Part shown: positions 1 to 64,000 of the stretch, one piece after another | Layout of the letters: each line of letters starts with the position of its first letter | Position numbering within the stretch: position 1 is the stretch's first letter | NCBI RefSeq assembly: GCF_001429545.1 | Contig: NZ_LMSP01000012.1 | Location: 204,555 to 268,554 of the forward strand | DNA length: 64,000 nucleotides | Source of the DNA: Paenibacillus sp. Soil787 | GTDB lineage: Bacteria > Bacillota > Bacilli > Paenibacillales > NBRC-103111 | Direction of reading: 5' to 3' | Notes under the pieces: generated by a model | What the model saw: the letters and a program-made list of their open reading frames with translations, nothing else | The model's database searches: none | Told to the model about the DNA's origin: nothing | Made by a program: the position numbers and the translations under genes

Positions 1-707
1 CTTACGGACTTCAGCGCCGTTATTCGGTTTCAATCTATCTTATTTTCATAATTTGAAGTAGATTAAGGGCTGTCGAGTCCATTAGATTTTCAAATTCACT
101 CTTTTTCGGGGATTAACGTCGCTCCAGTCCTTAAGCCGGAAAGATGATTCTGAAGTTGATTTCGCACCCATTTCATTCCTTAACAGCTGTATGTTGATTG
201 AATCAGTCGTAGTTTTTTTTCTCTCGCGGATACTCATCCAAGTTTTATCCTCCAGACTGTTACCAGCTTTCATCGGCTCAGACTTATTCACTACTACGGA
301 ACGATCCGCCATCTTGCAGCTCATCGATTTGGATTTTCCCCTTCGGTTATACCTCGCCTACCTCACACGCGTTTGCGCCAAGGAAACTACGGGACTTCTC
401 TCAGTTATCTGCACATTCTGTTCCATCTCCATCCTGACCCTAATCACGTAGATGAGTCTTACAAGTCTTATCCCTTCGTGCTTTCCTGCAAGATATGCTC
501 ATTGGCATAAATTCCCCCGTTTTTACGGCGGGTCATCCAACATCTCCGCCAACTCTGGTTCACCGCATTCCGGGCTAGACTTTGCCTGCAGGCCCTTCGG
601 ATTCCCCCTCACGAGAGACACCCTGCCAATCCTTCTCCTTTCGGAGGTAGGACCTCTTCTTCGGCTACGGCACTTTAAAGGGTAAATTGTGCGACTTTGA
701 GGCGCAC
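1..707 (-). mobile_element. Group II intron, 5' part (domain I region), truncated by window edge
   Basis: Read on the minus strand, the segment starts at 707 with GTGCGCC, the usual 5' end of bacterial group II introns. It continues as a long G+A-rich structured RNA without a convincing reading frame. The stretch at 580-627 (minus) carries the order GGGTGTC...GTGA...GGAATCCGAAGG...GGCAAAG, which closely matches domain I of known group IIC introns such as the Oceanobacillus iheyensis one (recalled, not searched). The intron begins immediately after the T-tract of a terminator, the insertion habit of group IIC introns. Domain I looks longer than in the smallest IIC introns, so the exact class is unsettled. 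The intron-encoded reverse transcriptase, if present, lies beyond position 1; the short frame at 82-324 does not resemble its N-terminus. Confidence 0.62.
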
Positions 708-708
708 A

Positions 709-738
709 TAAAAAAGAAGCCCGATCGTTCAGGCTTCT
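709..738 (-). terminator. Intrinsic terminator of the ABC exporter operon
   Basis: On the minus strand a 7-bp stem AGAAGCC/GGCTTCT (715-738) is followed by TTTTTTAT. It lies a few bases past the stop of the ABC exporter gene at 750. The group II intron starts at the last base of the T-tract. Confidence 0.85.
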
Positions 739-749
739 CAGCTTATTCA

Positions 750-2585
750 TTAGGTATGCCGCTCATCGCCATACCACAGTTCCCGGAACGTCGCGCTCTG
801 CCGCAGCAGTTCCTCCGTGTTTCCTTCTGCCTCAATGCGGCCTTCCTTCATCACAATGATGTGGTCCGCCCGCGTGAGCGCCGTTTTGCGGTGGGATACG
901 ACCAGACAAGTCGCGTCGCTTCGACGCTCGAACATCCGCTCCCATAGCTTCTGTTCCGTCTCGACGTCGAGCGCGCTCGACAGGTCGTCGAAGACGTACA
1001 GCTCGGCGTCGCGCACGAGCATGCGCGCTGCAGCCGTCCGCTGCGCTTGCCCGCCGGAGAGCTTCACCCCACGCGGGCCGATGACGGTGTCCAGCCCGCC
1101 AGGCAGCTGCGTGACGTCGAACTCCATCACCGCCGCGTGCAAGGCAAGCTGCAAGCTATCGTCTTGCTCCGCTTGCCCAAGCAAAATATTGTTGCGCAGC
1201 GTATCGCTGTATAGCCGCGGCACCTGCGCGGTATAAGCGCTCCTCGGCGGTGTAAAGAATGTGCCCGGATCTTCAACGGGCACACCATTCCACGCAATCG
1301 TTCCCTCTCCCTTGGGCAGCAGCCCAAGGAGCGAGCGAACAAGCGTGGTCTTACCCGAACCGATCGTTCCCGTAATCACGGTGAACGATCCTCTTTTCAA
1401 GCTGAAGTGAATGTCCGAGATCCCTCTGCCTGTATCCGAATAAGCGTAGCTCAGTCCAATCACATCAAGCCGCTGCAGTGGGTTTCCACTCACTCCCTCA
1501 TGCTCAAATCCATCCGCACCCAGACTCTCATTCCCTCTCTTTTCCTGAGCCAAAGGGATAGCGGTCACAGAAGCCTCCGCCACTTTACTCTCCACCTTCA
1601 AATGGAGTGAATTAACCATCGTAAGAACCTTAGCCGATGCCCCCTGCAAAAGAAACGTCAATCGCTCCAGAGACACGCTCATCTGTTTAAAATACGTAAT
1701 AAATTTTCCCACATTCGTAATAAACTGCGTAACAAAAGTTAAATAGTACACGAATAAAGCGAAATCTCCAACGGTAAACGTCCCAGCTCTCATTTTCGTT
1801 CCAGCCAGCAATAAGATAAGTCCAGTTCCCAAATTAACCGAGTTAGAAAACACCGAATCCAACAGTTCACCCATGAGCCGATCCTTCAGCATCGCTTTCC
1901 TACGATTGTCACCGAAGCTGCTGAACCGAGCGATCACTCTTTTTTCCGCACCTGCGACTTGAATCGCCTGCACATTGCCGAACATTTCGCTAATCTCACC
2001 CGTCACCTTGGACGTCGCTTCTCGACTAGCTGCGCGATATTTCTGCAAGCGAACTGTTGCCAACTGCGCGGCCGTTATGACGAGAACGATCGGCATAAAC
2101 ACTAGAAGTGTCATTTGAGCATCAATCCGAATCAGGATATAGCCTGACACGAGGGCAAAACAAGTCATCCCAAAAACATCGACCGACCAGCTTGCTGCCT
2201 CTTCCGATTGATCGACATCATCCCGGAAATGACTGATCGCTTCCCCCGGAGAAACGGGAATAGCCTGTGCCCCCGGCTGCTTTAATACGTGCTCAAGCAG
2301 ATTGCGTCTAAGCAGCATCCCCATGCGAAACCGAAAATTAACATCCGTAATAAAACCAATTACAATCAGCATGATTCGCCCTAAAGCAGCAGCCATCAAC
2401 AATGCGATTAATCCCCAAACACCGTAACCCAACGCTGACGTACCTGTCAGAGAATCGAAAAACTCTTTCGTTATAAGTCCAGGCGCAATCGGCGCCAAAT
2501 AAATAACCGTCCAAGCAATGGCGTTAACCAGATACCGTATCGGCCGGTACATGATAAGCCCCCACAAATATTGATACGTATTCAT
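750..2585 (-). CDS. ABC exporter half-transporter (TMD-NBD), degenerate catalytic subunit
   Basis: A 611-residue fusion of a six-helix membrane domain (about residues 10-320), a variable linker (about 325-370) and an ATPase domain. The ATPase shows Walker A GTIGSGKTT, signature LSGGQ and Walker B ending LYVFDD. The usual catalytic glutamate after Walker B is aspartate, a sign of a non-hydrolysing site. It overlaps the upstream half-transporter by 4 bp (ATGA), so the two are probably translated together and form a heterodimeric exporter in the plasma membrane, of the BmrCD/TM287-288 style. The substrate (drug, peptide or lipid) cannot be read from sequence. The gene ends at a strong terminator. 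Confidence 0.9.
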   Translation of the reverse strand: MNTYQYLWGLIMYRPIRYLVNAIAWTVIYLAPIAPGLITKEFFDSLTGTSALGYGVWGLIALLMAAALGRIMLIVIGFITDVNFRFRMGMLLRRNLLEHVLKQPGAQAIPVSPGEAISHFRDDVDQSEEAASWSVDVFGMTCFALVSGYILIRIDAQMTLLVFMPIVLVITAAQLATVRLQKYRAASREATSKVTGEISEMFGNVQAIQVAGAEKRVIARFSSFGDNRRKAMLKDRLMGELLDSVFSNSVNLGTGLILLLAGTKMRAGTFTVGDFALFVYYLTFVTQFITNVGKFITYFKQMSVSLERLTFLLQGASAKVLTMVNSLHLKVESKVAEASVTAIPLAQEKRGNESLGADGFEHEGVSGNPLQRLDVIGLSYAYSDTGRGISDIHFSLKRGSFTVITGTIGSGKTTLVRSLLGLLPKGEGTIAWNGVPVEDPGTFFTPPRSAYTAQVPRLYSDTLRNNILLGQAEQDDSLQLALHAAVMEFDVTQLPGGLDTVIGPRGVKLSGGQAQRTAAARMLVRDAELYVFDDLSSALDVETEQKLWERMFERRSDATCLVVSHRKTALTRADHIIVMKEGRIEAEGNTEELLRQSATFRELWYGDERHT

Positions 2586-4345
2586 GCCAATACCTCCTCT
2601 AAGCCTGTGGCCAGTAATTGGCTGAAACGAGAATTCGGATCTGCGGCGAGATGCTCTCTTTTACCCGATTCCAATACGCGCCCATTATCCAGAATAAGAA
2701 TATGATCCGCTCGTTGAACGGTTGTTAGACGATGCGCAATCATGATACAGGATCGCTGTGTCAACAGCTTAGAAACTGCTTTTTCCATACGCTGCTCTGT
2801 CAGCGGGTCTAGTCTGGAAGAAGCTTCGTCCATGATAACAAGTCCCGGGTTCGTTAAGAAAACCCGTGCGAAGGCTAGCAGCTGCGCTTCTCCTGCAGAC
2901 AGGCTTCCTCCACCGGAGGCTAAACCTGTATGGAGTCCTTCCGGCATGGCTTCATACCACGCACCGAGTCCAAGTTCCTTGAGTACTTCAATAATTTGTT
3001 CGTCCGTGATCGAATCATCATAGAAGGTTAGGTTATCTCGAATGGTCCCTTGCATAATTTCAATATTTTGCGTTACAAGCGCTACACGTTTGCGTAAATC
3101 AACTAACTTACAGCTTCTGATATCGGTACCACCAAGTGCAATACTTCCACTTTGAGGATCGTAAAAGCGAAGCAGCAATCTTGCCATCGTTGACTTTCCG
3201 CTCCCCGTGCGGCCAAGGAGTCCTAGGACTTCTCCTGGTTTCAGCGTCAGATTTAGCTTCTCAATCGTAGGCTGATCCCCATCATAACTAAACGTGACAT
3301 CGCGGAATTCAACACTAAGAGGTCCTTCCGATAACGGAGCCCCCGTCCCATCCTTAATCTCAGACTGGATAGCGAACAGCTCGCGAATACGTGAGATACT
3401 TGCATCTGCCTTTTGCAAATCTTCCATTTGCGTGCGAATCTTTTCAATCGGTTTAGCTAGTAATTCTGTATAAAAGAAAATCAGATATACAGTGCCTAGA
3501 GAGATATGTTGGGTGTGCCACAAATAAGCACTAATACCAAATGCCATGGCATTCCCAAGCGCAAAGACGAAGATAGACATGTTCCACATCGCACAGAAAC
3601 CGAGAAAGGCTTTGACCCGAAGCGGCAGCATTTTTCTAAGCATGGTATAGAAGCGATTCATAACGAACCCAACAGCACCATTGGCACGAATATCTTCTGT
3701 TCCTTCCAAATGCTCACCAATAAAACCATAAAACTCCGCGTTAGCCTGCCGCCATCCCGCCCAAACTGGAACAGCAAATTTACGAATCCACTGAATCATA
3801 AAGACCGCAAAAACGACGAAAAAGGCCATCCCCGCACCAATCAACCAATTTTCGCGAAGCAACAAAATAATGATGCCAGCCATTAAGAGCAGATTACCCA
3901 GTAAATGAATGATCATGCTCGAGAAGAAATTGGCTAGTGCATTCACATCCCCATCTACACGTTCGATGAGCGAGCCTGATGTATGTGATTTATGAAAAGA
4001 CATATCCAGTGATAAGCAATGAGCAGCCAGATCGACTCTCAGCTTATTCGTTGTTTTCCACCCTACATTTTCACTAAAATAAGTTGCAATGACCGAGACC
4101 AGCTGCTGAACAAGCGCAAAGCCAATAAACATAATCGCGGCTGTAATCAGTGGCTGCATCGCCCCTTGCGTTTGAGCAGTATCGATGAAATAGCGAATAA
4201 TTTGCGGGTTAATAAGCTGAAGGCCAATAGATGCGAATAAGAGCATCGTCAATACAATGAGCGTACCCTTTTGGGGGAACAAATATCGGCTAAGCAGCTC
4301 CGCATATTGCCCCATCGTGTTATGCTTTTTTTGTTTTTGCTTCAT
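2582..4345 (-). CDS. ABC exporter half-transporter (TMD-NBD), catalytic subunit
   Basis: A 587-residue half-transporter: membrane domain about residues 20-310, ATPase about 340-580. Walker A is GRTGSGKST and Walker B ends VIMDEASS with the canonical catalytic glutamate, but the signature is LSAGE rather than LSGGQ. Together with the downstream partner this gives one complete ATP site (this Walker B with the partner's LSGGQ) and one degenerate site, the classic heterodimer arrangement. It starts 49 bp after the corA stop and overlaps the next gene by 4 bp. Function is export of an unknown compound across the plasma membrane. Confidence 0.9.
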   Translation of the reverse strand: MKQKQKKHNTMGQYAELLSRYLFPQKGTLIVLTMLLFASIGLQLINPQIIRYFIDTAQTQGAMQPLITAAIMFIGFALVQQLVSVIATYFSENVGWKTTNKLRVDLAAHCLSLDMSFHKSHTSGSLIERVDGDVNALANFFSSMIIHLLGNLLLMAGIIILLLRENWLIGAGMAFFVVFAVFMIQWIRKFAVPVWAGWRQANAEFYGFIGEHLEGTEDIRANGAVGFVMNRFYTMLRKMLPLRVKAFLGFCAMWNMSIFVFALGNAMAFGISAYLWHTQHISLGTVYLIFFYTELLAKPIEKIRTQMEDLQKADASISRIRELFAIQSEIKDGTGAPLSEGPLSVEFRDVTFSYDGDQPTIEKLNLTLKPGEVLGLLGRTGSGKSTMARLLLRFYDPQSGSIALGGTDIRSCKLVDLRKRVALVTQNIEIMQGTIRDNLTFYDDSITDEQIIEVLKELGLGAWYEAMPEGLHTGLASGGGSLSAGEAQLLAFARVFLTNPGLVIMDEASSRLDPLTEQRMEKAVSKLLTQRSCIMIAHRLTTVQRADHILILDNGRVLESGKREHLAADPNSRFSQLLATGLEEVLA

Positions 4346-4369
4346 AAAGGAAGCGCCCTCCGCTGATAA

Positions 4370-4382
4370 TTAATGACATTAA
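4370..4382. promoter_or_regulatory. TTAATGACATTAA palindrome between corA and ABC exporter
   Basis: A perfect 13-bp palindrome identical to that at 53593-53605, followed by an imperfect copy (TTAATATGACTAA, 4386-4398). It lies 25 bp upstream of the ABC exporter start and just after corA. Confidence 0.45.
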
Positions 4383-4394
4383 TATTTAATATGA

Positions 4395-5345
4395 CTAATC
4401 AAACCACTTCTTATTTCTGAATAGCAAATACATGCCAAAACCAATCCCGAACATGATAAATAGAACAACAAAATATCCCCAACGCCAAGTAAGTTCTGGC
4501 ATATTTTGAAAATTCATCCCATATATCCCTGCTATAAATGTCAGAGGCATGAAAATCGTCGTAATCACAGTTAACGTCTTCATGATCGTATTCATACGAT
4601 AGGAATTTATGGAAACATAACTATCTCGTATATCCGCCGTCAATTCTCGATTGGAGTCAATAATTTCGGAGAGCTTAAGCAGATGATCGTAGATGTCTGT
4701 AAAATAGACTACATGCTCATTAAGACCTTCAATTTTTTCGGTATTAATAATCCGATAAAGCAGATCCCGCATGGGAACAATTGTCTTTCTAATCTTTAAT
4801 AGCTTAGCTCTTATTTCAAATATTTCATTCATTAAGATATGAACCGGAACACTTTTCCCTCTTACTTCGATTTCATCTAACTGATCTTCGATTTGATATA
4901 GACTAGGGAAATATTCATCTACAAGCTTATCTATTATTAAATAAGCCGTGTATACGATACCTTTCTCACGAAACTTTTGTTGTTCGGCCATCCGATGCCA
5001 TGCCTCATCAATTTCCTTAGACGGTGAATAATGAAAGGTAACTATGAAGTTAGTGCCCCAGAACATGTCCACCTCTTCCGCAGTTAACGTTTCAGGATGC
5101 AAAGCATGCAGGACAAAAAAATGAGTATCCTCATAATGATCTAGTTTAGGTCGCTGCAGATGATGATAGCAATCTTCTATAGCCAGTGGATGAAATTGAA
5201 AGTGCTTCTGTAAGAGTAAGGCCTCCTCCTTGGAAGGCGCATTGAAATCTACCCAGTACCGGTCTATATTTGCATTTTTAAGATCGTCTAATGATGAGAT
5301 ATGGATAATCTCCTGTTCTTCATTAACAGCCAATATTCTAATCAC
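4395..5345 (-). CDS. corA: CorA-family magnesium/divalent cation channel
   Basis: A 316-residue protein with the CorA pattern: a long soluble, largely helical N-terminal part and two C-terminal membrane helices. The signature YGMNF sits at about residues 275-279, just after the first helix, and the short tail ends in basic and aromatic residues (FRNKKWFD). CorA forms homopentameric channels for Mg2+ (also Co2+/Ni2+) in the plasma membrane. The start is GTG at 5345 with AAGGAGG about 6 bases upstream. A terminator-like hairpin at 5414-5443 lies upstream in the same orientation, raising the possibility of an attenuated leader. Confidence 0.93.
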   Translation of the reverse strand: MIRILAVNEEQEIIHISSLDDLKNANIDRYWVDFNAPSKEEALLLQKHFQFHPLAIEDCYHHLQRPKLDHYEDTHFFVLHALHPETLTAEEVDMFWGTNFIVTFHYSPSKEIDEAWHRMAEQQKFREKGIVYTAYLIIDKLVDEYFPSLYQIEDQLDEIEVRGKSVPVHILMNEIFEIRAKLLKIRKTIVPMRDLLYRIINTEKIEGLNEHVVYFTDIYDHLLKLSEIIDSNRELTADIRDSYVSINSYRMNTIMKTLTVITTIFMPLTFIAGIYGMNFQNMPELTWRWGYFVVLFIMFGIGFGMYLLFRNKKWFD

Positions 5346-5411
5346 TTGTGTTTCCTCCTTAATTCCTTATTCTTAAACCTACATCAACCATTAAAGCTTG
5401 TCCATACACAA

Positions 5412-5443
5412 CAGCAAAAAAGCCGCAATCGCTCGCGGCCCTC
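5412..5443 (-). terminator. Terminator-like hairpin upstream of corA
   Basis: Minus strand: GCCGC-gagcgatt-GCGGC followed by TTTTTTGC. It points towards corA and ends about 65 bp before its GTG start. No convincing gene ends just before it, so it either terminates an antisense/short RNA or acts as a leader attenuator for corA. Confidence 0.55.
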
Positions 5444-5537
5444 ATCTTTTTCTTCGTATAAAACTCCACACCACCTTTGCCATTGGCATGCAAATCTCGA
5501 TAGAAAGAATTTTTCCCAAAAATCTTTGGACACATTG

Positions 5538-5543
5538 TATAAT
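5538..5543 (+). promoter_or_regulatory. Candidate -10 element for the PucR-family gene
   Basis: A perfect TATAAT at 5538-5543 lies about 60 bp before the TTG start of the regulator. No good TTGACA-like -35 box is visible 16-18 bp upstream, so activity may need an activator or the match may be chance. Confidence 0.35.
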
Positions 5544-5605
5544 AGGTGAAATTACTCTTCCGCTCTGTCACGTTAACTTCCCTTACATGAAAGTGGTGAA
5601 CTCGC

Positions 5606-7219
5606 TTGGTACAGACACTCTTACAATTAACAGTGAAAGATATTTTGCAGAGACCGCTCTTCCACAAAGCAGAAGCCATCGCAAGCGAGGAAGCTTTGAA
5701 CCGAAAGGTACGTTGGGTACATATCATGGAAGTGACCCAAGTCGGCCATCTTCTCAATGGGAATGAGCTTATTCTAAGCACAGGCATCGGTTGGCAAGAC
5801 AACGAGGAGCTTAGTCTCTCCTTTTTGCAGCAGTTGATCGACAGCGGTGCTTCCGGATTATGTATCGAGCTCGGCACGTATACGAAACACCCTCTAGAAC
5901 GGATGAAGAAGCTTGCCGCCCAAGAGAACTTTCCACTTATCTTTTTCCATGAAGAAGTACGATATATTGACATCACGCAGGACCTACACACTTACTTCAT
6001 CCATCAGCATCACAAAATGGTATCAGACCTAGAATTACTCTCCACCCAACTGAATCAGTTACTACTCTCGGGGAAAGGATTGCAGTCCCTGTTAAAGCTG
6101 CTGTATCAAACAACACACTCGCAAGTCGCCTTCTTTCCTTTCGGCGCGGAGGCGCAGTTCGTCCCTGCCATGCCGAAAGCGAAGGCCGATGCCTTTTATG
6201 AGAAATGGATTTATGGTGAAATCTTTCAACTGCCTAATGCCAAAAGCAAACTGGCCCATCGCCCTATTTTAGCCTTAGAACATTTGTTCGCAGACCTGCT
6301 TTTATATGCCGACCAGGAACTTAGCGAATTTCAAATCCTTGCCTTAGACAGGTTCGCTACGGCCATTGCACAAGAAATGATGCGTACGAAATATATGGAG
6401 GAGAAAACGCGGTACAAACAGAATCTCTGGGTCACAGATTGGCTGAACGGCAAACATACAGGACAAGAAATTCGCGATTATATGTACGCCATCAAACCCT
6501 CCATGAAGCTGGGCCAAACCATCGTCTGTCTATTTAACATCGTATCAGCAGCCGAATCCTCGAAGGACTATGAAGATCTGCTCTTACAGAAGCAGATGAT
6601 CGCACGCGCGCTATTCGAAGGTGAAGGTTTCTATCTCATGCCAACCGTCGTAGGTGATCAACTCGTGTTCATCCTACTTGACCAATTGCCAGCAATGCCT
6701 TGCAAAGAACGAATCTCTAGAGCCATACAAAGACTTCAAAAATCAGAGGCTAATCAAGAATCAATCTTGTTCTCGCCGTTGTTCGGCATCGGGAAAACAT
6801 TAAATGACCCCGCTCTCGTTAAGGAAAGCTATCAAACCGCCCAAGAAACAATTGAGATTCAGAAAGATACCGATAATCATGCAAGTCCTTTCTATCTTGA
6901 GCAGCATGTGAACAAAGTGATTCTAAAAATGAAACAAACTGGAATGCTGGAGTCATTCATCGATGAATACGTTGGAACATTAATTCATTACGATCGGGAG
7001 AAAAACGGACAGCTTCTGAAGACATTGAAAGTTTATTTAGCGCTATGCGGATCCAAACAGGACACTGCTAAGGAGCTGTTCGTTGTTCGGCAAACTCTCT
7101 ACCATCGATTGGATAAAATTTCAGCGTTAATTGGCGATGATTACATGCATCCAGATAAGAGGATTGCCATTGAACTCGCCCTGCACGGATACGAATATAT
7201 GCATGGCGCGATCGTTTAA
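5606..7219 (+). CDS. PucR-family transcriptional regulator
   Basis: A 537-residue protein. The N-terminal domain (about 8-130) is the PucR ligand-binding type (LTVKDIL..., then VRWVHIMEVTQVGHLLNGNELILSTG split over about 35-60). The C-terminus (about 465-530) is the PucR-type helix-turn-helix, with LLKTLKVYL and the VRQTLYHRLDKI segment. Family members control purine, allantoin or pyrimidine breakdown. The gene converges on the pyrimidine catabolic run and its stop overlaps the last gene of that run by 4 bp, so it is the likely regulator of the island. The start is TTG at 5606 with GTGGTGA just upstream. Confidence 0.9.
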   Translation: MVQTLLQLTVKDILQRPLFHKAEAIASEEALNRKVRWVHIMEVTQVGHLLNGNELILSTGIGWQDNEELSLSFLQQLIDSGASGLCIELGTYTKHPLERMKKLAAQENFPLIFFHEEVRYIDITQDLHTYFIHQHHKMVSDLELLSTQLNQLLLSGKGLQSLLKLLYQTTHSQVAFFPFGAEAQFVPAMPKAKADAFYEKWIYGEIFQLPNAKSKLAHRPILALEHLFADLLLYADQELSEFQILALDRFATAIAQEMMRTKYMEEKTRYKQNLWVTDWLNGKHTGQEIRDYMYAIKPSMKLGQTIVCLFNIVSAAESSKDYEDLLLQKQMIARALFEGEGFYLMPTVVGDQLVFILLDQLPAMPCKERISRAIQRLQKSEANQESILFSPLFGIGKTLNDPALVKESYQTAQETIEIQKDTDNHASPFYLEQHVNKVILKMKQTGMLESFIDEYVGTLIHYDREKNGQLLKTLKVYLALCGSKQDTAKELFVVRQTLYHRLDKISALIGDDYMHPDKRIAIELALHGYEYMHGAIV

Positions 7220-7431
7220 GCCTGCGTTTGTCCTTGTTTAAGGAGCAAGGTCACATAATACTTCCTAGCATTGGCCGTCTTTAGATGGAGATTCGCCGTT
7301 TCACCGCCGGGATGTTCGAGATCGAGCCACGCTCCTTCCAGATCTTCCTTCACCCCGACGATTTTGAACTTCTGAGCCACGAAGTCATCCAATTTCTGCT
7401 TCTCTAGCTTAAATTGCACATACTCAGACAT
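7216..7431 (-). CDS. Small conserved-looking protein of unknown function at the end of the pyrimidine run
   Basis: A 71-residue soluble protein starting at ATG 7431 with AAAGGGGGAG about 8 bases upstream. Its start overlaps the last codons of the dihydropyrimidinase gene (stop at 7424), so it is translationally coupled. It is charged, mixes strands and helices, and has no membrane segment, cysteine or signal peptide. I do not recognise the family. Its place as last gene of a catabolic operon suggests a role with the pathway, but this is inference only. The 3' end overlaps the convergent regulator by 4 bp. Confidence 0.72.
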   Translation of the reverse strand: MSEYVQFKLEKQKLDDFVAQKFKIVGVKEDLEGAWLDLEHPGGETANLHLKTANARKYYVTLLLKQGQTQA

Positions 7432-8866
7432 GTGTGGCTCCCCCTTTGACAGCTTCATCTTGCTTCGACTTTTCATCACGACAAGTTGCATGATAAGTGC
7501 CTCGTTTCACGAATTTCCCGGCACCTGCCGTACCTACGAATTGTTTATTCCGAATCACATATTCGCCTCGAGACAGTACAGTGACAGGCTCCCCAGTGAT
7601 CACGACGCCTTCAAATGGATTGTAATCCACATTCATATGGTGGGTTTCAGCTGAGATCGTCCGCGTAACGCTCGGATCAAAGATAACAATATCCGCGTCG
7701 CATCCTACAGCGATGGTCCCCTTTTTAGGAAATAAGCCAAAAAGCTTCGCAATCCGCGTAGACACGATATCTACGAATTGATTCAATGTGATACGGCCTT
7801 TCACTACGCCTTCTGAATATAGGATGGAGAATCGATCCTCAATGCAGGGTCCTCCATTCGGTATTTTGCTAAAATCACCTAGCCCAAGGTCTTTTTGCCC
7901 ATTAAAGTTAAATGAACAATGATCAGATCCGAGCGTTTGGAGCTGTCCATTTTTCAAGGCGATCCAGAGCGCCTCTTGATGATACTTCGGTCGCAGCGGA
8001 GGCGACCATACGTATTTCGCCCCTTCGAAATTCGGCTTTTCCAAATAGGTCTGATCCAGCATCAAGTATTGCGGACACGTTTCCCCCCAGATATCAACGC
8101 CCTGATTCCGAGCTTCGGTAATTTGCTGAACGGCTTCTTCGCAAGTCACATGAACAACATAGAGCTGAGAACCAGCCAACGCGGTAAGCTTTGCCGCACG
8201 CCCTGTCGCTTCACCCTCAATCAGAGAAGGACGGGTTAGCGCATGGTATATCGGATCTGTATTCCCCGCTTCTAGCGCTTCTTTAATCAAATATTCAATC
8301 ACATCGCCGTTCTCTGCGTGTACCATGACAAGAGCTCCGTACCGCTTCGCCTCGAGCAATGTCCGATACAGTGTGCCGTCGTCGGCTTGGAACACGTTTT
8401 TATAAGCCATAAACACTTTGAGCGAGGTGATCCCCTCTTCGTGAATCATTTTCGGCAGCTCTGCCAGCACCTCATCGTTGATTTCTGCAATCATTAAATG
8501 AAATCCATAGTCGATGACGGCTTTGCCTGCGGCTTTTTGATGCCAAGTTTGAACAGACTGACTCAGCGGCCGTCCTTTGTTCGTTAAACAAAAATCGATG
8601 ATGGTTGTCGTCCCACCGAAAGCGGCAGCTCTAGTACCTGTCTCGAAATCATCGGCTGTAACCGTGCCGCCAAAAGGCATGTCAAGATGAGTATGCGGAT
8701 CAATACCGCCTGGGAACACGTAATGACCTGCAGCCTCTACAATTTCTGCCCCCTCCTTGGGGAGGTTCAGACCTATTTGTGTAATGATTCCGTTCTCGAT
8801 AAGGACGTCTGCCTGATACTGGTCAACAGCCGTCACGACCGTTCCATTCTTAATGAGCTTGGACAT
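7424..8866 (-). CDS. hydA: Dihydropyrimidinase (hydantoinase family)
   Basis: A 480-residue cyclic amidohydrolase that opens the ring of dihydrouracil/dihydrothymine to N-carbamoyl-beta-amino acids. Metal ligands are visible: HTH motif at residues 58-60, the lysine that is carbamylated at about 150 (SLKVFMAYK), VMVHAEN, YVVHVT and the later GSDHC aspartate. Length and motifs fit the family well. The start ATG at 8866 has AAGGAGG upstream and lies 4 bp after the preA stop. It is the second enzymatic step of the reductive pyrimidine pathway and its neighbours supply the other steps. Confidence 0.95.
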   Translation of the reverse strand: MSKLIKNGTVVTAVDQYQADVLIENGIITQIGLNLPKEGAEIVEAAGHYVFPGGIDPHTHLDMPFGGTVTADDFETGTRAAAFGGTTTIIDFCLTNKGRPLSQSVQTWHQKAAGKAVIDYGFHLMIAEINDEVLAELPKMIHEEGITSLKVFMAYKNVFQADDGTLYRTLLEAKRYGALVMVHAENGDVIEYLIKEALEAGNTDPIYHALTRPSLIEGEATGRAAKLTALAGSQLYVVHVTCEEAVQQITEARNQGVDIWGETCPQYLMLDQTYLEKPNFEGAKYVWSPPLRPKYHQEALWIALKNGQLQTLGSDHCSFNFNGQKDLGLGDFSKIPNGGPCIEDRFSILYSEGVVKGRITLNQFVDIVSTRIAKLFGLFPKKGTIAVGCDADIVIFDPSVTRTISAETHHMNVDYNPFEGVVITGEPVTVLSRGEYVIRNKQFVGTAGAGKFVKRGTYHATCRDEKSKQDEAVKGGATHV

Positions 8867-8868
8867 GG

Positions 8869-10164
8869 CTACACAGCCTCCTTCTTGTTGGAATCTTTGC
8901 CTTCCGACAGCTTCGCGATAGCCTCCTGCCTTTCGTTCCACGTCATTGGCGCATCCCTTCCCGATACCTCAATCATAGAAATCGCACCTTCTACGGGACA
9001 AACAATCGCGCATAAGTTACATCCTACACAATCTTCTTCGCGTACTTGCAAATAGGACTGACCCTGATCACCGGTCAACAAATCAATGCATTGATGAGAC
9101 GTATCCTCGCAGGCAATATGGCATTTGTTGCAGTTAATACAGGTATCTGTGTCAATTCGTGCCACAACCGCATAGTTCAAATCCAAATTCCCCCAATCGG
9201 AGTAGCGCGGAACGGATTTACCGATCAAGTCTGTGACACTGGCGAGACCTTTTTCATCCAAATAGTTGTTCAAGCCGTCGATCATATCCTCCACAATGCG
9301 GAAACCATGGTGCATCGCCGCCGTACATACTTGAACGCCTGTCGCGCCCATCAGCATGAACTCAACGGCATCTCGCCAATTAGAAATACCGCCAATGCCG
9401 GAAATAGGTACGCCAACCTCTGGGTTTCGCGCACAATCAGCAACCATGTGGAGGGCAATTGGTTTCACTGCCGGTCCGCAATAGCCGCCATGAGAGCCCT
9501 TGCCTCCAACATGAGGAATCGTGTTCCACGAATCGATATCCACGCCTGCTAGTGAGTTGATCGTATTGATCAACGAAATCGCATCCGCTCCGCCCCGAAC
9601 CGCCGCCTTAGCGGTGCTCGTAATATCCGTGATGTTCGGCGTCAGCTTCACGATGACCGGCGTCGTCGCCGCTTCCTTCACCCACATCGTCTGCGCCTCC
9701 ACGAGATCCGGCTGCTGCCCCGAAGCAGCGCCCATGCCGCGTTCAGCCATCCCGTGCGGGCAGCCAAAGTTCAGCTCCAAGCCGTCTACGCCGACAGCTT
9801 CGACCTTTTTCACAATCTCATGCCACTTCTCCCGGTTCGGTTCTACCATCAAGGAAACGACTATCGCATGATTCGGAAAACGTTTCTTCGTCTCATAAAT
9901 CTCTTTGAGATTGATCTCGAGCGGTCGGTCCGTAATAAGTTCAATATTATTGAAGCCTGCAACACGTTGTCCGTTGAAATGAATGGCTGCAAAGCGCGAA
10001 GACGTATTAATAATAGGATCACCAAGTGTTTTCCAAACCGCTCCACCCCAACCCGCTTCGAAAGCGCGTTGAACTTGATAGCCCGTATTGGTCGGTGGCG
10101 CCGATGCCAACCAGAACGGATTAGGTGAAGCTATGCCTGCCAGATTTATGCGTAAATCAGCCAT
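8869..10164 (-). CDS. preA: NAD-dependent dihydropyrimidine dehydrogenase, PreA-type subunit
   Basis: A 431-residue protein with a dihydroorotate-dehydrogenase-like FMN barrel (about 1-330) and two C-terminal [4Fe-4S] motifs, CINCNKCHIAC and CVGCNLCAIVCP. The N-terminus (INLAGIASPNPFWLASAPPT) is typical of PreA. With PreT it reduces uracil/thymine to the dihydro forms using NAD(P)H. The start ATG at 10164 follows GGGAGGGA. It lies 32 bp downstream of preT and directly before hydA, so the first two pathway steps are encoded together. Confidence 0.95.
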   Translation of the reverse strand: MADLRINLAGIASPNPFWLASAPPTNTGYQVQRAFEAGWGGAVWKTLGDPIINTSSRFAAIHFNGQRVAGFNNIELITDRPLEINLKEIYETKKRFPNHAIVVSLMVEPNREKWHEIVKKVEAVGVDGLELNFGCPHGMAERGMGAASGQQPDLVEAQTMWVKEAATTPVIVKLTPNITDITSTAKAAVRGGADAISLINTINSLAGVDIDSWNTIPHVGGKGSHGGYCGPAVKPIALHMVADCARNPEVGVPISGIGGISNWRDAVEFMLMGATGVQVCTAAMHHGFRIVEDMIDGLNNYLDEKGLASVTDLIGKSVPRYSDWGNLDLNYAVVARIDTDTCINCNKCHIACEDTSHQCIDLLTGDQGQSYLQVREEDCVGCNLCAIVCPVEGAISMIEVSGRDAPMTWNERQEAIAKLSEGKDSNKKEAV

Positions 10165-10196
10165 GTTGAATCCCTCCCGATCCATTTAGAAACACC

Positions 10197-11561
10197 TTAA
10201 GCAGACTCATTCTGAAGTTTCACCAGTTGATTATAGATAGCATAAGCCGTTTGCTTTCCTTGCTGAGCAGCCGATACAACCATCGCTTCGCCCTGACCTT
10301 CTCCGAAAATAACGTCGCCCGCTGCATACACCTTGGGATTGGACGTTTGACCTGTTGACGGATCAACCGTAACGGTTCCTCTTGTATGTGCAAGTTCGAA
10401 TTGATCAATGAGCGAAACATGCCTCGTCTGCCCAATCGCCTTAATAATGGCATCAACCTCAATGATGAATTCTGAGCCTTCAATGGGAACTGGACGTTTG
10501 CGTCCCGCTTCCACATCCACAAGCTCCATCCGCAGGCATTCTAGAGCCACGACATTTCCATTCGCATCCCCGATGATCCGTTTTGGAGCCGTGAGCCATT
10601 GAAACGCAACGCCATCCTGCTTAGCGAAATCATATTCAAAATCGTACGCTGTCATCTCTTCCTGCGTACGCCGATAAACAATTTGTACCTTTTCAGCCCC
10701 TAGCCTCACTGAGCACGTGGCAGCATCAATGGCTGTGTTCCCCGCTCCTATGACCGCTACCCGCTTCCCAATGAGCGTTGTATCCAGCTCCTGTTCCATC
10801 TTCGTAGATTCCACAAAATCAATGGCATCATACACACCCGTCAAGGCTTCGCCTTCAATACCCAGCATCGGAACCTTCGACATCCCTACAGCCAGAACAA
10901 CGGCATCATAATCGCCCAATAAATCTGCGCTGCTAACATCTATGCCAACACGAGTACTCATGCGGAATTCCACGCCTAACTGCCTAACTTGCTCGACTTC
11001 CCACAGCGAAATCTCCTGGGGCAGCCGGAAAGATACGATCCCGTAGGTATCTAGCCCTCCAGCCTGCTCCTTCGCCTCAAAAACCGTAACCTTGAATCCG
11101 AAGCGGGCAAGCTCCCGAGCTGCCGATAAACCAGCAGGTCCGCCCCCAATCACAGCAACCGACTTCCCATTACTTGTCCCGGCCTTGAACAATAGTTGTT
11201 CATTCTTGATAGCCCAATCCGTCGCATAACGCTGTAAATTGCCAATCAGGATAGGCTTGGACGAATGATTGAGTACACAAGCTCCTTCACAGAGCTCCTC
11301 TGTTGGACATACCCTTGAGCAAGAGGCCCCTACCGGATTCGCATCCATAATCGTACGTGCAGAGCCTTTGAGGTTGCCGGAAGCAATCTTTTTGATAAAA
11401 GAAGGGATATCAATACCCGTCGGACAGGCACGAATACAAGGAGCATCATAACAAAATAAGCAGCGGTTCGATTCCTCGATCGCCTCTTTCGGCTTCATGC
11501 CGGATTTGACCTCGGCGAAATTGCGTTTCAAATCGGTTAAGGAAATAAATGTTGAACTCAT
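10197..11561 (-). CDS. preT: NAD(P)-dependent dihydropyrimidine dehydrogenase, PreT-type subunit
   Basis: A 454-residue flavoprotein of the glutamate-synthase small-subunit type. The N-terminal part has an iron-sulfur cysteine set (CLFCYDAPCIRACP, then CSRVCP and CEGAC). Two dinucleotide folds follow: VIGGGPAGLSAARELA for FAD and VIGAGNTAIDAA for NAD(P)H. It passes electrons to the PreA subunit. The start ATG at 11561 has GAGGGGGAG upstream. It sits 20 bp after the nitrilase-type gene in the same run. Confidence 0.94.
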   Translation of the reverse strand: MSSTFISLTDLKRNFAEVKSGMKPKEAIEESNRCLFCYDAPCIRACPTGIDIPSFIKKIASGNLKGSARTIMDANPVGASCSRVCPTEELCEGACVLNHSSKPILIGNLQRYATDWAIKNEQLLFKAGTSNGKSVAVIGGGPAGLSAARELARFGFKVTVFEAKEQAGGLDTYGIVSFRLPQEISLWEVEQVRQLGVEFRMSTRVGIDVSSADLLGDYDAVVLAVGMSKVPMLGIEGEALTGVYDAIDFVESTKMEQELDTTLIGKRVAVIGAGNTAIDAATCSVRLGAEKVQIVYRRTQEEMTAYDFEYDFAKQDGVAFQWLTAPKRIIGDANGNVVALECLRMELVDVEAGRKRPVPIEGSEFIIEVDAIIKAIGQTRHVSLIDQFELAHTRGTVTVDPSTGQTSNPKVYAAGDVIFGEGQGEAMVVSAAQQGKQTAYAIYNQLVKLQNESA

Positions 11562-11581
11562 CTTCGCTCCCCCTCCCACGC

Positions 11582-12463
11582 TTATAAGCTTACAATTTGA
11601 TCATAGGTTTCAGGCCTGCGATCCCGATAAAATTGCCAAACATTGCGGACTTCACGGATTAACTCTTTGTCCATTTCACCGATGACCACTTCATCTTGAT
11701 CTCGACTTCCGATGGAAACGATTGAACCGCGCGGGTCCACCAAGTAAGATTGACCATAGAATTCTCCCATGTTCCACGGAGCTTCGAGACCAACCCGATT
11801 AATGGCACCGACATAATACCCATTGGCCACGGCGTGAGCCGGCTGTTCGAGCTTCCAGAGGTACTCCGATGTCCCCGCTACTGTAGCGGAGGGATTGAAT
11901 ACAATTTCCGCTCCGCCAAGCCCGAGAGCCCTTGCTCCTTCTGGGAAATGACGATCGTAACAGATGTAAACCCCAACCTTAGCAAACGCTGTATCGAACA
12001 CAGGATAACCTAGATTACCCGGTTTAAAATAATACTTTTCCCAGAACCCGCAAAAACCGCCGCCTGCCGCCACGTGCGGAATGTGATGTTTGCGGTATTT
12101 GCCCAAATAGGCACCATCCGCATCGATCACAGCAGCCGTATTGTAGTACGAAGCGATGCCTTCTCTCTCATAAATGGGCAGTATGATGACAACCCCGAGC
12201 TCCTTCGCCAATTCCCGAAAAAGCATCGTCGTTGGCCCTTGTGGTATTTCCTCTGCGGCATCGTACCACCTGGTTGTTTGTTCTGCGCAGAAATAAGGGC
12301 CGTAGAAAATTTCTTGCAAAGAAATGATTTGCGCGCCCTGCAGCGCCGCTTTACGAACCAAGGCGATATGCTTTTGTATCGCTTTTTCTTTGTGCTTGGC
12401 CACAGCCTCATCTCCATGCACATCATGCGAGGCTTGTATAAGGCCAATTTTCACTTTGCTCAT
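11582..12463 (-). CDS. Carbon-nitrogen hydrolase (nitrilase superfamily), probable beta-ureidopropionase
   Basis: A 293-residue nitrilase-superfamily amidase. The catalytic triad is visible: Glu51 (SLQEIF), Lys125 (YRKHHIP) and Cys168 (GVYICYDRHFPE). These flanking sequences resemble beta-ureidopropionase/N-carbamoyl amidases, which release CO2 and ammonia from N-carbamoyl-beta-alanine. It overlaps the upstream M20-type hydrolase gene by 4 bp. Two unrelated enzymes that could do the same reaction are therefore encoded in tandem. An N-carbamoyl-D-amino acid or putrescine-type amidase role cannot be excluded. Confidence 0.88.
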   Translation of the reverse strand: MSKVKIGLIQASHDVHGDEAVAKHKEKAIQKHIALVRKAALQGAQIISLQEIFYGPYFCAEQTTRWYDAAEEIPQGPTTMLFRELAKELGVVIILPIYEREGIASYYNTAAVIDADGAYLGKYRKHHIPHVAAGGGFCGFWEKYYFKPGNLGYPVFDTAFAKVGVYICYDRHFPEGARALGLGGAEIVFNPSATVAGTSEYLWKLEQPAHAVANGYYVGAINRVGLEAPWNMGEFYGQSYLVDPRGSIVSIGSRDQDEVVIGEMDKELIREVRNVWQFYRDRRPETYDQIVSL

Positions 12464-13731
12464 GGCTGAAAGCCCTCCTTTTCCGTGGCGATCCGACGTG
12501 CGGTGCGGTATAAAAGCTCCGTGCCCAGCGTGATATCCTCTGGACTAGCATATTCTTTGGGATTGTGACTAATGCCTTCGAGGCATCGAACGAAAATCAT
12601 CCCATAGTCACACACATAAGACATGGTGAGCGAATCATGGAAAGGTCCGCTCATCAGCTCTGGCGGGGTCAACCCCATCTCCCCTGCTTCCTGATGCAGG
12701 CTTTGCTTGATCCAATTCGCGCAGTAGCGGGGTTCACTGTTCGTATCTTCGCGAATCGTATAGGTAAGACCATGCTCGCGCGATACATTTTCGATTACGC
12801 TGAGCAGCTCCGCTTCCAGCGCGTTGCGACGCCGCAAATCAATGTCCCGCAAGTCAATGGTGAAGGATACCTTCTCTGGGATGATATTGCGGGAATCAGG
12901 AAACACCGTAAGGGAGCCTACTGTTCCAACGGTCGGTGCACCTGGCTCCTGCCGCACTAGCTCGTTAAGCGCCACAATAATTTTGGCGCTGCCTAGAAGT
13001 GCGTCTTGGCGCATAGACATCGGCACTGAACCAGCGTGCCCAGCGAATCCGTTCATCTCCACTGTGAGCCATAATGGACCAGAGATACCGCTTACGATAC
13101 CAATCGGAGCATCAAGTGACTCCAGAACTGGCCCTTGCTCGATGTGCAGCTCCAGAAAAGCACCAATTCGGTCTTCTTGATATACGTAGCTTTCGAAGTC
13201 AGCCGGGTCGCACCCGAACTGAATCAAAGCTTCCCTGCGTGTAATGCCATTTTTGTCCGTACGCTCCAACTCATTTTCTTCAAGCTTTCCGGTCATTCCC
13301 CGAACGCCGAAAAGCCCTTTGTTGAAGCGACAGCCCTCTTCATCGCAGAAAGCCACAACTTCAATATTGCATTCAGGCGTTATCCCTTCCTCCACCAGCG
13401 TTTGCACCACTTCGATCGCACCAAGTACACCTATCGCACCATCAAATCTACCGCCATAAGGCTGCGAATCCACATGAGAGCCTAGCATGAGAACTGGCGC
13501 ATTTGAATTACTCCCCTTAAGTACCCCGATTAAGTTGGCGAATGGATCGATTGATGCTTCCATCCCAGCTTCTTGCATCCACCTTTTCACTAGCTCGATG
13601 CCTTCTCGATCTTCTTTAGACAAGGCAAGCCTGCATACGCCCGTTTCTCCAATTTTCCCGATTTGAGCGAGCTCCTGAATTCGCTGTTGCAGTCGTGAAG
13701 CGTTAATTTGTATCTGAGGTGCTTTAGGCAA
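12460..13731 (-). CDS. M20-family Zn-dependent hydrolase (N-carbamoyl amino acid / ureidopropionase type)
   Basis: A 423-residue metallohydrolase of the hydantoinase/carbamoylase branch of peptidase family M20. Metal-site residues are clear: His86 (GSHVDSQ), Asp97 (GGRFDGA) and Glu131-Glu132 (FCDEEGCRF), and the lid-domain segment GFAGHAGSVPM is present. Family members hydrolyse N-carbamoyl-L-amino acids, N-carbamoyl-beta-alanine or allantoate. Context favours the pyrimidine pathway. It begins 7 bp after the aminotransferase stop and overlaps the nitrilase-type gene by 4 bp. Confidence 0.9.
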   Translation of the reverse strand: MPKAPQIQINASRLQQRIQELAQIGKIGETGVCRLALSKEDREGIELVKRWMQEAGMEASIDPFANLIGVLKGSNSNAPVLMLGSHVDSQPYGGRFDGAIGVLGAIEVVQTLVEEGITPECNIEVVAFCDEEGCRFNKGLFGVRGMTGKLEENELERTDKNGITRREALIQFGCDPADFESYVYQEDRIGAFLELHIEQGPVLESLDAPIGIVSGISGPLWLTVEMNGFAGHAGSVPMSMRQDALLGSAKIIVALNELVRQEPGAPTVGTVGSLTVFPDSRNIIPEKVSFTIDLRDIDLRRRNALEAELLSVIENVSREHGLTYTIREDTNSEPRYCANWIKQSLHQEAGEMGLTPPELMSGPFHDSLTMSYVCDYGMIFVRCLEGISHNPKEYASPEDITLGTELLYRTARRIATEKEGFQP

Positions 13732-13737
13732 GACCTA

Positions 13738-15111
13738 TCATCCTTTCTCCTGATTGGCATCAAACACAGCAAGCAAGGTTTTGATGATAAAAGCAACATC
13801 CTCGTCAGTCGAAGATAACGGAGGACTAAGCGTGAGAATGTTAGCGAATCCAGGCACTGTATCCCCGTTCCTCCCTATAAGCAAACCCTTTTGCTTGCAG
13901 CCTACAATGATCTTCATTACACGTTCAGCTGTCGCCGGAATCTTCGACTCTCGATCTTCTACGAGCTCGATGCCCATCGCTGATCCGAATATGCGTATCT
14001 CGCCAACATGGGGGTGGTCAAGCAGCGGTACTAATTGAGCTCTAAATGTGTTTCCGATGTGAGCAGAGTGCGCAACCAGGTTTTCTTTTTCCAAAATTTC
14101 CATATTTTTTATTGCAACAACGCAAGAGACTGGATTTCCTCCAAACGTATTGATGTGTCTTAAATGGCTGGTCGCTTCTTTATCTTTGAACGATTCATAC
14201 AATTCAGCCGAAACAGCGGTTGCAGAAAGAGGCGAGTACGCACTGGTCAAGCCTTTGGCCATCGTCACAATGTCCGGTCTCACGCCATAATTCAGATGAC
14301 CGAACCTCTCGCCGGATCGACCGAATCCGCAAATCACTTCATCAACAATGAGCAGCACATTATACTTATCACAAATGCTGCGCACCATCGGCAGGTACTC
14401 GTCCGGAGGAACAATCATTCCGCCTCCCGTAATCACTGGCTCCACGATTACGCCAGCAACAGAATCGGGTCCCTCCCATATAATGGCATCCTCGATGGCT
14501 TTGGCGCATTGAAAACTGCATGCCCCCTTCGTCTGGCCGAATGGGCAGCGATAACAATACGGCGGCGGCACATGCTGAAAGCCCACACCGAGCGGTTCAT
14601 ATTTCAACTTTCGCTGTGCTTGCCCAGTTGCACCCAATGCCCCCATTGAATTCCCATGATAAGCGCGATGCCGCGAGATGAACTTATATTTGGATGGCTT
14701 CCCGTTCTGATGATGGTATTGACGAGCAATCTTGAAGGCCACCTCATTGGCATCGGACCCCGAATTCGAGTAAAAGATTCGATATTCGCCCTCCAACCAC
14801 TCATTCAATTTCGCCGCTAATTCAATTGCAGGCACATGGGATTGAACGAGTGTAGCATAAGCGATTTTCATCATTTGCTCAGCGGCTGCTTCCGCAATCT
14901 CTTTTCTGCCGTGACCCACATTCACGCACCATAATCCGGACATGCCATCCAAATAGCGATTCCCATCCACATCCGTAACCCAGCTTCCCTCGCCAGAAGC
15001 AAGTATCATCGGATTTTCGTTATGTGCTGACATGTGATGCCACACATATTTGCGATCTTTCTCAAGCAGATCCTCCTTCGTTAGCAGACCACTAACCTCG
15101 TTAGCGCTCAT
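13738..15111 (-). CDS. Class III (omega) aminotransferase, probable beta-alanine/beta-amino acid transaminase
   Basis: A 457-residue PLP enzyme. The PLP lysine is Lys286 in VTMAKGLTS, preceded by the cofactor aspartate in LIVDEVICGFGR. The substrate-side segment HINTFGGNPVSC is also typical of class III transaminases. A four-cysteine patch (CYRCPFG...C...C, about 186-201) occurs in the omega-transaminase branch. In this context it would convert beta-alanine or beta-aminoisobutyrate to the semialdehyde, the last step encoded here. The start ATG at 15111 has GGAG upstream and removes an unsupported N-terminal extension. Confidence 0.88.
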   Translation of the reverse strand: MSANEVSGLLTKEDLLEKDRKYVWHHMSAHNENPMILASGEGSWVTDVDGNRYLDGMSGLWCVNVGHGRKEIAEAAAEQMMKIAYATLVQSHVPAIELAAKLNEWLEGEYRIFYSNSGSDANEVAFKIARQYHHQNGKPSKYKFISRHRAYHGNSMGALGATGQAQRKLKYEPLGVGFQHVPPPYCYRCPFGQTKGACSFQCAKAIEDAIIWEGPDSVAGVIVEPVITGGGMIVPPDEYLPMVRSICDKYNVLLIVDEVICGFGRSGERFGHLNYGVRPDIVTMAKGLTSAYSPLSATAVSAELYESFKDKEATSHLRHINTFGGNPVSCVVAIKNMEILEKENLVAHSAHIGNTFRAQLVPLLDHPHVGEIRIFGSAMGIELVEDRESKIPATAERVMKIIVGCKQKGLLIGRNGDTVPGFANILTLSPPLSSTDEDVAFIIKTLLAVFDANQEKG

Positions 15112-15196
15112 AAGCCCAGCTCCTCTCTCCTGATGATGTAAAGAAGGATCGCAGACTACAGTCATCCACGATCCTCTTGCCTTGCCTTTCCAATAC

Positions 15197-16270
15197 TCAC
15201 TTGCCCTGTAAAATCGTTTTATCAATAGCCGCAGTCAAATCGGCTGGTTTCTTAATCAAGCCATATTTAAGCGCAATGTCCGCTGTCCGTTTCACCGACT
15301 CATCAACGAAAGAACCGACTTGCTCATTCGTAAATCCATCTGGCTTCACAAGCTTCGCCATTTCCTTCAGCATCGTCGTTTGGTGTTGTTTCGTTGTACT
15401 GCCTGCCGTTACACTTTTCATCACGATATCGACAACTTCATCCTGATGCTCAATCGCATAATTCCAGCCTTTCAGAGTCGCTCTCACCGCTTTAACTGCG
15501 AGATCATGGTTCTTATCGACCCAGTCTTTCTTCGCAATGAGCGTATCCTCCAGCATCGCAACACCGGCATTATCAAAATCAAACACATTCAAATCTGTTT
15601 CTTTCACACCGCTCTCAAGCACAACATAGTACTCGTTATAAATCGTCGCTGTCGCTACATCCAGCTGATCCCCAAAGAATTGATCCATCGTAAAGCCTTG
15701 TTTCACCAATTGAATGTCTTTCTTCGGGTCAAGTCCGTTCTTCTCCATAAAAGCAAGCACTTGGAACTGCTGGCTGCCCATCCATGTCCCGACCTTTTTG
15801 TCCTTCATTTTGGCTGGCGCATCGATTCCGGTCGATTTTTTGGATAACAGACGGTACGAACTTTTCTGCGTCACTTGCGCCAAAGAAACGAGAGGCAATC
15901 CGTTGTCACGGTTGACTAACAAAGAGTCAAAGCTCGATACGCCGATATCGACAGCGCCATTCACAACTTGCTGCTCGATGATGACATCCGGTCCGCCCGG
16001 CACAATTTCTACATCGATCCCTTCATCCTTGTAAAAGCCTTTCTCTTTCGCGGCATAGATTCCGGCAAACTGTGATTGCGGCACCCATTTCAACTGAATT
16101 TTGACCTTTTTGAGCGGCTCTGCCGAAGAAGACTTGGTTGCACCTGCTGCGGTAGAAGCACCTGGCGTTGTGGTTGCTGATTTGTCGGAAGCACATGCTG
16201 AGACGATAACTAAAACCATGAACGCACTAAACATCAAAGCCAATTTACCAGTAAGGATTCTCTTTTTCAA
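15197..16270 (-). CDS. NMT1/THI5-type ABC transporter substrate-binding lipoprotein
   Basis: A 357-residue lipoprotein with lipobox VSAC (Cys26) after a hydrophobic signal, then an alanine/serine/threonine-rich spacer. The binding domain carries the NMT1-type segment VKIQLKWVPQSQFAGIYAAK, known from proteins that bind thiamine precursors, riboflavin or pyrimidines. The start is a TTG at 16270 with AGGAGAGG about 10 bases upstream; a longer frame exists but has no RBS. It lies between its permease genes and the catabolic genes, so it probably captures a pyrimidine or hydantoin-like substrate outside the membrane. Confidence 0.88.
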   Translation of the reverse strand: MKKRILTGKLALMFSAFMVLVIVSACASDKSATTTPGASTAAGATKSSSAEPLKKVKIQLKWVPQSQFAGIYAAKEKGFYKDEGIDVEIVPGGPDVIIEQQVVNGAVDIGVSSFDSLLVNRDNGLPLVSLAQVTQKSSYRLLSKKSTGIDAPAKMKDKKVGTWMGSQQFQVLAFMEKNGLDPKKDIQLVKQGFTMDQFFGDQLDVATATIYNEYYVVLESGVKETDLNVFDFDNAGVAMLEDTLIAKKDWVDKNHDLAVKAVRATLKGWNYAIEHQDEVVDIVMKSVTAGSTTKQHQTTMLKEMAKLVKPDGFTNEQVGSFVDESVKRTADIALKYGLIKKPADLTAAIDKTILQGK

Positions 16271-16353
16271 TCGAACCAACCCTCTCCTATATATTTCTAT
16301 GTATATAAAGATGATGTCATCCCTTGATGCTAATGTTAAAAAATCATTTTCAT

Positions 16354-17226
16354 TTAGCGATTGGAAATTGACCACGGTATCAAGCTTTTTTCTACAAGTT
16401 GAATGATCGTATATAAAACAATTCCCAGGATAGCTGCGATAACAATACAAGCCCAAGCTAAGGGCATATTGGCCAATCGGATTTGGTCCGAAAGCAAGTA
16501 GCCTAAGCCACGAGATGCAATGAAAAACTCCCCCACGATCGCGCCAATGATACTCGTTGACATGTTGATTTTAAGGGCCGAGAATATCGATGGTAAGGCT
16601 CTGGGTAATCTTAGTTTGAGAAAAAGCTGTCTGGTGCTTACCGCGTACGAAGTCATTAACTCGAGGTAGGACGGCTCAATGGAACGCAACCCCTTGTAAG
16701 TGCTAACCGCCATAGTAGCCATGGTCATCACAGAGACGATCCCCATTCTGGATGCGACGCCATCTCCCAGCCAATTATTCATGATCGGCGCAAGCGCCAC
16801 GATCGGAACCGCATTAAGCGAAGCCATGATCGAGATCGCACCGGCGCCCGCCTGAGGCCGAAAGGAAGCCGCGATTGCAGCAAGCCAGCCCAGCAGCGAA
16901 CCTATAAGGAAGCCGCCGATGATTTCTACACTTGTGTACAGCGTGTAAATGCGAAGGATATCGCCATTCTCGCGCAAGGCTGTGAGGATTTCCGAAGGAA
17001 TAGGCAGCTGATAGCGTTCTAAGCTGAATAAGGTGTGTATCCCTCTGAATTGCCAAAGCAGGAAGAATACAAGGCCGAATAAATACGGGAATAGCTTTAA
17101 AGGCTGAGTGAACATAGCCGTGTAGCCTGCTCGTGCTTTTCGAGTGGACACTCGAGTTGGTTCTTCTAAACTTGCTAGCGGCGTCAATGCAGCTTGTTGG
17201 TCTTTGTTAAAAATGACCTCCTTCAT
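16354..17226 (-). CDS. ABC transporter permease (SsuC/TauC-like), second of two
   Basis: A 290-residue permease with about six membrane helices and the binding-protein-dependent transport inner membrane domain. The cytoplasmic EAA-like loop appears around FLKLRLPRALPSIFSALK. The start overlaps the preceding permease by 4 bp. Together the two permeases form the membrane channel of the NMT1-type importer. The N-terminus has a 40-residue soluble extension (LEEPTRVSTRKARAGY) before the first helix. Confidence 0.88.
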   Translation of the reverse strand: MKEVIFNKDQQAALTPLASLEEPTRVSTRKARAGYTAMFTQPLKLFPYLFGLVFFLLWQFRGIHTLFSLERYQLPIPSEILTALRENGDILRIYTLYTSVEIIGGFLIGSLLGWLAAIAASFRPQAGAGAISIMASLNAVPIVALAPIMNNWLGDGVASRMGIVSVMTMATMAVSTYKGLRSIEPSYLELMTSYAVSTRQLFLKLRLPRALPSIFSALKINMSTSIIGAIVGEFFIASRGLGYLLSDQIRLANMPLAWACIVIAAILGIVLYTIIQLVEKSLIPWSISNR

Positions 17227-18044
17227 GAGCCTCCCCTCCTGCTTTCGCGGAAATCAGGCTGCCAAGGTGTCAGCCATCTTTCTAGGAGAACTAGCATTAG
17301 AAAGGTTGTGAAGCCGATGGCAATCGAGATCAATACCGTGCACCAGAACATGTACACTTGTGCAGCTCCATAGTACAGCGAGCTAACCATTAGCACGCCA
17401 ATTCCATCGGGAGCCCCCATTAGCTCAACGATGATGGAAGCTGTGATCGCCAGCGGAGCTGAGATCTTGAGTCCAGCGAACAGCCCCGGCAGCGAAGATG
17501 GCAGCTTGAGCTTCAGGTAGCTATGCCAAGTTGAAGCAGCTAGCGAGCGCATAAGCTCCAGCTGTTCAGGCTGCACACTGCGCAGCCCGCGAAGAGAATT
17601 GATGGTGACAGGGAAGAATGTCACATAACCTGCCATAACGATCCGCGAAAGACTCGGATCATGTAAGATGCCATAGAGAATCGGCGCAAGGCCAATGATG
17701 GGCACCATTTGAGAGGCGACCATATAAGGAGTTAGTGTTTGTTCAATCGTTTTGGAGAGGCTCATCGAAATGGCTAAGGCAGTGCCGAAAATGGTTCCAA
17801 CCAGGAAGCCAGTCATCGCATTGCCGAACGTTGTGAGACCCTGCTTGATGAGGGTGGGAAGATTGTCTTGTAAGGAGGTTATCACCTTATGCAAATAAGG
17901 TAGTTTGGAGTCGGGTTGGGAGACTTGAATCACGTTATGGATCAGCCAAGCGAACACTTCCCAGAGGAGGAGCAATGCCGCTATCCAACAAGCAATAACA
18001 GCAGCTTGATGCCATTGTCTATCCAATTTGATCATCAAAGGCAT
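17223..18044 (-). CDS. ABC transporter permease (SsuC/TauC-like), first of two
   Basis: A permease of about 273 residues with six predicted helices and an EAA-like loop at YLKLKLPSSLPGLFAGLK. It overlaps the ATPase gene end (18019) and the second permease (4 bp), so the three are a tight unit. The start is uncertain: GAGGAG lies immediately before overlapping GTG (18047) and ATG (18044) codons, and an ATG at 18035 has more usual spacing. It is a membrane part of the probable pyrimidine importer. Confidence 0.87.
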   Translation of the reverse strand: MPLMIKLDRQWHQAAVIACWIAALLLLWEVFAWLIHNVIQVSQPDSKLPYLHKVITSLQDNLPTLIKQGLTTFGNAMTGFLVGTIFGTALAISMSLSKTIEQTLTPYMVASQMVPIIGLAPILYGILHDPSLSRIVMAGYVTFFPVTINSLRGLRSVQPEQLELMRSLAASTWHSYLKLKLPSSLPGLFAGLKISAPLAITASIIVELMGAPDGIGVLMVSSLYYGAAQVYMFWCTVLISIAIGFTTFLMLVLLERWLTPWQPDFRESRRGGS

Positions 18045-18831
18045 CACTCTCCTCGTAGAAGCAATTTCGAATGGACGCGGTCAACGCGTGGAAACTTTCC
18101 GATTCTCGGGTTTTTAAAGTACGATCCTCTCCCAAATCGACGTGGTGAACGGAGTGTACTCGACCGGGATTTGCCGATAAAACAATGATGCGATTGGATA
18201 AAAACACGGCCTCCGGAATACTATGAGTGACGAAAACGATCGTCTTGTTCGTCTTTCTTTTGATTTCAAGCAATTCGAATTGCAGTTTCTCTTTTGTGAA
18301 TTCATCAAGTGCCGAGAAGGGTTCATCCATAAACAAAATAGGCGGATCCAGCGATAAAGCTCGCGCAATAGCAACTCTTTGCTGCATGCCGCCACTTAGC
18401 TGCCAAGGGTAATAATCTTTGAATTTCGTCAAACCTACGGTTTCAAGGAGTTGATCGACCATACTTCGATACTCGGCGCGATTACGCCCCATTACTTCTA
18501 GGGGAAGCTCCACATTTTCGCGTACGGTTCGCCATTCGAACAGCGTGGGATTTTGGAACACAATACCGAATTTTCTGCGCAACCGCACTTCCCGCGGATG
18601 TCCCTTTTGAATCATAATTTGCCCGCTTGAGGGCTGCAGCAGGTCGGCCATCAGCCGCAGCAGCGTTGATTTGCCGCAGCCTGAAGGCCCAAGTAAAGAT
18701 ACGAATTCATTCTGGGCTACATCGAACGTGATGTCTTGGAGTACAGTCACTTGCCTTCCTTTTTTCCCAAACACCATGCAGACGCCATCTACCGATATTT
18801 CCACTTTCTGCTGGGAAAGATCTGAATTCAT
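18019..18831 (-). CDS. ABC transporter ATP-binding protein (SsuB/TauB-like)
   Basis: A 270-residue ATPase with Walker A GPSGCGKST, signature LSGGMQQR, Walker B ILFMDEPFSALD and the switch histidine in FVTHSIPEA. It is the first gene of the minus-strand pyrimidine run and energises the two adjacent permeases. The start ATG at 18831 has GAGGAGGG about 6 bases upstream; an ATG five codons earlier lacks one. Upstream lies an AT-rich control region with repeated TTATGTA half-sites. Confidence 0.9.
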   Translation of the reverse strand: MNSDLSQQKVEISVDGVCMVFGKKGRQVTVLQDITFDVAQNEFVSLLGPSGCGKSTLLRLMADLLQPSSGQIMIQKGHPREVRLRRKFGIVFQNPTLFEWRTVRENVELPLEVMGRNRAEYRSMVDQLLETVGLTKFKDYYPWQLSGGMQQRVAIARALSLDPPILFMDEPFSALDEFTKEKLQFELLEIKRKTNKTIVFVTHSIPEAVFLSNRIIVLSANPGRVHSVHHVDLGEDRTLKTRESESFHALTASIRNCFYEESDAFDDQIG

Positions 18832-19220
18832 AGTGTCCCTCCTCATACTTTGCTATTGCGTTATGTAAATGTTATGTATCTTTACTGTATATGTTATATT
18901 ATATAACTTGTATGACGATTTACATTATACAAAGTGTCCCAAAATTAGACGCTGCATTTGACATAGTGTAAAACAGGTAATAAAAACAAGTCCGCAGCAA
19001 GTATAAATCTTGATCCCCCTACTCTATTTTTTATCATACATGGGGAAACCAGCTGTTCGATATGAGGCTCACTGAATTACTTATTACATAACATATATTA
19101 TGTAAACAAATTTTATACGAATAACCCTCTTCTCACGTTTATCCATAATTTGCTCATATTCTCTATTTCTTCATTTTGATAGAATATTTAAGTAACTACA
19201 TAACTTCTAGGAGGAAATTC
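18832..19220. promoter_or_regulatory. AT-rich divergent control region with palindromes
   Basis: This 389-bp gap separates the start of the pyrimidine/import operon (minus) from the NlpC/P60 gene (plus) and must hold both promoters. It contains two direct TTATGTA elements near 18861-18880, a perfect 15-bp palindrome GTTATATTATATAAC at 18893-18907, and an 8-6-8 inverted repeat TTACATAA...TTATGTAA at 19084-19105. A TTGACA-like box at 18958-18963 has only poor -10 partners. No gene is visible here. Confidence 0.5.
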
Positions 19221-19847
19221 ATGAGAAAGTTTATTCTTTCAAGCGTAATGGCGACAAGTCTTTTATTCAGCGGAATCGCAACTGCGGCGCCATCAAATCA
19301 GTACATTGCTACTGATGCTGACACGTTCTGGACCATTTCACAGAAGTTCAATGTTTCATTATCCGATCTTATCGTAAGCAATCCAAACGTTAATGAGCGA
19401 AATATCTACGCAGGTGTTGTTATCAATATTCCTGTTAAGGCTCCTATTAAACAGAGCTGGGAAGTAAAAGCAGATGCCATCATTGCAACAGGAATGAAGC
19501 AGCTTGGAACGCCGTATGTATTTGGCGGCAACACACCGTATGTTGCTTTTGATTGCTCTGGCTTTGTACAATATGCGTTTAATCAACACGGGTTTAACCT
19601 TCTTCATTCGTCATTATTATTGAGTCAATTAGGAACACCTGTAGATAAAAGCAATCTGCGTAAAGGTGATCTTATATTTCTTCAAGATACTTATACAACC
19701 GGAGTCTCCCATGTAGGTATTTATCTTGGAAATAACAAAATTCTTCAAGCAGGTACGATGGGAACGAGAGAAGTAAAGATTAGCACTTTCTTTGGTACTC
19801 CCTACTATGATGCTCATTATTGGGGTGCACGTCGTTTAATTAACTAG
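19221..19847 (+). CDS. Secreted LysM-NlpC/P60 cell-wall endopeptidase
   Basis: A 208-residue exported protein. A signal peptide (residues 1-23, ending ATAA) is followed by one LysM-like repeat (about 28-72: TDADTFWTISQKFNVS...SNPNV...IYAGVVINIP). The C-terminal NlpC/P60 domain spans about 85-205. Catalytic Cys112 (AFDCSGFVQY) and His164 (GVSHVGIYLG) are present, and the third polar position may be Gln176. Such enzymes cut D-Glu to diamino acid bonds in wall peptides. The start ATG at 19221 follows TAGGAGGAAATTC. The usual LPR.S segment after the cysteine reads LLHSS here. The 95-bp repeat begins 2 bp after the stop. Confidence 0.9.
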   Translation: MRKFILSSVMATSLLFSGIATAAPSNQYIATDADTFWTISQKFNVSLSDLIVSNPNVNERNIYAGVVINIPVKAPIKQSWEVKADAIIATGMKQLGTPYVFGGNTPYVAFDCSGFVQYAFNQHGFNLLHSSLLLSQLGTPVDKSNLRKGDLIFLQDTYTTGVSHVGIYLGNNKILQAGTMGTREVKISTFFGTPYYDAHYWGARRLIN

Positions 19848-19848
19848 T

Positions 19849-19943
19849 ACAAGGATAAACGACTCCGTCGTCCTTCAGGGACGAGTGCGTTTGTCAAGGT
19901 AGATGCGAAGCAAAAGTATAAAACTTATACTTTCTTATCTACT
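19849..19943 (+). repeat. 95-bp two-hairpin repeat, copy 1
   Basis: A 95-bp element present again, reverse-complemented, at 42269-42363 with only three differences. It folds as two hairpins: TCGTCC/GGACGA with AAACG/CGTTT arms outside, and AAAGTATAA/TTATACTTT enclosed by GTAGAT/ATCTAC. All three differences fall in loops or bulges. It starts 2 bp after the NlpC/P60 stop and ends just before a bidirectional terminator. No coding frame is evident. Confidence 0.92.
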
Positions 19944-19946
19944 GAG

Positions 19947-19973
19947 AAAAAGCCGGTTTTCACCGGCTTTTTT
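19947..19973. terminator. Bidirectional intrinsic terminator between convergent genes
   Basis: The stem AAAAAGCCGGT/ACCGGCTTTTT with a short loop has T-runs on both strands. It separates the NlpC/P60 gene (plus) from the LD-carboxypeptidase gene (minus). Confidence 0.88.
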
Positions 19974-19992
19974 CGTTCTTATAAATAGTATC

Positions 19993-20916
19993 CTAAGCTG
20001 TTACAGTGGGTTCAAGCACAGTAAGCCTGTTATTGTATGTATTAAGGTTAACATTCGCTCCAATGGGGATTGCCGCTTTATAAAGGCCATGAGCTGTGCT
20101 TACATTGGTCATGAGAGGCTTTCCTAGAGGAACAATCAACCCAGTTATTAAGTCATTATAAGTCGTAGAATAAGATATGGAGCAATTCGTGCATTGTCCC
20201 ATTACTACACCGATGCAATCTTGAAATTTCCTTGCCATTATTAAATGAGTCAGATGTCGGTAAATCACATTCGTTGCTTCGTGCGTCTCTTCTATGACCA
20301 ATATTTTGCCGGACGTATCAATTTCGTATGGAGTTCCAAGTGTATCAACAAATGAAGTGAGATTCCCCCCTACGATCGGACCTCTAACATTTCCTTCAAC
20401 CAGGCTGGTCTGCTGCATGCCGGGCGGATTCTGAATCACTCTTGGACTACTGAGGGTTGATGTAGCCGAATAAAATTGGTTGAAGTTATACGTTGGTGTA
20501 CTCGTGCTAAAATCAATTAACAATAGACTTTGAAAAGTAATTAAGTTAGAGAATTGGTACAGGATATTCAATAAAATCGTGATATCACTGTATCCAGTTA
20601 CGATTTTAGGATTATTTTTTATAATCGTATAATTTAGGTATGGCAAAATATCTTTGACCCCTGTCCCTCCTCTTGTAGGTAATATCATCTTCACATTGCG
20701 ATTTTCAAACATACTCATAAGATCTTCTGCACGTTGCTGTGCTGTTGAGGCAACAATGCCACCATAAGCATACGCATATTTCCCCACTACTACATTGAAT
20801 CCCATATTTTCAATTGTTTTAATTCTTTCATCAATAATATTTGCGTCAAGAGGACTTCCTAAAGTAACAATTCCGATGGTATCACCCCTTTGTAAAATGG
20901 GGGGCTTTATAGCCAT
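19993..20916 (-). CDS. LD-carboxypeptidase / MccF-like serine peptidase (family S66)
   Basis: A 307-residue cytoplasmic-type protein. The nucleophile region is TGYSDITI with Ser110; the segment LPTRGGTGVKDILPYLNY and the glutamate region LVIEETHEATNVIYRHL match the S66 family. Members trim murein tetrapeptides in recycling or cleave microcin C-type antibiotics to give immunity. Which role applies cannot be told from one gene, although the convergent neighbour is a wall endopeptidase. The start ATG at 20916 has AGGAGG about 7 bases upstream; an earlier in-frame ATG lacks an RBS. Confidence 0.88.
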   Translation of the reverse strand: MAIKPPILQRGDTIGIVTLGSPLDANIIDERIKTIENMGFNVVVGKYAYAYGGIVASTAQQRAEDLMSMFENRNVKMILPTRGGTGVKDILPYLNYTIIKNNPKIVTGYSDITILLNILYQFSNLITFQSLLLIDFSTSTPTYNFNQFYSATSTLSSPRVIQNPPGMQQTSLVEGNVRGPIVGGNLTSFVDTLGTPYEIDTSGKILVIEETHEATNVIYRHLTHLIMARKFQDCIGVVMGQCTNCSISYSTTYNDLITGLIVPLGKPLMTNVSTAHGLYKAAIPIGANVNLNTYNNRLTVLEPTVTA

Positions 20917-21021
20917 AAATATGCCTCCTACCAAAGAGAACTTATTCAATATTGGATCCTGCTTTGTAATCTCTTTGTTGCCTTATATGCGTCACTCGAG
21001 CTGATTATTACTTTTCCCGTT

Positions 21022-21942
21022 CTATATCCCCATTCCTACCGGAATAAATGCCGAAACCCTGTTCATTGCATCCTGCTTTTGTTTATCTCCGACATGAGTG
21101 TAAATCTGCGTGGTCTGGATGCTCGCATGGCCAAGTAATTCCTGCAAAGTTCGGATATCCGTCCCTGCCAGAACCTGCATCGTGGCAAACGTATGGCGAA
21201 GCTTGTGACTTGAGATCGACTTCCCTTGTAGTTCGGCATACTGCTTCTTCAGCACCTCGAAATGCTTCTCTGCAATCGTTTGAATCATACGAACACTAAT
21301 TCGCCTACCAAATTGAGAAACAAAAAATGGCTGCTCCACCGAGCTCCTTGTATTCATTCGTTCCATCAAGGCTTTATTCAGAACTTTAACCAGTTCGGCA
21401 GGAATAGGGATAACACGCCATTTCCGCCCTTTGCCAAACACCTGCAGCGTACTCGTTGAACGATTGAAATCAGCGATGTTTAGTCGATGCAGCTCACTAA
21501 CACGCAAACCCGCATAACTCATCAATAGAAACATGGCCACATTCCGGATCTGATACTTTCCCTCGATCGATTGTAAAAACACAGCAAGCAGCTGCTCGCT
21601 GAGAAACGTGGGAATTTGGTTTTTCTCGACCTTTGATTTTTTTACGTTTAGTGAAGGGTTGCTCTGGACAATTTGGAGTTCGATCAACGCCGCGAAAAAT
21701 GTCCGAATCGAAGATAAATAGCGATTACGCGCGGCATCTCCTGCACCACCCTGTCGCATTTTCGTCAAGAAGCGCATGATATCAATGGCCTCGATTGTCG
21801 GCAAAGTTTTCTCTACATTGGAAAGGAATAACCGAACATCCCCTAAATAAGCTTGTTGTGTACGTTTTGTAAAACCCTGATCCTTCATCCATGAGTCAAA
21901 TAGCTCCAAATACTCATCATCATACTCATACACTTGCCCCAA
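21022..21942 (-). CDS. Tyrosine recombinase / phage-type integrase
   Basis: A 306-residue recombinase with a SAM-like N-terminal core-binding domain (about 8-95) and a catalytic domain. Catalytic residues are visible as arginine in AGLRVSELHRL, lysine in GKGRKWRVIPI, HKLRHTFA, and GHAS...TQIYTH with the tyrosine nucleophile. Length fits XerC/XerD. The start is TTG at 21942 with GGAG about 9 bases upstream. No flanking attachment repeats or phage genes are seen, so it may be a chromosomal Xer-type enzyme or a remnant of a mobile element. Confidence 0.88.
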   Translation of the reverse strand: MGQVYEYDDEYLELFDSWMKDQGFTKRTQQAYLGDVRLFLSNVEKTLPTIEAIDIMRFLTKMRQGGAGDAARNRYLSSIRTFFAALIELQIVQSNPSLNVKKSKVEKNQIPTFLSEQLLAVFLQSIEGKYQIRNVAMFLLMSYAGLRVSELHRLNIADFNRSTSTLQVFGKGRKWRVIPIPAELVKVLNKALMERMNTRSSVEQPFFVSQFGRRISVRMIQTIAEKHFEVLKKQYAELQGKSISSHKLRHTFATMQVLAGTDIRTLQELLGHASIQTTQIYTHVGDKQKQDAMNRVSAFIPVGMGI

Positions 21943-22008
21943 TCCTAGTCACTCCGTCCGTTACGATCTAAGTTGCGTTAAATATAGATTTAGTGCAATT
22001 TTTTGACA

Positions 22009-22078
22009 GAAAAAAAAACGGTCAATTAACGCTTATCCTGTGTAACGAGCAGCAAAATAAGCTTATTAACCGTTTTCC
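22009..22078 (-). terminator. Intrinsic terminator after the YolD-like gene
   Basis: Minus strand: AACGGT...AAGCTTAT pairs with ATAAGCGTTAA...ACCGTT, followed by TTTTTTTTT. The stop of the YolD-like gene at 22083 lies immediately before it. Confidence 0.8.
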
Positions 22079-22082
22079 GATT

Positions 22083-22334
22083 TTAATCCCGCGGGTACTC
22101 GACTTTCATAATGTCCATGAACGGGACTTTATCAATTTCACCATTCACTTCCATATGTACTCTACCGGTCCGAGAATCCATTGTCGTGATAAGCCCGCGA
22201 ACAGGTTCTTCACGCCCCCAAACCGTCAGAACAATCTCGGAGTTCTCCTGCTTCGCTTCAGACAATTGATTACCGATTTCTTCTAACACAAATTCATCCC
22301 GCGTTGGTCTTTTTGCTACTTTCGCTTTCGCCAT
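22083..22334 (-). CDS. YolD-like domain protein
   Basis: An 83-residue protein. The second half has the YolD-like pattern: a basic/polar start, a strand-rich core (VLTVWGREEPVRGLITTMDS split over 40-60) and the closing motif VPFMDIMKVE. YolD-like proteins are small, often found near Y-family DNA polymerase genes, and their biochemical role is unclear; here the neighbour is ywbE. The start ATG at 22334 follows AGGGGGAA. It is probably co-transcribed with ywbE, 24 bp upstream. Confidence 0.78.
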   Translation of the reverse strand: MAKAKVAKRPTRDEFVLEEIGNQLSEAKQENSEIVLTVWGREEPVRGLITTMDSRTGRVHMEVNGEIDKVPFMDIMKVEYPRD

Positions 22335-22358
22335 CTCACGTTCCCCCTGGATTATAGA

Positions 22359-22562
22359 TCACCTTGACGGCGATAATATTTCTTTGACACGTCCAACCTG
22401 TCCATCTGCTAGTCTTACTTTTATCCCATGAGGATGGGTAGGTGAATTGGTTAATAAATCTTTGACAATTCCACGCGTCAACTTCCCGCTGCGTTGGTCT
22501 TGCTTCAAAACAATATTCACTTCAATACCTGGAATCACATCTTTACGATTTTGGCCATTCAT
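22359..22562 (-). CDS. ywbE: YwbE family protein (DUF2196)
   Basis: A 67-residue protein with the full YwbE pattern: MNGQNRKDV, IPGIEVNIVLKQDQRSGKLT, then GIVKDLLTNSPTHPHGIKVR and VGRVKEI. The family is widespread in Firmicutes and proposed to bind nucleic acid through an SH3-like barrel, with no settled role. The start ATG at 22562 has only a weak AGGCGA upstream. A -10-like TATAAT lies at 22602-22607. Confidence 0.92.
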   Translation of the reverse strand: MNGQNRKDVIPGIEVNIVLKQDQRSGKLTRGIVKDLLTNSPTHPHGIKVRLADGQVGRVKEILSPSR

Positions 22563-22601
22563 GTTGTGTAAGTCGCCTGCTTTCTTTCAATTGTGTGCTT
22601 T

Positions 22602-22634
22602 ATTATAACATAGTTTCCCACCATTCCCCATCAA
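22602..22634 (-). promoter_or_regulatory. Candidate sigma-A promoter for ywbE-yolD-like operon
   Basis: On the minus strand TTGATG (22629-22634) precedes overlapping -10 candidates TATGTT (16-bp spacer) and TATAAT (22602-22607, 21-bp spacer). The start codon lies about 40 bp downstream. Confidence 0.45.
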
Positions 22635-22735
22635 GTTGACTACATTTGTAAAACCCTTTACAACGGCTTACTAAATCAATACGATTAATCTACAAAATAA
22701 ATATCGAAGTCGCCAAAACAGAAGGAGTAGCACTT

Positions 22736-23467
22736 ATGAGTCGATCATGGCCGTTACCTGACAAGCCCTGGATCATGCACCAAACCTGGAATGATTTACT
22801 CTTTGCTCATTGGCCCATTCCCACCGAAACATTAAGACCACTCCTACCAGCCCATATCCCCATTGACACCTTTGACGGAACAGCATGGATCGGCGTTGTC
22901 CCCTTTCACATGTCGGGCATAGCACCCAGAGGTATACCTCCATTACCTTATTTTTCTGCTTTTCCAGAAATTAATCTTAGGACCTATGTAACCATAAACG
23001 GTAAACCTGGCGTTTACTTTTTCAGTCTAGATGCCCATAATCGATTCGCTGTTGAAGCGGCACGTTTCGCTTTCCATCTTCTGTACTTTTATGCGCATAT
23101 TCAAGTTCAACATCGACCCAATAGCACCATATACTACCAATGTTTACGAAAAGATAAACGTGCACGACAAGGTGAATTTACTGGTGAATATCGCCCATCA
23201 TCCGCTATACGATTATCGAATCATGGAACTCTTGAGTATTGGTTAACCGAACGTTATTGTCTCTATTGCACAGATCGACGCGGTAATGTATATCGAGGAG
23301 ATATCGATCATGAGCCATGGCCCTTACAATCAGCTGAAGCTTCAATCTACGTCAATACACTCCCTTATTCATTTGGAATTCAGCTTCCAGATACACCACC
23401 GCTTTTACATTTTGCTAAAAAATTAAAGGTTAAAATCTGGGCACTCGAAAAACTTTGCCTTACATAA
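22736..23467 (+). CDS. yqjF: YqjF-like DUF2071 protein
   Basis: A 243-residue protein matching the YqjF/DUF2071 family: an N-terminal segment WNDLLFAHWPIP, then WIGVVPFHMSGI, the conserved NLRTYV strand and GVYFFSLDAHN. The fold is related to acetoacetate decarboxylase-like proteins, but no catalytic function is established. The start ATG at 22736 follows GAAGGAGTAGCACTT. It ends before a weak AT-rich terminator and is probably monocistronic. Confidence 0.9.
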   Translation: MSRSWPLPDKPWIMHQTWNDLLFAHWPIPTETLRPLLPAHIPIDTFDGTAWIGVVPFHMSGIAPRGIPPLPYFSAFPEINLRTYVTINGKPGVYFFSLDAHNRFAVEAARFAFHLLYFYAHIQVQHRPNSTIYYQCLRKDKRARQGEFTGEYRPSSAIRLSNHGTLEYWLTERYCLYCTDRRGNVYRGDIDHEPWPLQSAEASIYVNTLPYSFGIQLPDTPPLLHFAKKLKVKIWALEKLCLT

Positions 23468-23542
23468 TAATACGATATACTTACTCCGAAGTTCGAGAAA
23501 ATATAGTTAACAATATTAATATTTAATGTGATTAATTCAAAT

Positions 23543-23569
23543 AAAAACCACATCTTAACACGGTTTTTC
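23543..23569 (+). terminator. Probable intrinsic terminator after yqjF-like gene
   Basis: A 7-bp stem AAAAACC/GGTTTTT with a 12-base loop ends in a T-run. It is weak and AT-rich, but lies in the right place between two plus-strand genes. Confidence 0.55.
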
Positions 23570-23662
23570 TATCATTTCGTGCTTTTTCCTATTTAAAAAA
23601 GCTTATTTCAGTTAAAATTATGACAGAGATGGCATTCGTTTCCGAGAGGTTGTGATTCAAGG

Positions 23663-24085
23663 ATGATGATCAGTGGAATTTCTGTTTTCTTATTGCTTTG
23701 TATCGGAAGCTTACATGTGTTCTGGGCATTTGGCGGTCACTGGGGAAGCAGAGTTGTTATCCCTGCTACAAGCGGATCAGGAGAACTAACGTTTAAACCT
23801 GGTACAATAGCCACTTTAATCGTAGCCCTTCTCTTGTTTATCGGTGCACTTTTACTGTCTATTCAAGGACGCTTACTTCCATCCCTCCCTTCATATCCAT
23901 GGATTAAATGGGGCTGTTGGATATGTGTCTTCGTTTTTGGACTCCGTGCAATTGGGGATTTCAAGTATGTGGGTTTATTTAAGAGGGTCAAACAAACTCG
24001 TTTCGCAACATATGACTCCCTTTTGTTCACACCGCTTTGCTTATGGCTATGTTTCACATTTTATTACACGCTCATTTACAGCTAA
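23663..24085 (+). CDS. DUF3995 membrane protein
   Basis: A 140-residue protein with four predicted membrane helices. The conserved N-terminal pattern (HVFWAFGGHWG, then a GELTFKPGTIAT loop) and the helix region with GLRAIGDFKYVG are typical of DUF3995. No biochemical function is known. Start choice between ATGs at 23663 and 23666 is open. The AraC-type regulator follows within 90 bp on the same strand. Confidence 0.86.
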   Translation: MMISGISVFLLLCIGSLHVFWAFGGHWGSRVVIPATSGSGELTFKPGTIATLIVALLLFIGALLLSIQGRLLPSLPSYPWIKWGCWICVFVFGLRAIGDFKYVGLFKRVKQTRFATYDSLLFTPLCLWLCFTFYYTLIYS

Positions 24086-24171
24086 TTTCGCCCGATGCTA
24101 TGAACATGATTAGATTAAACCAGGCTTCATCCAAAATTTGCCTTGGAGCTTACACGGAGGGAATACACGAT

Positions 24172-25035
24172 ATGCCAAGATTCATGGACTATATGATTAG
24201 TCCTTATCCGCTTCGGATCGTTACATTACCTATTGATTCAAGTAAATTAAAGCTGCAATCCTTGATTATCCGTGCAGTCGGGCATCTTCCAGGCCGTATT
24301 TCCTTTCGATCTAATGCTTCATTTGAGAAATGGGCATTTGTCTATATAGCCGGTGGAAAAGGCTCCTATCAAGTCGATGGCGGCGGCGTCCAACACATTG
24401 AAAGCGGCAGTCTGTTCTTCCTACGACCTGGAGCTGTTTATAATTATGGACCCGATACAGACGGTTATTGGGATGAGTACTACTTCTCATTCGAGGGAAG
24501 CCGTATTGCGGAATGGCTGGGCAGTTGGCTTACACAAGTCGATTTGGCGAAGCAGGTTGGGCATGAAGATGCCGCCCAGCACAATCGAATCGAGCGTATT
24601 TTTATCCTTATGGAAAGCGGTATACCTGATAATATAGACCGTGCTGCCTTGCTGCTTGAATCCTTGCTTTTTGAATTTATTCTTGAAAATCAAGTATCGG
24701 CAGAGACGACAAAAACGCAGCAATTGATCGATCTCATGGACGACCTAGCTAATTCGTTATTCGAGCCTTTTGACGCGATACTAATAGCAAAACGTCACCA
24801 TATCTCGCTTTCTACGCTACGGAGGATCGTGAGTGAATATACCGGTTACCCGCTAGGTGCTTATATTCACCGCTTGAAAATGGCAGCTGCGAAAAATATT
24901 CTTTTAAATACGGACGATACGGTAAAGGAAATCGCAGATTCGCTTGGTTATAAAGATGTTTTTTACTTCTCACGGTTATTTAAGAAATACGTCGGTGTGT
25001 CACCACTTATTTATCGGAACAATATGCAGGTTTAA
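24172..25035 (+). CDS. AraC-family transcriptional regulator
   Basis: A 287-residue regulator with an N-terminal cupin-like sensing domain (about 30-150; AGGKGSYQVDGGG, FLRPGAVYNYGPD) and a C-terminal AraC double helix-turn-helix (about 190-285). The signature segment VKEIADSLGYKDVFYFSRLF followed by KYVGVSP is clear. The start ATG at 24172 has GGAGGG 8 bases upstream; an upstream in-frame extension overlaps DUF3995 and lacks family similarity. A perfect 10-bp-armed palindrome begins 5 bp after its stop. The target genes are unknown. Confidence 0.9.
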   Translation: MPRFMDYMISPYPLRIVTLPIDSSKLKLQSLIIRAVGHLPGRISFRSNASFEKWAFVYIAGGKGSYQVDGGGVQHIESGSLFFLRPGAVYNYGPDTDGYWDEYYFSFEGSRIAEWLGSWLTQVDLAKQVGHEDAAQHNRIERIFILMESGIPDNIDRAALLLESLLFEFILENQVSAETTKTQQLIDLMDDLANSLFEPFDAILIAKRHHISLSTLRRIVSEYTGYPLGAYIHRLKMAAAKNILLNTDDTVKEIADSLGYKDVFYFSRLFKKYVGVSPLIYRNNMQV

Positions 25036-25040
25036 TTTTG

Positions 25041-25064
25041 TTTACATAATTAATATTATGTAAA
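25041..25064. promoter_or_regulatory. Perfect 10-4-10 palindrome, candidate operator
   Basis: TTTACATAAT and ATTATGTAAA flank TAAT, between the AraC-type gene and a small membrane protein gene. Its TTACATAA/TTATGTAA core recurs at 19084-19105. It may be a regulator site; it lacks a T-run and GC content for a terminator. Confidence 0.5.
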
Positions 25065-25166
25065 TTCGATTTTTATATAAAATAATCGTGTCGTCTAGTA
25101 CGACTTGTCATATGGCAGCATATGATAAAGTAGAAAGAAAATCTTCCTACGGGGAGGTGAATCTAA

Positions 25167-25448
25167 ATGACACTTACACTTACGGGTTGGATGCTCTATT
25201 CGATGTTGTTAGTTCTGGGCTTTATGGGGCTTAGCTTTTTACTAGGCTTGTATAAAGCACTCAAAGCTGGCAGCTTTTCCAGCACTCTGATTCTGACTTA
25301 TCTGCAAGATATGCTGTTCTATGTTTTCCCTTTATTTTTAATTTCCAATATGATGTCCCTTGATCCAACAGGCTTCGTATTATTAATTGCTTATTACGTC
25401 GGCGCACTTGGACTTGTTCTCAAGTATCTGGCAAATTTCAAAAAATAA
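25167..25448 (+). CDS. Small hydrophobic membrane protein of unknown function
   Basis: A 93-residue protein with three likely membrane helices (about 7-30, 43-62 and 67-87) and a basic C-terminus (KYLANFKK). The start ATG at 25167 follows GGGGAGGTGAATCTAA, a strong RBS. A terminator follows at 25503. I do not recognise the family. The gene stands alone on the plus strand with a palindrome about 100 bp upstream. Confidence 0.75.
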   Translation: MTLTLTGWMLYSMLLVLGFMGLSFLLGLYKALKAGSFSSTLILTYLQDMLFYVFPLFLISNMMSLDPTGFVLLIAYYVGALGLVLKYLANFKK

Positions 25449-25502
25449 AATGTATCCGCATTCAAAGAATGCTATTATATGAGCTCATTAGAACACTAGA
25501 GC

Positions 25503-25540
25503 AAAAAGGCTGCCGATTTGTAACGGTGGCCTTTTCATTT
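25503..25540 (+). terminator. Intrinsic terminator after the small membrane protein gene
   Basis: The stem AAAAGGCTGCC/GGTGGCCTTTT (one mismatch) is followed by CATTT. It lies 55 bp after the stop at 25448. Confidence 0.72.
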
Positions 25541-25768
25541 GGGAGACCTTATTCAGAACAAATATGCGCGGAAAACGCACTTACAGCAGGAGCTTTGCGA
25601 GCCGAAGCTCGTCGACAGTGTCGGAGAGGTCGGAAATTGACTTCTCAGCTGACCGTCCTTTTCATTTTGTAAGATATTACTTGTTCATCTTCCTATCCTC
25701 CAGTTCATTTTACAAAACTTATCCACAGATCGGCATCTTTCATAATTTCCTGTAATTTCCTATACAAT
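25541..25768. other. Intergenic stretch with two further hairpins
   Basis: No gene is visible. The stretch holds a hairpin GAGCTT/AAGCTC at 25590-25610 and a longer GAGAGGTC/GACTTCTC hairpin ending in CCTTTTCATTTT near 25660-25670, which repeats the tail of the preceding terminator. A small plus-strand RNA is possible. A single DnaA-box-like TTATCCACA at 25719-25727 is probably chance. Confidence 0.35.
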
Positions 25769-25801
25769 AAAAAAAAAGCAGTTTGCACCATGGCAAACTG
25801 C
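25769..25801 (-). terminator. Intrinsic terminator after the DUF3892-like gene
   Basis: Minus strand: GCAGTTTGC/GCAAACTGC stem with loop CATGGT, followed by nine T residues. Confidence 0.9.
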
Positions 25802-25815
25802 ATGTGATAAGCTTT

Positions 25816-26502
25816 TTAAAATCGAGGTAAATTAGATAAATTGTTGCTAGGATCGCCATCCGGATAAGATCGGAGCGTTTTTTGACCTTCACGATTCTTT
25901 CCAGTGTTCACATCTTCAATCAATCCTGCTTCTGTCATGGCAATGGCATTTGCAATATCAACGATCCTACCGTCTTGGAATTGAACCGCACTGATGCCGC
26001 CATCTCCATAATGGACCGATTGAATAATCGCTTTGTTGGGGTCTATCGTGTGTGGACCTGCACCATACTGCGTTCCATCCCGCATAAAAGTGCCATATTG
26101 GGTTGGTTGACCATTCGCACCATAGCCGGTATATCCCCCTTGAAAGCCTACATTTCTCGCATCTGCATTGTTGATTCCTGTGTTTCGTTGACCATATTCG
26201 GCATTCATGTTGCCCGAAGAACCTGGAACTGGCATTCCACCTTGGGAAGATTGGGTTCCGCTGTTACGAGCTTGTGGAATAAATGACTGCTGCCCGCTTT
26301 GTCCCGCTTGCTGGTAAATCTGAGCATTTGGAATCGGTTGACCATTCCATGCATAATTCGCGTTGTGAGTAGGTTCGACCGCATTGCTATAATTTTGACT
26401 GGGTTCAAACTGTGTATTCGTCAACCCATACGGTTGATTCTGCATCATCGGTTGTTGCATCGGTTGTTGCATTGATTGTTGTCCACGTCGGCGTCGTGCC
26501 AT
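25816..26502 (-). CDS. Glutamine/asparagine/glycine-rich protein with DUF3892-like C-terminus
   Basis: A 228-residue soluble protein. The first 20 residues are basic (MARRRRGQQS) and run into QQPM repeats. The middle (about 35-145) is rich in Q, N, G, S and Y, a disordered low-complexity region. The last 75 residues resemble DUF3892: the IIQSVHYGDGGISAVQFQDG segment, an alanine/glutamate helix and the closing YPDGDPSNNLSNLP. DUF3892 function is unknown. The start ATG at 26502 has AAAGGAG about 9 bases upstream. The gene sits 84 bp after the ABC-2 permease gene and may be read from the same operon. Confidence 0.8.
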   Translation of the reverse strand: MARRRRGQQSMQQPMQQPMMQNQPYGLTNTQFEPSQNYSNAVEPTHNANYAWNGQPIPNAQIYQQAGQSGQQSFIPQARNSGTQSSQGGMPVPGSSGNMNAEYGQRNTGINNADARNVGFQGGYTGYGANGQPTQYGTFMRDGTQYGAGPHTIDPNKAIIQSVHYGDGGISAVQFQDGRIVDIANAIAMTEAGLIEDVNTGKNREGQKTLRSYPDGDPSNNLSNLPRF

Positions 26503-26586
26503 AGATATCAGCTCCTTTGTTAATTCTAAAGCGGCTTCCACCTATAGCATGCGTCACCTCTATGAAGCTTATCCCTTTTAACCCAA

Positions 26587-27432
26587 TTAACGCCGAAGCC
26601 CCATCATATTGCCAGAGGCATATCTCCGGAGTCCTGTGTAAAACAAATAAATGCCGCCAAAACAAAGCAGGCTTGTTACAGCTATGGCACCTGATATATA
26701 AGGAATGTCAACCTGACGTAACAACCCAATTGGTAAGTAACTTATGAATCCCGCCGGTAAAACTGTAAAAAGCACGATTTTACCCATCCCCCGAAATATG
26801 CTCGTTGGATATGTGGTGAATGTTAGAAGCCCATTATAAAGCTGAAAACTCAGTCCATCTGCACTTCCTAACCAGAATGCAAGGCAGTTCACAATAACCG
26901 TGAAAAATAAGAAAATCAGCGTCGATAACAGCATCGCTAGACCAAATTTAATAAAGCCTATCATCGATTTATCTCCAAATGAAACGTAAATTAAAAGTGC
27001 GAATAAGACGTCCCCAATTGCACTTACCGACATGCGGCTGATGAGAACATGAAGCAGAACTGGCTTAGGTTGTGTTAAATAAATATCAAGCTGTCCAGTT
27101 GAAATCAGATTCGAAATTCGCATGGCATTACCGAAAAACGTTGCCATAACGCCAAAGCCGCCAGCTGCTACAGCCCATAGCATCATCACATCCTGCAGTT
27201 CCCATCCGTTCAATACTTGAAATCGGCCAAAATAAAGTCCCCAGAACACGATCCAAACCACATTATTGATAATCATCATACCTGCCGTGAGAAAGAAGCT
27301 CATCCGAAACTCCATAGCGCCAGCAAGATTAAGTTTCCAACATTGCCAGACGAAACGTAGTAAACGCCCGAATTTACCTGGCTGATTAAATTCACTAATG
27401 GGTGTCAATTTGCGGCTATCCACCATTAACAT
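26587..27432 (-). CDS. ABC-2-type transporter permease (second)
   Basis: A 281-residue membrane protein with six predicted helices and a 35-residue soluble N-terminus. Segments such as WIVFWGLYFGRF, QLDIYLTQPKP and the terminal helix before GLRRYASGN resemble ABC-2/DUF990 permeases. It overlaps the preceding permease gene by 17 bp. With that gene and the ATPase at 28194 it forms an export-type ABC complex. The substrate is unknown, but the riboswitch leader upstream may indicate it. Confidence 0.85.
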   Translation of the reverse strand: MLMVDSRKLTPISEFNQPGKFGRLLRFVWQCWKLNLAGAMEFRMSFFLTAGMMIINNVVWIVFWGLYFGRFQVLNGWELQDVMMLWAVAAGGFGVMATFFGNAMRISNLISTGQLDIYLTQPKPVLLHVLISRMSVSAIGDVLFALLIYVSFGDKSMIGFIKFGLAMLLSTLIFLFFTVIVNCLAFWLGSADGLSFQLYNGLLTFTTYPTSIFRGMGKIVLFTVLPAGFISYLPIGLLRQVDIPYISGAIAVTSLLCFGGIYLFYTGLRRYASGNMMGLRR

Positions 27433-28219
27433 TGAGCTTTTTCACTCCTTTTCTATAGACCAATAAGACAACTATGCCAATGATAATAACCCATATTAGC
27501 TGTGTGCTGAGCATTCGTGGCAATTGAACGGCATCGAAGGTCACTGTTGACTTGGCCGGGATGTAGACAATGGCTTGGAACGGCAGCCAACGACCTACCT
27601 GCTGCAGCATATCGGGAAATAATTCCAGAGGCATCAGCATGCCGCCAATTGTAAATAAAAATTTATTGTAGACGAATTCCAGTCCGCGTGTCTCCTCCAC
27701 CCAAAAGGAGCTTAGCGCTAAAACCATATTTAACATGAAATTAACCGTGAAACCGCACAAGGCCATAATTGGCAACCATAGTAACCCATAACCAAAATCT
27801 GGCGGACCCATAATTAGTAATCCTAATAAACCGCCAAGCGCCGCGTTAACAAGAAAACGAATCGAGGCTTCACTCATATATTCGACATAATGAAAGGCGA
27901 CAAAGTTGACTGGCCGCACAAATTTGAACACGATATCCCCGCTCTTTACTTCTTCCTCTACACGTGTGCAGAGACTTGGACAGGCGAGGATCATCGATTC
28001 CGTTATAACGAGATACCACATGATCTGCTTGAAGCTGAAGCCTGCTATACGCTCCGTTCCCTCGCCACGAAACGTTGTCTGCCAGAGTTGAAGAAAAATA
28101 TAAAGAATCAGCAGCAGAAACAACGAGCGGATCAGAAAATCGGCCACATAAGCAAGTTGATTGCGAAGTGTGATTTTGCCGATAAAGGCATATTTAACCG
28201 ATTTTCTCCAGGTGTTCAT
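27416..28219 (-). CDS. ABC-2-type transporter permease (first)
   Basis: A 267-residue membrane protein with six predicted helices. Motifs such as LYIFLQLWQTTF, SGDIVFKFVRPVNF and LPFQAIVYIPA are typical of DUF990/ABC-2 permeases, which usually come in pairs with one ATPase as here. The start ATG at 28219 has GGAG upstream and overlaps the end of the ATPase gene by 26 bp, which implies coupled translation. Confidence 0.86.
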   Translation of the reverse strand: MNTWRKSVKYAFIGKITLRNQLAYVADFLIRSLFLLLILYIFLQLWQTTFRGEGTERIAGFSFKQIMWYLVITESMILACPSLCTRVEEEVKSGDIVFKFVRPVNFVAFHYVEYMSEASIRFLVNAALGGLLGLLIMGPPDFGYGLLWLPIMALCGFTVNFMLNMVLALSSFWVEETRGLEFVYNKFLFTIGGMLMPLELFPDMLQQVGRWLPFQAIVYIPAKSTVTFDAVQLPRMLSTQLIWVIIIGIVVLLVYRKGVKKLNVNGG

Positions 28220-29213
28220 GTCCTTTCTCCTCCTTACCGAAGTTCCCGTACATACGTGTGATGATGTCCTCCATTGGTGGATCTTCGACGGTAACGTCAA
28301 TGATTCGGTGCTCAGCCATGATCTGAGACAGCGCTGCTTCGATCGTCGTTTGACCCATATCAACAGAGAGCGAAATTCTGACCCCATTTCGTTCGAGTAC
28401 CTTCACCCCGACAATTTCTATGGCATCCGGATCATCTTCCAGGACAAGACGGACTGTTTTCTGTGTCAAAAACCGCAGCTTCATAACCTCGACACGGTCA
28501 TCGAAGACAATCCGCCCATGATTGATAACAATTGCCCGGTCACATAGCCGCTCAATATCACCAGCATCATGTGACGTAAGAAATACAGTTGTTCCTTCTT
28601 CACGTTTTAACTCTAAAATAAGCTCACGTATTCGCTGTTTAACGACTACGTCCAGCCCAATCGTAGGTTCATCAAGGAACAGCACCTGCGGGCGGTGCAT
28701 CAAGGAAGCTGCGATCTCACAGCGCATCCGTTCGCCTAGTGAAAGCTTCCTCACTGCCGTATGCAAATAGGGTCCAAGTTCAAATCTCTCGATGAGATCA
28801 TCTCGCCGGCGTATATACTCACTGCGCCTTAGCTCGTAAATACGGCTCATTAACTCGAAGGTATCGATTGGAGGCAAGTGATACCACAACTGCGACTTTT
28901 GCCCGAAGACAGAGCCTATTCGATAACTCAGTTTTGTACGCTCCTTCCATGGACAGCAGCCTAGAACTTCTGCTTGACCTGTTGTAGGATGAAGGATGCC
29001 TGTCAGCATCTTAATCGTCGTGGACTTCCCAGCACCGTTTGGTCCAAGAAAGGCAAGCGTTTCCCCCTGATCCACGGAGAACGTTATACCCTCTACAGCT
29101 GATTTGTCTTCATACTCCGGCTTTAACAGTGCCTTAACACTCGCCATAAAACCTTCTTCTTTTTTCTTGAGTCGAAAGGATTTCCCCAATTGCTCCACAC
29201 GGATCGATGCCAT
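28194..29213 (-). CDS. ABC-2 exporter ATP-binding protein behind a ykkC-class leader
   Basis: A 339-residue ATPase with Walker A GPNGAGKST, a variant signature LSLGERMR, Walker B VLFLDEPTIGLD and switch region LTSHDAGDIE. The C-terminal extension (about 245-335) is common in drug/natamycin-type ABC-2 ATPases. It is the first gene of the operon, with start ATG at 29213 after GGAGGG. The 190-bp leader contains a riboswitch-like aptamer and a terminator, so expression is probably controlled by transcription attenuation. Confidence 0.9.
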   Translation of the reverse strand: MASIRVEQLGKSFRLKKKEEGFMASVKALLKPEYEDKSAVEGITFSVDQGETLAFLGPNGAGKSTTIKMLTGILHPTTGQAEVLGCCPWKERTKLSYRIGSVFGQKSQLWYHLPPIDTFELMSRIYELRRSEYIRRRDDLIERFELGPYLHTAVRKLSLGERMRCEIAASLMHRPQVLFLDEPTIGLDVVVKQRIRELILELKREEGTTVFLTSHDAGDIERLCDRAIVINHGRIVFDDRVEVMKLRFLTQKTVRLVLEDDPDAIEIVGVKVLERNGVRISLSVDMGQTTIEAALSQIMAEHRIIDVTVEDPPMEDIITRMYGNFGKEEKGHEHLEKIG

Positions 29214-29245
29214 CACTGTACCCTCCACTTTTTATTACGGTAAAG

Positions 29246-29300
29246 CAAAAAAGACCTCGGTCCGTTTCGCCTAAACAGGCGGAACTTTCCGAAGGTCTTT
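29246..29300 (-). terminator. Riboswitch-controlled terminator in ABC exporter leader
   Basis: Minus strand: AAAGACCTTCGG pairs with CCGAGGTCTTT around an inner CGCCTGTTTAGGCG hairpin and ends in TTTTTTGC. Its 5' arm overlaps the 3' conserved GGGATAAAAG part of the aptamer, as expected for a switch. Confidence 0.85.
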
Positions 29301-29390
29301 TATCCCTTACGGTGTAACACGTTATGTAACCGTGTCGGCTTCGCTCGGTTCGCCACCTTTGTAGGTTCGGATCCCTAGAAGCCCTTCCGT
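29296..29390 (-). promoter_or_regulatory. ykkC-class riboswitch aptamer (guanidine-I or related ykkC subtype)
   Basis: Minus strand: stem P1 is GGCTTC (29378-29383) with GAAGCC (29337-29342). It encloses TAGGGATCCG, a small hairpin AACC/GGT, and AACCGAGC, matching the ykkC order CUAGGG.UCCG...CCGAG. A second hairpin ACACG/CGTGT and the conserved GGGATAAAAG follow. This layout is that of the ykkC family, whose subtypes bind guanidine, ppGpp, PRPP or nucleoside diphosphates. The ligand cannot be fixed by eye. Confidence 0.72.
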
Positions 29391-29401
29391 TTATTTTCCA
29401 C

Positions 29402-29431
29402 ATATTAACACATGATGTCATGTACAGACAA
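29402..29431 (-). promoter_or_regulatory. Sigma-A-like promoter of the riboswitch operon
   Basis: Minus strand: TTGTCT (29426-29431), 18-bp spacer, TAATAT (29402-29407), about 15 bp before the aptamer begins. Confidence 0.6.
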
Positions 29432-29457
29432 TACTTTTTTTGCAACCCTTCCAAGCC

Positions 29458-29491
29458 TAAAAAGCCTGTTGCTAGTGCACAGACTTTTTAC
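29458..29491 (-). terminator. Probable terminator after the Gln-rich gene
   Basis: Minus strand: an AAAAAGTCTGT/ACAGGCTTTTT stem with one mismatch, ending in T residues, about 20 bp after the stop at 29511. Confidence 0.6.
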
Positions 29492-29510
29492 GCTACACTC
29501 TGACGTTGTG

Positions 29511-29807
29511 TTATTGGGATTGATGAGATTGCGAAGAGTGTGTTTGTTGTTGTTGGGATTGCTTCGAATCTTGTGTCGTTTGTAATTCTTGTTTCAAATC
29601 TTCCGTCTTTTGCTGGGCCTGCTGAATTTGTCCCTGAAGATCTTGCAGCTGTTGCTCTGCTTCGGTCAGTGCAGCTTCAGTCGCCTGTGAATAAATCTCC
29701 TGAGCAACTTGCAGCGTTTGTTCAGCAGCTTGCTCAGCCTTTTGGGCAGCTTCTTTTATTTGCTCAAAGCCTTGTTGATTTTGTTGCGGCGTTTGTTCTT
29801 GTTGCAT
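29511..29807 (-). CDS. Glutamine-rich coiled-coil protein of unknown function
   Basis: A 98-residue, very hydrophilic protein, mostly Q, E, K and A. Residues about 15-78 form one long predicted helix/coiled coil (AAQKAEQAAEQTLQVAQEIY and similar). The tail is a Q/S/H stretch. There are no cysteines, signal or membrane segments. Such proteins are common in Paenibacillus-type genomes, and late-embryogenesis/stress or spore-associated roles have been suggested for similar compositions, but I do not assign one. The start ATG at 29807 follows GGGGGT. Confidence 0.7.
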   Translation of the reverse strand: MQQEQTPQQNQQGFEQIKEAAQKAEQAAEQTLQVAQEIYSQATEAALTEAEQQLQDLQGQIQQAQQKTEDLKQELQTTQDSKQSQQQQTHSSQSHQSQ

Positions 29808-29871
29808 AGAGATACCCCCAGCTGAATTTTTCATACCTGATTAATTTTAGTAAATGTTCCTTTTTTTATTC

Positions 29872-30747
29872 CTATTGAATATACTCGCCTCTCATTGTCA
29901 AAATATCAGACAGTACAGGAGTCGGAATAATAAACTCTACAACGCCCATATAACCGGGTGAAACCTCGTATTTTTGGAAAGAGATAACGAGTTGACCATT
30001 CGTATTGATGTAGAAGTTTTGATCCTTCGTAATGGTTTTGAAGTAAAAGTTCACCTTATTAGGCACACCCTCAACCCAATAAGTCTTCTGGGGGTCCCCC
30101 TTCATCTGCTCCTTCATTTGCTCCTTAATATTTTCACTAATAACATGGATATATTCATCATTTTTAAACAAACTTGGCAAAGTGATGAGCAATTGTTTCT
30201 TCTTGTCGATTGTGTCGTATTTGAATGTTGTTGAGGAGGATCCAACCGTATTTACATAGTATCTTCCTACTGAAAGGATGTGATCGTTATCGGTTTTAAT
30301 CACATAACCGCTTACTACACCTACATGACCACCGCCATTTTGCTTCAAACTTTCCATCTCATTGATGAAATCTGTATATAACTTCTTACCTTCTTCCTGA
30401 TATTTGTTATTCAGGGTATCTTCCAAGGTTTTATTATCCAAATTTGTGATTACAGGCACTTCTAGATTAGCTTTATAGGTTTCCTCATTGTACTTATATT
30501 CTCTAAAAGTTAGCACCTTAACGAGATCACCAACGATAGGCACCTCAGACAAAGCATGGGCCAAAGTAGGACTAGTATTGATACCTGTGACAAACAAGAT
30601 AGCCGCTGCTGCAACTGCAAATCCCCATTTAACATTGTTTTTCTTTTTCTTATTTTGCTTAATGGCTTGGTTTACGATAAAATCAAGTTCTTTTGGAATC
30701 GGAATATCCATATAATGTTGTTTCATTTGTTCTAGTTTCTCATTCAT
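29872..30747 (-). CDS. rsiV: Anti-sigma factor, RsiV-like (DUF3298)
   Basis: A 291-residue single-pass membrane protein. The cytoplasmic N-terminus (1-40) would hold the sigma factor. One helix follows at about 41-60 (WGFAVAAAAILFVTG) and then a signal-peptidase-like site LAHA. The extracellular part ends in the DUF3298 fold (FYINTNGQLVISFQKYEVS, then VVEFIIP). RsiV of Bacillus binds lysozyme and is then cleaved, freeing SigV. The start ATG lies 1 bp past the sigma gene's stop region with GAGGAGG upstream. Confidence 0.87.
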   Translation of the reverse strand: MNEKLEQMKQHYMDIPIPKELDFIVNQAIKQNKKKKNNVKWGFAVAAAAILFVTGINTSPTLAHALSEVPIVGDLVKVLTFREYKYNEETYKANLEVPVITNLDNKTLEDTLNNKYQEEGKKLYTDFINEMESLKQNGGGHVGVVSGYVIKTDNDHILSVGRYYVNTVGSSSTTFKYDTIDKKKQLLITLPSLFKNDEYIHVISENIKEQMKEQMKGDPQKTYWVEGVPNKVNFYFKTITKDQNFYINTNGQLVISFQKYEVSPGYMGVVEFIIPTPVLSDILTMRGEYIQ

Positions 30748-30748
30748 T

Positions 30749-31258
30749 TTAGTTGACCTCCTCTAACTTATCGTCGACCATTTTAATCCGGAGTAATCGG
30801 AGGGCTTGATACAATCGCGTTTTTATCGTACTGCTGTTTTCTTGTAAAACCTCGGCGATTTCATCAATCTTCAAATCCTCGAAAAATCGTAGTACGATCA
30901 CACTTCGATAGATTGTCGGCAAATCATCCAGGGCCCTTTCCAAATCAATATTGGAATAGGTATCTTCACTGCCTTGCGCATACGATTCCATCGTGATTTC
31001 ATCAACGACTTGCATTTTCTTATGTTTCCTTAAGAAATCCAATGAAGTATTTACAACAATTCTGTAAAACCAGCTCTTCATAGATGCGGTGTCTTTCAGT
31101 GAGCCTGCCGAGGCAAAAGCCTTATGTATGGCGTCTTGAACGACATCAAGGGCATCATCCGAATTTTTCACGTAACTGTAAGCTAATCGATATACATTTT
31201 CTTTATGTTCCGTAATACATGCAATAAGCAACTTTTCTAACTTTCCATTCATCGTCAT
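30749..31258 (-). CDS. sigV: ECF RNA polymerase sigma factor, SigV-like
   Basis: A 169-residue ECF sigma factor. Region 2 (about 12-85) has YRLAYSYVKNSDDALDVVQD and the -10-recognising WFYRIVVNTSLDFLRKHKK. Region 4 (about 108-160) has LPTIYRSVIVLRFFEDLKID, then IAEVL and TIKTRLYQALRLLR. It is followed at once by an RsiV-like anti-sigma gene. In Bacillus this pair responds to lysozyme and controls wall modification. A CCAAAC-N17-CGTC sequence 60-90 bp upstream could be its own autoregulated promoter. Confidence 0.9.
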   Translation of the reverse strand: MTMNGKLEKLLIACITEHKENVYRLAYSYVKNSDDALDVVQDAIHKAFASAGSLKDTASMKSWFYRIVVNTSLDFLRKHKKMQVVDEITMESYAQGSEDTYSNIDLERALDDLPTIYRSVIVLRFFEDLKIDEIAEVLQENSSTIKTRLYQALRLLRIKMVDDKLEEVN

Positions 31259-31317
31259 GAGATTAAAAGACGCTCCTTTTTCTACGCGCGTATAAGAATT
31301 GGCCTTGTATATGCTAG

Positions 31318-31344
31318 GACGTCCGAGTACGTAAGATAGTTTGG
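31318..31344 (-). promoter_or_regulatory. Candidate ECF-type promoter for sigV
   Basis: Minus strand: CCAAAC (31339-31344), 17 bp, CGTC (31318-31321). This fits the AAC...CGTC pattern used by Bacillus ECF sigma factors and would allow autoregulation. Confidence 0.42.
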
Positions 31345-31457
31345 TACACTACATAATATCACAGAGTCATATGCTTCAAATCGACCTTCTTCTACCAATT
31401 TTCCTTCCCCACTGCTATACTAACAGCAAGAGAAAGCTAATGAGGTGACATTTACCA

Positions 31458-32540
31458 ATGAATATCATTAAAGTCAAAGATCGCCTTGAATTAGAAAAAA
31501 GAATCCCTACTATGCCGTGGTATATTGAAAAGTTTATCAATTATAAGCTGCCAGACCTCTCTCCGTCCTCCTTACTTGAGTATGTGCGTGATTACGAAAT
31601 CTTTCTATCCTGGCTGTTGGCCGAAGGATTAAGCGCTGCTCCCTCTATGAACCAAGTTCCTCTGGAGGATTTGGAGAAATTACATATGGATAGCGTTGAC
31701 AACTTTCGCATGTTCCTAGCAACTCGTAAAGTTCAGGCTAATGTGAAAACCACGATTAACCGTAAGCTTTCCGCTTTGCGCTCCTTATTCCATTATTTAA
31801 GCCAAATTGCCGAGGACGATCATTTCTACCCGCTTCTGAAGCGGAATGTGATGGCCAAAGTGGAAATCAAACGCTCGCATAGGCCCAAGGACAGTGCCGC
31901 TAAGCTCGAGGGCAAGCTGCTTCAAGAAGAGGAGATTGTAGAATTTATTGCGTATGTACAGCATGGCTATGAGCACGATGTTGCAACCAATAAGCAAGCA
32001 CTCTACTCCTATGAGTTAAACAAAATAAGAGATACTTGCATCGTTACACTCATACTAAATTCAGGGCTACGTGTATCTGAAGTATTCAATTTGAACGTCG
32101 ATGATATTGACCTTAAGAAGAAGCTTACATATGTATATCGTAAAGGTAAAAATGATGACACGTTCAAAACTCCCGTATACTTCCGTCATGAAGCTATTCA
32201 AGCTCTAACGGACTATATCACCATCCGCTCAACCCGTTATAAGCCGCTTAAAAAGGAAAAAGCCCTCTTCCTTGCCATTGCAAATGGCAAAAAAGAGGGC
32301 GAACGTATGACGAAACGGGCTATCCAAGAACTCGTTATCAAGTACGCTAAGCGCTTCGGCAAGCCCTATCTGTCTGTTCATAAGCTGCGGCACTCGTTCG
32401 CCACCGATTATTACTTACAGAATGACTTGTACAAAACACAAGAGCAGCTCGGCCATGCCTCCCCTGAAACAACGCAAATCTATGCGCATCTCACGGATAA
32501 AACAATGTCCGAAGCGATTGATAAACGGCTGGAATCCTGA
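31458..32540 (+). CDS. xerS: Tyrosine recombinase XerS
   Basis: A 360-residue recombinase with the long N-terminal part typical of XerS (MPWYIEKFINYKLPDLSPSS). Catalytic segments are SGLRVSEVFNL, the lysine strand YRKGKNDDTFKTPV, HKLRHSFATDYY, and GHASPETTQIYAHL with the nucleophilic tyrosine. XerS resolves chromosome dimers alone at difSL sites in streptococci and relatives and occurs in some Paenibacillaceae. No clear difSL-like site is seen beside the gene. The start ATG at 31458 follows GAGGTGA. The terminator overlaps its stop codon. Confidence 0.92.
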   Translation: MNIIKVKDRLELEKRIPTMPWYIEKFINYKLPDLSPSSLLEYVRDYEIFLSWLLAEGLSAAPSMNQVPLEDLEKLHMDSVDNFRMFLATRKVQANVKTTINRKLSALRSLFHYLSQIAEDDHFYPLLKRNVMAKVEIKRSHRPKDSAAKLEGKLLQEEEIVEFIAYVQHGYEHDVATNKQALYSYELNKIRDTCIVTLILNSGLRVSEVFNLNVDDIDLKKKLTYVYRKGKNDDTFKTPVYFRHEAIQALTDYITIRSTRYKPLKKEKALFLAIANGKKEGERMTKRAIQELVIKYAKRFGKPYLSVHKLRHSFATDYYLQNDLYKTQEQLGHASPETTQIYAHLTDKTMSEAIDKRLES

Positions 32541-32560
32541 AGATTACTTCAGGATTTTTT
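32533..32560. terminator. Terminator overlapping the ends of two convergent genes
   Basis: A perfect 10-bp stem AATCCTGAAG/CTTCAGGATT with loop ATTA is followed by TTTT on the plus strand. It contains the xerS stop codon (plus) and the aldo/keto reductase stop codon (minus, in the loop). Confidence 0.85.
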
Positions 32561-33533
32561 CTATTTTAGCCAATTCTTCTGGCGTGAATGCTAAGTTTTT
32601 AAGAGCAGCTACGTTCTCCTCAATTTGGGACACACGACTTGCACCAATCAACGCAGACGTTACTCGCTCGCCGCGGAGAACCCAAGCTAGCGACATTTGC
32701 GCTAAGCTTTGGCCACGACTGCTCGCTATCTCATTCAGTTGATTAATTTGAGCAAGTTTTTCTTCCGTAATATCTTTCGTATTCAGAAATTGACTCTTCC
32801 CACCCGCGCGAGAATCACTTGGCACTCCACTCACGTACTTGTTCGTCAACAAGCCTTGTGCAAGCGGACAGAACGCGATGCTGCCTACGCCAGACTCATC
32901 CAGCACATCCTGCAGGCCATTCTCAATCCAACGATTCAACATGCTATAGGAAGGCTGATGAATCAACAGCGGTGTTCCCAGACCTTTCAGAATGGATACG
33001 GCTTCTTTCGTTTGCTCTGCCGTGTAATTGGAAAGTCCTATGTACAACGCTTTACCTTGACGAACAATTAAATCCAGGGCAGCCATTGTCTCTTCAAAAG
33101 GCGTATTCGGATCCGGTCTGTGTGAATAGAAAATATCCACGTATTCCAGTCCCATCCTTTTCAAACTTTGATCCAAGCTGGATACGAGATATTTCTTGGA
33201 ACCCCAATCCCCATAAGGACCTTCCCACATGTGGTAACCCGCTTTAGTTGAGATGATCAATTCATCACGATATGCGGCCAAGTCGCTTTTCAACACCTTA
33301 CCGAACATTTCCTCAGCTGACCCTGGTGGCGGTCCGTAGTTATTAGCCAAATCAAAATGAGTAATCCCTAAGTCAAAAGAACGAAGCAGCATAGCCCTTC
33401 CATTCTCATGAAGATCTAATCCACCGAAATTGTGCCACAAACCTAATGAAATGGCCGGGAGCTTAAGTCCCGATTTGCCTGAACGATTATATTTCATTTC
33501 TGCATAACGCGTTGAGCTTGCTTGATAGACCAT
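32544..33533 (-). CDS. Aldo/keto reductase (YghZ / L-glyceraldehyde-3-phosphate reductase type)
   Basis: A 329-residue NADPH-dependent reductase fold. Catalytic tetrad residues are in place: Asp and Tyr in FDLANNYGPPPGSAEE, Lys in IISTKAGYHMW, and His in DIFYSHRPDP. The C-terminal cofactor loop ends ALIGASRVSQIEEN. The GPPPGSAEE and MWEGPYGDWGS segments are hallmarks of the YghZ branch, which reduces short aldehydes such as methylglyoxal. The start ATG at 33533 follows AAGGAGG. It converges on xerS. Confidence 0.9.
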   Translation of the reverse strand: MVYQASSTRYAEMKYNRSGKSGLKLPAISLGLWHNFGGLDLHENGRAMLLRSFDLGITHFDLANNYGPPPGSAEEMFGKVLKSDLAAYRDELIISTKAGYHMWEGPYGDWGSKKYLVSSLDQSLKRMGLEYVDIFYSHRPDPNTPFEETMAALDLIVRQGKALYIGLSNYTAEQTKEAVSILKGLGTPLLIHQPSYSMLNRWIENGLQDVLDESGVGSIAFCPLAQGLLTNKYVSGVPSDSRAGGKSQFLNTKDITEEKLAQINQLNEIASSRGQSLAQMSLAWVLRGERVTSALIGASRVSQIEENVAALKNLAFTPEELAKIEKILK

Positions 33534-33704
33534 GTTTGTCCTCCTTAGAGTTTTCGTAGAAAACTTTCTTCGTAAGCATCCACTTATGTTTTCATATTCT
33601 CAAATACTAGTATAGGTTAACCGAGGCAACAAGAAAAGAACTGAAAAAAACGTGTCTTACTTACCTCAAGGTTAGTGATGCATTTATTGCAATGACATTT
33701 CAAG

Positions 33705-34733
33705 CTATTTGAGCAAAGTAAGCACGAGCGCCGAGCCATTCATTTGCAGCCACTTCGTTTTGTCAAACGTATTATGAATAATATCAACGAGCACGCCTTG
33801 AGCATCCACACCATCTAAGTATCTTCCCAGAAAATGGATAAATACATCCAACCGACGAAGCTCAATCAGAAGAGGCAGTAACGTAATTTCTTCCTCCTCC
33901 AAATGGATCGATTGTCGATATCCCTCATAAAAGGCTTTGCAATTGCGTCGCAGTTCTTCGACCGGAAGCGTGATATCAATAAGATCCGATAAGCAGACGG
34001 CTAGCTCCATCACTCGGACATCTAACGTTACAAACTCAAAATCAAGGACGGCCACAATTTGTCCATCGTCATCAACCAGCATATTAGACCCATTGATATC
34101 ACCATGGACGAGTTGATGAGGAAGCTCTCGAAGCGCAGGAATTGCCTTATAAAAAGCAGCAAATCGTCCAAATATATAAGAGAGCTCATCGCGCTGCTGC
34201 CTGAACGGTTCTGGTGGATGAAGGCAGAACTCATGAATCGCATCTGGCGAGCAGCGGGGATGGATATGTTCAATTTCATAATAAGGCGGGTAGACAGGTT
34301 TATGTTCCATGGAAATCTCAGCCAGTGCAGAAGACAACTGTCCGACGGCTTCTCCGAATTGACGCAGCTGATGCGTATTCCCCCAAGTAGGATTACAGCC
34401 ATCTGTGAATGTAAATAAGGCAGCCAGTTTGCCTTCCTGAGCGTCTAATCGAACAACAGTCCCCCCTGATGGGAGCTCCACTGGCACAGGAACACGAAAT
34501 GGAAGTTTATCTATTTCTTTATCTAAAGCCAAAAGAACACTATGCTCGAAAATAATTTTGTCCATGTCACGATGAGTTTCGTACAATCGAAGAACATAGG
34601 AAGTACCTTCCACGTCTACGAACCGAGTTGTATTATTCATGCCACCCGCGCCAACACGCATGGACCACGTTTGAGCAGGAAACCAGTATGATGGTAATGA
34701 GGTTAATTGCTCCTCTTGATCTTTGACACGCAT
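33705..34733 (-). CDS. APH/choline-kinase-like phosphotransferase
   Basis: A 342-residue protein with the aminoglycoside-phosphotransferase/homoserine-kinase-II fold. The nucleotide loop region is near GAGGMNNTTRFVDVEG; the catalytic loop is HGDINGSNM and the metal-binding loop VLDFEFV. The substrate is unknown; small alcohols or spore-coat roles (CotS-like) are possible, while aminoglycoside resistance is not indicated. The start ATG at 34733 has GAGGA upstream. It follows 24 bp after the unknown gene at 34758 and is probably co-transcribed. Confidence 0.85.
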   Translation of the reverse strand: MRVKDQEEQLTSLPSYWFPAQTWSMRVGAGGMNNTTRFVDVEGTSYVLRLYETHRDMDKIIFEHSVLLALDKEIDKLPFRVPVPVELPSGGTVVRLDAQEGKLAALFTFTDGCNPTWGNTHQLRQFGEAVGQLSSALAEISMEHKPVYPPYYEIEHIHPRCSPDAIHEFCLHPPEPFRQQRDELSYIFGRFAAFYKAIPALRELPHQLVHGDINGSNMLVDDDGQIVAVLDFEFVTLDVRVMELAVCLSDLIDITLPVEELRRNCKAFYEGYRQSIHLEEEEITLLPLLIELRRLDVFIHFLGRYLDGVDAQGVLVDIIHNTFDKTKWLQMNGSALVLTLLK

Positions 34734-34757
34734 AATTGCATTCCTCAACTCCTCTTT

Positions 34758-35264
34758 TTAAACCTGATTGTCACCTTCAACCGCAAATTCAAAATCCTCT
34801 ACGTCATATGCATGGACTGGAATTCCTGCTTGAACCATGCGTTCAATGAAATCTAACTGGTCTGTTAACAAAGCAGCCTTTTCTTTGATCGCGGTCAGAA
34901 TTAATTCGGTTTCAATCGGGTCGAAATTGTCCCCATACTCCTCATTGTCAATCGCAAATACAACCATCAAGGTCACATGCTCATTAATGGGCAAAGGTGG
35001 GCTTTTCCGCCATGGAACAGTTAATGCTTTTTCAATTTTTTTCTTATTAAAAGATTCCTCGAAGAAAGCAATTAGCTCACCAATCATTTGCTTCACGAAG
35101 CCATCGTCTTCTTCCTCTAACATAATCGGCTCGCTGCCTGCCTGAAGCTCGTATAATTCCTGTATGCTGGTATAAGGTATCACATAAGTAACAGGCTGTT
35201 CTGGCAGCATCAACTGACCATGCACCGCTAGCATGACGGCTTCGATAATAAATGTTTTGCTCAT
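34758..35264 (-). CDS. Unknown acidic protein, 168 residues
   Basis: A soluble, acidic protein (many E and D, e.g. IMLEEEDDGF and DVEDFEFAVEGDNQV at the C-terminus) with no cysteine, signal peptide or membrane helix. The N-terminal half is strand-rich and the middle is helical. The start ATG at 35264 follows AAAGGGGAG. It is directly followed by the phosphotransferase gene. I do not recognise the family and give no function. Confidence 0.75.
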   Translation of the reverse strand: MSKTFIIEAVMLAVHGQLMLPEQPVTYVIPYTSIQELYELQAGSEPIMLEEEDDGFVKQMIGELIAFFEESFNKKKIEKALTVPWRKSPPLPINEHVTLMVVFAIDNEEYGDNFDPIETELILTAIKEKAALLTDQLDFIERMVQAGIPVHAYDVEDFEFAVEGDNQV

Positions 35265-35353
35265 CTTGTACTCCCCTTTCTATCTAACCTTATAAAAGCA
35301 TTATTTCGCTAAGAAGCGGAGGAATCCTCTTTTCACAACCTTCTCGGGCCAAA

Positions 35354-35402
35354 CAAAACCGTCAGTTCTATGATCGAGGTGACCACTTCGAACTAACGGT
35401 TC
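35354..35402 (-). terminator. Intrinsic terminator after ykuK
   Basis: Minus strand: AACCGTTAGTTC pairs with GAACTGACGGTT (one mismatch) over a 21-base loop and is followed by TTGTTT. The ykuK stop is at 35411. Confidence 0.75.
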
Positions 35403-35410
35403 TATTACTC

Positions 35411-36004
35411 TTATAGGATGCCATCGATGACCTCATGATTCTCATAAATTGGTTGATACGGCTTCTTCGAAAAACGATTAGCATAGGCCGAAGCTACATA
35501 ACAATCCGGTTTAATAACCGGAACCATACCGACGGATTCCACTCTCCGCACCATTTCTTGGACGAATTTAGCAGTCCGGTTCTTATTCTCATCGTCACCA
35601 GCATCAATATGAATAAACATATCGAAGGAAGCACCTTGATACAGATGTGGAAGAATGATGTTTTCCATATCCTGTCGCTTAGACTCATCAAAGTACATCG
35701 CAATCTCTTCGCTCAAAGCAGTTTCCATCGAAAGCTTTTCTTTAATTGAATGTAGGGCCCGATGAACGATGACTTGACGATAACACGCCCACGCTCCTTT
35801 TCCTAACCGCTGAATAACTACACCGGTAATGAATTTCGTATGACCTGTGTGTACCTGACAATCCGTACCAATAATAAATTTGTAAGTTGCTACGGGGTCG
35901 TGTCGCATGAAATGGAGAATACGCTCGTGTACGGTATCTAGGTTTAGTCCTCTTTCCGTCGTGTTCCGAAATTCCAGTGGATGGTTCGTCGTCAAAGGTT
36001 TCAA
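35411..36004 (-). CDS. ykuK: YkuK-family RNase H-like protein (DUF458)
   Basis: A 197-residue protein with the YkuK pattern: FIIGTDCQVHTGHTKFITGV (first acidic strand), then FDMFIHIDAGDDENKNRTAK and PDCYVASAYANRF. These conserved acidic residues suggest an RNase H-like fold; the activity is not established. The start is TTG at 36004 with AAGGA upstream. A terminator follows 10 bp after the stop. Confidence 0.9.
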   Translation of the reverse strand: MKPLTTNHPLEFRNTTERGLNLDTVHERILHFMRHDPVATYKFIIGTDCQVHTGHTKFITGVVIQRLGKGAWACYRQVIVHRALHSIKEKLSMETALSEEIAMYFDESKRQDMENIILPHLYQGASFDMFIHIDAGDDENKNRTAKFVQEMVRRVESVGMVPVIKPDCYVASAYANRFSKKPYQPIYENHEVIDGIL

Positions 36005-36197
36005 AGATTAGGTTCTTCCTTTCTCCTTAGAATGAGGAAGAAGCAGATGCTGAAGCGCATCCGCCCCTATCTATAGTATATGGCAAAGTACCTCTGATCG
36101 AACCATCACTTATCGTAAAACACTGCCGTCGAACAAAAGTCGATAGTCCCATTGCTCCCCCCAACGATCGTATCCATATGAACACGCGGCTGAATAT

Positions 36198-36237
36198 CTA
36201 ATATAGGGATCTTTGGTCGGAGACCAAAGTCTCTCCT
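36198..36237 (+). repeat. 40-bp palindromic repeat, copy A
   Basis: This 40-bp sequence recurs reverse-complemented at 56910-56949 with two differences. Its core is an 8-bp stem CTTTGGTC/GACCAAAG, flanked by CTAATATAGGGAT and TCTCTCCT. It lies 15 bp beyond the stop of the minus-strand gene at 36252. Confidence 0.85.
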
Positions 36238-36251
36238 AATGATGCTACAAT

Positions 36252-36545
36252 TCAATTTTCCAGTCTACGAACTTCCGGTTTTCGTGTAGGAGGCCAAAAG
36301 ACTTGCAAATTAAGATCATTTTTCATCTTCACATTACAGAGCTTCATTTCCCCTTCCTCGAGCTCAATCACATGCCAGGCATCCGGCTCCAATCCCCCTA
36401 TGTTGTGCAGTAAAGCTGGAAACTGCTGCTCAGCCTCTTCTAAATCGGGCCAAAATTTAACGCCATAATAGGCTAAACCATAGTGATTGACTTGTGTACA
36501 TGTGAAAATCTGTTGCGATGTTTTGTGCTGCAGTACATAGGGCAT
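36252..36545 (-). CDS. Unknown small protein, 97 residues
   Basis: A soluble 97-residue protein starting MPYVLQHKTSQQIFTC at ATG 36545 with GGAGGAATG upstream. It has two aromatic-rich stretches (YGLAYYGVKFW and LNLQVFWPPTRKPE) and an acidic middle. There is no signal or membrane segment. I do not recognise the family. It reads from the 2-oxoacid oxidoreductase operon side but is separated from it by a terminator. Confidence 0.72.
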   Translation of the reverse strand: MPYVLQHKTSQQIFTCTQVNHYGLAYYGVKFWPDLEEAEQQFPALLHNIGGLEPDAWHVIELEEGEMKLCNVKMKNDLNLQVFWPPTRKPEVRRLEN

Positions 36546-36560
36546 CTTTCATTCCTCCGA

Positions 36561-36597
36561 TAAAAAGGCACGTTCACCACAGAGGTGAATGTGCCTT
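36561..36597 (-). terminator. Intrinsic terminator of the 2-oxoacid oxidoreductase operon
   Basis: Minus strand: AAGGCACATTCACC/GGTGAACGTGCCTT, a 14-bp stem with one mismatch, followed by TTTATC. It lies 20 bp after the stop at 36616. Confidence 0.9.
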
Positions 36598-36615
36598 AAA
36601 TTTTATGATGACGAC

Positions 36616-38919
36616 TTATAAATAAGCATTCTCATGCTTCGCTTTTAACATATTCCAGCGACGCTCAACTTCCGTCTCGAACGATTTCAGGGAACCTTCA
36701 TACTCGGGCTTCGTCATATGCTTCGTTTTCCCCATCGTCTTGAGCCAATCCGACAGTGGAATCTTCTTGCTCTTATCCTCCGGGTTATACGTAATGGACG
36801 TAACCCCGTGCTCTACTTCATAGAGCGGAAAGAAGCAGGAATCTACCGCAGCTCCAACGATATTAGAGCCTTCCTGGTCATCCGACAGCCAGTTCAGCGG
36901 ACAGGCAATGAGAATTTTCCCATATACCAACCCCTCATTTTGGGCGTACCATTGTGCTTTCGCGGCTTTCTTCACAAGATCCTGCGGATACGCTTCCGAC
37001 CCCGTAAATACATACGGAATATGGGTAGCAGCCATAATTTGCGCTGTATCCTTGTGATGGAACACTTTACCACCCTGATGTTTCCCTACGTTCGAAGTCG
37101 AAGTGCGATGCCCCATTGGCGTCGAATATGACAACTGCGCACCCGTATTCATGTATCCCTCGTTATCGTACTCGAGAATAATCATTTTATGATTGCGCAA
37201 TGCCGCTCCGATCGCTGGTCCCATGCCTATATCCATTCCGCCGTCACCCGTGATCATTACGAAGGTGAAATCGTCCTTCAAACCCAAATGGTCGAGCTCG
37301 CCACGACGCTTGCGCTCCCAGAACATCTCCACAACCCCTGAGAGGGTCGCTGCGCCGTTCTGGAACAGATTATGAATATACGTCGCTTTGTGCGCCGAAT
37401 ACGGATAACCCGTCGTTACAACCATGGCACAGCCTGTATGGAAGATCGAGACAATATCGCCTTCAATCCCTTTGAAAAACAGCTCCAAGCCGGAGAAAAT
37501 ACCGCAGCCTGGACACGCGCCGTGCCCCGGAGCAATACGCTTCGGTTTCTTCGTCAGTGCCCGTAGTGGCGGAATACGTACATTCAGCTTGCCCGTGCTC
37601 TCATCCGGTGTTACTGTGATGAGTCCCGTCTTAAGATCCTCATACTTCATCGGCGTCAACACCCGCTTCGGCGCTTTCAAAGGATCACCCGGTGTGTGGC
37701 CGTAGTAATCGAAAGGAACTTCCACCTTGCCGCTTTGTACAGCGTCAATGGCAAACTGGAACAAATTATGCCCATCTTCGGCATAAAAGTCCTTGCCACC
37801 TAAGCCGTAGATTCGGCTTATGACAAGCGTATCTCTGTTCCCATGTGTGAACAGCGCCGCTTTAATTTCGTTGACCATATTGCCGCCATGGCCGCCATAG
37901 GAATCCGCGCGATCGCCAACCGTGATCGCCTTCACATGCTGCAAAGCTTCAGCGATCTGCTTTGCTGGGAATGGACGGATGATATTCGGCGCGATCGATC
38001 CGGCCTTAATGCCCTTCTCGCGGAGCTGGTCGACGACGTCTTTGATGATTTCGGAAGCCGAATTCATCAAGAACACCGCGACTTCCGCGTCCTCCATCCG
38101 ATATAGCTCAAGAATCGGATAATCACGGCCCGTCAGCTCAGCGTATTCCTGCCGAATACGATCATAAACACCTTCTGCGTTGTACATGGCCATGGACTGC
38201 TGATAGCAGTTATTGATATAATCCGGCTCATTCATATAAGGACCTACGGTAATCGGATTATTACGATCCAGCGTATCCGGGAAGCCCTGTGGCTTCTCTC
38301 CGATGAATGCATGCACATCCTCACGATGCGCGAACGTTTGAACTCTACGCTTTTGGTGGGACGTGAAATAGCCGTCCGATGCAACCAAAACCGGCAAACG
38401 AACTTCCGGATCTTCCGCCAGTTTTAAAGCTATGATATTCATGTCATAGACCGCTTGCGGGTCCCGACACATCACAATCGGCCAACCCGTATTCAAAGCA
38501 TAATACAAGTCAGAGTGATCCCCATGAATATTTAGCGGTCCGGAGACGGAGCGGCATACCAAATTCATTACCATGGGAAAGCGTGTCCCAGATTGTACCG
38601 GCATTTGTTCCAACATGTACAAATAACCGTTGGCGCTAGTCGCGTTAAATACGCGGCCGCCAGCAGTTGAAGCGCCATAACATATCCCTGCCGAACCATG
38701 TTCACCGTCTGCTGGAATGAGCACAATATCATGCTGTCCGTTGGACTTCATAAGATCTAGAAATTGGGCAACCTCCGTAGATGGAGATATCGGAAAGTAT
38801 CCCATTACATGATAATTTATTTGATGAGCCGCATATGCCGCCATCTCGTTACCTGATTCATATACAATGCGCTGTTCGACCTTGGCTTGCCCTAGTTCCT
38901 TCTTGATATCAATGGACAT
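36616..38919 (-). CDS. 2-oxoacid:ferredoxin oxidoreductase, fused alpha-beta subunit
   Basis: A 767-residue fusion. The alpha part (about 20-430) has ESGNEMAAYAAHQINYHVMG and the ISPSTEV segment. The beta part (about 480-767) has the iron-sulfur cysteines HGACPGCGIF and HTGCAMV and the TPP motif GDGGMDIGMG...N. The enzyme class converts a 2-oxoacid (pyruvate, ketoisovalerate or similar) and CoA to acyl-CoA with reduction of ferredoxin. The gamma-delta partner is 34 bp upstream. The alpha-beta fusion is less common than separate subunits; the exact 2-oxoacid is not clear. Confidence 0.88.
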   Translation of the reverse strand: MSIDIKKELGQAKVEQRIVYESGNEMAAYAAHQINYHVMGYFPISPSTEVAQFLDLMKSNGQHDIVLIPADGEHGSAGICYGASTAGGRVFNATSANGYLYMLEQMPVQSGTRFPMVMNLVCRSVSGPLNIHGDHSDLYYALNTGWPIVMCRDPQAVYDMNIIALKLAEDPEVRLPVLVASDGYFTSHQKRRVQTFAHREDVHAFIGEKPQGFPDTLDRNNPITVGPYMNEPDYINNCYQQSMAMYNAEGVYDRIRQEYAELTGRDYPILELYRMEDAEVAVFLMNSASEIIKDVVDQLREKGIKAGSIAPNIIRPFPAKQIAEALQHVKAITVGDRADSYGGHGGNMVNEIKAALFTHGNRDTLVISRIYGLGGKDFYAEDGHNLFQFAIDAVQSGKVEVPFDYYGHTPGDPLKAPKRVLTPMKYEDLKTGLITVTPDESTGKLNVRIPPLRALTKKPKRIAPGHGACPGCGIFSGLELFFKGIEGDIVSIFHTGCAMVVTTGYPYSAHKATYIHNLFQNGAATLSGVVEMFWERKRRGELDHLGLKDDFTFVMITGDGGMDIGMGPAIGAALRNHKMIILEYDNEGYMNTGAQLSYSTPMGHRTSTSNVGKHQGGKVFHHKDTAQIMAATHIPYVFTGSEAYPQDLVKKAAKAQWYAQNEGLVYGKILIACPLNWLSDDQEGSNIVGAAVDSCFFPLYEVEHGVTSITYNPEDKSKKIPLSDWLKTMGKTKHMTKPEYEGSLKSFETEVERRWNMLKAKHENAYL

Positions 38920-38953
38920 GCGAGTAGTTCCACCCTTCTCCTATAAATACTCT

Positions 38954-39964
38954 CTAAGAGTTTACAGCCAGATTGAAACGATGCGGCATGCGATGTAAGT
39001 CCGCATAACCATCTTCTTCTCGCTCATTAGTGAGCGCTTCGGTCGGACAAGCCTGTACACATTTAAGGCAACCTTTACAATATTGATAGTCAATGCCCTG
39101 TAAGAACATTTGAGGCCGCCCTTTCTTGTCGGGGAGTTCATCCCAAACGAAACAGAAATCCGGACAAACATTATCACAGGAAGCACAGTGGATACATTTA
39201 TCTTCATGGAAATGCGGCATCATCCCCGCACGTGAAATGCTTAAATCTTTCAGAATGCTGTTTCCGGGATTCGTAATGACGCCCCCAATGGACTGCGTTT
39301 CATAGCCAAGAACCGGCGTATCGAAACGAACAAAATCGGGCATCGTTTCCCCTTCTGGAAGCGCATACGTTTGGAACTTAACTTCATTGTAACCGCGGTC
39401 AAAAGTTCGTAAGGCGGGTGCAACAGCAAGCGGATATTTCTTTTCTAATGATTTACGAATAACGCCTCTCATGACATCGGGATCAAGGAAATCACATAAC
39501 CGGAACAGCGCGCCAAGCATCGCCATATTCACACGGTTCTTCTCTTCTAGCGAAATTCCAATGGCATCGATAACGGCAATTGTACCGCCCCGGAGCTTCA
39601 TCTTTTCCTTCAACTCATCCGGTGTTTTTGTCGAATTTACAAGTACTGTACTATCTTCGTAGATGCCACTGATAACGTTTACAGTTTTGGAAAGCGATTC
39701 ATGAAAAACACCCACAACATGCGGTCGTTCAACCGGTGAAGTATCTCGAATTCTCGTATCCATGTCACAAAATCTAATATGTGCTTTCACTGCCGAACCT
39801 TTCTTCTCAGAACCATAGGAAGAAAAGCTAACCCCGTTCAAACCCACCCCTACGACTCCCGCTTCCGCCAGCATCTTACCCGCTAGATTTGCGCCGAGTC
39901 CACCGATGGATTCCAGTCTAATCTCAAAAAAACCGAGATCGTTCAATTTAGGTAAAGTTACCAT
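38954..39964 (-). CDS. 2-oxoacid:ferredoxin oxidoreductase, fused gamma-delta subunit
   Basis: A 336-residue fusion. The gamma part (about 8-215) has ESIGGLGANLAGKMLAEAG and SFSSYGSEKKGS. The C-terminal delta part has two [4Fe-4S] motifs, CIHCASCDNVCP and CKGCLKCVQACP, which pass electrons to ferredoxin. The start ATG at 39964 follows AAGGAGA. With the alpha-beta gene downstream it makes a complete four-domain enzyme encoded by only two genes. Confidence 0.9.
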   Translation of the reverse strand: MVTLPKLNDLGFFEIRLESIGGLGANLAGKMLAEAGVVGVGLNGVSFSSYGSEKKGSAVKAHIRFCDMDTRIRDTSPVERPHVVGVFHESLSKTVNVISGIYEDSTVLVNSTKTPDELKEKMKLRGGTIAVIDAIGISLEEKNRVNMAMLGALFRLCDFLDPDVMRGVIRKSLEKKYPLAVAPALRTFDRGYNEVKFQTYALPEGETMPDFVRFDTPVLGYETQSIGGVITNPGNSILKDLSISRAGMMPHFHEDKCIHCASCDNVCPDFCFVWDELPDKKGRPQMFLQGIDYQYCKGCLKCVQACPTEALTNEREEDGYADLHRMPHRFNLAVNS

Positions 39965-40077
39965 ACCAGGTCTCCTTTCAAAAATGAACTGCATAAAGAA
40001 TGAATAGTATGAATAGTAAATCTACTCTCATTGTAACAATAAATCTCTGGTAATCAACCTTTTTTTGAACGGTCCAT

Positions 40078-40260
40078 TCATAGCAAATAATCGATGATAA
40101 GGCCGCACCCTCCCAAATAGTAACTTCTCGGCCCTGCATGCTCGTCTTGAGCAGAATTATCCTTCTCGGCATCCTCACAATCCTCACATACGTCCACATA
40201 ATCATCATCAATCGGATTAAAGACAACACCGCAAACCTGTGAGCACGCCCGCATTCTCAT
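40078..40260 (-). CDS. Small cysteine-containing protein, possible zinc ribbon
   Basis: A 60-residue protein with C-x3-C at 6-10 and C-x2-C at 25-28, a spacing that could bind zinc, and a further Cys near 52. The start ATG at 40260 (or 40254) has AAGGAGAG directly upstream. It lies about 110 bp before the gamma-delta gene in the same orientation. The C-terminal half is acidic then hydrophobic. I do not recognise the family; existence as a real gene is likely but not certain. Confidence 0.58.
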   Translation of the reverse strand: MRMRACSQVCGVVFNPIDDDYVDVCEDCEDAEKDNSAQDEHAGPRSYYLGGCGLIIDYLL

Positions 40261-40467
40261 CTCTCCTTGTTAGCCAAGCAACTTAGATTGTAAACGCTTG
40301 CATCGTCGTGTTCCTTTATTATACCGCGGTTTATAGGAATAACACCATAAGTCTTTATCAAATCTTTAGCATTCGAAATGTCCCATTTCCCTTGATAAGG
40401 TCAGTTTTTGTGAGATAATGTAGAAATAAAAAAGATACTGTCGGACAGCGGAAAGGATGGCATTCAT

Positions 40468-41715
40468 TTGTTCCATTCAATCATTTCCAATGAACTACAT
40501 GGTCTCTTCTACATCATGAGTGCTATATTAATCCATCTAGTTCTTACCCCAATTTTCATTTACAAAGAATATCAGCGTAGGTTTCTATTCGCAATTATTT
40601 TAATCATACTCATCTTTTTGTATTGGAAATTTGAAGACATTGATCCCTTCATTTATTCCCTCCATTTATTTCCGATCAGCTTGATTGCTATGCTTCTGTA
40701 TGTCGGCTTCATACCAGCTTTTATAACCTGTACCTTATTTAACATAGGCTGTATGGTCGTCCTGAATTACTACTGGCAACCCGCTTTAATAAGCAGTGCT
40801 GTTCTATTATTAGTTGGATTTCTCTTCAGAAATACGATAAGTCAACTAACACTCAGGATGAAATTAACACATGCAACGGCTATGCTGCTCGTGTACGAAG
40901 TATTGTATGCGCTTCTAGCGCTATACATACAATCTCATATCACGATGTATGCTGTATACACCGTAATTTTTTCCTTTTTTTCACTTTGGATGATTACATA
41001 CTTACAATTTTTTGTGAAAAAGCATGAGATGCACAAACAGAGACTTGTCGCATTGGAAAAGGATCGAATGCTCGGCCAGTTTGCAGCCACCATTTCTCAT
41101 GAAATTCGTAATCCGCTCACATCAACAAGAGGCTTTCTTCAATTGCTGGATCAGAAAGAGCTTTCCTTCATGGATCACAAACGCTATGTCGACCTCGCAT
41201 TGTCAGGAGTGGATCAGGCGAACGCCATCCTCGGTGATTACTTAAACTATGCCAAGCCATCTTCTAACTTGCAGGAACAATTAGAACTCAAAGAAGAGAT
41301 AGAAGCCATGCTGCGTTTCATCACGCCTTTTGCTACAGATCACCAGGTTGCTATCCATACTAGTCATGAAAATGAAGAACCCCTTTACATCCTAGGTGAA
41401 TCCAAAAAGCTGCGCCAATGCTTGATGAATCTGATTAAAAATGCGATTGAGTCCATGCCTAACGGCGGTAAAATTTCATTAAACACCAGTAAACTGCCTA
41501 ATGCCGTTCAAATTTCTATTTCTGACACTGGTGTTGGAATGAGTAAACAGCAATTAAATTCAATCGGTATGCCATTTTACACGACCAAAGAACAAGGAAC
41601 TGGACTTGGACTCGTCGTGGTCATGAGCATTATCAAAATGATGAACGGAAAAATCTCCTTCTCCAGCCATATAAACCAAGGCACCCAATGTTCCATTTTA
41701 TTTCAGCAAAAGTGA
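40468..41715 (+). CDS. Orphan membrane sensor histidine kinase (KinB-like)
   Basis: A 415-residue kinase. Six or so membrane helices fill residues 10-183 with almost no extracellular domain. The phosphoacceptor is His211 (TISHEIRNPLTSTRGF); the ATP domain has NLIKNAIESMP, DTGVGMS and GTGLGL. The architecture resembles sporulation kinase KinB and related membrane-embedded sensors. No response regulator gene is adjacent, as for the Bacillus Kin proteins that feed Spo0F. The start is TTG at 40468 with AAAGGATG upstream. Confidence 0.86.
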   Translation: MFHSIISNELHGLFYIMSAILIHLVLTPIFIYKEYQRRFLFAIILIILIFLYWKFEDIDPFIYSLHLFPISLIAMLLYVGFIPAFITCTLFNIGCMVVLNYYWQPALISSAVLLLVGFLFRNTISQLTLRMKLTHATAMLLVYEVLYALLALYIQSHITMYAVYTVIFSFFSLWMITYLQFFVKKHEMHKQRLVALEKDRMLGQFAATISHEIRNPLTSTRGFLQLLDQKELSFMDHKRYVDLALSGVDQANAILGDYLNYAKPSSNLQEQLELKEEIEAMLRFITPFATDHQVAIHTSHENEEPLYILGESKKLRQCLMNLIKNAIESMPNGGKISLNTSKLPNAVQISISDTGVGMSKQQLNSIGMPFYTTKEQGTGLGLVVVMSIIKMMNGKISFSSHINQGTQCSILFQQK

Positions 41716-41804
41716 GCACCCAGCACCCTCCATTAACAACCTTGATGATCTGTGCTATTCTGTTAAGACAAGCGGTCATCATGGCTGGTTAGGAGGGCTT
41801 TACT

Positions 41805-42203
41805 ATGAATTCAGATTTCATTCCGATTAAATCACTTGAGGGCGACTTGAAAATGTCGCATAAGAAGAGGGATTTCGGTCTTACCGTCTCATCCAAAGAG
41901 TTGATCCTTCACAAACCTCACATTAATTATTATTTCAAGTTGGAACATATAATCAGCATTATTCCATACGATAAATCTGCTCTCAAAGCTGTCACCTTCG
42001 TAAACTCGCGATCAGCCAATCGAGAATTCACACATGTAGCTCCGGGTTCTGATTACTTCCGCATTTATGTCCAAGCAGCAACCGTCCATAACCGCAGTGG
42101 GCTGTTCGAAATAGGGCCAACCGATATCATCATTCCCATCCATCCGAGTATGCTCAAAGTCATATCTGAATATATTCAGCTCGTCGGTATAACCATATTT
42201 TAA
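41805..42203 (+). CDS. Unknown protein, 132 residues
   Basis: A soluble strand-rich protein starting MNSDFIPIKSLEGDLK at ATG 41805 with AGGAGGG 9 bases upstream. Features include ELILHKPHINYYFKLEHI and the C-terminal GPTDIIIPIHPSMLKVI; the pattern suggests a PH-like or bacterial small beta-barrel fold, but this is a guess. It is followed by a bidirectional terminator and then the 95-bp repeat copy 2. I do not recognise the family. Confidence 0.72.
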   Translation: MNSDFIPIKSLEGDLKMSHKKRDFGLTVSSKELILHKPHINYYFKLEHIISIIPYDKSALKAVTFVNSRSANREFTHVAPGSDYFRIYVQAATVHNRSGLFEIGPTDIIIPIHPSMLKVISEYIQLVGITIF

Positions 42204-42216
42204 TACTACTCCACTA

Positions 42217-42267
42217 CAAAAAAGCAAGGGTGAAAAGAAAAAACTCTTTTCTAACCCTTGCTTTTAT
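42217..42267. terminator. Bidirectional intrinsic terminator between convergent genes
   Basis: AAAGCAAGGGT pairs with ACCCTTGCTTT, with an inner GAAAAG/CTTTTC stem and T/A runs at both ends. It serves the gene at 41805 (plus) and the phosphatase gene (minus). Confidence 0.87.
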
Positions 42268-42268
42268 T

Positions 42269-42363
42269 AGTAGATAAGAAAGTATAAATTTTATACTTTT
42301 GCTTCGCATCTACCTTGACAAACGCGCTCGTCCCTAAAGGACGACGGAGTCGTTTATCCTTGT
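42269..42363 (-). repeat. 95-bp two-hairpin repeat, copy 2
   Basis: The reverse complement of copy 1 (19849-19943) with three differences in 95 bp, all in loops or bulges. It begins 16 bp after the stop of the phosphatase gene and ends at a bidirectional terminator, so its orientation relative to the upstream gene equals that of copy 1. Confidence 0.92.
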
Positions 42364-42379
42364 TTCCTAAGAGGTCATC

Positions 42380-42868
42380 TTACAGATTTTCGCTCTCGAC
42401 AATAAAGGCTAGTAAACGTTCACAGCTCTCTTCTACCATTTCGTACACCTCTTGAAAATTACCCGTGTAATAGGGGTCTGGAACATCTTTATTAGAGCGA
42501 TCAGGTGCAAAATCCAGCAATTTATGAATGGCAGCTCGTTTCTCACCTTCTACTAAAGCTAAAGCAGGAGCAAACGATGCCAGATTCGTTACATTACTCT
42601 CATCCATCGCAATTATATATGTAAATTGTACAAAGTCATTGGACTTAACTTGCCTTGCCTTTAGACCCTCACGATTAATTTGTTGCTGATCCAATATGTC
42701 CCTAGTTCCTTGATGTGGGGGGTGTCCGATGTGCCAATCACCGGTTCCGGCAGAATCAATAGCAATTACAGCATCGAGACCCGCCATTTTGACCTGATGA
42801 CGAAAAACAGCTTCAGCCATGGGAGAACGGCATATATTTCCTAAGCAAACGAATAAGACCTGGATCAT
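42380..42868 (-). CDS. Low-molecular-weight protein-tyrosine phosphatase
   Basis: A 162-residue phosphatase. The active-site loop CLGNICRSP (Cys8 to Arg14) follows the first strand, and the general-acid segment DVPDPYYTGNF lies near residue 132. Length is normal for the family. Targets in Firmicutes include wall/capsule synthesis or stress proteins. It overlaps the PhnC-like ATPase gene by 4 bp (ATGA), an unusual partnership. The 95-bp repeat follows the stop. Confidence 0.92.
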   Translation of the reverse strand: MIQVLFVCLGNICRSPMAEAVFRHQVKMAGLDAVIAIDSAGTGDWHIGHPPHQGTRDILDQQQINREGLKARQVKSNDFVQFTYIIAMDESNVTNLASFAPALALVEGEKRAAIHKLLDFAPDRSNKDVPDPYYTGNFQEVYEMVEESCERLLAFIVESENL

Positions 42869-43599
42869 ACTTCACCAAAGATGAGCTTTTTTTCACGCAT
42901 GGTGAGTGACCTAGCCGGAATATCCAGCACAATTTTACCTTCTGAGAGTCCCCAAATGCGAGTGGCATATCTCTCCGCAAGCTCAACTTGGTGCAAAGTA
43001 GCAATGACGCTCATATTACGATCTTTGCAAAGCGATTTCAAATCCTGCAAGATATATTCCGTTGATTTTGGATCAAGTCCAGAGACAGGTTCATCCGCGA
43101 CAAGTACTTTGGGTCCAAGAATTAGCGCTTTAGCAATAGCAACACGCTGCTGCTCACCGCCGCTTAGCTGGCCAACCTTCTTATCACCCTTATCAAGCAA
43201 CCCCACTTTTTCCAAATAATCCATGCTGTCCACATGTTCATCTCTTGAAGTCATACCAGTCAAAATACGCAGAGGAGCTTGATAGACACGACCCATCATG
43301 ACATTCTTGACAGCGCTTTTATTTCGATTCAAGGCAGGTTTTTCTTCAAGAAATGCGAAATCTCTACCTAATTTGAAGCGTTCGAATGGACCTGGCTTCG
43401 ATATATCGATGGAGTTATAGATCAACTGACCACTTGTCCATTTCTCTTGATGGCTGATACAGCGAAGTAACGTGGTTTTCCCACTTCCACTTCCCCCAAT
43501 AACCGCAATGAATTCGCCTTCATCAACTTGAAAGCTCACTTGTGAAAGTACCTGATTGTCCGGAGGATATACTTTACTTAAATTACGAACTGTAAGCAT
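42865..43599 (-). CDS. PhnC-like ABC transporter ATP-binding protein without permease
   Basis: A 244-residue ATPase with Walker A GGSGSGKTT, signature LSGGEQQR, Walker B VLVADEPVSGLD and switch ATLHQVELAERYATR. It resembles PhnC of phosphonate importers, including the GRVYQAPLRILTG-type segment (R.....L) seen in that branch. No permease or binding protein is nearby, so it may serve a distant system or a non-transport role. The start ATG at 43599 follows AAGGAGA. Confidence 0.86.
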   Translation of the reverse strand: MLTVRNLSKVYPPDNQVLSQVSFQVDEGEFIAVIGGSGSGKTTLLRCISHQEKWTSGQLIYNSIDISKPGPFERFKLGRDFAFLEEKPALNRNKSAVKNVMMGRVYQAPLRILTGMTSRDEHVDSMDYLEKVGLLDKGDKKVGQLSGGEQQRVAIAKALILGPKVLVADEPVSGLDPKSTEYILQDLKSLCKDRNMSVIATLHQVELAERYATRIWGLSEGKIVLDIPARSLTMREKKLIFGEV

Positions 43600-43674
43600 G
43601 ACAATGTCTCCTTCGAGTAAGTCTTCTTCCGTCTTTCCGATCGAAAGACTCATTTCATAAGCTGCCCTTTTGGG

Positions 43675-43724
43675 AAAAAATCGCCACTCATTTCAAGCAG
43701 CAAGCCTGAGTAGAGGGCGATTTT
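43675..43724 (-). terminator. Intrinsic terminator after ricA
   Basis: Minus strand: AAAATCGCC...CTCA pairs with TGAG...GGCGATTTT over a 16-base loop and is followed by TTTCC. Confidence 0.82.
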
Positions 43725-43746
43725 CTAATTCCCAGAGGACGTTATC

Positions 43747-44211
43747 TTAATCGCAAGATGTCGGAGCTTCCGCCGTACCTGCTTCTACATTTATTTTATC
43801 CGAAATCGTATCACGAATGACCGACATAACAAGCTGCAATAGATAATTGATATCCTCTTGCGTTTGCTTAAATTCATTCACAATCGGAATCTCGTCTAAT
43901 TGATCCTGCAGCACTTCAATCTCATTCTCAATTTTCTCGATCATTTTAGCATTTTGGAAAGTCTCGAAAGCAACGACTTCCTTCTGTTTCTTTTTGATCG
44001 CACTAATGAGCACTTGGATATCAGGATTCGTAGCGATTTGCTTCTCAGCCTTTTGATAAAATTGTACCTCATTCGAAGTCGTTAACAATTCAGCCAATTC
44101 CTTCGCTTTGGTTAAAATATCTTCGCGAACGATCATTTCCGTATTTGTAAACTCCTCTACTTTAAAAGCATGAGGCTCATTATCGTTATGTTTATGTTCA
44201 CATTGGGACAC
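43747..44211 (-). CDS. ricA: RicA/YmcA regulator (YlbF/YmcA family)
   Basis: A 154-residue helical protein. The family core runs from DILTKAKELAELLTTSNEV through FQNAKMIEKIENEIEVLQDQ to DINYLLQLVMSVI. A single cysteine near the C-terminus (PTSCD) matches the position of the Bacillus subtilis one. RicA joins RicF and RicT in a complex that speeds RNA maturation by RNase Y and promotes competence, sporulation and biofilm formation. GTG at 44211 with AGGAG upstream is the best start. It lies 35 bp after miaB, as in Bacillus. Confidence 0.9.
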   Translation of the reverse strand: MSQCEHKHNDNEPHAFKVEEFTNTEMIVREDILTKAKELAELLTTSNEVQFYQKAEKQIATNPDIQVLISAIKKKQKEVVAFETFQNAKMIEKIENEIEVLQDQLDEIPIVNEFKQTQEDINYLLQLVMSVIRDTISDKINVEAGTAEAPTSCD

Positions 44212-44245
44212 TTCTAAACACGCTCCTATCTCTTTCAACTTCAAA

Positions 44246-45727
44246 TTATATGGACATTTTCATGGGCTTGTGAACAATCTCACCCTTCAAAATCCATGTC
44301 TGTGCATGCGTAACTTCCACTTCAACCATTTGACCGATTAAAGACTTATCACCAGTAAAATGAATCAATTTATTCGTCCGCGTGCGACCAGCTAGTACAT
44401 CAGCATTATTCTTGCTTTCACCTTCAACAAGTACTTCAACGGTCTGATCTAACAATCTCTCATTGCTCGCTTTACTGTGTTTATTAACAAGCTCATTCAA
44501 CCGATAAAGTCGTTGTTTCTTTACTTCCATCGGTACATTATCTTCCATATCGGCAGCAGGCGTACCTTCTCGCGGCGAATAAATAAATGTAAACGCGAAA
44601 TCGAAGCCTACTTCCTCATAAAGAGACATGGTCTCATCGAACTGCTCATCCGTTTCACCTGGAAAACCAACAATAATATCTGTTGTCAGAACGACATCAG
44701 GCATTGTTTCTTTAATTTTACGGGCCAACTGTAAATAATGATCTCTGGAATACTTTCTGCTCATTCTTTTCAGAACCTCGGTATTACCCGATTGAACTGG
44801 CAGATGAATATGCTCTACAAGATTACCGCGTTTACCTAGTACTTCAATCAAGCGATCATCAAAATCTCTTGGATGTGAAGTAGTAAAGCGAATGCGCGGC
44901 ACATCAATTTTACGAATATCGTCCATCAAATCAGCGAATGAATACGTAATATCCTCAAAATCTTTACCATAGGCATTAACATTCTGTCCAAGCAGCGTAA
45001 TTTCCTGAAACCCTTGCCGAGCCAAGTCCCTAACTTCAGCTAGCACGTCTTGTGGTCGGCGACTTCTCTCTTTACCCCGCGTATAAGGAACTATACAGTA
45101 TGTACAGAACTTATCGCAGCCGAACATGATGTTCACCCAAGCACGGATTCCCTCACGTTTTTTTGGTAAATTTTCAACGATATCGCCTTCTTTGGACCAA
45201 ACCTCAACGACCATTTCCTTGTTATAGAAGGCATCCTTTAAAAGAGACGGAAGTCGATGAATATTGTGCGTTCCGAATATCAAATCTACAAAAGCATGCT
45301 TTTGCATAATTCGATTCACGACCGCTTCTTCCTGCGACATACAACCACAAACACCCAGTACAAGGCCCGGTTTCTGTGCTTTCAGCGCTTTTAAATGGCC
45401 AAGCTCACCGAACACCTTGTCTTCGGCATTCTCCCTTATCGCACAAGTGTTGAGCAGAATAACATCTGCTTGGTACTTGTCCTCTGTCGGTTGATAGCCC
45501 ATTTGCTCGAGTAAACCCTTCATTACTTCTGTATCATGCTCATTCATCTGACATCCGTAAGTGCGAATCAAATAATATTTATCTTTGCCGAACTCCTGCA
45601 TGTCCTCAGGAATGGTGAAGTCATAGTGTACGGCGATCTCTTCTTTTCCGCGCTTCTTTGCATCTGTCAGTGAAGGAGGCTGAAAATATTGGGAATAATC
45701 CTTGTCGGATTTCACTTGGTTAGCCAA
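44246..45727 (-). CDS. miaB: MiaB, tRNA-2-methylthio-N6-isopentenyladenosine synthase
   Basis: A 493-residue radical-SAM methylthiotransferase. It has three domains: N-terminal with [11 protein letters not shown] and two more cluster cysteines ([19 protein letters not shown]), radical SAM with [17 protein letters not shown], and a C-terminal TRAM domain (VLVEGESK...). It adds methylthio groups to adenosine 37 of tRNAs. The start is TTG at 45727 with AGGAGG 7 bases upstream. A 70-residue extension before the first motif is usual in Firmicutes. Confidence 0.96.
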
Positions 45728-45853
45728 TTTCTTTCCTCCTAAGAGTTTTCGTAGAGTTTTGCAGTAGTAAACTGACGCAACTTTTATTATAGCATCACAA
45801 GCCTACATAGTACAAAAAGAAATTAGCATATATATGAATATTTACTTACATAA

Positions 45854-46423
45854 CTAATCAATTATTTCAGCTAAATCGCCAGTTTTCACACCAGCAGCAT
45901 TACCCTCATCCGTGTCAATATGCATGTCTAATGCATAGTGATCAGATACGCGCGCAATGACATTCTCGAAAATCAACGGTCGTTCTCCCTTCACTTTGAC
46001 ACGCAGAAGCTGTTTATCTTGAATACCCCATTTCACAGCATCCGAAGTATGAAAGTGAATATGTCTAGCCGCGACAATTACGCCTTGCTCTAGATCTATC
46101 TCACCCTGTGGACCAATGACACGGAGGCCAGGAGTGTTCTCTATCTGTCCGGATTCACGTACCGGCGGGCTTATCCCTAAAGAAAAAGCATCCGTTCGCG
46201 ATACTTCAATTTGTGTACTAGGACGAGCGGGTCCAAGAATACGCACTTTCTCGATCTTACATTTTGGCCCAACAATCGCAACCGTTTCTTGCGCAGCAAA
46301 TTGCCCTGGTTGTGAGAGATCTTTAAACGTCGTCAATTCATATCCCTTACCAAATAAAACGTCGATATGAGCTGGAGATAGATGTATATGTCTAGCTGAA
46401 ACTCCTACAGGGATTGTTTTCAT
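45854..46423 (-). CDS. pduL: PduL-type phosphate acyltransferase
   Basis: A 189-residue protein of the PduL family of phosphate propanoyltransferases/phosphotransacetylases. Zinc-binding HIHLS (residues 13-17) near the N-terminus and AARHIHFHTSDA near residue 120 are present, as is LGPARPSTQIEVSRTDAF. It interconverts acyl-CoA and acyl phosphate. No microcompartment shell genes are nearby, so it probably acts free in the cytoplasm, possibly on acyl-CoA from the adjacent korAB enzyme. The start ATG at 46423 has AAAGGATGG upstream. Confidence 0.9.
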   Translation of the reverse strand: MKTIPVGVSARHIHLSPAHIDVLFGKGYELTTFKDLSQPGQFAAQETVAIVGPKCKIEKVRILGPARPSTQIEVSRTDAFSLGISPPVRESGQIENTPGLRVIGPQGEIDLEQGVIVAARHIHFHTSDAVKWGIQDKQLLRVKVKGERPLIFENVIARVSDHYALDMHIDTDEGNAAGVKTGDLAEIID

Positions 46424-46470
46424 AGTATCCATCCTTTAACTTTGTAATAGTAGCCATTATTGCCGCTCAG

Positions 46471-46504
46471 CAAAAAAGGCATACGGAAAATCTCCATATG
46501 CCTT
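46471..46504 (-). terminator. Intrinsic terminator after korAB
   Basis: Minus strand: AAGGCATATGG pairs with CCGTATGCCTT and is followed by TTTTG, 14 bp after the korB stop. Confidence 0.9.
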
Positions 46505-46517
46505 CAAGGTATAACTA

Positions 46518-47384
46518 TTATTTGAATTCAGTAAGCATTTTACTGAAATCAGCTTCCGAAAGCTTAAGGTCTTGTTTCGCAAGTCCTTCTTTAGCAAAGC
46601 TTGGAATGGAATCTTCATAGCTCTTTTTCTCTTTGTTTTGATAGATAATGCCCGTCAGCATGGAGTTTGTTTCCATGATTTTGGTCATTGCCATCACACG
46701 GTTTGTGTAATCATAATCAGGAATTTCATCCAGATCCACGATGTTCTCTTTGAACCAGTCATACGTGTTTACTTTATTGAAAGTTACGCATGGGCTAAAT
46801 ACGTTAATCAAAGAGAAACCTTTGTGATTCAAACCAGCTTCGATAACAGCCGTTAACTGTTTCAAGTTACTGGAGAACGATTGTGCTACGAAAGAAGCAC
46901 CGGCAGCCATAGCAACTTCTAAAGGTGAGATTGCTGACTCAATTGTACCTGATGGAACGCTTTTCGTTTTGAAACCTTCCGCACTACGTGGGGATGCTTG
47001 ACCTTTTGTCAAACCGTAGATTTGGTTATCCATTACGATGTATGTTACATCAATGTTACGACGAATCGCATGTACAGTATGTCCCATACCGATAGCGAAG
47101 CCGTCGCCGTCACCGCCTGAAGCGATAACTGTCAAATCGCGGTTAGCCATTTTCACACCTTGTGCGATTGGCAAAGATCTACCGTGAATTCCGTGAAAAC
47201 CATAAGCATTGATGTAACCAGAGATACGACCAGAACAGCCGATACCAGATACGATTGCTAGACCTTCAGGCTCTAAACCAACATTAGCTGCTGCACGCTG
47301 AATTGCCGCTTGTACGGAGAAGTCTCCGCAACCAGGACACCAGTTAGGCTTTACATTGTTACGAAAGTCTTTTAATGTTGCCAT
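46518..47384 (-). CDS. korB: 2-oxoacid:ferredoxin oxidoreductase beta subunit (KorB-like)
   Basis: A 288-residue beta subunit. The cluster cysteines are in WCPGCGDFSVQ and GIGCSGRI, with a further one in FSPCVTFN; the TPP motif is GDGDGFAIGMGHTVHAIRRN. It binds TPP and one [4Fe-4S] cluster and partners with KorA, whose gene it overlaps by 13 bp. In Firmicutes this pair supplies 2-oxoglutarate or pyruvate oxidation coupled to ferredoxin. The start ATG at 47384 sits inside the korA end, implying coupling. Confidence 0.93.
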   Translation of the reverse strand: MATLKDFRNNVKPNWCPGCGDFSVQAAIQRAAANVGLEPEGLAIVSGIGCSGRISGYINAYGFHGIHGRSLPIAQGVKMANRDLTVIASGGDGDGFAIGMGHTVHAIRRNIDVTYIVMDNQIYGLTKGQASPRSAEGFKTKSVPSGTIESAISPLEVAMAAGASFVAQSFSSNLKQLTAVIEAGLNHKGFSLINVFSPCVTFNKVNTYDWFKENIVDLDEIPDYDYTNRVMAMTKIMETNSMLTGIIYQNKEKKSYEDSIPSFAKEGLAKQDLKLSEADFSKMLTEFK

Positions 47385-49120
47385 GCTAAAGTCAACTCCT
47401 TACATTTTTGTTCAATTTCTGCTGGCAAGAATGGGTTACCGTTGTATTTAAGAACGTTTTTAATTTTATCTGCATGACCAACATGCAGTTTAATTTGATC
47501 TGCTAATTGTCCAGTTGCGTTGTTTTCAACAACGATAACTGTTTTCGCTTTTTCAACAAGAGGTCTCAGCTGCTCTGCAGGGAACGGATGAATCAAACGC
47601 ACTGTAGCGTGATTTGTCTTAATTCCTTCCAGTTCAACGCGGCTTCTTGCTTCATCGATCGTTCCACCAGTGGAACCCATTCCGATAATCAGAAGATCTG
47701 GATTCTCATGAGGTGCGTCGAATTTAATTGCATCTGTTACTTGAATGTGTTTTAGCTTCTCAAGACGCTTATCCATCATACGTTGACGGTTTTCAGTGCT
47801 TTCTGAAGGACGCCCCGTTTGGTCATGCTCAACACCTGTAACATGGTGAATACCATTCTTCACGCCAGGAATCACACGTGGTGAAACACCGTTCTCAGTG
47901 AACTCATAGCGTTTGAACAATTGATTCGCTTCTTGTTCAGGAGCTTCTGAAACTAGTGCTCCGCGATCAATCACAATGCGGTTGTAATCTAGCATTTCTG
48001 CGGATTGTTTACCCAAGGAAAGCTGTAGGTCCGTCATCAGAATGACTGGAACTTGATATTTTTCAGCAAGATTGAAAGCTTCAATTGTATCGTAGAAGCA
48101 CTCTTCAATTGTGCTTGGGGAAAGAACGATTTTTGGGATTTCTCCGTGTGTACCGTATACCATTGCGTTCAAGTCAGATTGCTCTTGTTTCGTTGGAAGA
48201 CCCGTACTTGGACCACCACGTTGTGTATCTACGATAACTACAGGCGTTTCAGTCATACCAGCAAGGCCAATGGCTTCCATCATCAAAGATAGACCAGGAC
48301 CTGCAGATGCTGTTAGCGCACGAGCACCAGCGTAGTTAGCGCCGATAGCCATTGTACATGCTGCAATTTCATCTTCGGTTTGGATAACAGTACCACCTAA
48401 TTTAGGAAGTGCTTTTTGCAAGTATTCCATGACTTCAGATGCAGGTGTAATTGGATAAGCTGGCATAAAGCGGCAACCTGCTGCTACAGCTCCAAGAGCA
48501 ATTGCATCGTTACCGATCATGAACAATTTTTGGTTGCCGTCAGCTGGTTCCAATTGGAAGTCAGCGATAGGTCCACCGGCTAACTCTAGAACGGATTCTG
48601 CACCCTTACGAACAGCTTCAATATTTTTTTCTACAACTGCTGCGCCTTTACGGCCAAATTCTTCTTCAACAGCTTTATTAAACACGTCAAGCGGCAAACC
48701 GAGCAATGCCCAAGAAGCGCCTGATGCGGCCATGTTCTTAAATAAGGAAGTTCCTAACTCTTCTGCAATCGCTGTAATTGGAACTGGAAACAAACGTGCT
48801 TTAATTCCTTCCGGTAAAACGGGGTTAAACTTAGCATCTGCAACGATAACACCGTTATCACGAAGTTCGTGTGCATTAAAATCGATACTTTCTTGGTCGA
48901 AAGCGACCAAAATATCCAAATCGTCTGAAATTGCGCGAATCGGTTTAGTGCTGATGCGAATCTTGTTATTTGTATGTCCCCCCTTAATCCGTGAAGAGAA
49001 ATGACGGTACCCATACAAATAGTAACCGAGACGGTTCAATGCAGTAGAGAAAATGCGGTCTGTACTTTCGACCCCTTCACCCTGCTGACCTCCGATTTTC
49101 CAAGATAACTGACTAATCAC
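47372..49120 (-). CDS. korA: 2-oxoacid:ferredoxin oxidoreductase gamma-alpha subunit (KorA-like)
   Basis: A 582-residue fusion of gamma (about 1-185; KIGGQQGEGVESTDRIF, FSSRIKGGHTNNKIR) and alpha (about 195-580; GNDAIALGAVAAGCRFMPAY, then PITPASEVMEYL). This domain order is opposite to the other oxidoreductase in the window, showing that the two are distinct types. The start is GTG at 49120 with AAGGAGTGG upstream. The korAB pair sits between dipeptidase and pduL genes inside the conserved recA-miaB block. Confidence 0.93.
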   Translation of the reverse strand: MISQLSWKIGGQQGEGVESTDRIFSTALNRLGYYLYGYRHFSSRIKGGHTNNKIRISTKPIRAISDDLDILVAFDQESIDFNAHELRDNGVIVADAKFNPVLPEGIKARLFPVPITAIAEELGTSLFKNMAASGASWALLGLPLDVFNKAVEEEFGRKGAAVVEKNIEAVRKGAESVLELAGGPIADFQLEPADGNQKLFMIGNDAIALGAVAAGCRFMPAYPITPASEVMEYLQKALPKLGGTVIQTEDEIAACTMAIGANYAGARALTASAGPGLSLMMEAIGLAGMTETPVVIVDTQRGGPSTGLPTKQEQSDLNAMVYGTHGEIPKIVLSPSTIEECFYDTIEAFNLAEKYQVPVILMTDLQLSLGKQSAEMLDYNRIVIDRGALVSEAPEQEANQLFKRYEFTENGVSPRVIPGVKNGIHHVTGVEHDQTGRPSESTENRQRMMDKRLEKLKHIQVTDAIKFDAPHENPDLLIIGMGSTGGTIDEARSRVELEGIKTNHATVRLIHPFPAEQLRPLVEKAKTVIVVENNATGQLADQIKLHVGHADKIKNVLKYNGNPFLPAEIEQKCKELTLAWQH

Positions 49121-49325
49121 CGTACGTCCACTCCTTTTGATTGTAGCTGCATGAAGAACTTAAAAAGCTAATTTGTGGTAATTTAAGATGAAGCTATAAA
49201 AAATTTCTTTCACTTGTCATCCAAAATTGTATGCCTTTACAGACCAAATTGCAAGGGTTTAAACGATTCTAAAACATAGAGTTTTTAGATCGAATCCATA
49301 TCAATATTAGAATGATTCATAGCTT

Positions 49326-50267
49326 TCACTTCGGGAGATTGGTGAGCATGAAATTCCGCCAATTTCCATACAGGAATGCCTCCACTTGTGCTTCCTTATA
49401 GTTTTTACATAAAGCTTCTATTATATTTCCATATTGACCGACATGTCTCAAGCCTTTCATCCATTGCTCGATCCCATCAAAATCCGATCCAAAGCCAATA
49501 TGCCCTTCCCCGCCCATTGAACAAACATGATCAATATGTTTCAGCAATGCCGTAACAGGTACAGCTAAATTCGTGCTATCTACAAAGTAAGGAACAAACG
49601 TAATCCCGATCAGTCCTTGACACTGGATGATAGCTTTGATTTGATCGTCTGATAAATTTCTTGGATGAGGACATACTTTTTGAGCGTTCGAATGGGAGGC
49701 AATAAATGGTTTCGAATACACCTCAACCAATTCCCAGAACGCCGCTACGGATAAATGAGATACATCTGCTATTATACCCATAGTTTCTAATTCTTTTAAC
49801 ATCAGCTTGCCTTTTCTTGTAAAACCACCTTTACGCGGCTCCATAACACCATCTGCAGCCCAATTTGCATAGTTCCAAGTCAAGCCAATACTTCTAACTC
49901 CAAGAAGGTGAAGAATCCTTAAATGTGTCATGTTACCAGCTAAAGCATCTAAACCTTCAAGAGTTAGAATAGCTCCAATCTGTTCCCCTGCTTCAACAGC
50001 ACGCCAGTCTTCTACATTTTGAATAAATTTCATGCCTGGATGACGTATAATTTTTCGATGAAATAAATCAATCATTTGCAAAATATGATCGAATGTAGGC
50101 TGCTGAATAGAGTCCGATAAGTAGATAGCAAAACACTGAACTTTAACTCCGGCTTGCTTAAGCCTTGGATAATTAACATCCAACTCTTGTTCTTCCTTAT
50201 CGAAATCCAGCTTGGGGTTCATATACAATTTCGTAAGTGCATCGCAGTGACCATCCATTATTCTCAT
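49326..50267 (-). CDS. Membrane dipeptidase-type peptidase (family M19)
   Basis: A 313-residue metal-dependent dipeptidase. The first metal site is H-x-D at residues 7-9 (DGHCD), followed by LTLEGLD (bridging Glu), the SHSNA region and GSDFDG near the C-terminus. Members cleave dipeptides, including L-D and D-D types; there is no signal peptide, so action in the cytoplasm is likely despite the family name. The start ATG at 50267 follows AGGAGG. A similar gene near spoVS is common in Paenibacillus-type genomes (recalled). Confidence 0.9.
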   Translation of the reverse strand: MRIMDGHCDALTKLYMNPKLDFDKEEQELDVNYPRLKQAGVKVQCFAIYLSDSIQQPTFDHILQMIDLFHRKIIRHPGMKFIQNVEDWRAVEAGEQIGAILTLEGLDALAGNMTHLRILHLLGVRSIGLTWNYANWAADGVMEPRKGGFTRKGKLMLKELETMGIIADVSHLSVAAFWELVEVYSKPFIASHSNAQKVCPHPRNLSDDQIKAIIQCQGLIGITFVPYFVDSTNLAVPVTALLKHIDHVCSMGGEGHIGFGSDFDGIEQWMKGLRHVGQYGNIIEALCKNYKEAQVEAFLYGNWRNFMLTNLPK

Positions 50268-50300
50268 CTTTGCAGCCTCCTATACACCATCTAGACAACA

Positions 50301-50363
50301 CAAAAACCCCTAAGCAGAGGTTTGATAGGCATTGTGAAAAACCTGTCTACTAGGTAAACAGGC
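50301..50363 (-). terminator. Tandem intrinsic terminators after spoVS
   Basis: Two hairpins follow each other on the minus strand: CCTGT...ACAGG with TTTTTC (50336-50363), then AAACCTC/GGGGTTT with TTTG (50301-50323). Confidence 0.82.
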
Positions 50364-50389
50364 TAGGTATTTAGTATGATCCGGCTTAA

Positions 50390-50650
50390 TTACCTTGGTT
50401 CTACAATAAGTTTAATGGCCGTCCGATCTTCCCCGTCAATCACGATGTCTGTGAAGGCTGGTACACAAATTAAGTCAACTCCACTGGGCGCGACAAATCC
50501 TCTTGCGATAGCTACTGCTTTGATGGCTTGGTTTAAGGCGCCTGCACCAATAGCTTGGAGCTCCGCCGCTCCACGCTCACGCAAAACACCTGCCAATGCA
50601 CCTGCTACGGAGTTTGGATTGGATTTTGCTGAAACTTTTAATACATCCAT
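50390..50650 (-). CDS. spoVS: Stage V sporulation protein S
   Basis: An 86-residue Alba-like protein, almost invariant in the group: MDVLKVSAKSNPNSVAGALA, then GAGALNQAIKAVAIARGFVA and a closing EDRTAIKLIVEPR. SpoVS is needed for spore coat assembly and cell-cycle/sporulation control. The start ATG at 50650 follows GAGGAGGTACTATTC. It lies 110 bp after ymdB with its own gap, so a separate sigma-H-type promoter is possible, though I cannot define it. Confidence 0.97.
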   Translation of the reverse strand: MDVLKVSAKSNPNSVAGALAGVLRERGAAELQAIGAGALNQAIKAVAIARGFVAPSGVDLICVPAFTDIVIDGEDRTAIKLIVEPR

Positions 50651-50763
50651 GAATAGTACCTCCTCGGGAATGATGGATAGATTCCATTACCCATCATATT
50701 CTCAAGGATTAACAAACATGCTATGGTATTCAATTATATATTTGCAATAGTTAGAATTATCTG

Positions 50764-51558
50764 CTAATCCATGAATACTTGATCTTCATCATAACGGATA
50801 AGGTTAATTCCTTTTGCCAAACCGGTCTGATCGTTCAATTCAATCACGACAGCATGGAAATGCCATTTGCCTTCGTCGGTTACAAAACGAACTGGAAGCT
50901 GGGTTTTGAACTTTTGCAGTACAGCATTACGTTCAACGCCAAGAATACCATCGCGCGGCCCTACCATCCCTACATCGGTTACATAAGCTGTTCCTTGCGG
51001 CAGAACACGGTTATCATTCGTTTGTACATGTGTATGTGTGCCGACAACTGCAGACACTTTTCCATCCAAATGCCAACCCATCGCAATTTTCTCAGAAGTT
51101 GCTTCCGCATGAAAATCAACAAATACAAATTTATGTTTTTTCTTATCCGCTTCAAGAATTTCATCCACTTTACGAAATGGGCAATCAATCGGCGGTAAAA
51201 ATGTGCGTCCCTGCAAATTAATAATCAATAGTTCTTGATCCTTGACCTTAATAACCGTATGTCCTCTACCCGGTGTTCCTGGAGGAAAGTTAGCGGGTCG
51301 AACCATCTTCTCGTCACGATCAATGAAATCAAAAATCTCTTTTTGGTCCCACGTATGATTGCCCATTGTCAGAGCCTGAATGCCCATCTCATAGATTTCT
51401 TTAGCGATAGCTGCTGTAATCCCTTTTCCTGCGGCAGCATTCTCGCCATTAGCAATGAACACTGCGTGAGGATGAGCTTGCTTTAGTCTAGGCATAATAT
51501 TTTTTAACGCTTTTCTTCCAACAGATCCTACAATATCGCCAATAAATACAATTTTCAT
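50764..51558 (-). CDS. ymdB: YmdB metallophosphoesterase (TIGR00282 type)
   Basis: A 264-residue calcineurin-like phosphodiesterase. Metal ligands are seen in FIGDIVGSVGR, ANGENAAAGKG, GNHTWDQ, DFHAEATSEK and GTHTHVQTND. YmdB hydrolyses 2',3'-cyclic nucleotides and steers the choice between motility and biofilm in Bacillus. The gene lies next to rny, the same order as in B. subtilis, but a terminator separates them here. Confidence 0.95.
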   Translation of the reverse strand: MKIVFIGDIVGSVGRKALKNIMPRLKQAHPHAVFIANGENAAAGKGITAAIAKEIYEMGIQALTMGNHTWDQKEIFDFIDRDEKMVRPANFPPGTPGRGHTVIKVKDQELLIINLQGRTFLPPIDCPFRKVDEILEADKKKHKFVFVDFHAEATSEKIAMGWHLDGKVSAVVGTHTHVQTNDNRVLPQGTAYVTDVGMVGPRDGILGVERNAVLQKFKTQLPVRFVTDEGKWHFHAVVIELNDQTGLAKGINLIRYDEDQVFMD

Positions 51559-51637
51559 AACAATTTAATAACTCCTTTATAAATCGAAGATGCAAAGACG
51601 AGCAATTGATGGATTCAATGACCAGCCTGAAAATAAG

Positions 51638-51668
51638 GAAAAGTGGCTATATCAGCCACTTTTCGCAT
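51638..51668 (-). terminator. Intrinsic terminator after rny
   Basis: Minus strand: AAAAGTGGCT/AGCCACTTTT, a perfect 10-bp stem, followed by CCTTATT. Confidence 0.85.
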
Positions 51669-51675
51669 TGGGATC

Positions 51676-53217
51676 TTATTTAGCGTATTCAACAGCTCTT
51701 GTTTCACGAATGACCGTAACCTTAATATGTCCTGGATAATCGAGTTCACCCTCGATTTTCTTCGTAATATCGCGGGCTAGACGGAACGCTTCGGTATCAT
51801 CCACTTTCTCCGGCTGAACCATAACGCGTACTTCACGACCTGCTTGAATGGCGTATGATTTCTCAACACCTTCGAAGGATTCCGAAATCTCTTCAAGCTT
51901 CTCCAGACGCTTAATATACGTTTCGAGCGTCTCTCTGCGTGCTCCAGGTCTGGCTGCGGATAAAGCATCTGCAGCTCCTACTAACATCGCAATAACAGAG
52001 GTTGCTTCTACATCACCGTGATGCGATGCAATACTATTAATAACGACTGGATGCTCCTTGTACTTCTTACCAATCTCAACACCGATTTCCACATGAGATC
52101 CTTCAACCTCGTGGTCTAGCGCCTTACCGATGTCATGAAGCAGCCCGGCACGTTTCGCCAAAGTTACGTCTACCCCGAGCTCCCCGGCCATCAGACCAGC
52201 CAGATAAGCTACTTCCATGGAATGTTTCAACACGTTTTGACCGTAACTTGTTCTGAATTTCAAGCGACCCAAAATTTTGATCAAGTCAGGATGCAATCCG
52301 TGTACACCAACCTCAAACGTGGCTTGCTCCCCATATTCGCGAATACGTTCGTCCACTTCTTTACGGGATTTCTCAACCATCTCTTCAATGCGTGCTGGAT
52401 GAATTCGTCCATCAGCAACAAGCTTCTCTAAAGATGTACGAGCAATTTCGCGTCGGATTGGATCAAATCCTGATAAAATAACTGCTTCTGGCGTATCATC
52501 AATAATAAGGTCAATACCCGTCAATGTTTCCAGAGCGCGAATATTACGTCCCTCACGACCGATGATTCGGCCTTTCATTTCTTCATTTGGCAGTGATACA
52601 ACTGAAACGGTTGTTTCAGCAACGTGATCAGCAGCACAACGTTGAATGGCGAGCGTGATGATTTCACGAGCTTTCTTATCGCCTTCTTCTTTGGCCTGCT
52701 GTTCGATTTCTTTAATAAGCTGTGCGGTTTCGTGACGAACTTCCTGTTCTACATTTGTAAGAATGATACTCTTAGCTTCATCCATTGTAAGACCAGAAAT
52801 TCGCTCTAACTCCGAAACTTGGCTTTTATAAAGCTGATCAATTTGTGATTGTGTATCCTCGATCCGCTTCTCTTTGTTGGCAACTTGCTCTTCTTTACGC
52901 TCGAGAGATTCTAATTTTTTATCCAGCGATTCCTCTTTTTGCAACAATCGTCTTTCTTGTCGTTGAATTTCATTTCGACGTTCACGAATGTCTTTTTCAG
53001 CTTCGGACCTCAGTTTGTGCACTTCGTCCTTTGCTTCCAGAACCGTTTCTTTTTTCAGTGCTTCTGCTTCCTTCTTGGCAGATTCTCTAATCTGTTCAGC
53101 GGCTGTTTCAGCACTGGAAATTTTCGCTTCTGCAAGAGATTTACGGATAAAATAACCAATCCCTAAGCATGCAGCTCCAACAATGAGAATGATCAGGATC
53201 CAGATGAATGGCATCAT
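51676..53217 (-). CDS. rny: Ribonuclease Y
   Basis: A 513-residue membrane-anchored endoribonuclease. One N-terminal helix (about 3-25, [20 protein letters not shown]) is followed by a long charged coiled coil (about 30-200), a KH RNA-binding domain ([34 protein letters not shown]) and an HD domain with [17 protein letters not shown]. RNase Y starts mRNA decay and works with RicA-RicF-RicT. The start ATG at 53217 has GAGGAGG 8 bases upstream. A good promoter lies about 270 bp upstream. Confidence 0.97.
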
Positions 53218-53601
53218 CTTGTTCACCTCCTCGTTGGTTTCTCCAAGGTGTTAGCCTGGGATTCCCTTCGGTTTTTTAATCCGATTTTTAATTGTTTGAC
53301 TAGTCATACATACCCTACTTATTAAGAGCATGGCTTTTAAATGAATGCGCACCGTGCGTTAGAGGCACTATAGTGCTAATAATCCATAATCAACAGTGTA
53401 AAAATTGGCGGTTTCTACATCTGTCCCCTCAAAATCAATGAATTAAGTATGATTTTGAATACATTATGAAAATATACACTGTTATTTTATCTTTTGTCGA
53501 AGAAGCTTGTCAAGCGAATGTCCCTGAGATGACAGAATAACTATTTCCAGCACCAGATAATATTTAATGTCATTAACTAATAAAACATATAATTAATGAC
53601 A
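53218..53601. promoter_or_regulatory. Intergenic region upstream of rny
   Basis: This 384-bp gap holds the rny promoter (53484-53513), a long leader of about 260 bp with no clear hairpin-T-tract, and two TTAATGWCATTAA palindromes next to the recX stop. The leader length hints at post-transcriptional control of rny, but no known element is recognised. Confidence 0.45.
53484..53513 (-). promoter_or_regulatory. Sigma-A promoter for rny
   Basis: Minus strand: perfect -35 TTGACA (53508-53513), 18-bp spacer, -10 TAAAAT (53484-53489). Confidence 0.7.
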
Positions 53602-53605
53602 TTAA
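53564..53605. promoter_or_regulatory. Pair of TTAATGWCATTAA palindromes
   Basis: Two perfect 13-bp palindromes, TTAATGTCATTAA (53564-53576) and TTAATGACATTAA (53593-53605), lie 29 bp apart; the second overlaps the recX stop codon. A third exact copy is at 4370-4382. They could be operators or a small repeat family. Confidence 0.5.
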
Positions 53606-54294
53606 TAATCGAACGAGTCATCTGAGATTTCAAATTCCTCTTCACTCGATTCACTGCTTAATACACCCAAAACCTTGTTAACAATAGAACCTGTATAGCC
53701 TCTCCGCATAAGAAAAGCTCCCGTCTTTCTTTTACGATCCATAGTCTTTCCTGAGGTTTGCTTCCATTTCGTTTGCCCCAACTTCATTGCCCCTGCAAAC
53801 TCATCTTCAGGATCGATAGTTTCCATGGCATTTTTGACCAATTCTTTATCAATACCTTTTTGTTGAAGCTCTTGTCGAACGAGATTACGACCTTTTCGCT
53901 GCGAAATAATGCGATTATCTGTCCACATTTTCGCAAATTCCTCATCATTGATATAATTTTGCTGAACTAGCTTCTCACATGCCCATGCAATAATAGGCAC
54001 TTCGAATCCTTTCTCTTTCAGCTTACGTTTTACTTCACTTAATGAATGAGGTCGTCTGCCTATCATGCTTATTGCCTTTATATAAGCCATATTCTGTTCC
54101 TCATCAAGCGTTATACTTTCGATTTCTTGGAGATGTATGGTTTCCCCTTTATTTAACCGATGCTTGATTAAAATATCTTCATGAACGGAGAATGCGTATT
54201 CTTCATTTAGAAATATATTGTATCGATGCTTACCACGCTTCTGTTTCTCAACCTTGGTGATGATTAACAATGGTTGTTGCTCTTCACTATTCAA
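53602..54294 (-). CDS. recX: Recombination regulator RecX
   Basis: A 230-residue helical protein made of three-helix repeats. Family segments include EYAFSVHEDILIKHRLNKGE, then RPHSLSEVKRKLKEKGF and YINDEEFAKMWTDNRI, and a late RRGYTGSIVNKVL. RecX binds and modulates RecA filaments. The C-terminal acidic tail (SESSEEEFEISDDS) is a lineage extension. The start is TTG at 54294 with AAGGAG upstream. It follows recA but is separated from it by a terminator, unlike classic recA-recX operons. Confidence 0.94.
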   Translation of the reverse strand: MNSEEQQPLLIITKVEKQKRGKHRYNIFLNEEYAFSVHEDILIKHRLNKGETIHLQEIESITLDEEQNMAYIKAISMIGRRPHSLSEVKRKLKEKGFEVPIIAWACEKLVQQNYINDEEFAKMWTDNRIISQRKGRNLVRQELQQKGIDKELVKNAMETIDPEDEFAGAMKLGQTKWKQTSGKTMDRKRKTGAFLMRRGYTGSIVNKVLGVLSSESSEEEFEISDDSFDY

Positions 54295-54312
54295 AACTAA
54301 CCAACTCCTTCA

Positions 54313-54351
54313 ATGAAGAAAAGCACCTTAACACAAGGTTTAAGGTGCTTT
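54313..54351 (-). terminator. Intrinsic terminator after recA
   Basis: Minus strand: AAAGCACCTTA/TAAGGTGCTTT stem followed by TC; it lies between the recA stop and the recX start, so recX is read-through or independently expressed. Confidence 0.8.
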
Positions 54352-54370
54352 CATGTATGATCATTAAAAC

Positions 54371-55414
54371 TTATTCGAAATCTGGTTCCAACTCATCATC
54401 TTCCTCGTCAACATTAAGAGGGATTGCTTTGATTAAATTACTGTTCTCTCGAATCCGTAATTCAATCGTTTCCGAGATACTTTTGTTATCTTTCAAAAAC
54501 TGCTTCGAATTCTCACGGCCTTGACCAAGACGCTCACCTTCATACGAATACCAAGCTCCGCTTTTATTAACGATATCCATCTCTGTTCCGATATCAATAA
54601 TACTGCCTTCGCGTGAAATTCCTTCACCGTACATAATATCTACTTCTGCTTGTTTAAACGGCGGAGCTACTTTATTCTTAACGACTTTAATTCTTGTGCG
54701 GTTACCAACCATATCATTACCCTGTTTGATGGTTTCCACACGACGAACATCTAGTCGAACGGATGAGTAGAACTTGAGTGCACGGCCGCCAGGTGTTGTC
54801 TCTGGGTTACCGAACATAACGCCAACTTTTTCACGTAATTGGTTAATGAAAATCGCGATAACTTTGGACTTGTTGATCGCACCAGACAGCTTACGAAGTG
54901 CTTGGGACATCAATCGAGCCTGAAGACCCACGTGAGAATCACCCATATCGCCTTCAATCTCTGCTTTAGGCACTAATGCCGCTACGGAGTCAATAACAAT
55001 AATATCTACAGCTCCACTTCGTACTAATGCTTCAGCGATTTCAAGTGCTTGTTCACCTGTATCTGGCTGAGAGAGTAGAAGCTCATCTATATTAATACCA
55101 AGCTTGCTTGCATATGAAGGATCCAATGCGTGCTCCGCATCGATAAAAGCTGCTTGTCCACCATTCTTCTGTACTTCTGCGATAGCATGCAGAGCTACCG
55201 TAGTTTTACCAGAAGACTCAGGTCCATATACTTCAATAATTCTTCCGCGTGGAAATCCACCTATTCCAAGCGCGATATCAAGCGCAAGAGAGCCGGATGA
55301 AATCGTTTCAACTTGCATATGTGTAGATTCTCCAAGCTTCATAATGGAGCCTTTTCCGAACTGCTTCTCAATTTGACGTAAAGCATTATCAAGTGCTGCG
55401 CGACGATCTGACAA
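54371..55414 (-). CDS. recA: Recombinase RecA
   Basis: A 347-residue RecA. Walker A is GPESSGKTT, Walker [13 protein letters not shown], and DNA-binding loop L2 begins with [19 protein letters not shown]. The C-terminal tail is acidic ([13 protein letters not shown]). RecA drives homologous recombination and SOS induction. TTG at 55414 gives the family N-terminus (MSDRRAAL...) with AAGGA about 10 bases upstream; a GTG three codons earlier lies too close to that RBS. A LexA-type box and a TTGGCA-17-TATCAT promoter precede it. Confidence 0.98.
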
Positions 55415-55448
55415 AACACTCACTTCCTTCTTCTATCATTATAGGTAT

Positions 55449-55477
55449 ATGATAACTTGTTTTCAGGTGTTTGCCAA
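55449..55477 (-). promoter_or_regulatory. Sigma-A promoter for recA
   Basis: Minus strand: TTGGCA (55472-55477), 17-bp spacer, TATCAT (55449-55454), about 30 bp before the start codon. Confidence 0.7.
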
Positions 55478-55486
55478 GCATTTTTT

Positions 55487-55500
55487 CGAACATACATTCG
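55487..55500. promoter_or_regulatory. LexA/DinR SOS box upstream of recA
   Basis: CGAACATACATTCG matches the Bacillus-type CGAAC-N4-GTTCG box with one mismatch. It sits 10 bp upstream of the -35 element of recA, as expected for SOS control. Confidence 0.8.
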
Positions 55501-55517
55501 ACTTTTTAGCGAACAAA

Positions 55518-55554
55518 CAAAAAACCGCAACAAAGTTATCGCTTTGCTACGGTT
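55518..55554 (-). terminator. Intrinsic terminator after cinA
   Basis: Minus strand: AACCGTAGCAAAG/CTTTGTTGCGGTT stem (one mismatch) followed by TTTTG. Confidence 0.88.
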
Positions 55555-55589
55555 CTTCCGTTAACACTTAGCCTTATTATATGCGAACT

Positions 55590-56840
55590 CTAGCTATCTT
55601 TCAACTGTTTCCATAATTGATAGAGCGCATTTTTGGCTGCTCTATGCTTGATGGACTCCCGATTACCAGATAGCTGCAAAGTAATAACCCTTGTTGCTGC
55701 GTTCTTTTGAGCAAAACCTATATAAACCAGTCCTACAGGCTTGCCTTCAGACGGACTTGGACCGGCTACACCCGTGACGGATAGACCAAAGTCACTTCCG
55801 GTCACAGTAATCAATTGCTCCGCTAAGAGGGTCGCTGTCTCGCTGCTAACAGCACCTGGGGAACCCTCCCCTTCCAGTACTTCCATTGGAACACCAAGGA
55901 GCTTATGCTTCAAGGCATTAGAATAACAAATAATCCCTCCAAGGAAAGATTGGGAACTCCCCGGTACCGAAGTAATCAAATCGCTTAGCAGGCCGCCTGT
56001 GCAGCTTTCAGCCACAGTAAGTGTCTGGTTCTTCTCGCCAAGCAATTGCAGCACAATCGTTTCGATAGGAACATCTTGGTCGGCATAAAGATGCTCTCCT
56101 AATCGCGTTCTAATCTCTTGCTCGGTCGCATGAAGATTCCGTTCACCTTCTGAAGCTGTCTGTGCACGTGTTGTTAAGCGAATCGTCACTTCGCTTTCTT
56201 TGGCATATGGAGCGATCGTTGGGTCCGTTTGAGCTTGGATTAGATCAAGTAATTGATGTTCCAAGTTAGATTCACCGATGCCGGCAAATTTAAGCATTTT
56301 GGAATAAAGCGGAATCTCATTAGTCATCCGTGCACGCAGCCAAGGAACCGCATACTTGGTGAACATTGGCTTCATTTCTTTGGGCGGGCCAGGCAGCAGA
56401 ATGAAATGTGTCCCTCCGTATGTAAATGCATTACCTACTGCAAGTCCTGTTTCGTTATGTAAAGGATCACTTCCCTCGATCATCATCGCTTGTCGTCTGT
56501 TGCTTTCCACCATATGGATCCCGCGTGACTCGAACATCTCCGTAATTGTTTTCATAGAGGGCTCATGGACAATCAATTCACGACCTATAAATGCAGCAAG
56601 CACATCCTTCGTCAAATCATCCTGCGTAGGTCCAAGACCTCCCGTACAAATAACGACGTCAGCTCTTGAAACGGCTAATTTGAAGCTATCTAGCAATCTC
56701 TGTTCATTATCACCAACGACCGTTTGGAAATACATATCAACACCAAGCGCAGCACATTCTCTGGAAAGAAATTGAGCATTCGTATTTACAATTTGGCCTA
56801 ATAAAAGTTCCGTTCCAACAGCGATAATTTCAGCTTTCAT
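55590..56840 (-). CDS. cinA: CinA-type competence/damage-inducible protein
   Basis: A 416-residue two-domain protein. The N-terminal molybdopterin-binding-like domain (about 1-170) begins MKAEIIAVGTELLLGQIVNT and has ICTGGLGPTQDD. The C-terminal CinA domain (about 255-416) has LTVAESCTGG, VPGSSQSFLGGIICYSN and LSVTGVAGP, the nicotinamide-mononucleotide deamidase signature. The start ATG at 56840 follows AAGGAGGG. The pgsA-cinA-recA order is conserved in Firmicutes. A 40-bp repeat lies in the gap upstream. Confidence 0.95.
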   Translation of the reverse strand: MKAEIIAVGTELLLGQIVNTNAQFLSRECAALGVDMYFQTVVGDNEQRLLDSFKLAVSRADVVICTGGLGPTQDDLTKDVLAAFIGRELIVHEPSMKTITEMFESRGIHMVESNRRQAMMIEGSDPLHNETGLAVGNAFTYGGTHFILLPGPPKEMKPMFTKYAVPWLRARMTNEIPLYSKMLKFAGIGESNLEHQLLDLIQAQTDPTIAPYAKESEVTIRLTTRAQTASEGERNLHATEQEIRTRLGEHLYADQDVPIETIVLQLLGEKNQTLTVAESCTGGLLSDLITSVPGSSQSFLGGIICYSNALKHKLLGVPMEVLEGEGSPGAVSSETATLLAEQLITVTGSDFGLSVTGVAGPSPSEGKPVGLVYIGFAQKNAATRVITLQLSGNRESIKHRAAKNALYQLWKQLKDS

Positions 56841-56909
56841 TCCTAGTTCCCTCCTTAAAATGAGAAAACCTCTACCCTCGGCCATTTAAAGATGAGCGAC
56901 CGCGTTTAG

Positions 56910-56949
56910 AGGAGAGACTTTGGCCTACGACCAAAGATCCCTATATTAG
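56910..56949 (-). repeat. 40-bp palindromic repeat, copy B
   Basis: The reverse complement of copy A (36198-36237) with two differences; one base pair of the stem becomes a G-T pair in RNA. It starts 7 bp after the pgsA stop in the direction of transcription. Confidence 0.85.
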
Positions 56950-56956
56950 GTAAGTT

Positions 56957-57541
56957 TTAAGCTTTTTCCGAAAAATCAATGACATGCTTATTCTTTACAA
57001 AGTACTCTACACCAGAATACACGGTAATAATTGCTGCTACCCAACTAGCTATAACATCAAAAGGGAAGTGCAGAAACGTAAAAGGAAAATTATTGATAAG
57101 TAGTGCAATGATGGCTGTAATCTGAGCTGCCGTCTTCGCTTTTCCCCATTTGCTAGCCGCCATCACGGTACCCTCCAATAGAGCAATTTGGCGAAGTCCT
57201 GTGACAGCCCACTCTCTACTGATAATGACAATGACAATCCAAGCATCTACTTTACCCATTTCCACTAATGAGACGAGAACAGCCGTTACAAGCAGCTTAT
57301 CCGCTAAAGGATCAAGCAGCTTGCCCAAGTTGGTCACAAGATTACGTTTTCTGGCAATGTAACCATCTAAACTGTCTGTACTCGCTGCAATAATGAAAAT
57401 TAAAGCAGCAATAATTTGATTATACGTTATGCTAAATTCCTCTATCCGTATATGAGGGAATTTCACCTTAATCAACAGAAAAAACATGATAATAGGTACT
57501 AATAAAATCCTCGCCACGGTGATGCGATTAGCTAGGTTCAT
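56957..57541 (-). CDS. pgsA: CDP-diacylglycerol-glycerol-3-phosphate 3-phosphatidyltransferase
   Basis: A 194-residue membrane enzyme with four to six helices. The CDP-alcohol phosphatidyltransferase motif is complete: DSLDGYIARKRN, then GKLLDPLADKLL (D-G-x2-A-R...G-x3-D-x3-D). It makes phosphatidylglycerolphosphate, the first step to phosphatidylglycerol. Its start overlaps the rimO stop by 4 bp, so the two genes are co-translated. Confidence 0.95.
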   Translation of the reverse strand: MNLANRITVARILLVPIIMFFLLIKVKFPHIRIEEFSITYNQIIAALIFIIAASTDSLDGYIARKRNLVTNLGKLLDPLADKLLVTAVLVSLVEMGKVDAWIVIVIISREWAVTGLRQIALLEGTVMAASKWGKAKTAAQITAIIALLINNFPFTFLHFPFDVIASWVAAIITVYSGVEYFVKNKHVIDFSEKA

Positions 57542-58866
57542 GCAATTACCTCCCCGGATAAGTCAAACTCGTAAGAGTGGGTAATACGAACTTTAGCTAG
57601 TTCACCTATGTTAAGCTTCGCATTCGACACGAATACTTCTCCATCAATTTCAGGAGCATCAAATTGGGAACGACCAATATATACATCACTTCTGCCATCG
57701 TATCTTTCGATTAGCACGTCGATTTCCTGCCCGATGCGGCGTCCGCCACGCAAATTTGATATCTCACGTTGAATTTCCATAATCGCGTTCGCTCGATACT
57801 CTTTTACATCATCAGGAACTTGGTCCGGCAAACGTGCTGCTGGTGTATCATCTTCCTTGGAATAGGCAAACACACCGAGACGGTCAAACTGAACATCGCG
57901 AACAAATTGTTTCAAGTTTTCGAAGTCCTGCTCAGTTTCACCTGGGAATCCTACAATGAGTGAGGTACGTAGGGCTACATCCGGAATCGCTTCACGAATT
58001 TTACGAACCAGTTCACGTGTATCCTTCTGGCGGCCAGGTCTACGCATCCTTTTAAGAATAGAATCTTCACTGTGTTGAAGCGGCATATCAATGTACTTAC
58101 ATACCTTCGGATTAGATGCCATAACAGCAATCAATTCGTCACTAAAGAATCCAGGGTAAGCATAGTGCAGCCGCACCCACTCGATGCCTTCCACTTCGCT
58201 TACTTTATTCAGCAAGGTAGGCAGCATGAAACCATCATAAAGATCTGTTCCATAATTCGTGGAATCCTGCGCAATTAGACTAATTTCTTTAACGCCTTGA
58301 GCTGCAAGATTGGCTACTTCCGTAACGATGGACTCCATACTTCTGCTTTTAAAGCTGCCTCGCATGATTGGAATACTGCAGAATGTACAAGCGTTATCGC
58401 AGCCTTCTGCAATTTTCACATAGGCTGTATATCGTGGAGTTGTCATGAGTCTTGGCAGATCCGCATCATAATTAAATACCGGATTCCCTACAAGGACCGG
58501 TTTCTTTCCGCGAAGCGCCTCATCTACGATATGGTTGATCTTATCGAAATCTCCGGTACCCACGATGCCATCAATCTCTGGCATTTCTTCCATCAACTGC
58601 TTTTTGTAGCGTTGTGTAAGACATCCGGAGACGATTAGCGCCTTGAGATTCGCTGTTTGCTTTAGTTCTGCCATATCCAAAATTGTATTAACGGATTCTT
58701 CTTTTGCTGCATCAATGAACCCGCAAGTGTTCACGATAATGACAGTGGCATCTTCCTTGTTATCAACAAGCTGAAAACCACGGCCATGAATTAATCCTGA
58801 CATAATCTCGGAATCGACCAAATTCTTTTCGCATCCAAGAGTAACTACTTTAACCTTTTCTGTCAT
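57538..58866 (-). CDS. rimO: Ribosomal protein S12 methylthiotransferase RimO
   Basis: A 442-residue radical-SAM methylthiotransferase. The N-terminal cluster domain has TLGCEKNLVDSE, NTCGFID and VSGCLTQR. The radical SAM domain has CDNACTFCSIPIMRG, and a C-terminal TRAM domain follows. The EKNLVDSE start and GFI motif distinguish RimO from MiaB. It methylthiolates an aspartate of ribosomal protein S12. The start ATG at 58866 follows GGAGGTTG. An upstream extension in the frame has no support. Confidence 0.96.
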   Translation of the reverse strand: MTEKVKVVTLGCEKNLVDSEIMSGLIHGRGFQLVDNKEDATVIIVNTCGFIDAAKEESVNTILDMAELKQTANLKALIVSGCLTQRYKKQLMEEMPEIDGIVGTGDFDKINHIVDEALRGKKPVLVGNPVFNYDADLPRLMTTPRYTAYVKIAEGCDNACTFCSIPIMRGSFKSRSMESIVTEVANLAAQGVKEISLIAQDSTNYGTDLYDGFMLPTLLNKVSEVEGIEWVRLHYAYPGFFSDELIAVMASNPKVCKYIDMPLQHSEDSILKRMRRPGRQKDTRELVRKIREAIPDVALRTSLIVGFPGETEQDFENLKQFVRDVQFDRLGVFAYSKEDDTPAARLPDQVPDDVKEYRANAIMEIQREISNLRGGRRIGQEIDVLIERYDGRSDVYIGRSQFDAPEIDGEVFVSNAKLNIGELAKVRITHSYEFDLSGEVIA

Positions 58867-58939
58867 GAAAGAAACAACCTCCAATAGTCCTAAAAAACAC
58901 TCCCTACCAGTATAATACAAGCCCTATAGGGTGTCAAAA

Positions 58940-58966
58940 TGTAAAAACCCCCTACATGTAGGGGGA
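58940..58966 (-). terminator. Intrinsic terminator after yajQ
   Basis: Minus strand: CCCCCTACATGTAGGGGG, a perfect palindrome, followed by TTTTTAC. Confidence 0.9.
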
Positions 58967-58994
58967 GACACTTCAAAGAACTTCGTATGTATGC

Positions 58995-59486
58995 CTATTT
59001 CAAGTTTACAAATTGTAAATCAAGAGGAATTTCCGCCTTACGCAAGAGCGCAATAACGGCCTGTAAATCATCTCGACTCTTCCCGGTTACGCGGATTTGA
59101 TCACCTTGGATTTGCGTCTTAACTTTAAGTTTGGAGTCACGAATAAGAATGTTAATTTTTTTCGAGTTCTCCTGATCGACACCTTGTTTCATGCTAATTT
59201 TCTGCCTTACGGTGGAACCAGCCGCTGGTTCTACTTTACTGTACTCGAGATTTTTAATCGAGATACCGCGCTTCGTCATTTTAGCGTGCATAATATCAAG
59301 AACATTCTGAAGCTTAAACTCATCATCGGAGGTGACAACAAGCTGGTCCTTATCCAATTTAATGCTGCTTTTACTGCCTTTAAAGTCAAAGCGGGTGAGG
59401 ATCTCTTTTTCCGCCTGCTGAATGGCGTTGTTTAGTTCCTGCATATCCACCTTGGATACGATATCAAACGAGCATTCTGAACTCAT
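58995..59486 (-). CDS. yajQ: YajQ family nucleotide-binding protein
   Basis: A 163-residue protein with the two-domain YajQ fold. The N-terminus [19 protein letters not shown], the middle [20 protein letters not shown] and the C-terminal [20 protein letters not shown] are all characteristic. Family members bind cyclic di-GMP or nucleic acid in some bacteria; the role in Firmicutes is unsettled. ATG at 59486 gives the usual N-terminus. Confidence 0.95.
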
Positions 59487-59540
59487 CTTAGACAAAACAT
59501 CCTTTCCATCAAATTACAATAGCATTATAGCAAGAAGCCG

Positions 59541-59578
59541 TAAAAAAAGAAACATCCCAAGCCCTCTCGGCCTAGGAT
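59541..59578 (-). terminator. Intrinsic terminator after the RodZ-like gene
   Basis: Minus strand: ATCCTAGGCC...GGCTTGGGAT stem with a short loop, then GTTTCTTTTTTT. Confidence 0.8.
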
Positions 59579-59628
59579 ATCTCTTCGTATTATTCATTAC
59601 CCGGGAAAGCGCAGGAACTGCCAAAATG

Positions 59629-60522
59629 CTAGCTTTTTTGCAAATTAAGCTGTATTCTTTTAGGGTTTGGTGTATCTCCGACAGGAACAATCGTACCATT
59701 GACAGTAAGTTCCAGAGCACTAGCCGCACCTACATTTAAATAAGCAGAACTGGTTAGATCAAAATTGTCCGTGTCACCGGCTTTGTAAAGCTTCTGTCTA
59801 AGCATTTCTTTACCGCCTGCGTCTGTAAGAGAATCCACACGAATCCAACAGGAACCTGTTATTTTCATCTCAATATTCAGATTGGCAGCACCGGTTATCG
59901 TGTAGTTATCTACGCCTTTCTCGCTAGTGCTAAACTTAACCTGAACAGATGGCGTTGGTGTTGGTACTGGTGTTGGTACTGGTGTCGGTATTGGAGTCGA
60001 AAGAGGCGCCACTTTACCGTCACCGGACGTATTCATTGTCGTACTTGGAGCAGTGCTAGCCGATTGATTCGTAGAATTAGTGATTCTCGGAGATTGCGTT
60101 TGAGCAGGTTTTTCATCTGCCGGCGTTCCCTTATAATTCTTGTACGTATAGTAGTATACGATACCGAATATAAGCAGAATGAAACAGACAAACATCGTTC
60201 CAGAAGCCCATCTGCTCAATTTCTCAGTATTACGGACACTTGTTCTATTTTTACGAATCGTTTCTACAACTGGTTTCTCTACAGCTGGGGATGGATTCGT
60301 CGTTTGGTACATGCCCAGAACTTCAGCAGGATCAAGCCCCACCGCTTCAGCGTAGCTTTTGATAAAGGCACGTACATAGAAGCTGCCAGGCAGAACCTTG
60401 TAGTTTCCCTCTTCAATCGCTTCCAAGTAGCGTTTACGAATTTTCGTAACTTCTTGAAGATCGTCAAGAGAGATTTTCTTTTCCTGGCGTGTTTTGCGTA
60501 AAATGTATCCGAGATCAGACAT
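59629..60522 (-). CDS. ymfM: RodZ-like membrane protein (YmfM; HTH_25 + DUF4115)
   Basis: A 297-residue single-pass protein. The N-terminal helix-turn-helix (about 3-70) has LGYILRKTRQEKKISLDDLQ and PGSFYVRAFIKSYAE. A membrane helix spans about 107-128 (TMFVCFILLIFGIVYYY). A proline/threonine linker with TPIPTPVPTPVPTPTPS (about 175-195) precedes a C-terminal DUF4115 domain ending in VPVGDTPNPKRIQLNL. RodZ links MreB to the cell-elongation machinery. The tandem PTPV repeats have length variation potential. Confidence 0.93.
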   Translation of the reverse strand: MSDLGYILRKTRQEKKISLDDLQEVTKIRKRYLEAIEEGNYKVLPGSFYVRAFIKSYAEAVGLDPAEVLGMYQTTNPSPAVEKPVVETIRKNRTSVRNTEKLSRWASGTMFVCFILLIFGIVYYYTYKNYKGTPADEKPAQTQSPRITNSTNQSASTAPSTTMNTSGDGKVAPLSTPIPTPVPTPVPTPTPSVQVKFSTSEKGVDNYTITGAANLNIEMKITGSCWIRVDSLTDAGGKEMLRQKLYKAGDTDNFDLTSSAYLNVGAASALELTVNGTIVPVGDTPNPKRIQLNLQKS

Positions 60523-60570
60523 ATGGTCACCTCCTCGCGGGATCTTTTTTATTTAATGACGTTACAGACA

Positions 60571-61335
60571 TTAAAAAGGTTCGGATGTATACGTAAATGA
60601 ATCATAATTGATTTCTTCATCTGGGCTATTTCGCAGCTCAATAATATAATCGAAGTGATTATATGTGTATTCTGACTCCCGAATAAATATATCCGGATGC
60701 TCGATAACCTTCGTAGAAGGCATACCCATAATGTCCTGCAAAAGGCTGTAATGCTTCTCATTGGAACGTATAGTGGAAACGATACCATCAATAATATATA
60801 CATTATTGGGAGTCATTTCATCTTCCGACAGTTGACTGCGCACGGTTTGCCTGAGTAACGTAGAGGAAACGAAAGTCCAACGTTTGTTTGCGCATACACT
60901 GCCTGCAATAATCGACTCCGTTTTACCAACTCGCGGCATACCGCGAAGACCTACAACTTGGTTCCCTTCTCGCTTGAAAATTTCACCAAGGAAGTCAACT
61001 AATAGCCCTAATTCATCACGAGTAAAACGGAAAGTTTTGCGATCATCCGAATCGCGCTCAATATAACGGCCATGACGCACAGCCAAAATATCAACAAGCT
61101 TTGGGGGTCTAAGAGCGGTAATAGTAATATTATCTACTTTTCTTAACATTTTACCCATTAAGTCAATTTTTTCTTCATCATTGGTTTGTAAAAGCATACC
61201 GCGTGTACGATCTTCTACCCCATTAATGGTTACAATATTAATATCTAGCATCCCCATCAAGGAAGCTATATCCCCTAATAAGCCGGGACGATTTTTGTGA
61301 ATTTTGTACTCCATATACCATTCTTTAACGTCCAA
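60571..61335 (-). CDS. ymfK: YmfK-like protein (DUF3388)
   Basis: A protein of about 254 residues. The N-terminus is ACT-like (EYKIHKNRPGLLGDIASLMG, then MLDINIVTINGVEDRTRG). The middle holds a P-loop-like sequence GMPRVGKT near residue 155, and the C-terminal part has acidic and aromatic stretches. The family occurs in the conserved ymf region of Bacillales; its function is unknown. The best start is TTG at 61335 with GAGGTGG upstream; ATG at 61314 is an alternative. Confidence 0.88.
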   Translation of the reverse strand: MDVKEWYMEYKIHKNRPGLLGDIASLMGMLDINIVTINGVEDRTRGMLLQTNDEEKIDLMGKMLRKVDNITITALRPPKLVDILAVRHGRYIERDSDDRKTFRFTRDELGLLVDFLGEIFKREGNQVVGLRGMPRVGKTESIIAGSVCANKRWTFVSSTLLRQTVRSQLSEDEMTPNNVYIIDGIVSTIRSNEKHYSLLQDIMGMPSTKVIEHPDIFIRESEYTYNHFDYIIELRNSPDEEINYDSFTYTSEPF

Positions 61336-61442
61336 TCTTTCCACCTCATCGCAATATCTGTAACGAACAAGTCGATACCTATCCAAATAATTTCTACAAT
61401 TTCCGTCAATGTCCTTCTTTTATCGCGTAAAAATTCATAAAT

Positions 61443-62294
61443 TCATTTCATTTTTAGTTCTTTAAGCTCTTGTTCGTTGTAAATTATACCACCTTTTTTC
61501 CATGAACTGGTTTTCATCATAGCGAGTCGATTGTCCAAGATTTGGGCCCAGTTAAGCTCAGCTGATACAGCTCCTGCAATATCCACAACCGATACTCCGA
61601 TAGATTTAGCCTTTTGTACTTGCGCCTCATCTACTGGTGTGAAGAAAATAATGTTGCTCGAATGATGCTGCCTCGTTTGGAAGGATAACTGCTGAAACCA
61701 TTGTTCATTATTATCGAGTATTACGATATGATCCGCTTCCTCCGAAGGTGCCCAAGCAGAGGGAATGGGACGATCACTTCGAGTCACCCACTCCACGACA
61801 ACGTTTTGTGCTAGTAGGTCTTGAATCCATTTATTTTTCAAGGTCTCAATCTGAAGAGCATCAATTTGCAAGAACGAAGCTTGCTCATTGACTTGACTTG
61901 TGATTCCTTTGGCATCAAGCTGACTTTGTAATAAGGTCCACTTACCCATCGAAAGTCCTTGACCAATCACTCCATTAGCAGAAGGAAACAGTTCATTACC
62001 AATGACATATATGTAATCATATTTATTTGCTTTCAACTTTGTTATAACGCTTTCATCCAGTTGATTCAAATCCTTGATCCAATCGAAGGCTATGAAATTC
62101 GCATCTCTCCACTGCTGAAGCGCATTCCCTACCAGCTCCTTAGCAGGCGCAGACATACTAGCTCCTGTCAGCATAAGCACAGATAATTTATTATCCAACA
62201 ATTCTTGCTTAATGGCTGGAATTCCACGATTTCCACACCCTGTTAAGATAAAAGAGAAGAGCAATAAAATAAGCACAAAACGTTTGATTACCAT
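61443..62294 (-). CDS. Lipoprotein of unknown function (periplasmic-binding-like?)
   Basis: A 283-residue lipoprotein with signal and lipobox ILTGC (Cys20). The body alternates helices and strands (VLMLTGASMSAPAKELV, DYIYVIGNELFPSA, SNIIFFTPVDEAQVQKAKS, VSVVDIAGA), which suggests a type I periplasmic-binding or BMP/Med-like fold, but key features are weak. The start ATG at 62294 follows AAAGGAATTG. Its place between ymfJ and ymfK differs from B. subtilis, so it may be lineage-specific. Confidence 0.8.
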   Translation of the reverse strand: MVIKRFVLILLLFSFILTGCGNRGIPAIKQELLDNKLSVLMLTGASMSAPAKELVGNALQQWRDANFIAFDWIKDLNQLDESVITKLKANKYDYIYVIGNELFPSANGVIGQGLSMGKWTLLQSQLDAKGITSQVNEQASFLQIDALQIETLKNKWIQDLLAQNVVVEWVTRSDRPIPSAWAPSEEADHIVILDNNEQWFQQLSFQTRQHHSSNIIFFTPVDEAQVQKAKSIGVSVVDIAGAVSAELNWAQILDNRLAMMKTSSWKKGGIIYNEQELKELKMK

Positions 62295-62328
62295 GAAGTT
62301 ACAATTCCTTTCTTCCTTATAAAGCGTG

Positions 62329-62355
62329 CAAAAGCCTCCGAAAGAGGAGGCTTTC
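62329..62355 (-). terminator. Intrinsic terminator after ymfJ
   Basis: Minus strand: AAAGCCTCC/GGAGGCTTT stem with loop TCTTTC followed by TG. Confidence 0.82.
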
Positions 62356-62387
62356 ACATAGTACCCTATTGAATTGTAAAACGGTTA

Positions 62388-62639
62388 TTAACCTTTGTCT
62401 ACTAATTTTACCATGAGGCGGGCAATTGTAAGCTTTTCTTGCTCATCCCCTGCATCCCACAGCTCTTTGAGCACTCGCTCTTGTTCATTTTCAGGATCCA
62501 CTTTATTGGCCAGAAATTCACCGATTTGAAAAGCGAGCTTAGAGATGGTTTCCTCACTCATCCCCGCATGTCCCGCCTGACTCACACGTTCAGCCAAAAA
62601 CTCTTTCCACTTATCAAATACTTTAAGTACAGTAGCCAT
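62388..62639 (-). CDS. ymfJ: YmfJ-like small protein (DUF3243)
   Basis: An 83-residue helical protein: TVLKVFDKWKEFLAERVSQA, then GMSEETISKLAFQIGEFLAN and EQEKLTIARLMVKLVDKG. This is the DUF3243 pattern of YmfJ, which occupies the same position in B. subtilis. Function is unknown. The start ATG at 62639 follows AAGGAGG. Confidence 0.93.
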   Translation of the reverse strand: MATVLKVFDKWKEFLAERVSQAGHAGMSEETISKLAFQIGEFLANKVDPENEQERVLKELWDAGDEQEKLTIARLMVKLVDKG

Positions 62640-62733
62640 TGTAAGAAGCCTCCTTAGATATGAGAAATGGTCATTACATACGTAATATTCGCTTCCCAGC
62701 TTAAAATTATGCGCGAGGCTTCCTACTCTGTAC

Positions 62734-63489
62734 TTAGGTTAACCATCCACCATTTGGACTTATGATTTGACCCGTAATATAACCGGATTCAGGCAGTGCT
62801 AAAAAGTATACAAGCGAAGCAACTTCATCAGGTAAAGCAAAACGACCTACCGGAATTTCATTGGCGATCGCTTCCCGCTCCTCAGGTTGAAATCCTGCCA
62901 TCATTTCAGTATGTACCGCACCCGGCGCTACGGCATTCACCGTCACACCAGAAGGAGCCAGCTCCTTCGCTAACGCCTTCGTAAAGGCATTCAACCCACC
63001 CTTGGCTGTTGAGTATACAACTTCACAAGAGGCGCCAGAGATGCCCCATATGGAGGATACGTTAATAATGCGGCCATACTTTTGTTTGACCATTGCAGTC
63101 ATGAAAGTTTGTGTACAAAGAAAGGCGCCTTTAAGATTAACATTCATCACCTGATCCCAGTCTTCTTCGCTTACATCAGAAAGCATACCAAAGTGAGAAA
63201 TTCCCGCATTGTTTACGATAATATCAGGGACCATGTCTCTTTGTTCCAGCTTTTCTTGCATCTTATAGATTTGTTCACGAGATTTTACATCCGCAGATAT
63301 AGTTAATACTTTGGCGCCATGCTTCATGCAGGATCTGGCCACTTCATTAGCAGCTTCATGCGACTCACGGTAGTGAATAACAACATTCATGCCTACCGCG
63401 GCAAAACGCTCAGCAATGGCTGCACCAATCCCCCGACTAGCCCCTGTTATAAGAACTGTTTGTTCACTGAATGGCTTAGGAAACGTCAC
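62734..63489 (-). CDS. ymfI: YmfI, short-chain reductase linked to EF-P aminopentanol modification
   Basis: A 251-residue short-chain dehydrogenase/reductase. The cofactor motif is TGASRGIGAAIAERF; NNAG follows, and the catalytic residues lie in VSSIWG and YSTAKGG. In B. subtilis YmfI reduces the EF-P lysine modification to 5-aminopentanol; YmfH, encoded next door, is a processing-protease-like protein of the same pathway. It overlaps the ymfH stop by 4 bp. Confidence 0.92.
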   Translation of the reverse strand: MTFPKPFSEQTVLITGASRGIGAAIAERFAAVGMNVVIHYRESHEAANEVARSCMKHGAKVLTISADVKSREQIYKMQEKLEQRDMVPDIIVNNAGISHFGMLSDVSEEDWDQVMNVNLKGAFLCTQTFMTAMVKQKYGRIINVSSIWGISGASCEVVYSTAKGGLNAFTKALAKELAPSGVTVNAVAPGAVHTEMMAGFQPEEREAIANEIPVGRFALPDEVASLVYFLALPESGYITGQIISPNGGWLT

Positions 63490-64000
63490 GATGGCTTACG
63501 ACTTTGCACAATTGAGATAGCAAGTCTGCTCCAATCGAAATGCTCGCGGAATCGACGGTTCACATCTTCAAGTGTAATTTGCTCGTAAACAGGCAGTATA
63601 TCGAATAAATCAATATCTTTGAAACGGTATTTAGTGAATTCATTCGCTATGGATTCCGGTGAGTTCATCATCCGTAGGAAATTACCAATTTTCTTCTTAC
63701 GGCTCCGCTCGAAAGTGACTTCATCGAGTCCAGAATCCTTCCGTTTTTCAACCTCTTCGCGAATGCGCGCAACAAGTTGGTCCGGATCTTTGGTATCTCC
63801 TCCAAGAATGGAGAAAGCATATCCCTCACTGCAATTATATTCATGACCGAAATTATCAGAAATCAATTGTTCATCATATAGTGCCTGATAAATATCAGAG
63901 CTTGAACTGAACAAAACGTCTAACATTAATTTCGTCGTCAATTCTCTAACTAACAAGTCTTTCCCGCTTACAGAAGGCGCAGGCTCTTTGAATCCGATTA
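63486..64000 (-). CDS. ymfH: YmfH, M16 peptidase-like protein (C-terminal part only)
   Basis: The open frame continues to the window edge, so only the last 171 residues are seen. They include the insulinase-type C-terminal segment (LLVRELTTKLMLDVLFSSSS, then IYQALYDEQLISDNFGHEY, DVNRRFREHFDW). The catalytic HxxEH region would lie outside the window. YmfH and YmfF are M16-like proteins involved with EF-P modification and conserved beside ymfI. Confidence 0.9.
   Translation of the reverse strand, partial: IGFKEPAPSVSGKDLLVRELTTKLMLDVLFSSSSDIYQALYDEQLISDNFGHEYNCSEGYAFSILGGDTKDPDQLVARIREEVEKRKDSGLDEVTFERSRKKKIGNFLRMMNSPESIANEFTKYRFKDIDLFDILPVYEQITLEDVNRRFREHFDWSRLAISIVQSRKPS

Follow-up and report, generated by a model that had tools for sequence, protein, structure and literature searches.

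A short repeat with two predicted hairpins occurs twice in the window, a stretch of 64,000 nucleotides from Paenibacillus sp. Soil787, each time between the end of a gene and a terminator, and this position raises the question of whether the repeat belongs to the genes that it follows or has been inserted beside them. We consider with high confidence that it is a mobile element, non-autonomous and directed to intrinsic terminators, with a fixed orientation and a typical stem spacing; this grading concerns the element and its target, and the mobiliser is graded separately below. The original prediction of two copies that differ at 3 of 95 bases was confirmed at both places (Table 1). The unit itself is shorter than predicted, because the comparison with empty sites gives 93 bp and assigns the first and last bases of the 95-bp interval to the target DNA. 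No open reading frame of at least 80 amino acids lies over either window copy.

Table 1. Features at the two window sites
Feature	Position	Strand	Remarks
Element copy 1	19850-19942	+	93 bp, CAAGG...CTAC; CM match 19850-19942, 113.6 bits
Element copy 2	42270-42362	-	93 bp; CM match 115.5 bits
Hairpin 1, copy 1	19854-19895	+	predicted fold; outer stem GATAAACG...CGTTTGTC
Hairpin 2, copy 1	19899-19942	+	predicted fold; GTAGAT...ATCTAC; right foot forms the end of the element on the target side
Hairpin 1, copy 2	42317-42358	-	predicted fold
Hairpin 2, copy 2	42270-42313	-	predicted fold
NlpC/P60-LysM gene	19176-19847	+	left of copy 1, same orientation as element; NLPC_P60 and LysM matches
LD-carboxypeptidase (Peptidase_S66) gene	19993-20949	-	convergent partner; hairpin between gene and element is the copy 1 target
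Copy 1 target	19943-19973	.	TGAGAAAAA tract with the terminator stem-loop shared by the convergent genes
Low-molecular-weight tyrosine phosphatase gene (LMWPc)	42380-42868	-	left of copy 2, element orientation
132-aa gene	41805-42203	+	convergent partner; hairpin between gene and element is the copy 2 target
Copy 2 target	42219-42269	.	TAATAAAA tract and terminator stem GCAAGGGT/ACCCTTGC

The host genome holds at least 150 copies of the 93-bp element, so that the many copies expected from the window pair were indeed present. A 41-nt core of the element, with up to 3 mismatches, was found at 88 places of the host genome, versus 0 for a reversed-pattern control, and a chance origin of the repeat is excluded by this result. 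Both window sites are empty in 7/7 aligned relatives, which are the seven closest among the genomes that gave a match, 27 for copy 1 and 30 for copy 2. At the copy 1 site, the flanks abut exactly at the 93-bp boundaries in five relatives (G001, G003, G004, G025, G028), and the ancestral form in relatives is gtaTGAGaaaaagccgg. At the copy 2 site, the 93 bp were gained within an A-tract whose length differs by 1-2 nt among relatives. Three more site pairs show the reverse, the element being present in G004 or G025 but absent from the host. Because these seven relatives lack the element at both window sites, the element is mobile and no segmental duplication is involved; a duplication that had produced only these two copies, the case named in advance as refuting, is excluded by the copy number as well. 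Sites that are filled in one genome and empty in another, together with the dispersed copies, make the repeat a non-autonomous mobile element in the broad sense. No target duplication was present at the empty sites aligned and the ends, CAAGG and CTAC, form no terminal inverted repeats by eye, so the element has neither of these features of a classical MITE.

The host genes of the window pair are as predicted, an NlpC/P60 peptidase and a tyrosine phosphatase, and the 132-aa protein beyond copy 2 gave no Pfam match at E 0.001. The distance from the insertion point to the terminator stem is 9 nt at copy 1, counted to the first G of the GCCGG stem, and 8 nt to the first stem G at copy 2. Terminator 1 was found by a scan at 19946-19973; the stem of terminator 2 is plain by eye at about 42219-42265, and was missed by the simple scan, which limits loops to 3-8. 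Relatives without the element carry the same hairpin as terminator 2, and the host terminator hairpin persists after insertion.

Across the genome, the constant neighbour of the element is a terminator hairpin on its right side, at a usual distance of 7-10 nt from the point of insertion, and on the opposite strand the order is hairpin, T-tract and reverse complement of the element. In the right flanks of 113 standard copies, A stands at 86-89% at four positions and the median folding z is -2.9 (50 single-base shuffles); the left flanks show no motif and a median z of -0.2. A G:C-first stem search, used for distances since minimum-energy folding gave no clean distance, found 86 right-flank stems among these copies, 46 of them at 7-10 nt, as compared with 6/39 in the left flank and 8/39 in a +500 control. 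Exceptions are the 27 of 113 copies with no clear right-flank stem and the 40 of 86 stems outside this range. The same rule is seen in other species, where 54/66 copies have a right stem, 38 of those at 6-11 nt with a mode of 8, versus 32/64 with a left stem (9 at 6-11 nt) and 34/64 in the +500 control (11). The right-hand gene, as placed by a custom gene caller, opposes the element in 129/148 copies (two-sided binomial p ~3e-21) and runs with it in 19, some copies being non-independent in that the right flank of a composite unit recurs in 11/150.

Among the possibilities first offered, a small non-autonomous mobile element directed to gene ends is supported by the copy number, the empty sites in relatives and the fixed orientation beside terminators. 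The orientation also bears on the reading as a 3'-UTR element that serves the preceding gene, either as a regulatory RNA, as first proposed, or as a stabiliser of the mRNA. In the window, both copies stand between convergent genes, so that the gene-sense and opposite-strand readings look alike there, and the predicted terminator of a convergent pair is present at the end of both; it is not general, however, since the flanking genes are convergent in 51/150 copies. On the one hand, these convergent sites, the left-hand gene that runs with the element in 60/146 copies, and a stable covarying structure would agree with a 3'-UTR RNA. On the other hand, both genes oppose the element in 75/150 copies and both run with it in only 9, which places most copies past the terminator of a gene on the opposite strand, and the seven relatives have the same genes at the window sites without the element. 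As a general rule the 3'-UTR reading is thus refuted, and we consider it very unlikely. Spread mainly through homologous recombination, duplication or gene conversion of older copies could explain the common right flank mentioned above and one left flank shared by 5 of the 150 copies, and mosaic long variants and composite units point to exchange among copies. However, the element is the sole difference at orthologous empty sites and the flanks look unrelated by eye in most copies displayed, and this explanation is less likely still. The least credible of the three is insertion at random, with selection removing all copies but those at the tolerated gene ends: only 1 of the 150 host copies listed lies inside a predicted gene, as such selection would have it, but it would not yield the fixed orientation, the single-base register of the A-tract and the stem spacing in several species.

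For the targeted insertion that we prefer, an enzyme may recognise the hairpin of the terminator, probably in single-stranded, folded DNA, and attach the element where the T-tract ends, roughly at the point of transcript release, in the manner of group IIC introns. The two hairpins of the element would be recognition signals for this enzyme, which would act in trans and may now be lost or decayed in the host strain. Considering that the insertion site is past the gene end, the effect on the host is probably near neutral. As to the mobiliser, a group-IIC-like reverse-transcriptase RNP is a tentative possibility, another or unknown recombinase is possible to the same degree, and an HUH-type single-strand transposase is a more doubtful candidate.

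The HUH option concerns the mobiliser within our explanation and is no alternative to mobility. In its specific form, an IS200/IS605- or RAYT-like Y1 (or other HUH) enzyme would move the element as single-stranded DNA, with the T-tract beside the hairpin 2 end as the target and the hairpins as transposase signals. The lack of target duplication, the sequence preference in one flank, the hairpins near both ends and the head-to-tail tandems would suit such an enzyme, and so would the right end, where GTAG/CTAC and an AT-AAG/CGC-AT mismatch presumably resemble E. coli REPs. The Y1 domain (PF01797) occurs in 5/30 genus genomes (G002, G004, G020, G025, G028), all with at least 15 element matches each. 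However, it is missing from the host, with 0 matches, and from 24 others, including the element-bearing G003, G016 and G029 (1-2 contigs; 12, 9 and at least 15 element matches). Furthermore, the fetched flanks of 13 Y1 loci hold no element copy, and the Y1 element of G020 has a left end, taken from an alignment of copies, that reads TTGATGAAAAG and is unrelated to the repeat; that of G025 is similar by eye. We consider this form of the HUH option rather unlikely, and a Y1 transposase was set aside as the mobiliser for want of a match in the host.

A reverse transcriptase is represented in the host by two partial matches, group II being present only as partial pieces. A group II reverse transcriptase match occurs in 26/30 genus genomes and is missing in G011, G012, G015 and G024. 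The element is present in G011 and G024 (2 matches each; best E 3.8e-23 and 8e-10), and a search with the window element gave no match in G012 and G015, nor in G006, G008, G014, G017, G018 and G021. A wider model found 11 matches in G006 and 4 in G014, both empty in the former search. The group II reverse transcriptase was set aside as the mobiliser because its presence shows no clear correlation with element matches across the 30 genomes; the fetched flanks of 30 reverse-transcriptase loci hold no element copy. Among the ORFs around 11 other-species loci, nothing transposase-like was seen by eye in the first 40 residues, and no longer version of the element with paired ends was recognised in 330 nt around 20 unpaired ends.

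Group IIC introns and intrinsic terminators were reportedly the subject of work by Robart in 2007. As with these introns, the target of the element is a terminator stem-loop and T-tract on the same strand. In the passages cited here, group IIC introns such as B.h.I1 insert at intrinsic terminators (PMC4424553, PMC7161350). In contrast to the introns, the element is 93 bp long, has no ribozyme match and no intron-encoded reverse transcriptase, and the target-side end of its other subfamilies does not begin with GT. A search for a T-run followed by GTGCG at the 30 genus reverse-transcriptase loci gave 9 hits, the T-run being required by the search; by eye, a stem precedes in 5 of them (L244, L249, L252, L253, L271), at ~7-9 nt in L252, L253 and L271, and a domain V match is present in each of these three. 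Judged by eye, certain group II introns in the genus follow terminators at a spacing like that of the element. The element could be a bacterial counterpart of a SINE, a gene-less 93-nt structured RNA copied into terminators by group IIC machinery, with the target rule (hairpin, ~8 nt T-tract, insertion point) in common and without a ribozyme, but we regard this as unlikely.

As described in the parts of the literature cited, REPIN/RAYT and IS200/IS605-derived repeats (PMC3116915, PMC2817692, PMC6006769) are likewise short, dispersed, intergenic hairpin repeats of high copy number for which mobilisation in trans is assumed; here, in contrast, a Y1 match is lacking in the host, insertion is at a terminator and the element is no inverted REP pair. 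The pneumococcal BOX, RUP and SPRITE repeats, with 125, 110 and 30 copies in one strain and a modular BOX, are, in the cited sections (PMC3049150), also small, non-autonomous and folded if transcribed. According to the same sections, BOX and RUP differ from our element in carrying terminal inverted repeats and target duplications, and SPRITE is itself terminator-like, whereas the terminator beside our element is host DNA that predates insertion. No published description of the 93-bp repeat was found in the literature searched.

Small bacterial repeats with an unknown mobiliser are common, and the unusual property here is that one repeat reads the 3' boundary of transcription units by one rule across several genera. 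The element would serve as a natural terminator marker and a simple system in which to test how harmless sites are found by mobile DNA, and it may explain many unannotated repeats of Paenibacillaceae genomes. If it is moved by a group IIC intron, the element would represent SINE-like parasitism on a bacterial retroelement, of which we know no earlier sign.

The two-hairpin fold that had been predicted was recovered in both window copies (shuffle z -4.8 and -4.3), and 0/200 shuffles were equally stable. Two of the three differences between the copies lie in loops or bulges, as first described, but the third (T/C, element position 37) is paired in the minimum-energy fold of copy 2; this position is unpaired in copy 1 and in the copy 2 centroid. 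Among 47 diverse copies, 5/6 pairs of the hairpin 2 outer stem changed on both sides across genera, so that the compensatory changes sought were present, with hairpin 2 missed by one consensus-fold program on the wide alignment. In hairpin 1 of the same copies, the CGTTT side is paired in 95.7% of cells, without compensatory changes. Rfam gave no family at gathering score for the element or the window, with only weak matches below the cut-offs, and none at gathering score for the composite loci L135, L136 and L176. The structural model matches 39/79 Paenibacillaceae genomes and two others of the order. Phage and plasmid collections, from which records of the host, or close to it, are possibly absent, gave no match at E 1e-3; in viral contigs, 18 stretches with a 17-nt motif were discarded as chance matches, none being element-like in 90 nt each.

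The copies also vary in completeness and arrangement. Some are right-end-only (L224-L228, L243) or left-only (L233, L235, L236, L238, L241), and mosaic long variants and composite units exist. A G002 triplet shows no gradient toward the consensus (0.968 for each copy). The element forms head-to-tail arrays at some sites, and a right-end remnant lies within the left flank of a further 13/150 copies by a crude word test, which overlaps some tandem pairs. In 5 hand-picked host tandem pairs, three of which have the identical B-then-A subfamily order, the terminator-proximal copy is closer to the consensus in 5/5 (binomial p 0.06), as expected if new copies insert beside the terminator.

The 93-bp two-hairpin repeat of Paenibacillus sp. 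Soil787 is a real, non-autonomous, mobile element that targets terminators, and its insertions in the window postdate the split of the host from its close relatives. The original prediction described two copies differing at 3 of 95 bases, each folding into two hairpins; both copies and both folds were confirmed, and the folds were far more stable than those of shuffled sequences. These copies are 0.989 and 0.978 identical to the consensus (table).

Coordinates of element copies, variant forms and neighbouring features (window positions, otherwise positions within fetched loci)
Feature	Locus	Position	Strand	Remark
Copy 1	window	19850-19942	+	Left: NlpC/P60-LysM gene precedes; right: LD-carboxypeptidase gene faces it
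Copy 2	window	42270-42362	-	Preceded by low-molecular-weight tyrosine phosphatase gene; faced by 132-aa gene without Pfam match
306-aa protein	window	21022-21942	-	Tyrosine recombinase-like by eye; ~1.1 kb from copy 1
Long variant, ~150 bp	L127, L214, L156	2001 (each)		Extra GGTGCCGCAACGCGGCAT hairpin ahead of standard-looking right end
Long variant, ~150 bp	L155	6541		As L127
Long variant, ~150 bp	L151, L124, L125	2001 (each)		Further loci
Composite unit	L135	2001-2676		
Composite unit	L136	2001-2677		
Composite unit	L176	2001-2680		
Composite unit	L180	10109-10770	-	
Second subfamily	L199, L175	1907-2000 (each)		
Second subfamily	L156	16244-16336		
Separate dispersed repeat, ~200-320 bp	L084	877-1091		TTGTACAACA-like motifs
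Separate dispersed repeat, ~200-320 bp	L085	~1175-1494		TTGTACAACA-like motifs
Separate dispersed repeat, ~200-320 bp	L172			TTGTACAACA-like motifs
Inverted-repeat form of hairpin 1	L297	5327-5365		Motif readable on both strands

The window regions were searched in 30 genomes, where that of copy 1 was matched in 27 and that of copy 2 in 30, and the seven closest relatives (G001, G002, G003, G004, G016, G025 and G028) were aligned. Both sites are without the element in all seven (loci L400-L406 and L430-L436). The ancestral site of copy 1 reads gta|TGAGaaaaagccgg, and the host carries the 93 bp CAAGG...CTAC at the bar, with flank matches abutting exactly at these boundaries in G001, G003, G004, G025 and G028. 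At the site of copy 2, the A-tract differs by 1-2 nt among relatives, and the 93-bp gain holds only within that variation. On the other side, three sites are filled in relatives and empty in the host (L061/L165, L083/L172 and L084/L215); no target duplication was seen at these three, the left edge being blurred by small differences at L084. Three other orthologous pairs carry the element on both sides (L064/L199, L076/L209 and L087/L190). The original prediction had considered that the two window copies might come from a recent segmental duplication. This alternative is excluded by the sites that are empty in the relatives and by those that are filled in the relatives and empty in the host.

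The draft host assembly (7.66 Mb in 47 contigs, window included) contains at least 150 copies. Covariance model R1, built from an alignment (A1) of 32 element copies, matched all 150 candidates scored, the best of 3702 at first look, with a weakest E of 1.2e-7; because only these were scored and all matched, 150 is a lower bound. Using blastn, at least 41 matches were obtained, with scoring limited to the best 40 of 216 candidates. Allowing up to 3 mismatches, a 41-nt core pattern found 46 forward and 42 reverse places (reversed control, 0), the left-end pattern 167 (control, 1) and the right-end pattern 86 (control, 1). Median identity of the 150 copies to the consensus was 0.925, reaching at least 0.95 in 49.

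A target rule, a terminator beside the right (hairpin-2) end, is well supported. Flanks were counted for the 113 of 150 host copies whose right end is standard; the 37 left out are mostly long variants or altered ends. No motif was found in the left flanks of the 113, and the right-flank consensus was approximately N-T/A-A-A/C-A-A-A followed by a folded stretch (median folding z, -2.9 right and -0.2 left). A stem beginning with a G:C pair occurred in 86/113 right flanks, 39/113 left flanks and 39/113 controls at +500 nt, starting 7-10 nt from the insertion point in 46 of the 86, against 6 left and 8 at +500 nt. In only 48 of these 86 did a T-run follow the stem on the strand of the element, so many of the hairpins would act as terminators solely for the opposite strand.

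Flanking genes, called with our own gene caller, both opposed the element in 75 of the 150 host copies, were convergent in 51, divergent in 10 and both ran with it in 9; one gene was missing in 4, and one copy lay inside a called gene. The right-hand gene opposed the element in 129/148 cases (p ~3e-21). Excluding copies <700 nt from another and the one within a called gene left 140, with 71 opposing, 48 convergent, 10 divergent and 7 running with the element. A shared right flank, that of a composite unit, was present in 11/150 copies (10 among the 113 standard) and a shared left flank in 5/150.

The element is widespread in Paenibacillaceae. A hairpin-1 motif scan of named genomes gave at least 107 stretches, and the 80 listed (L292-L371) all come from Paenibacillus, Cohnella or an unclassified Paenibacillaceae; R1 gave 76 matches in these loci. 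Without 10 that ran antisense, were cut off, had an internal deletion, came second in an array or had an unclear right end, 66 remained, of which 54 had a right stem, 38 of them at 6-11 nt from the insertion point (mode 8); controls were 32/64 with 9 (left) and 34/64 with 11 (+500 nt). Model R2, from an alignment (A3) of 47 diverse copies, had matches in 39 of the 79 genomes of Paenibacillaceae, the host among them, spread over 9 of the 22 genera. Of 81 genomes sampled across the class, 3 had matches: the host, G045 (32 matches) and G058 (19), the latter two from one genus of a different family in the same order. It gave no match in three further genomes of that family or in the 75 class-wide genomes from outside the order, which double as a false-positive control.

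In the sequence-only alignment A3, the outer stem of hairpin 2 had 5 of 6 pairs changed on both sides and 92.9% paired cells, and whole-structure covariation was 0.186 versus 0.070 when shuffled and at most 0.070 when slid. Further pair types numbered 10, which is no excess, as 467/500 shuffles reached that count. On A3, the RNAalifold prediction consisted of two small hairpins inside hairpin 1 and contained neither hairpin 2 nor the hairpin 1 outer stem; for the closer A1 set it contained both hairpins, with compensatory changes in 10/31 pairs. The invariance of AAACGRCTNCGYCGTCC and GGACG in hairpin 1 is no evidence, because the search pattern imposed these letters in 42/47 A3 sequences. The CGTTT side, outside that pattern, had 95.7% paired cells and 0 compensatory changes. 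A small hairpin, CGRC-TNC-GYCG, is a competitor of the long stem; its third pair was G-C in 35/47 and A-U in 11/47, where the pattern allowed only R and Y.

Considering what mobilises the element, a group IIC-like reverse-transcriptase ribonucleoprotein is a serious candidate, because the element and group IIC introns have a common insertion rule, intrinsic terminators being the published target of these introns (PMC4424553). Five of 30 reverse-transcriptase loci from the genus (L244, L249, L252, L253 and L271) showed by eye the order stem, T-tract, GTGCG, the T-run being required by the search pattern, and L252, L253 and L271 had a domain V match. However, the host yielded only two partial reverse-transcriptase matches and no intact one, and across 30 genomes reverse-transcriptase presence did not clearly track element number. 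One partial match shares its locus with a group II D1-D4 RNA match (L268, host C43:473410 region), and this is probably a group II intron in decay. The host gave 0 matches to Y1, the IS200/IS605-type transposase. A multi-copy Y1 IS200/IS605-like element with an unrelated left end is present in the relative G020 (L113, L116, L118, L120 and L121).

Among the open-access papers searched, none was listed that describes the element in its title or the opening of its abstract, and the element may be described elsewhere, for instance in subscription journals. Longer forms carry a third hairpin (host copies 79, 81, 88, 94, 105, 107 and 114). Composite units hold ~490 bp between two directly repeated copies, with a GCCTGCATAAGTGCAG hairpin at the start, ...ATTGAAGAAGCTGA at the end and many stops in the forward frames inspected; Rfam gave no match in L135, L136 and L176. 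Some related elements have only the right end in common with the element. These long, composite and right-end-only mosaics suggest that element copies recombined after insertion.

A distinct repeat (TATGAGAAAACCTCTATCGAGGCC...) in L229, L230 and L231 has only the right end ACTTATACTTTCTTATGTGG in common with the element and ends at an A-tract, with an adjoining hairpin in L229 and L230. The second subfamily lies immediately upstream of a standard copy three times in the same order. At the separate TTGTACAACA-like repeat, L085 carries extra sequence relative to the host.
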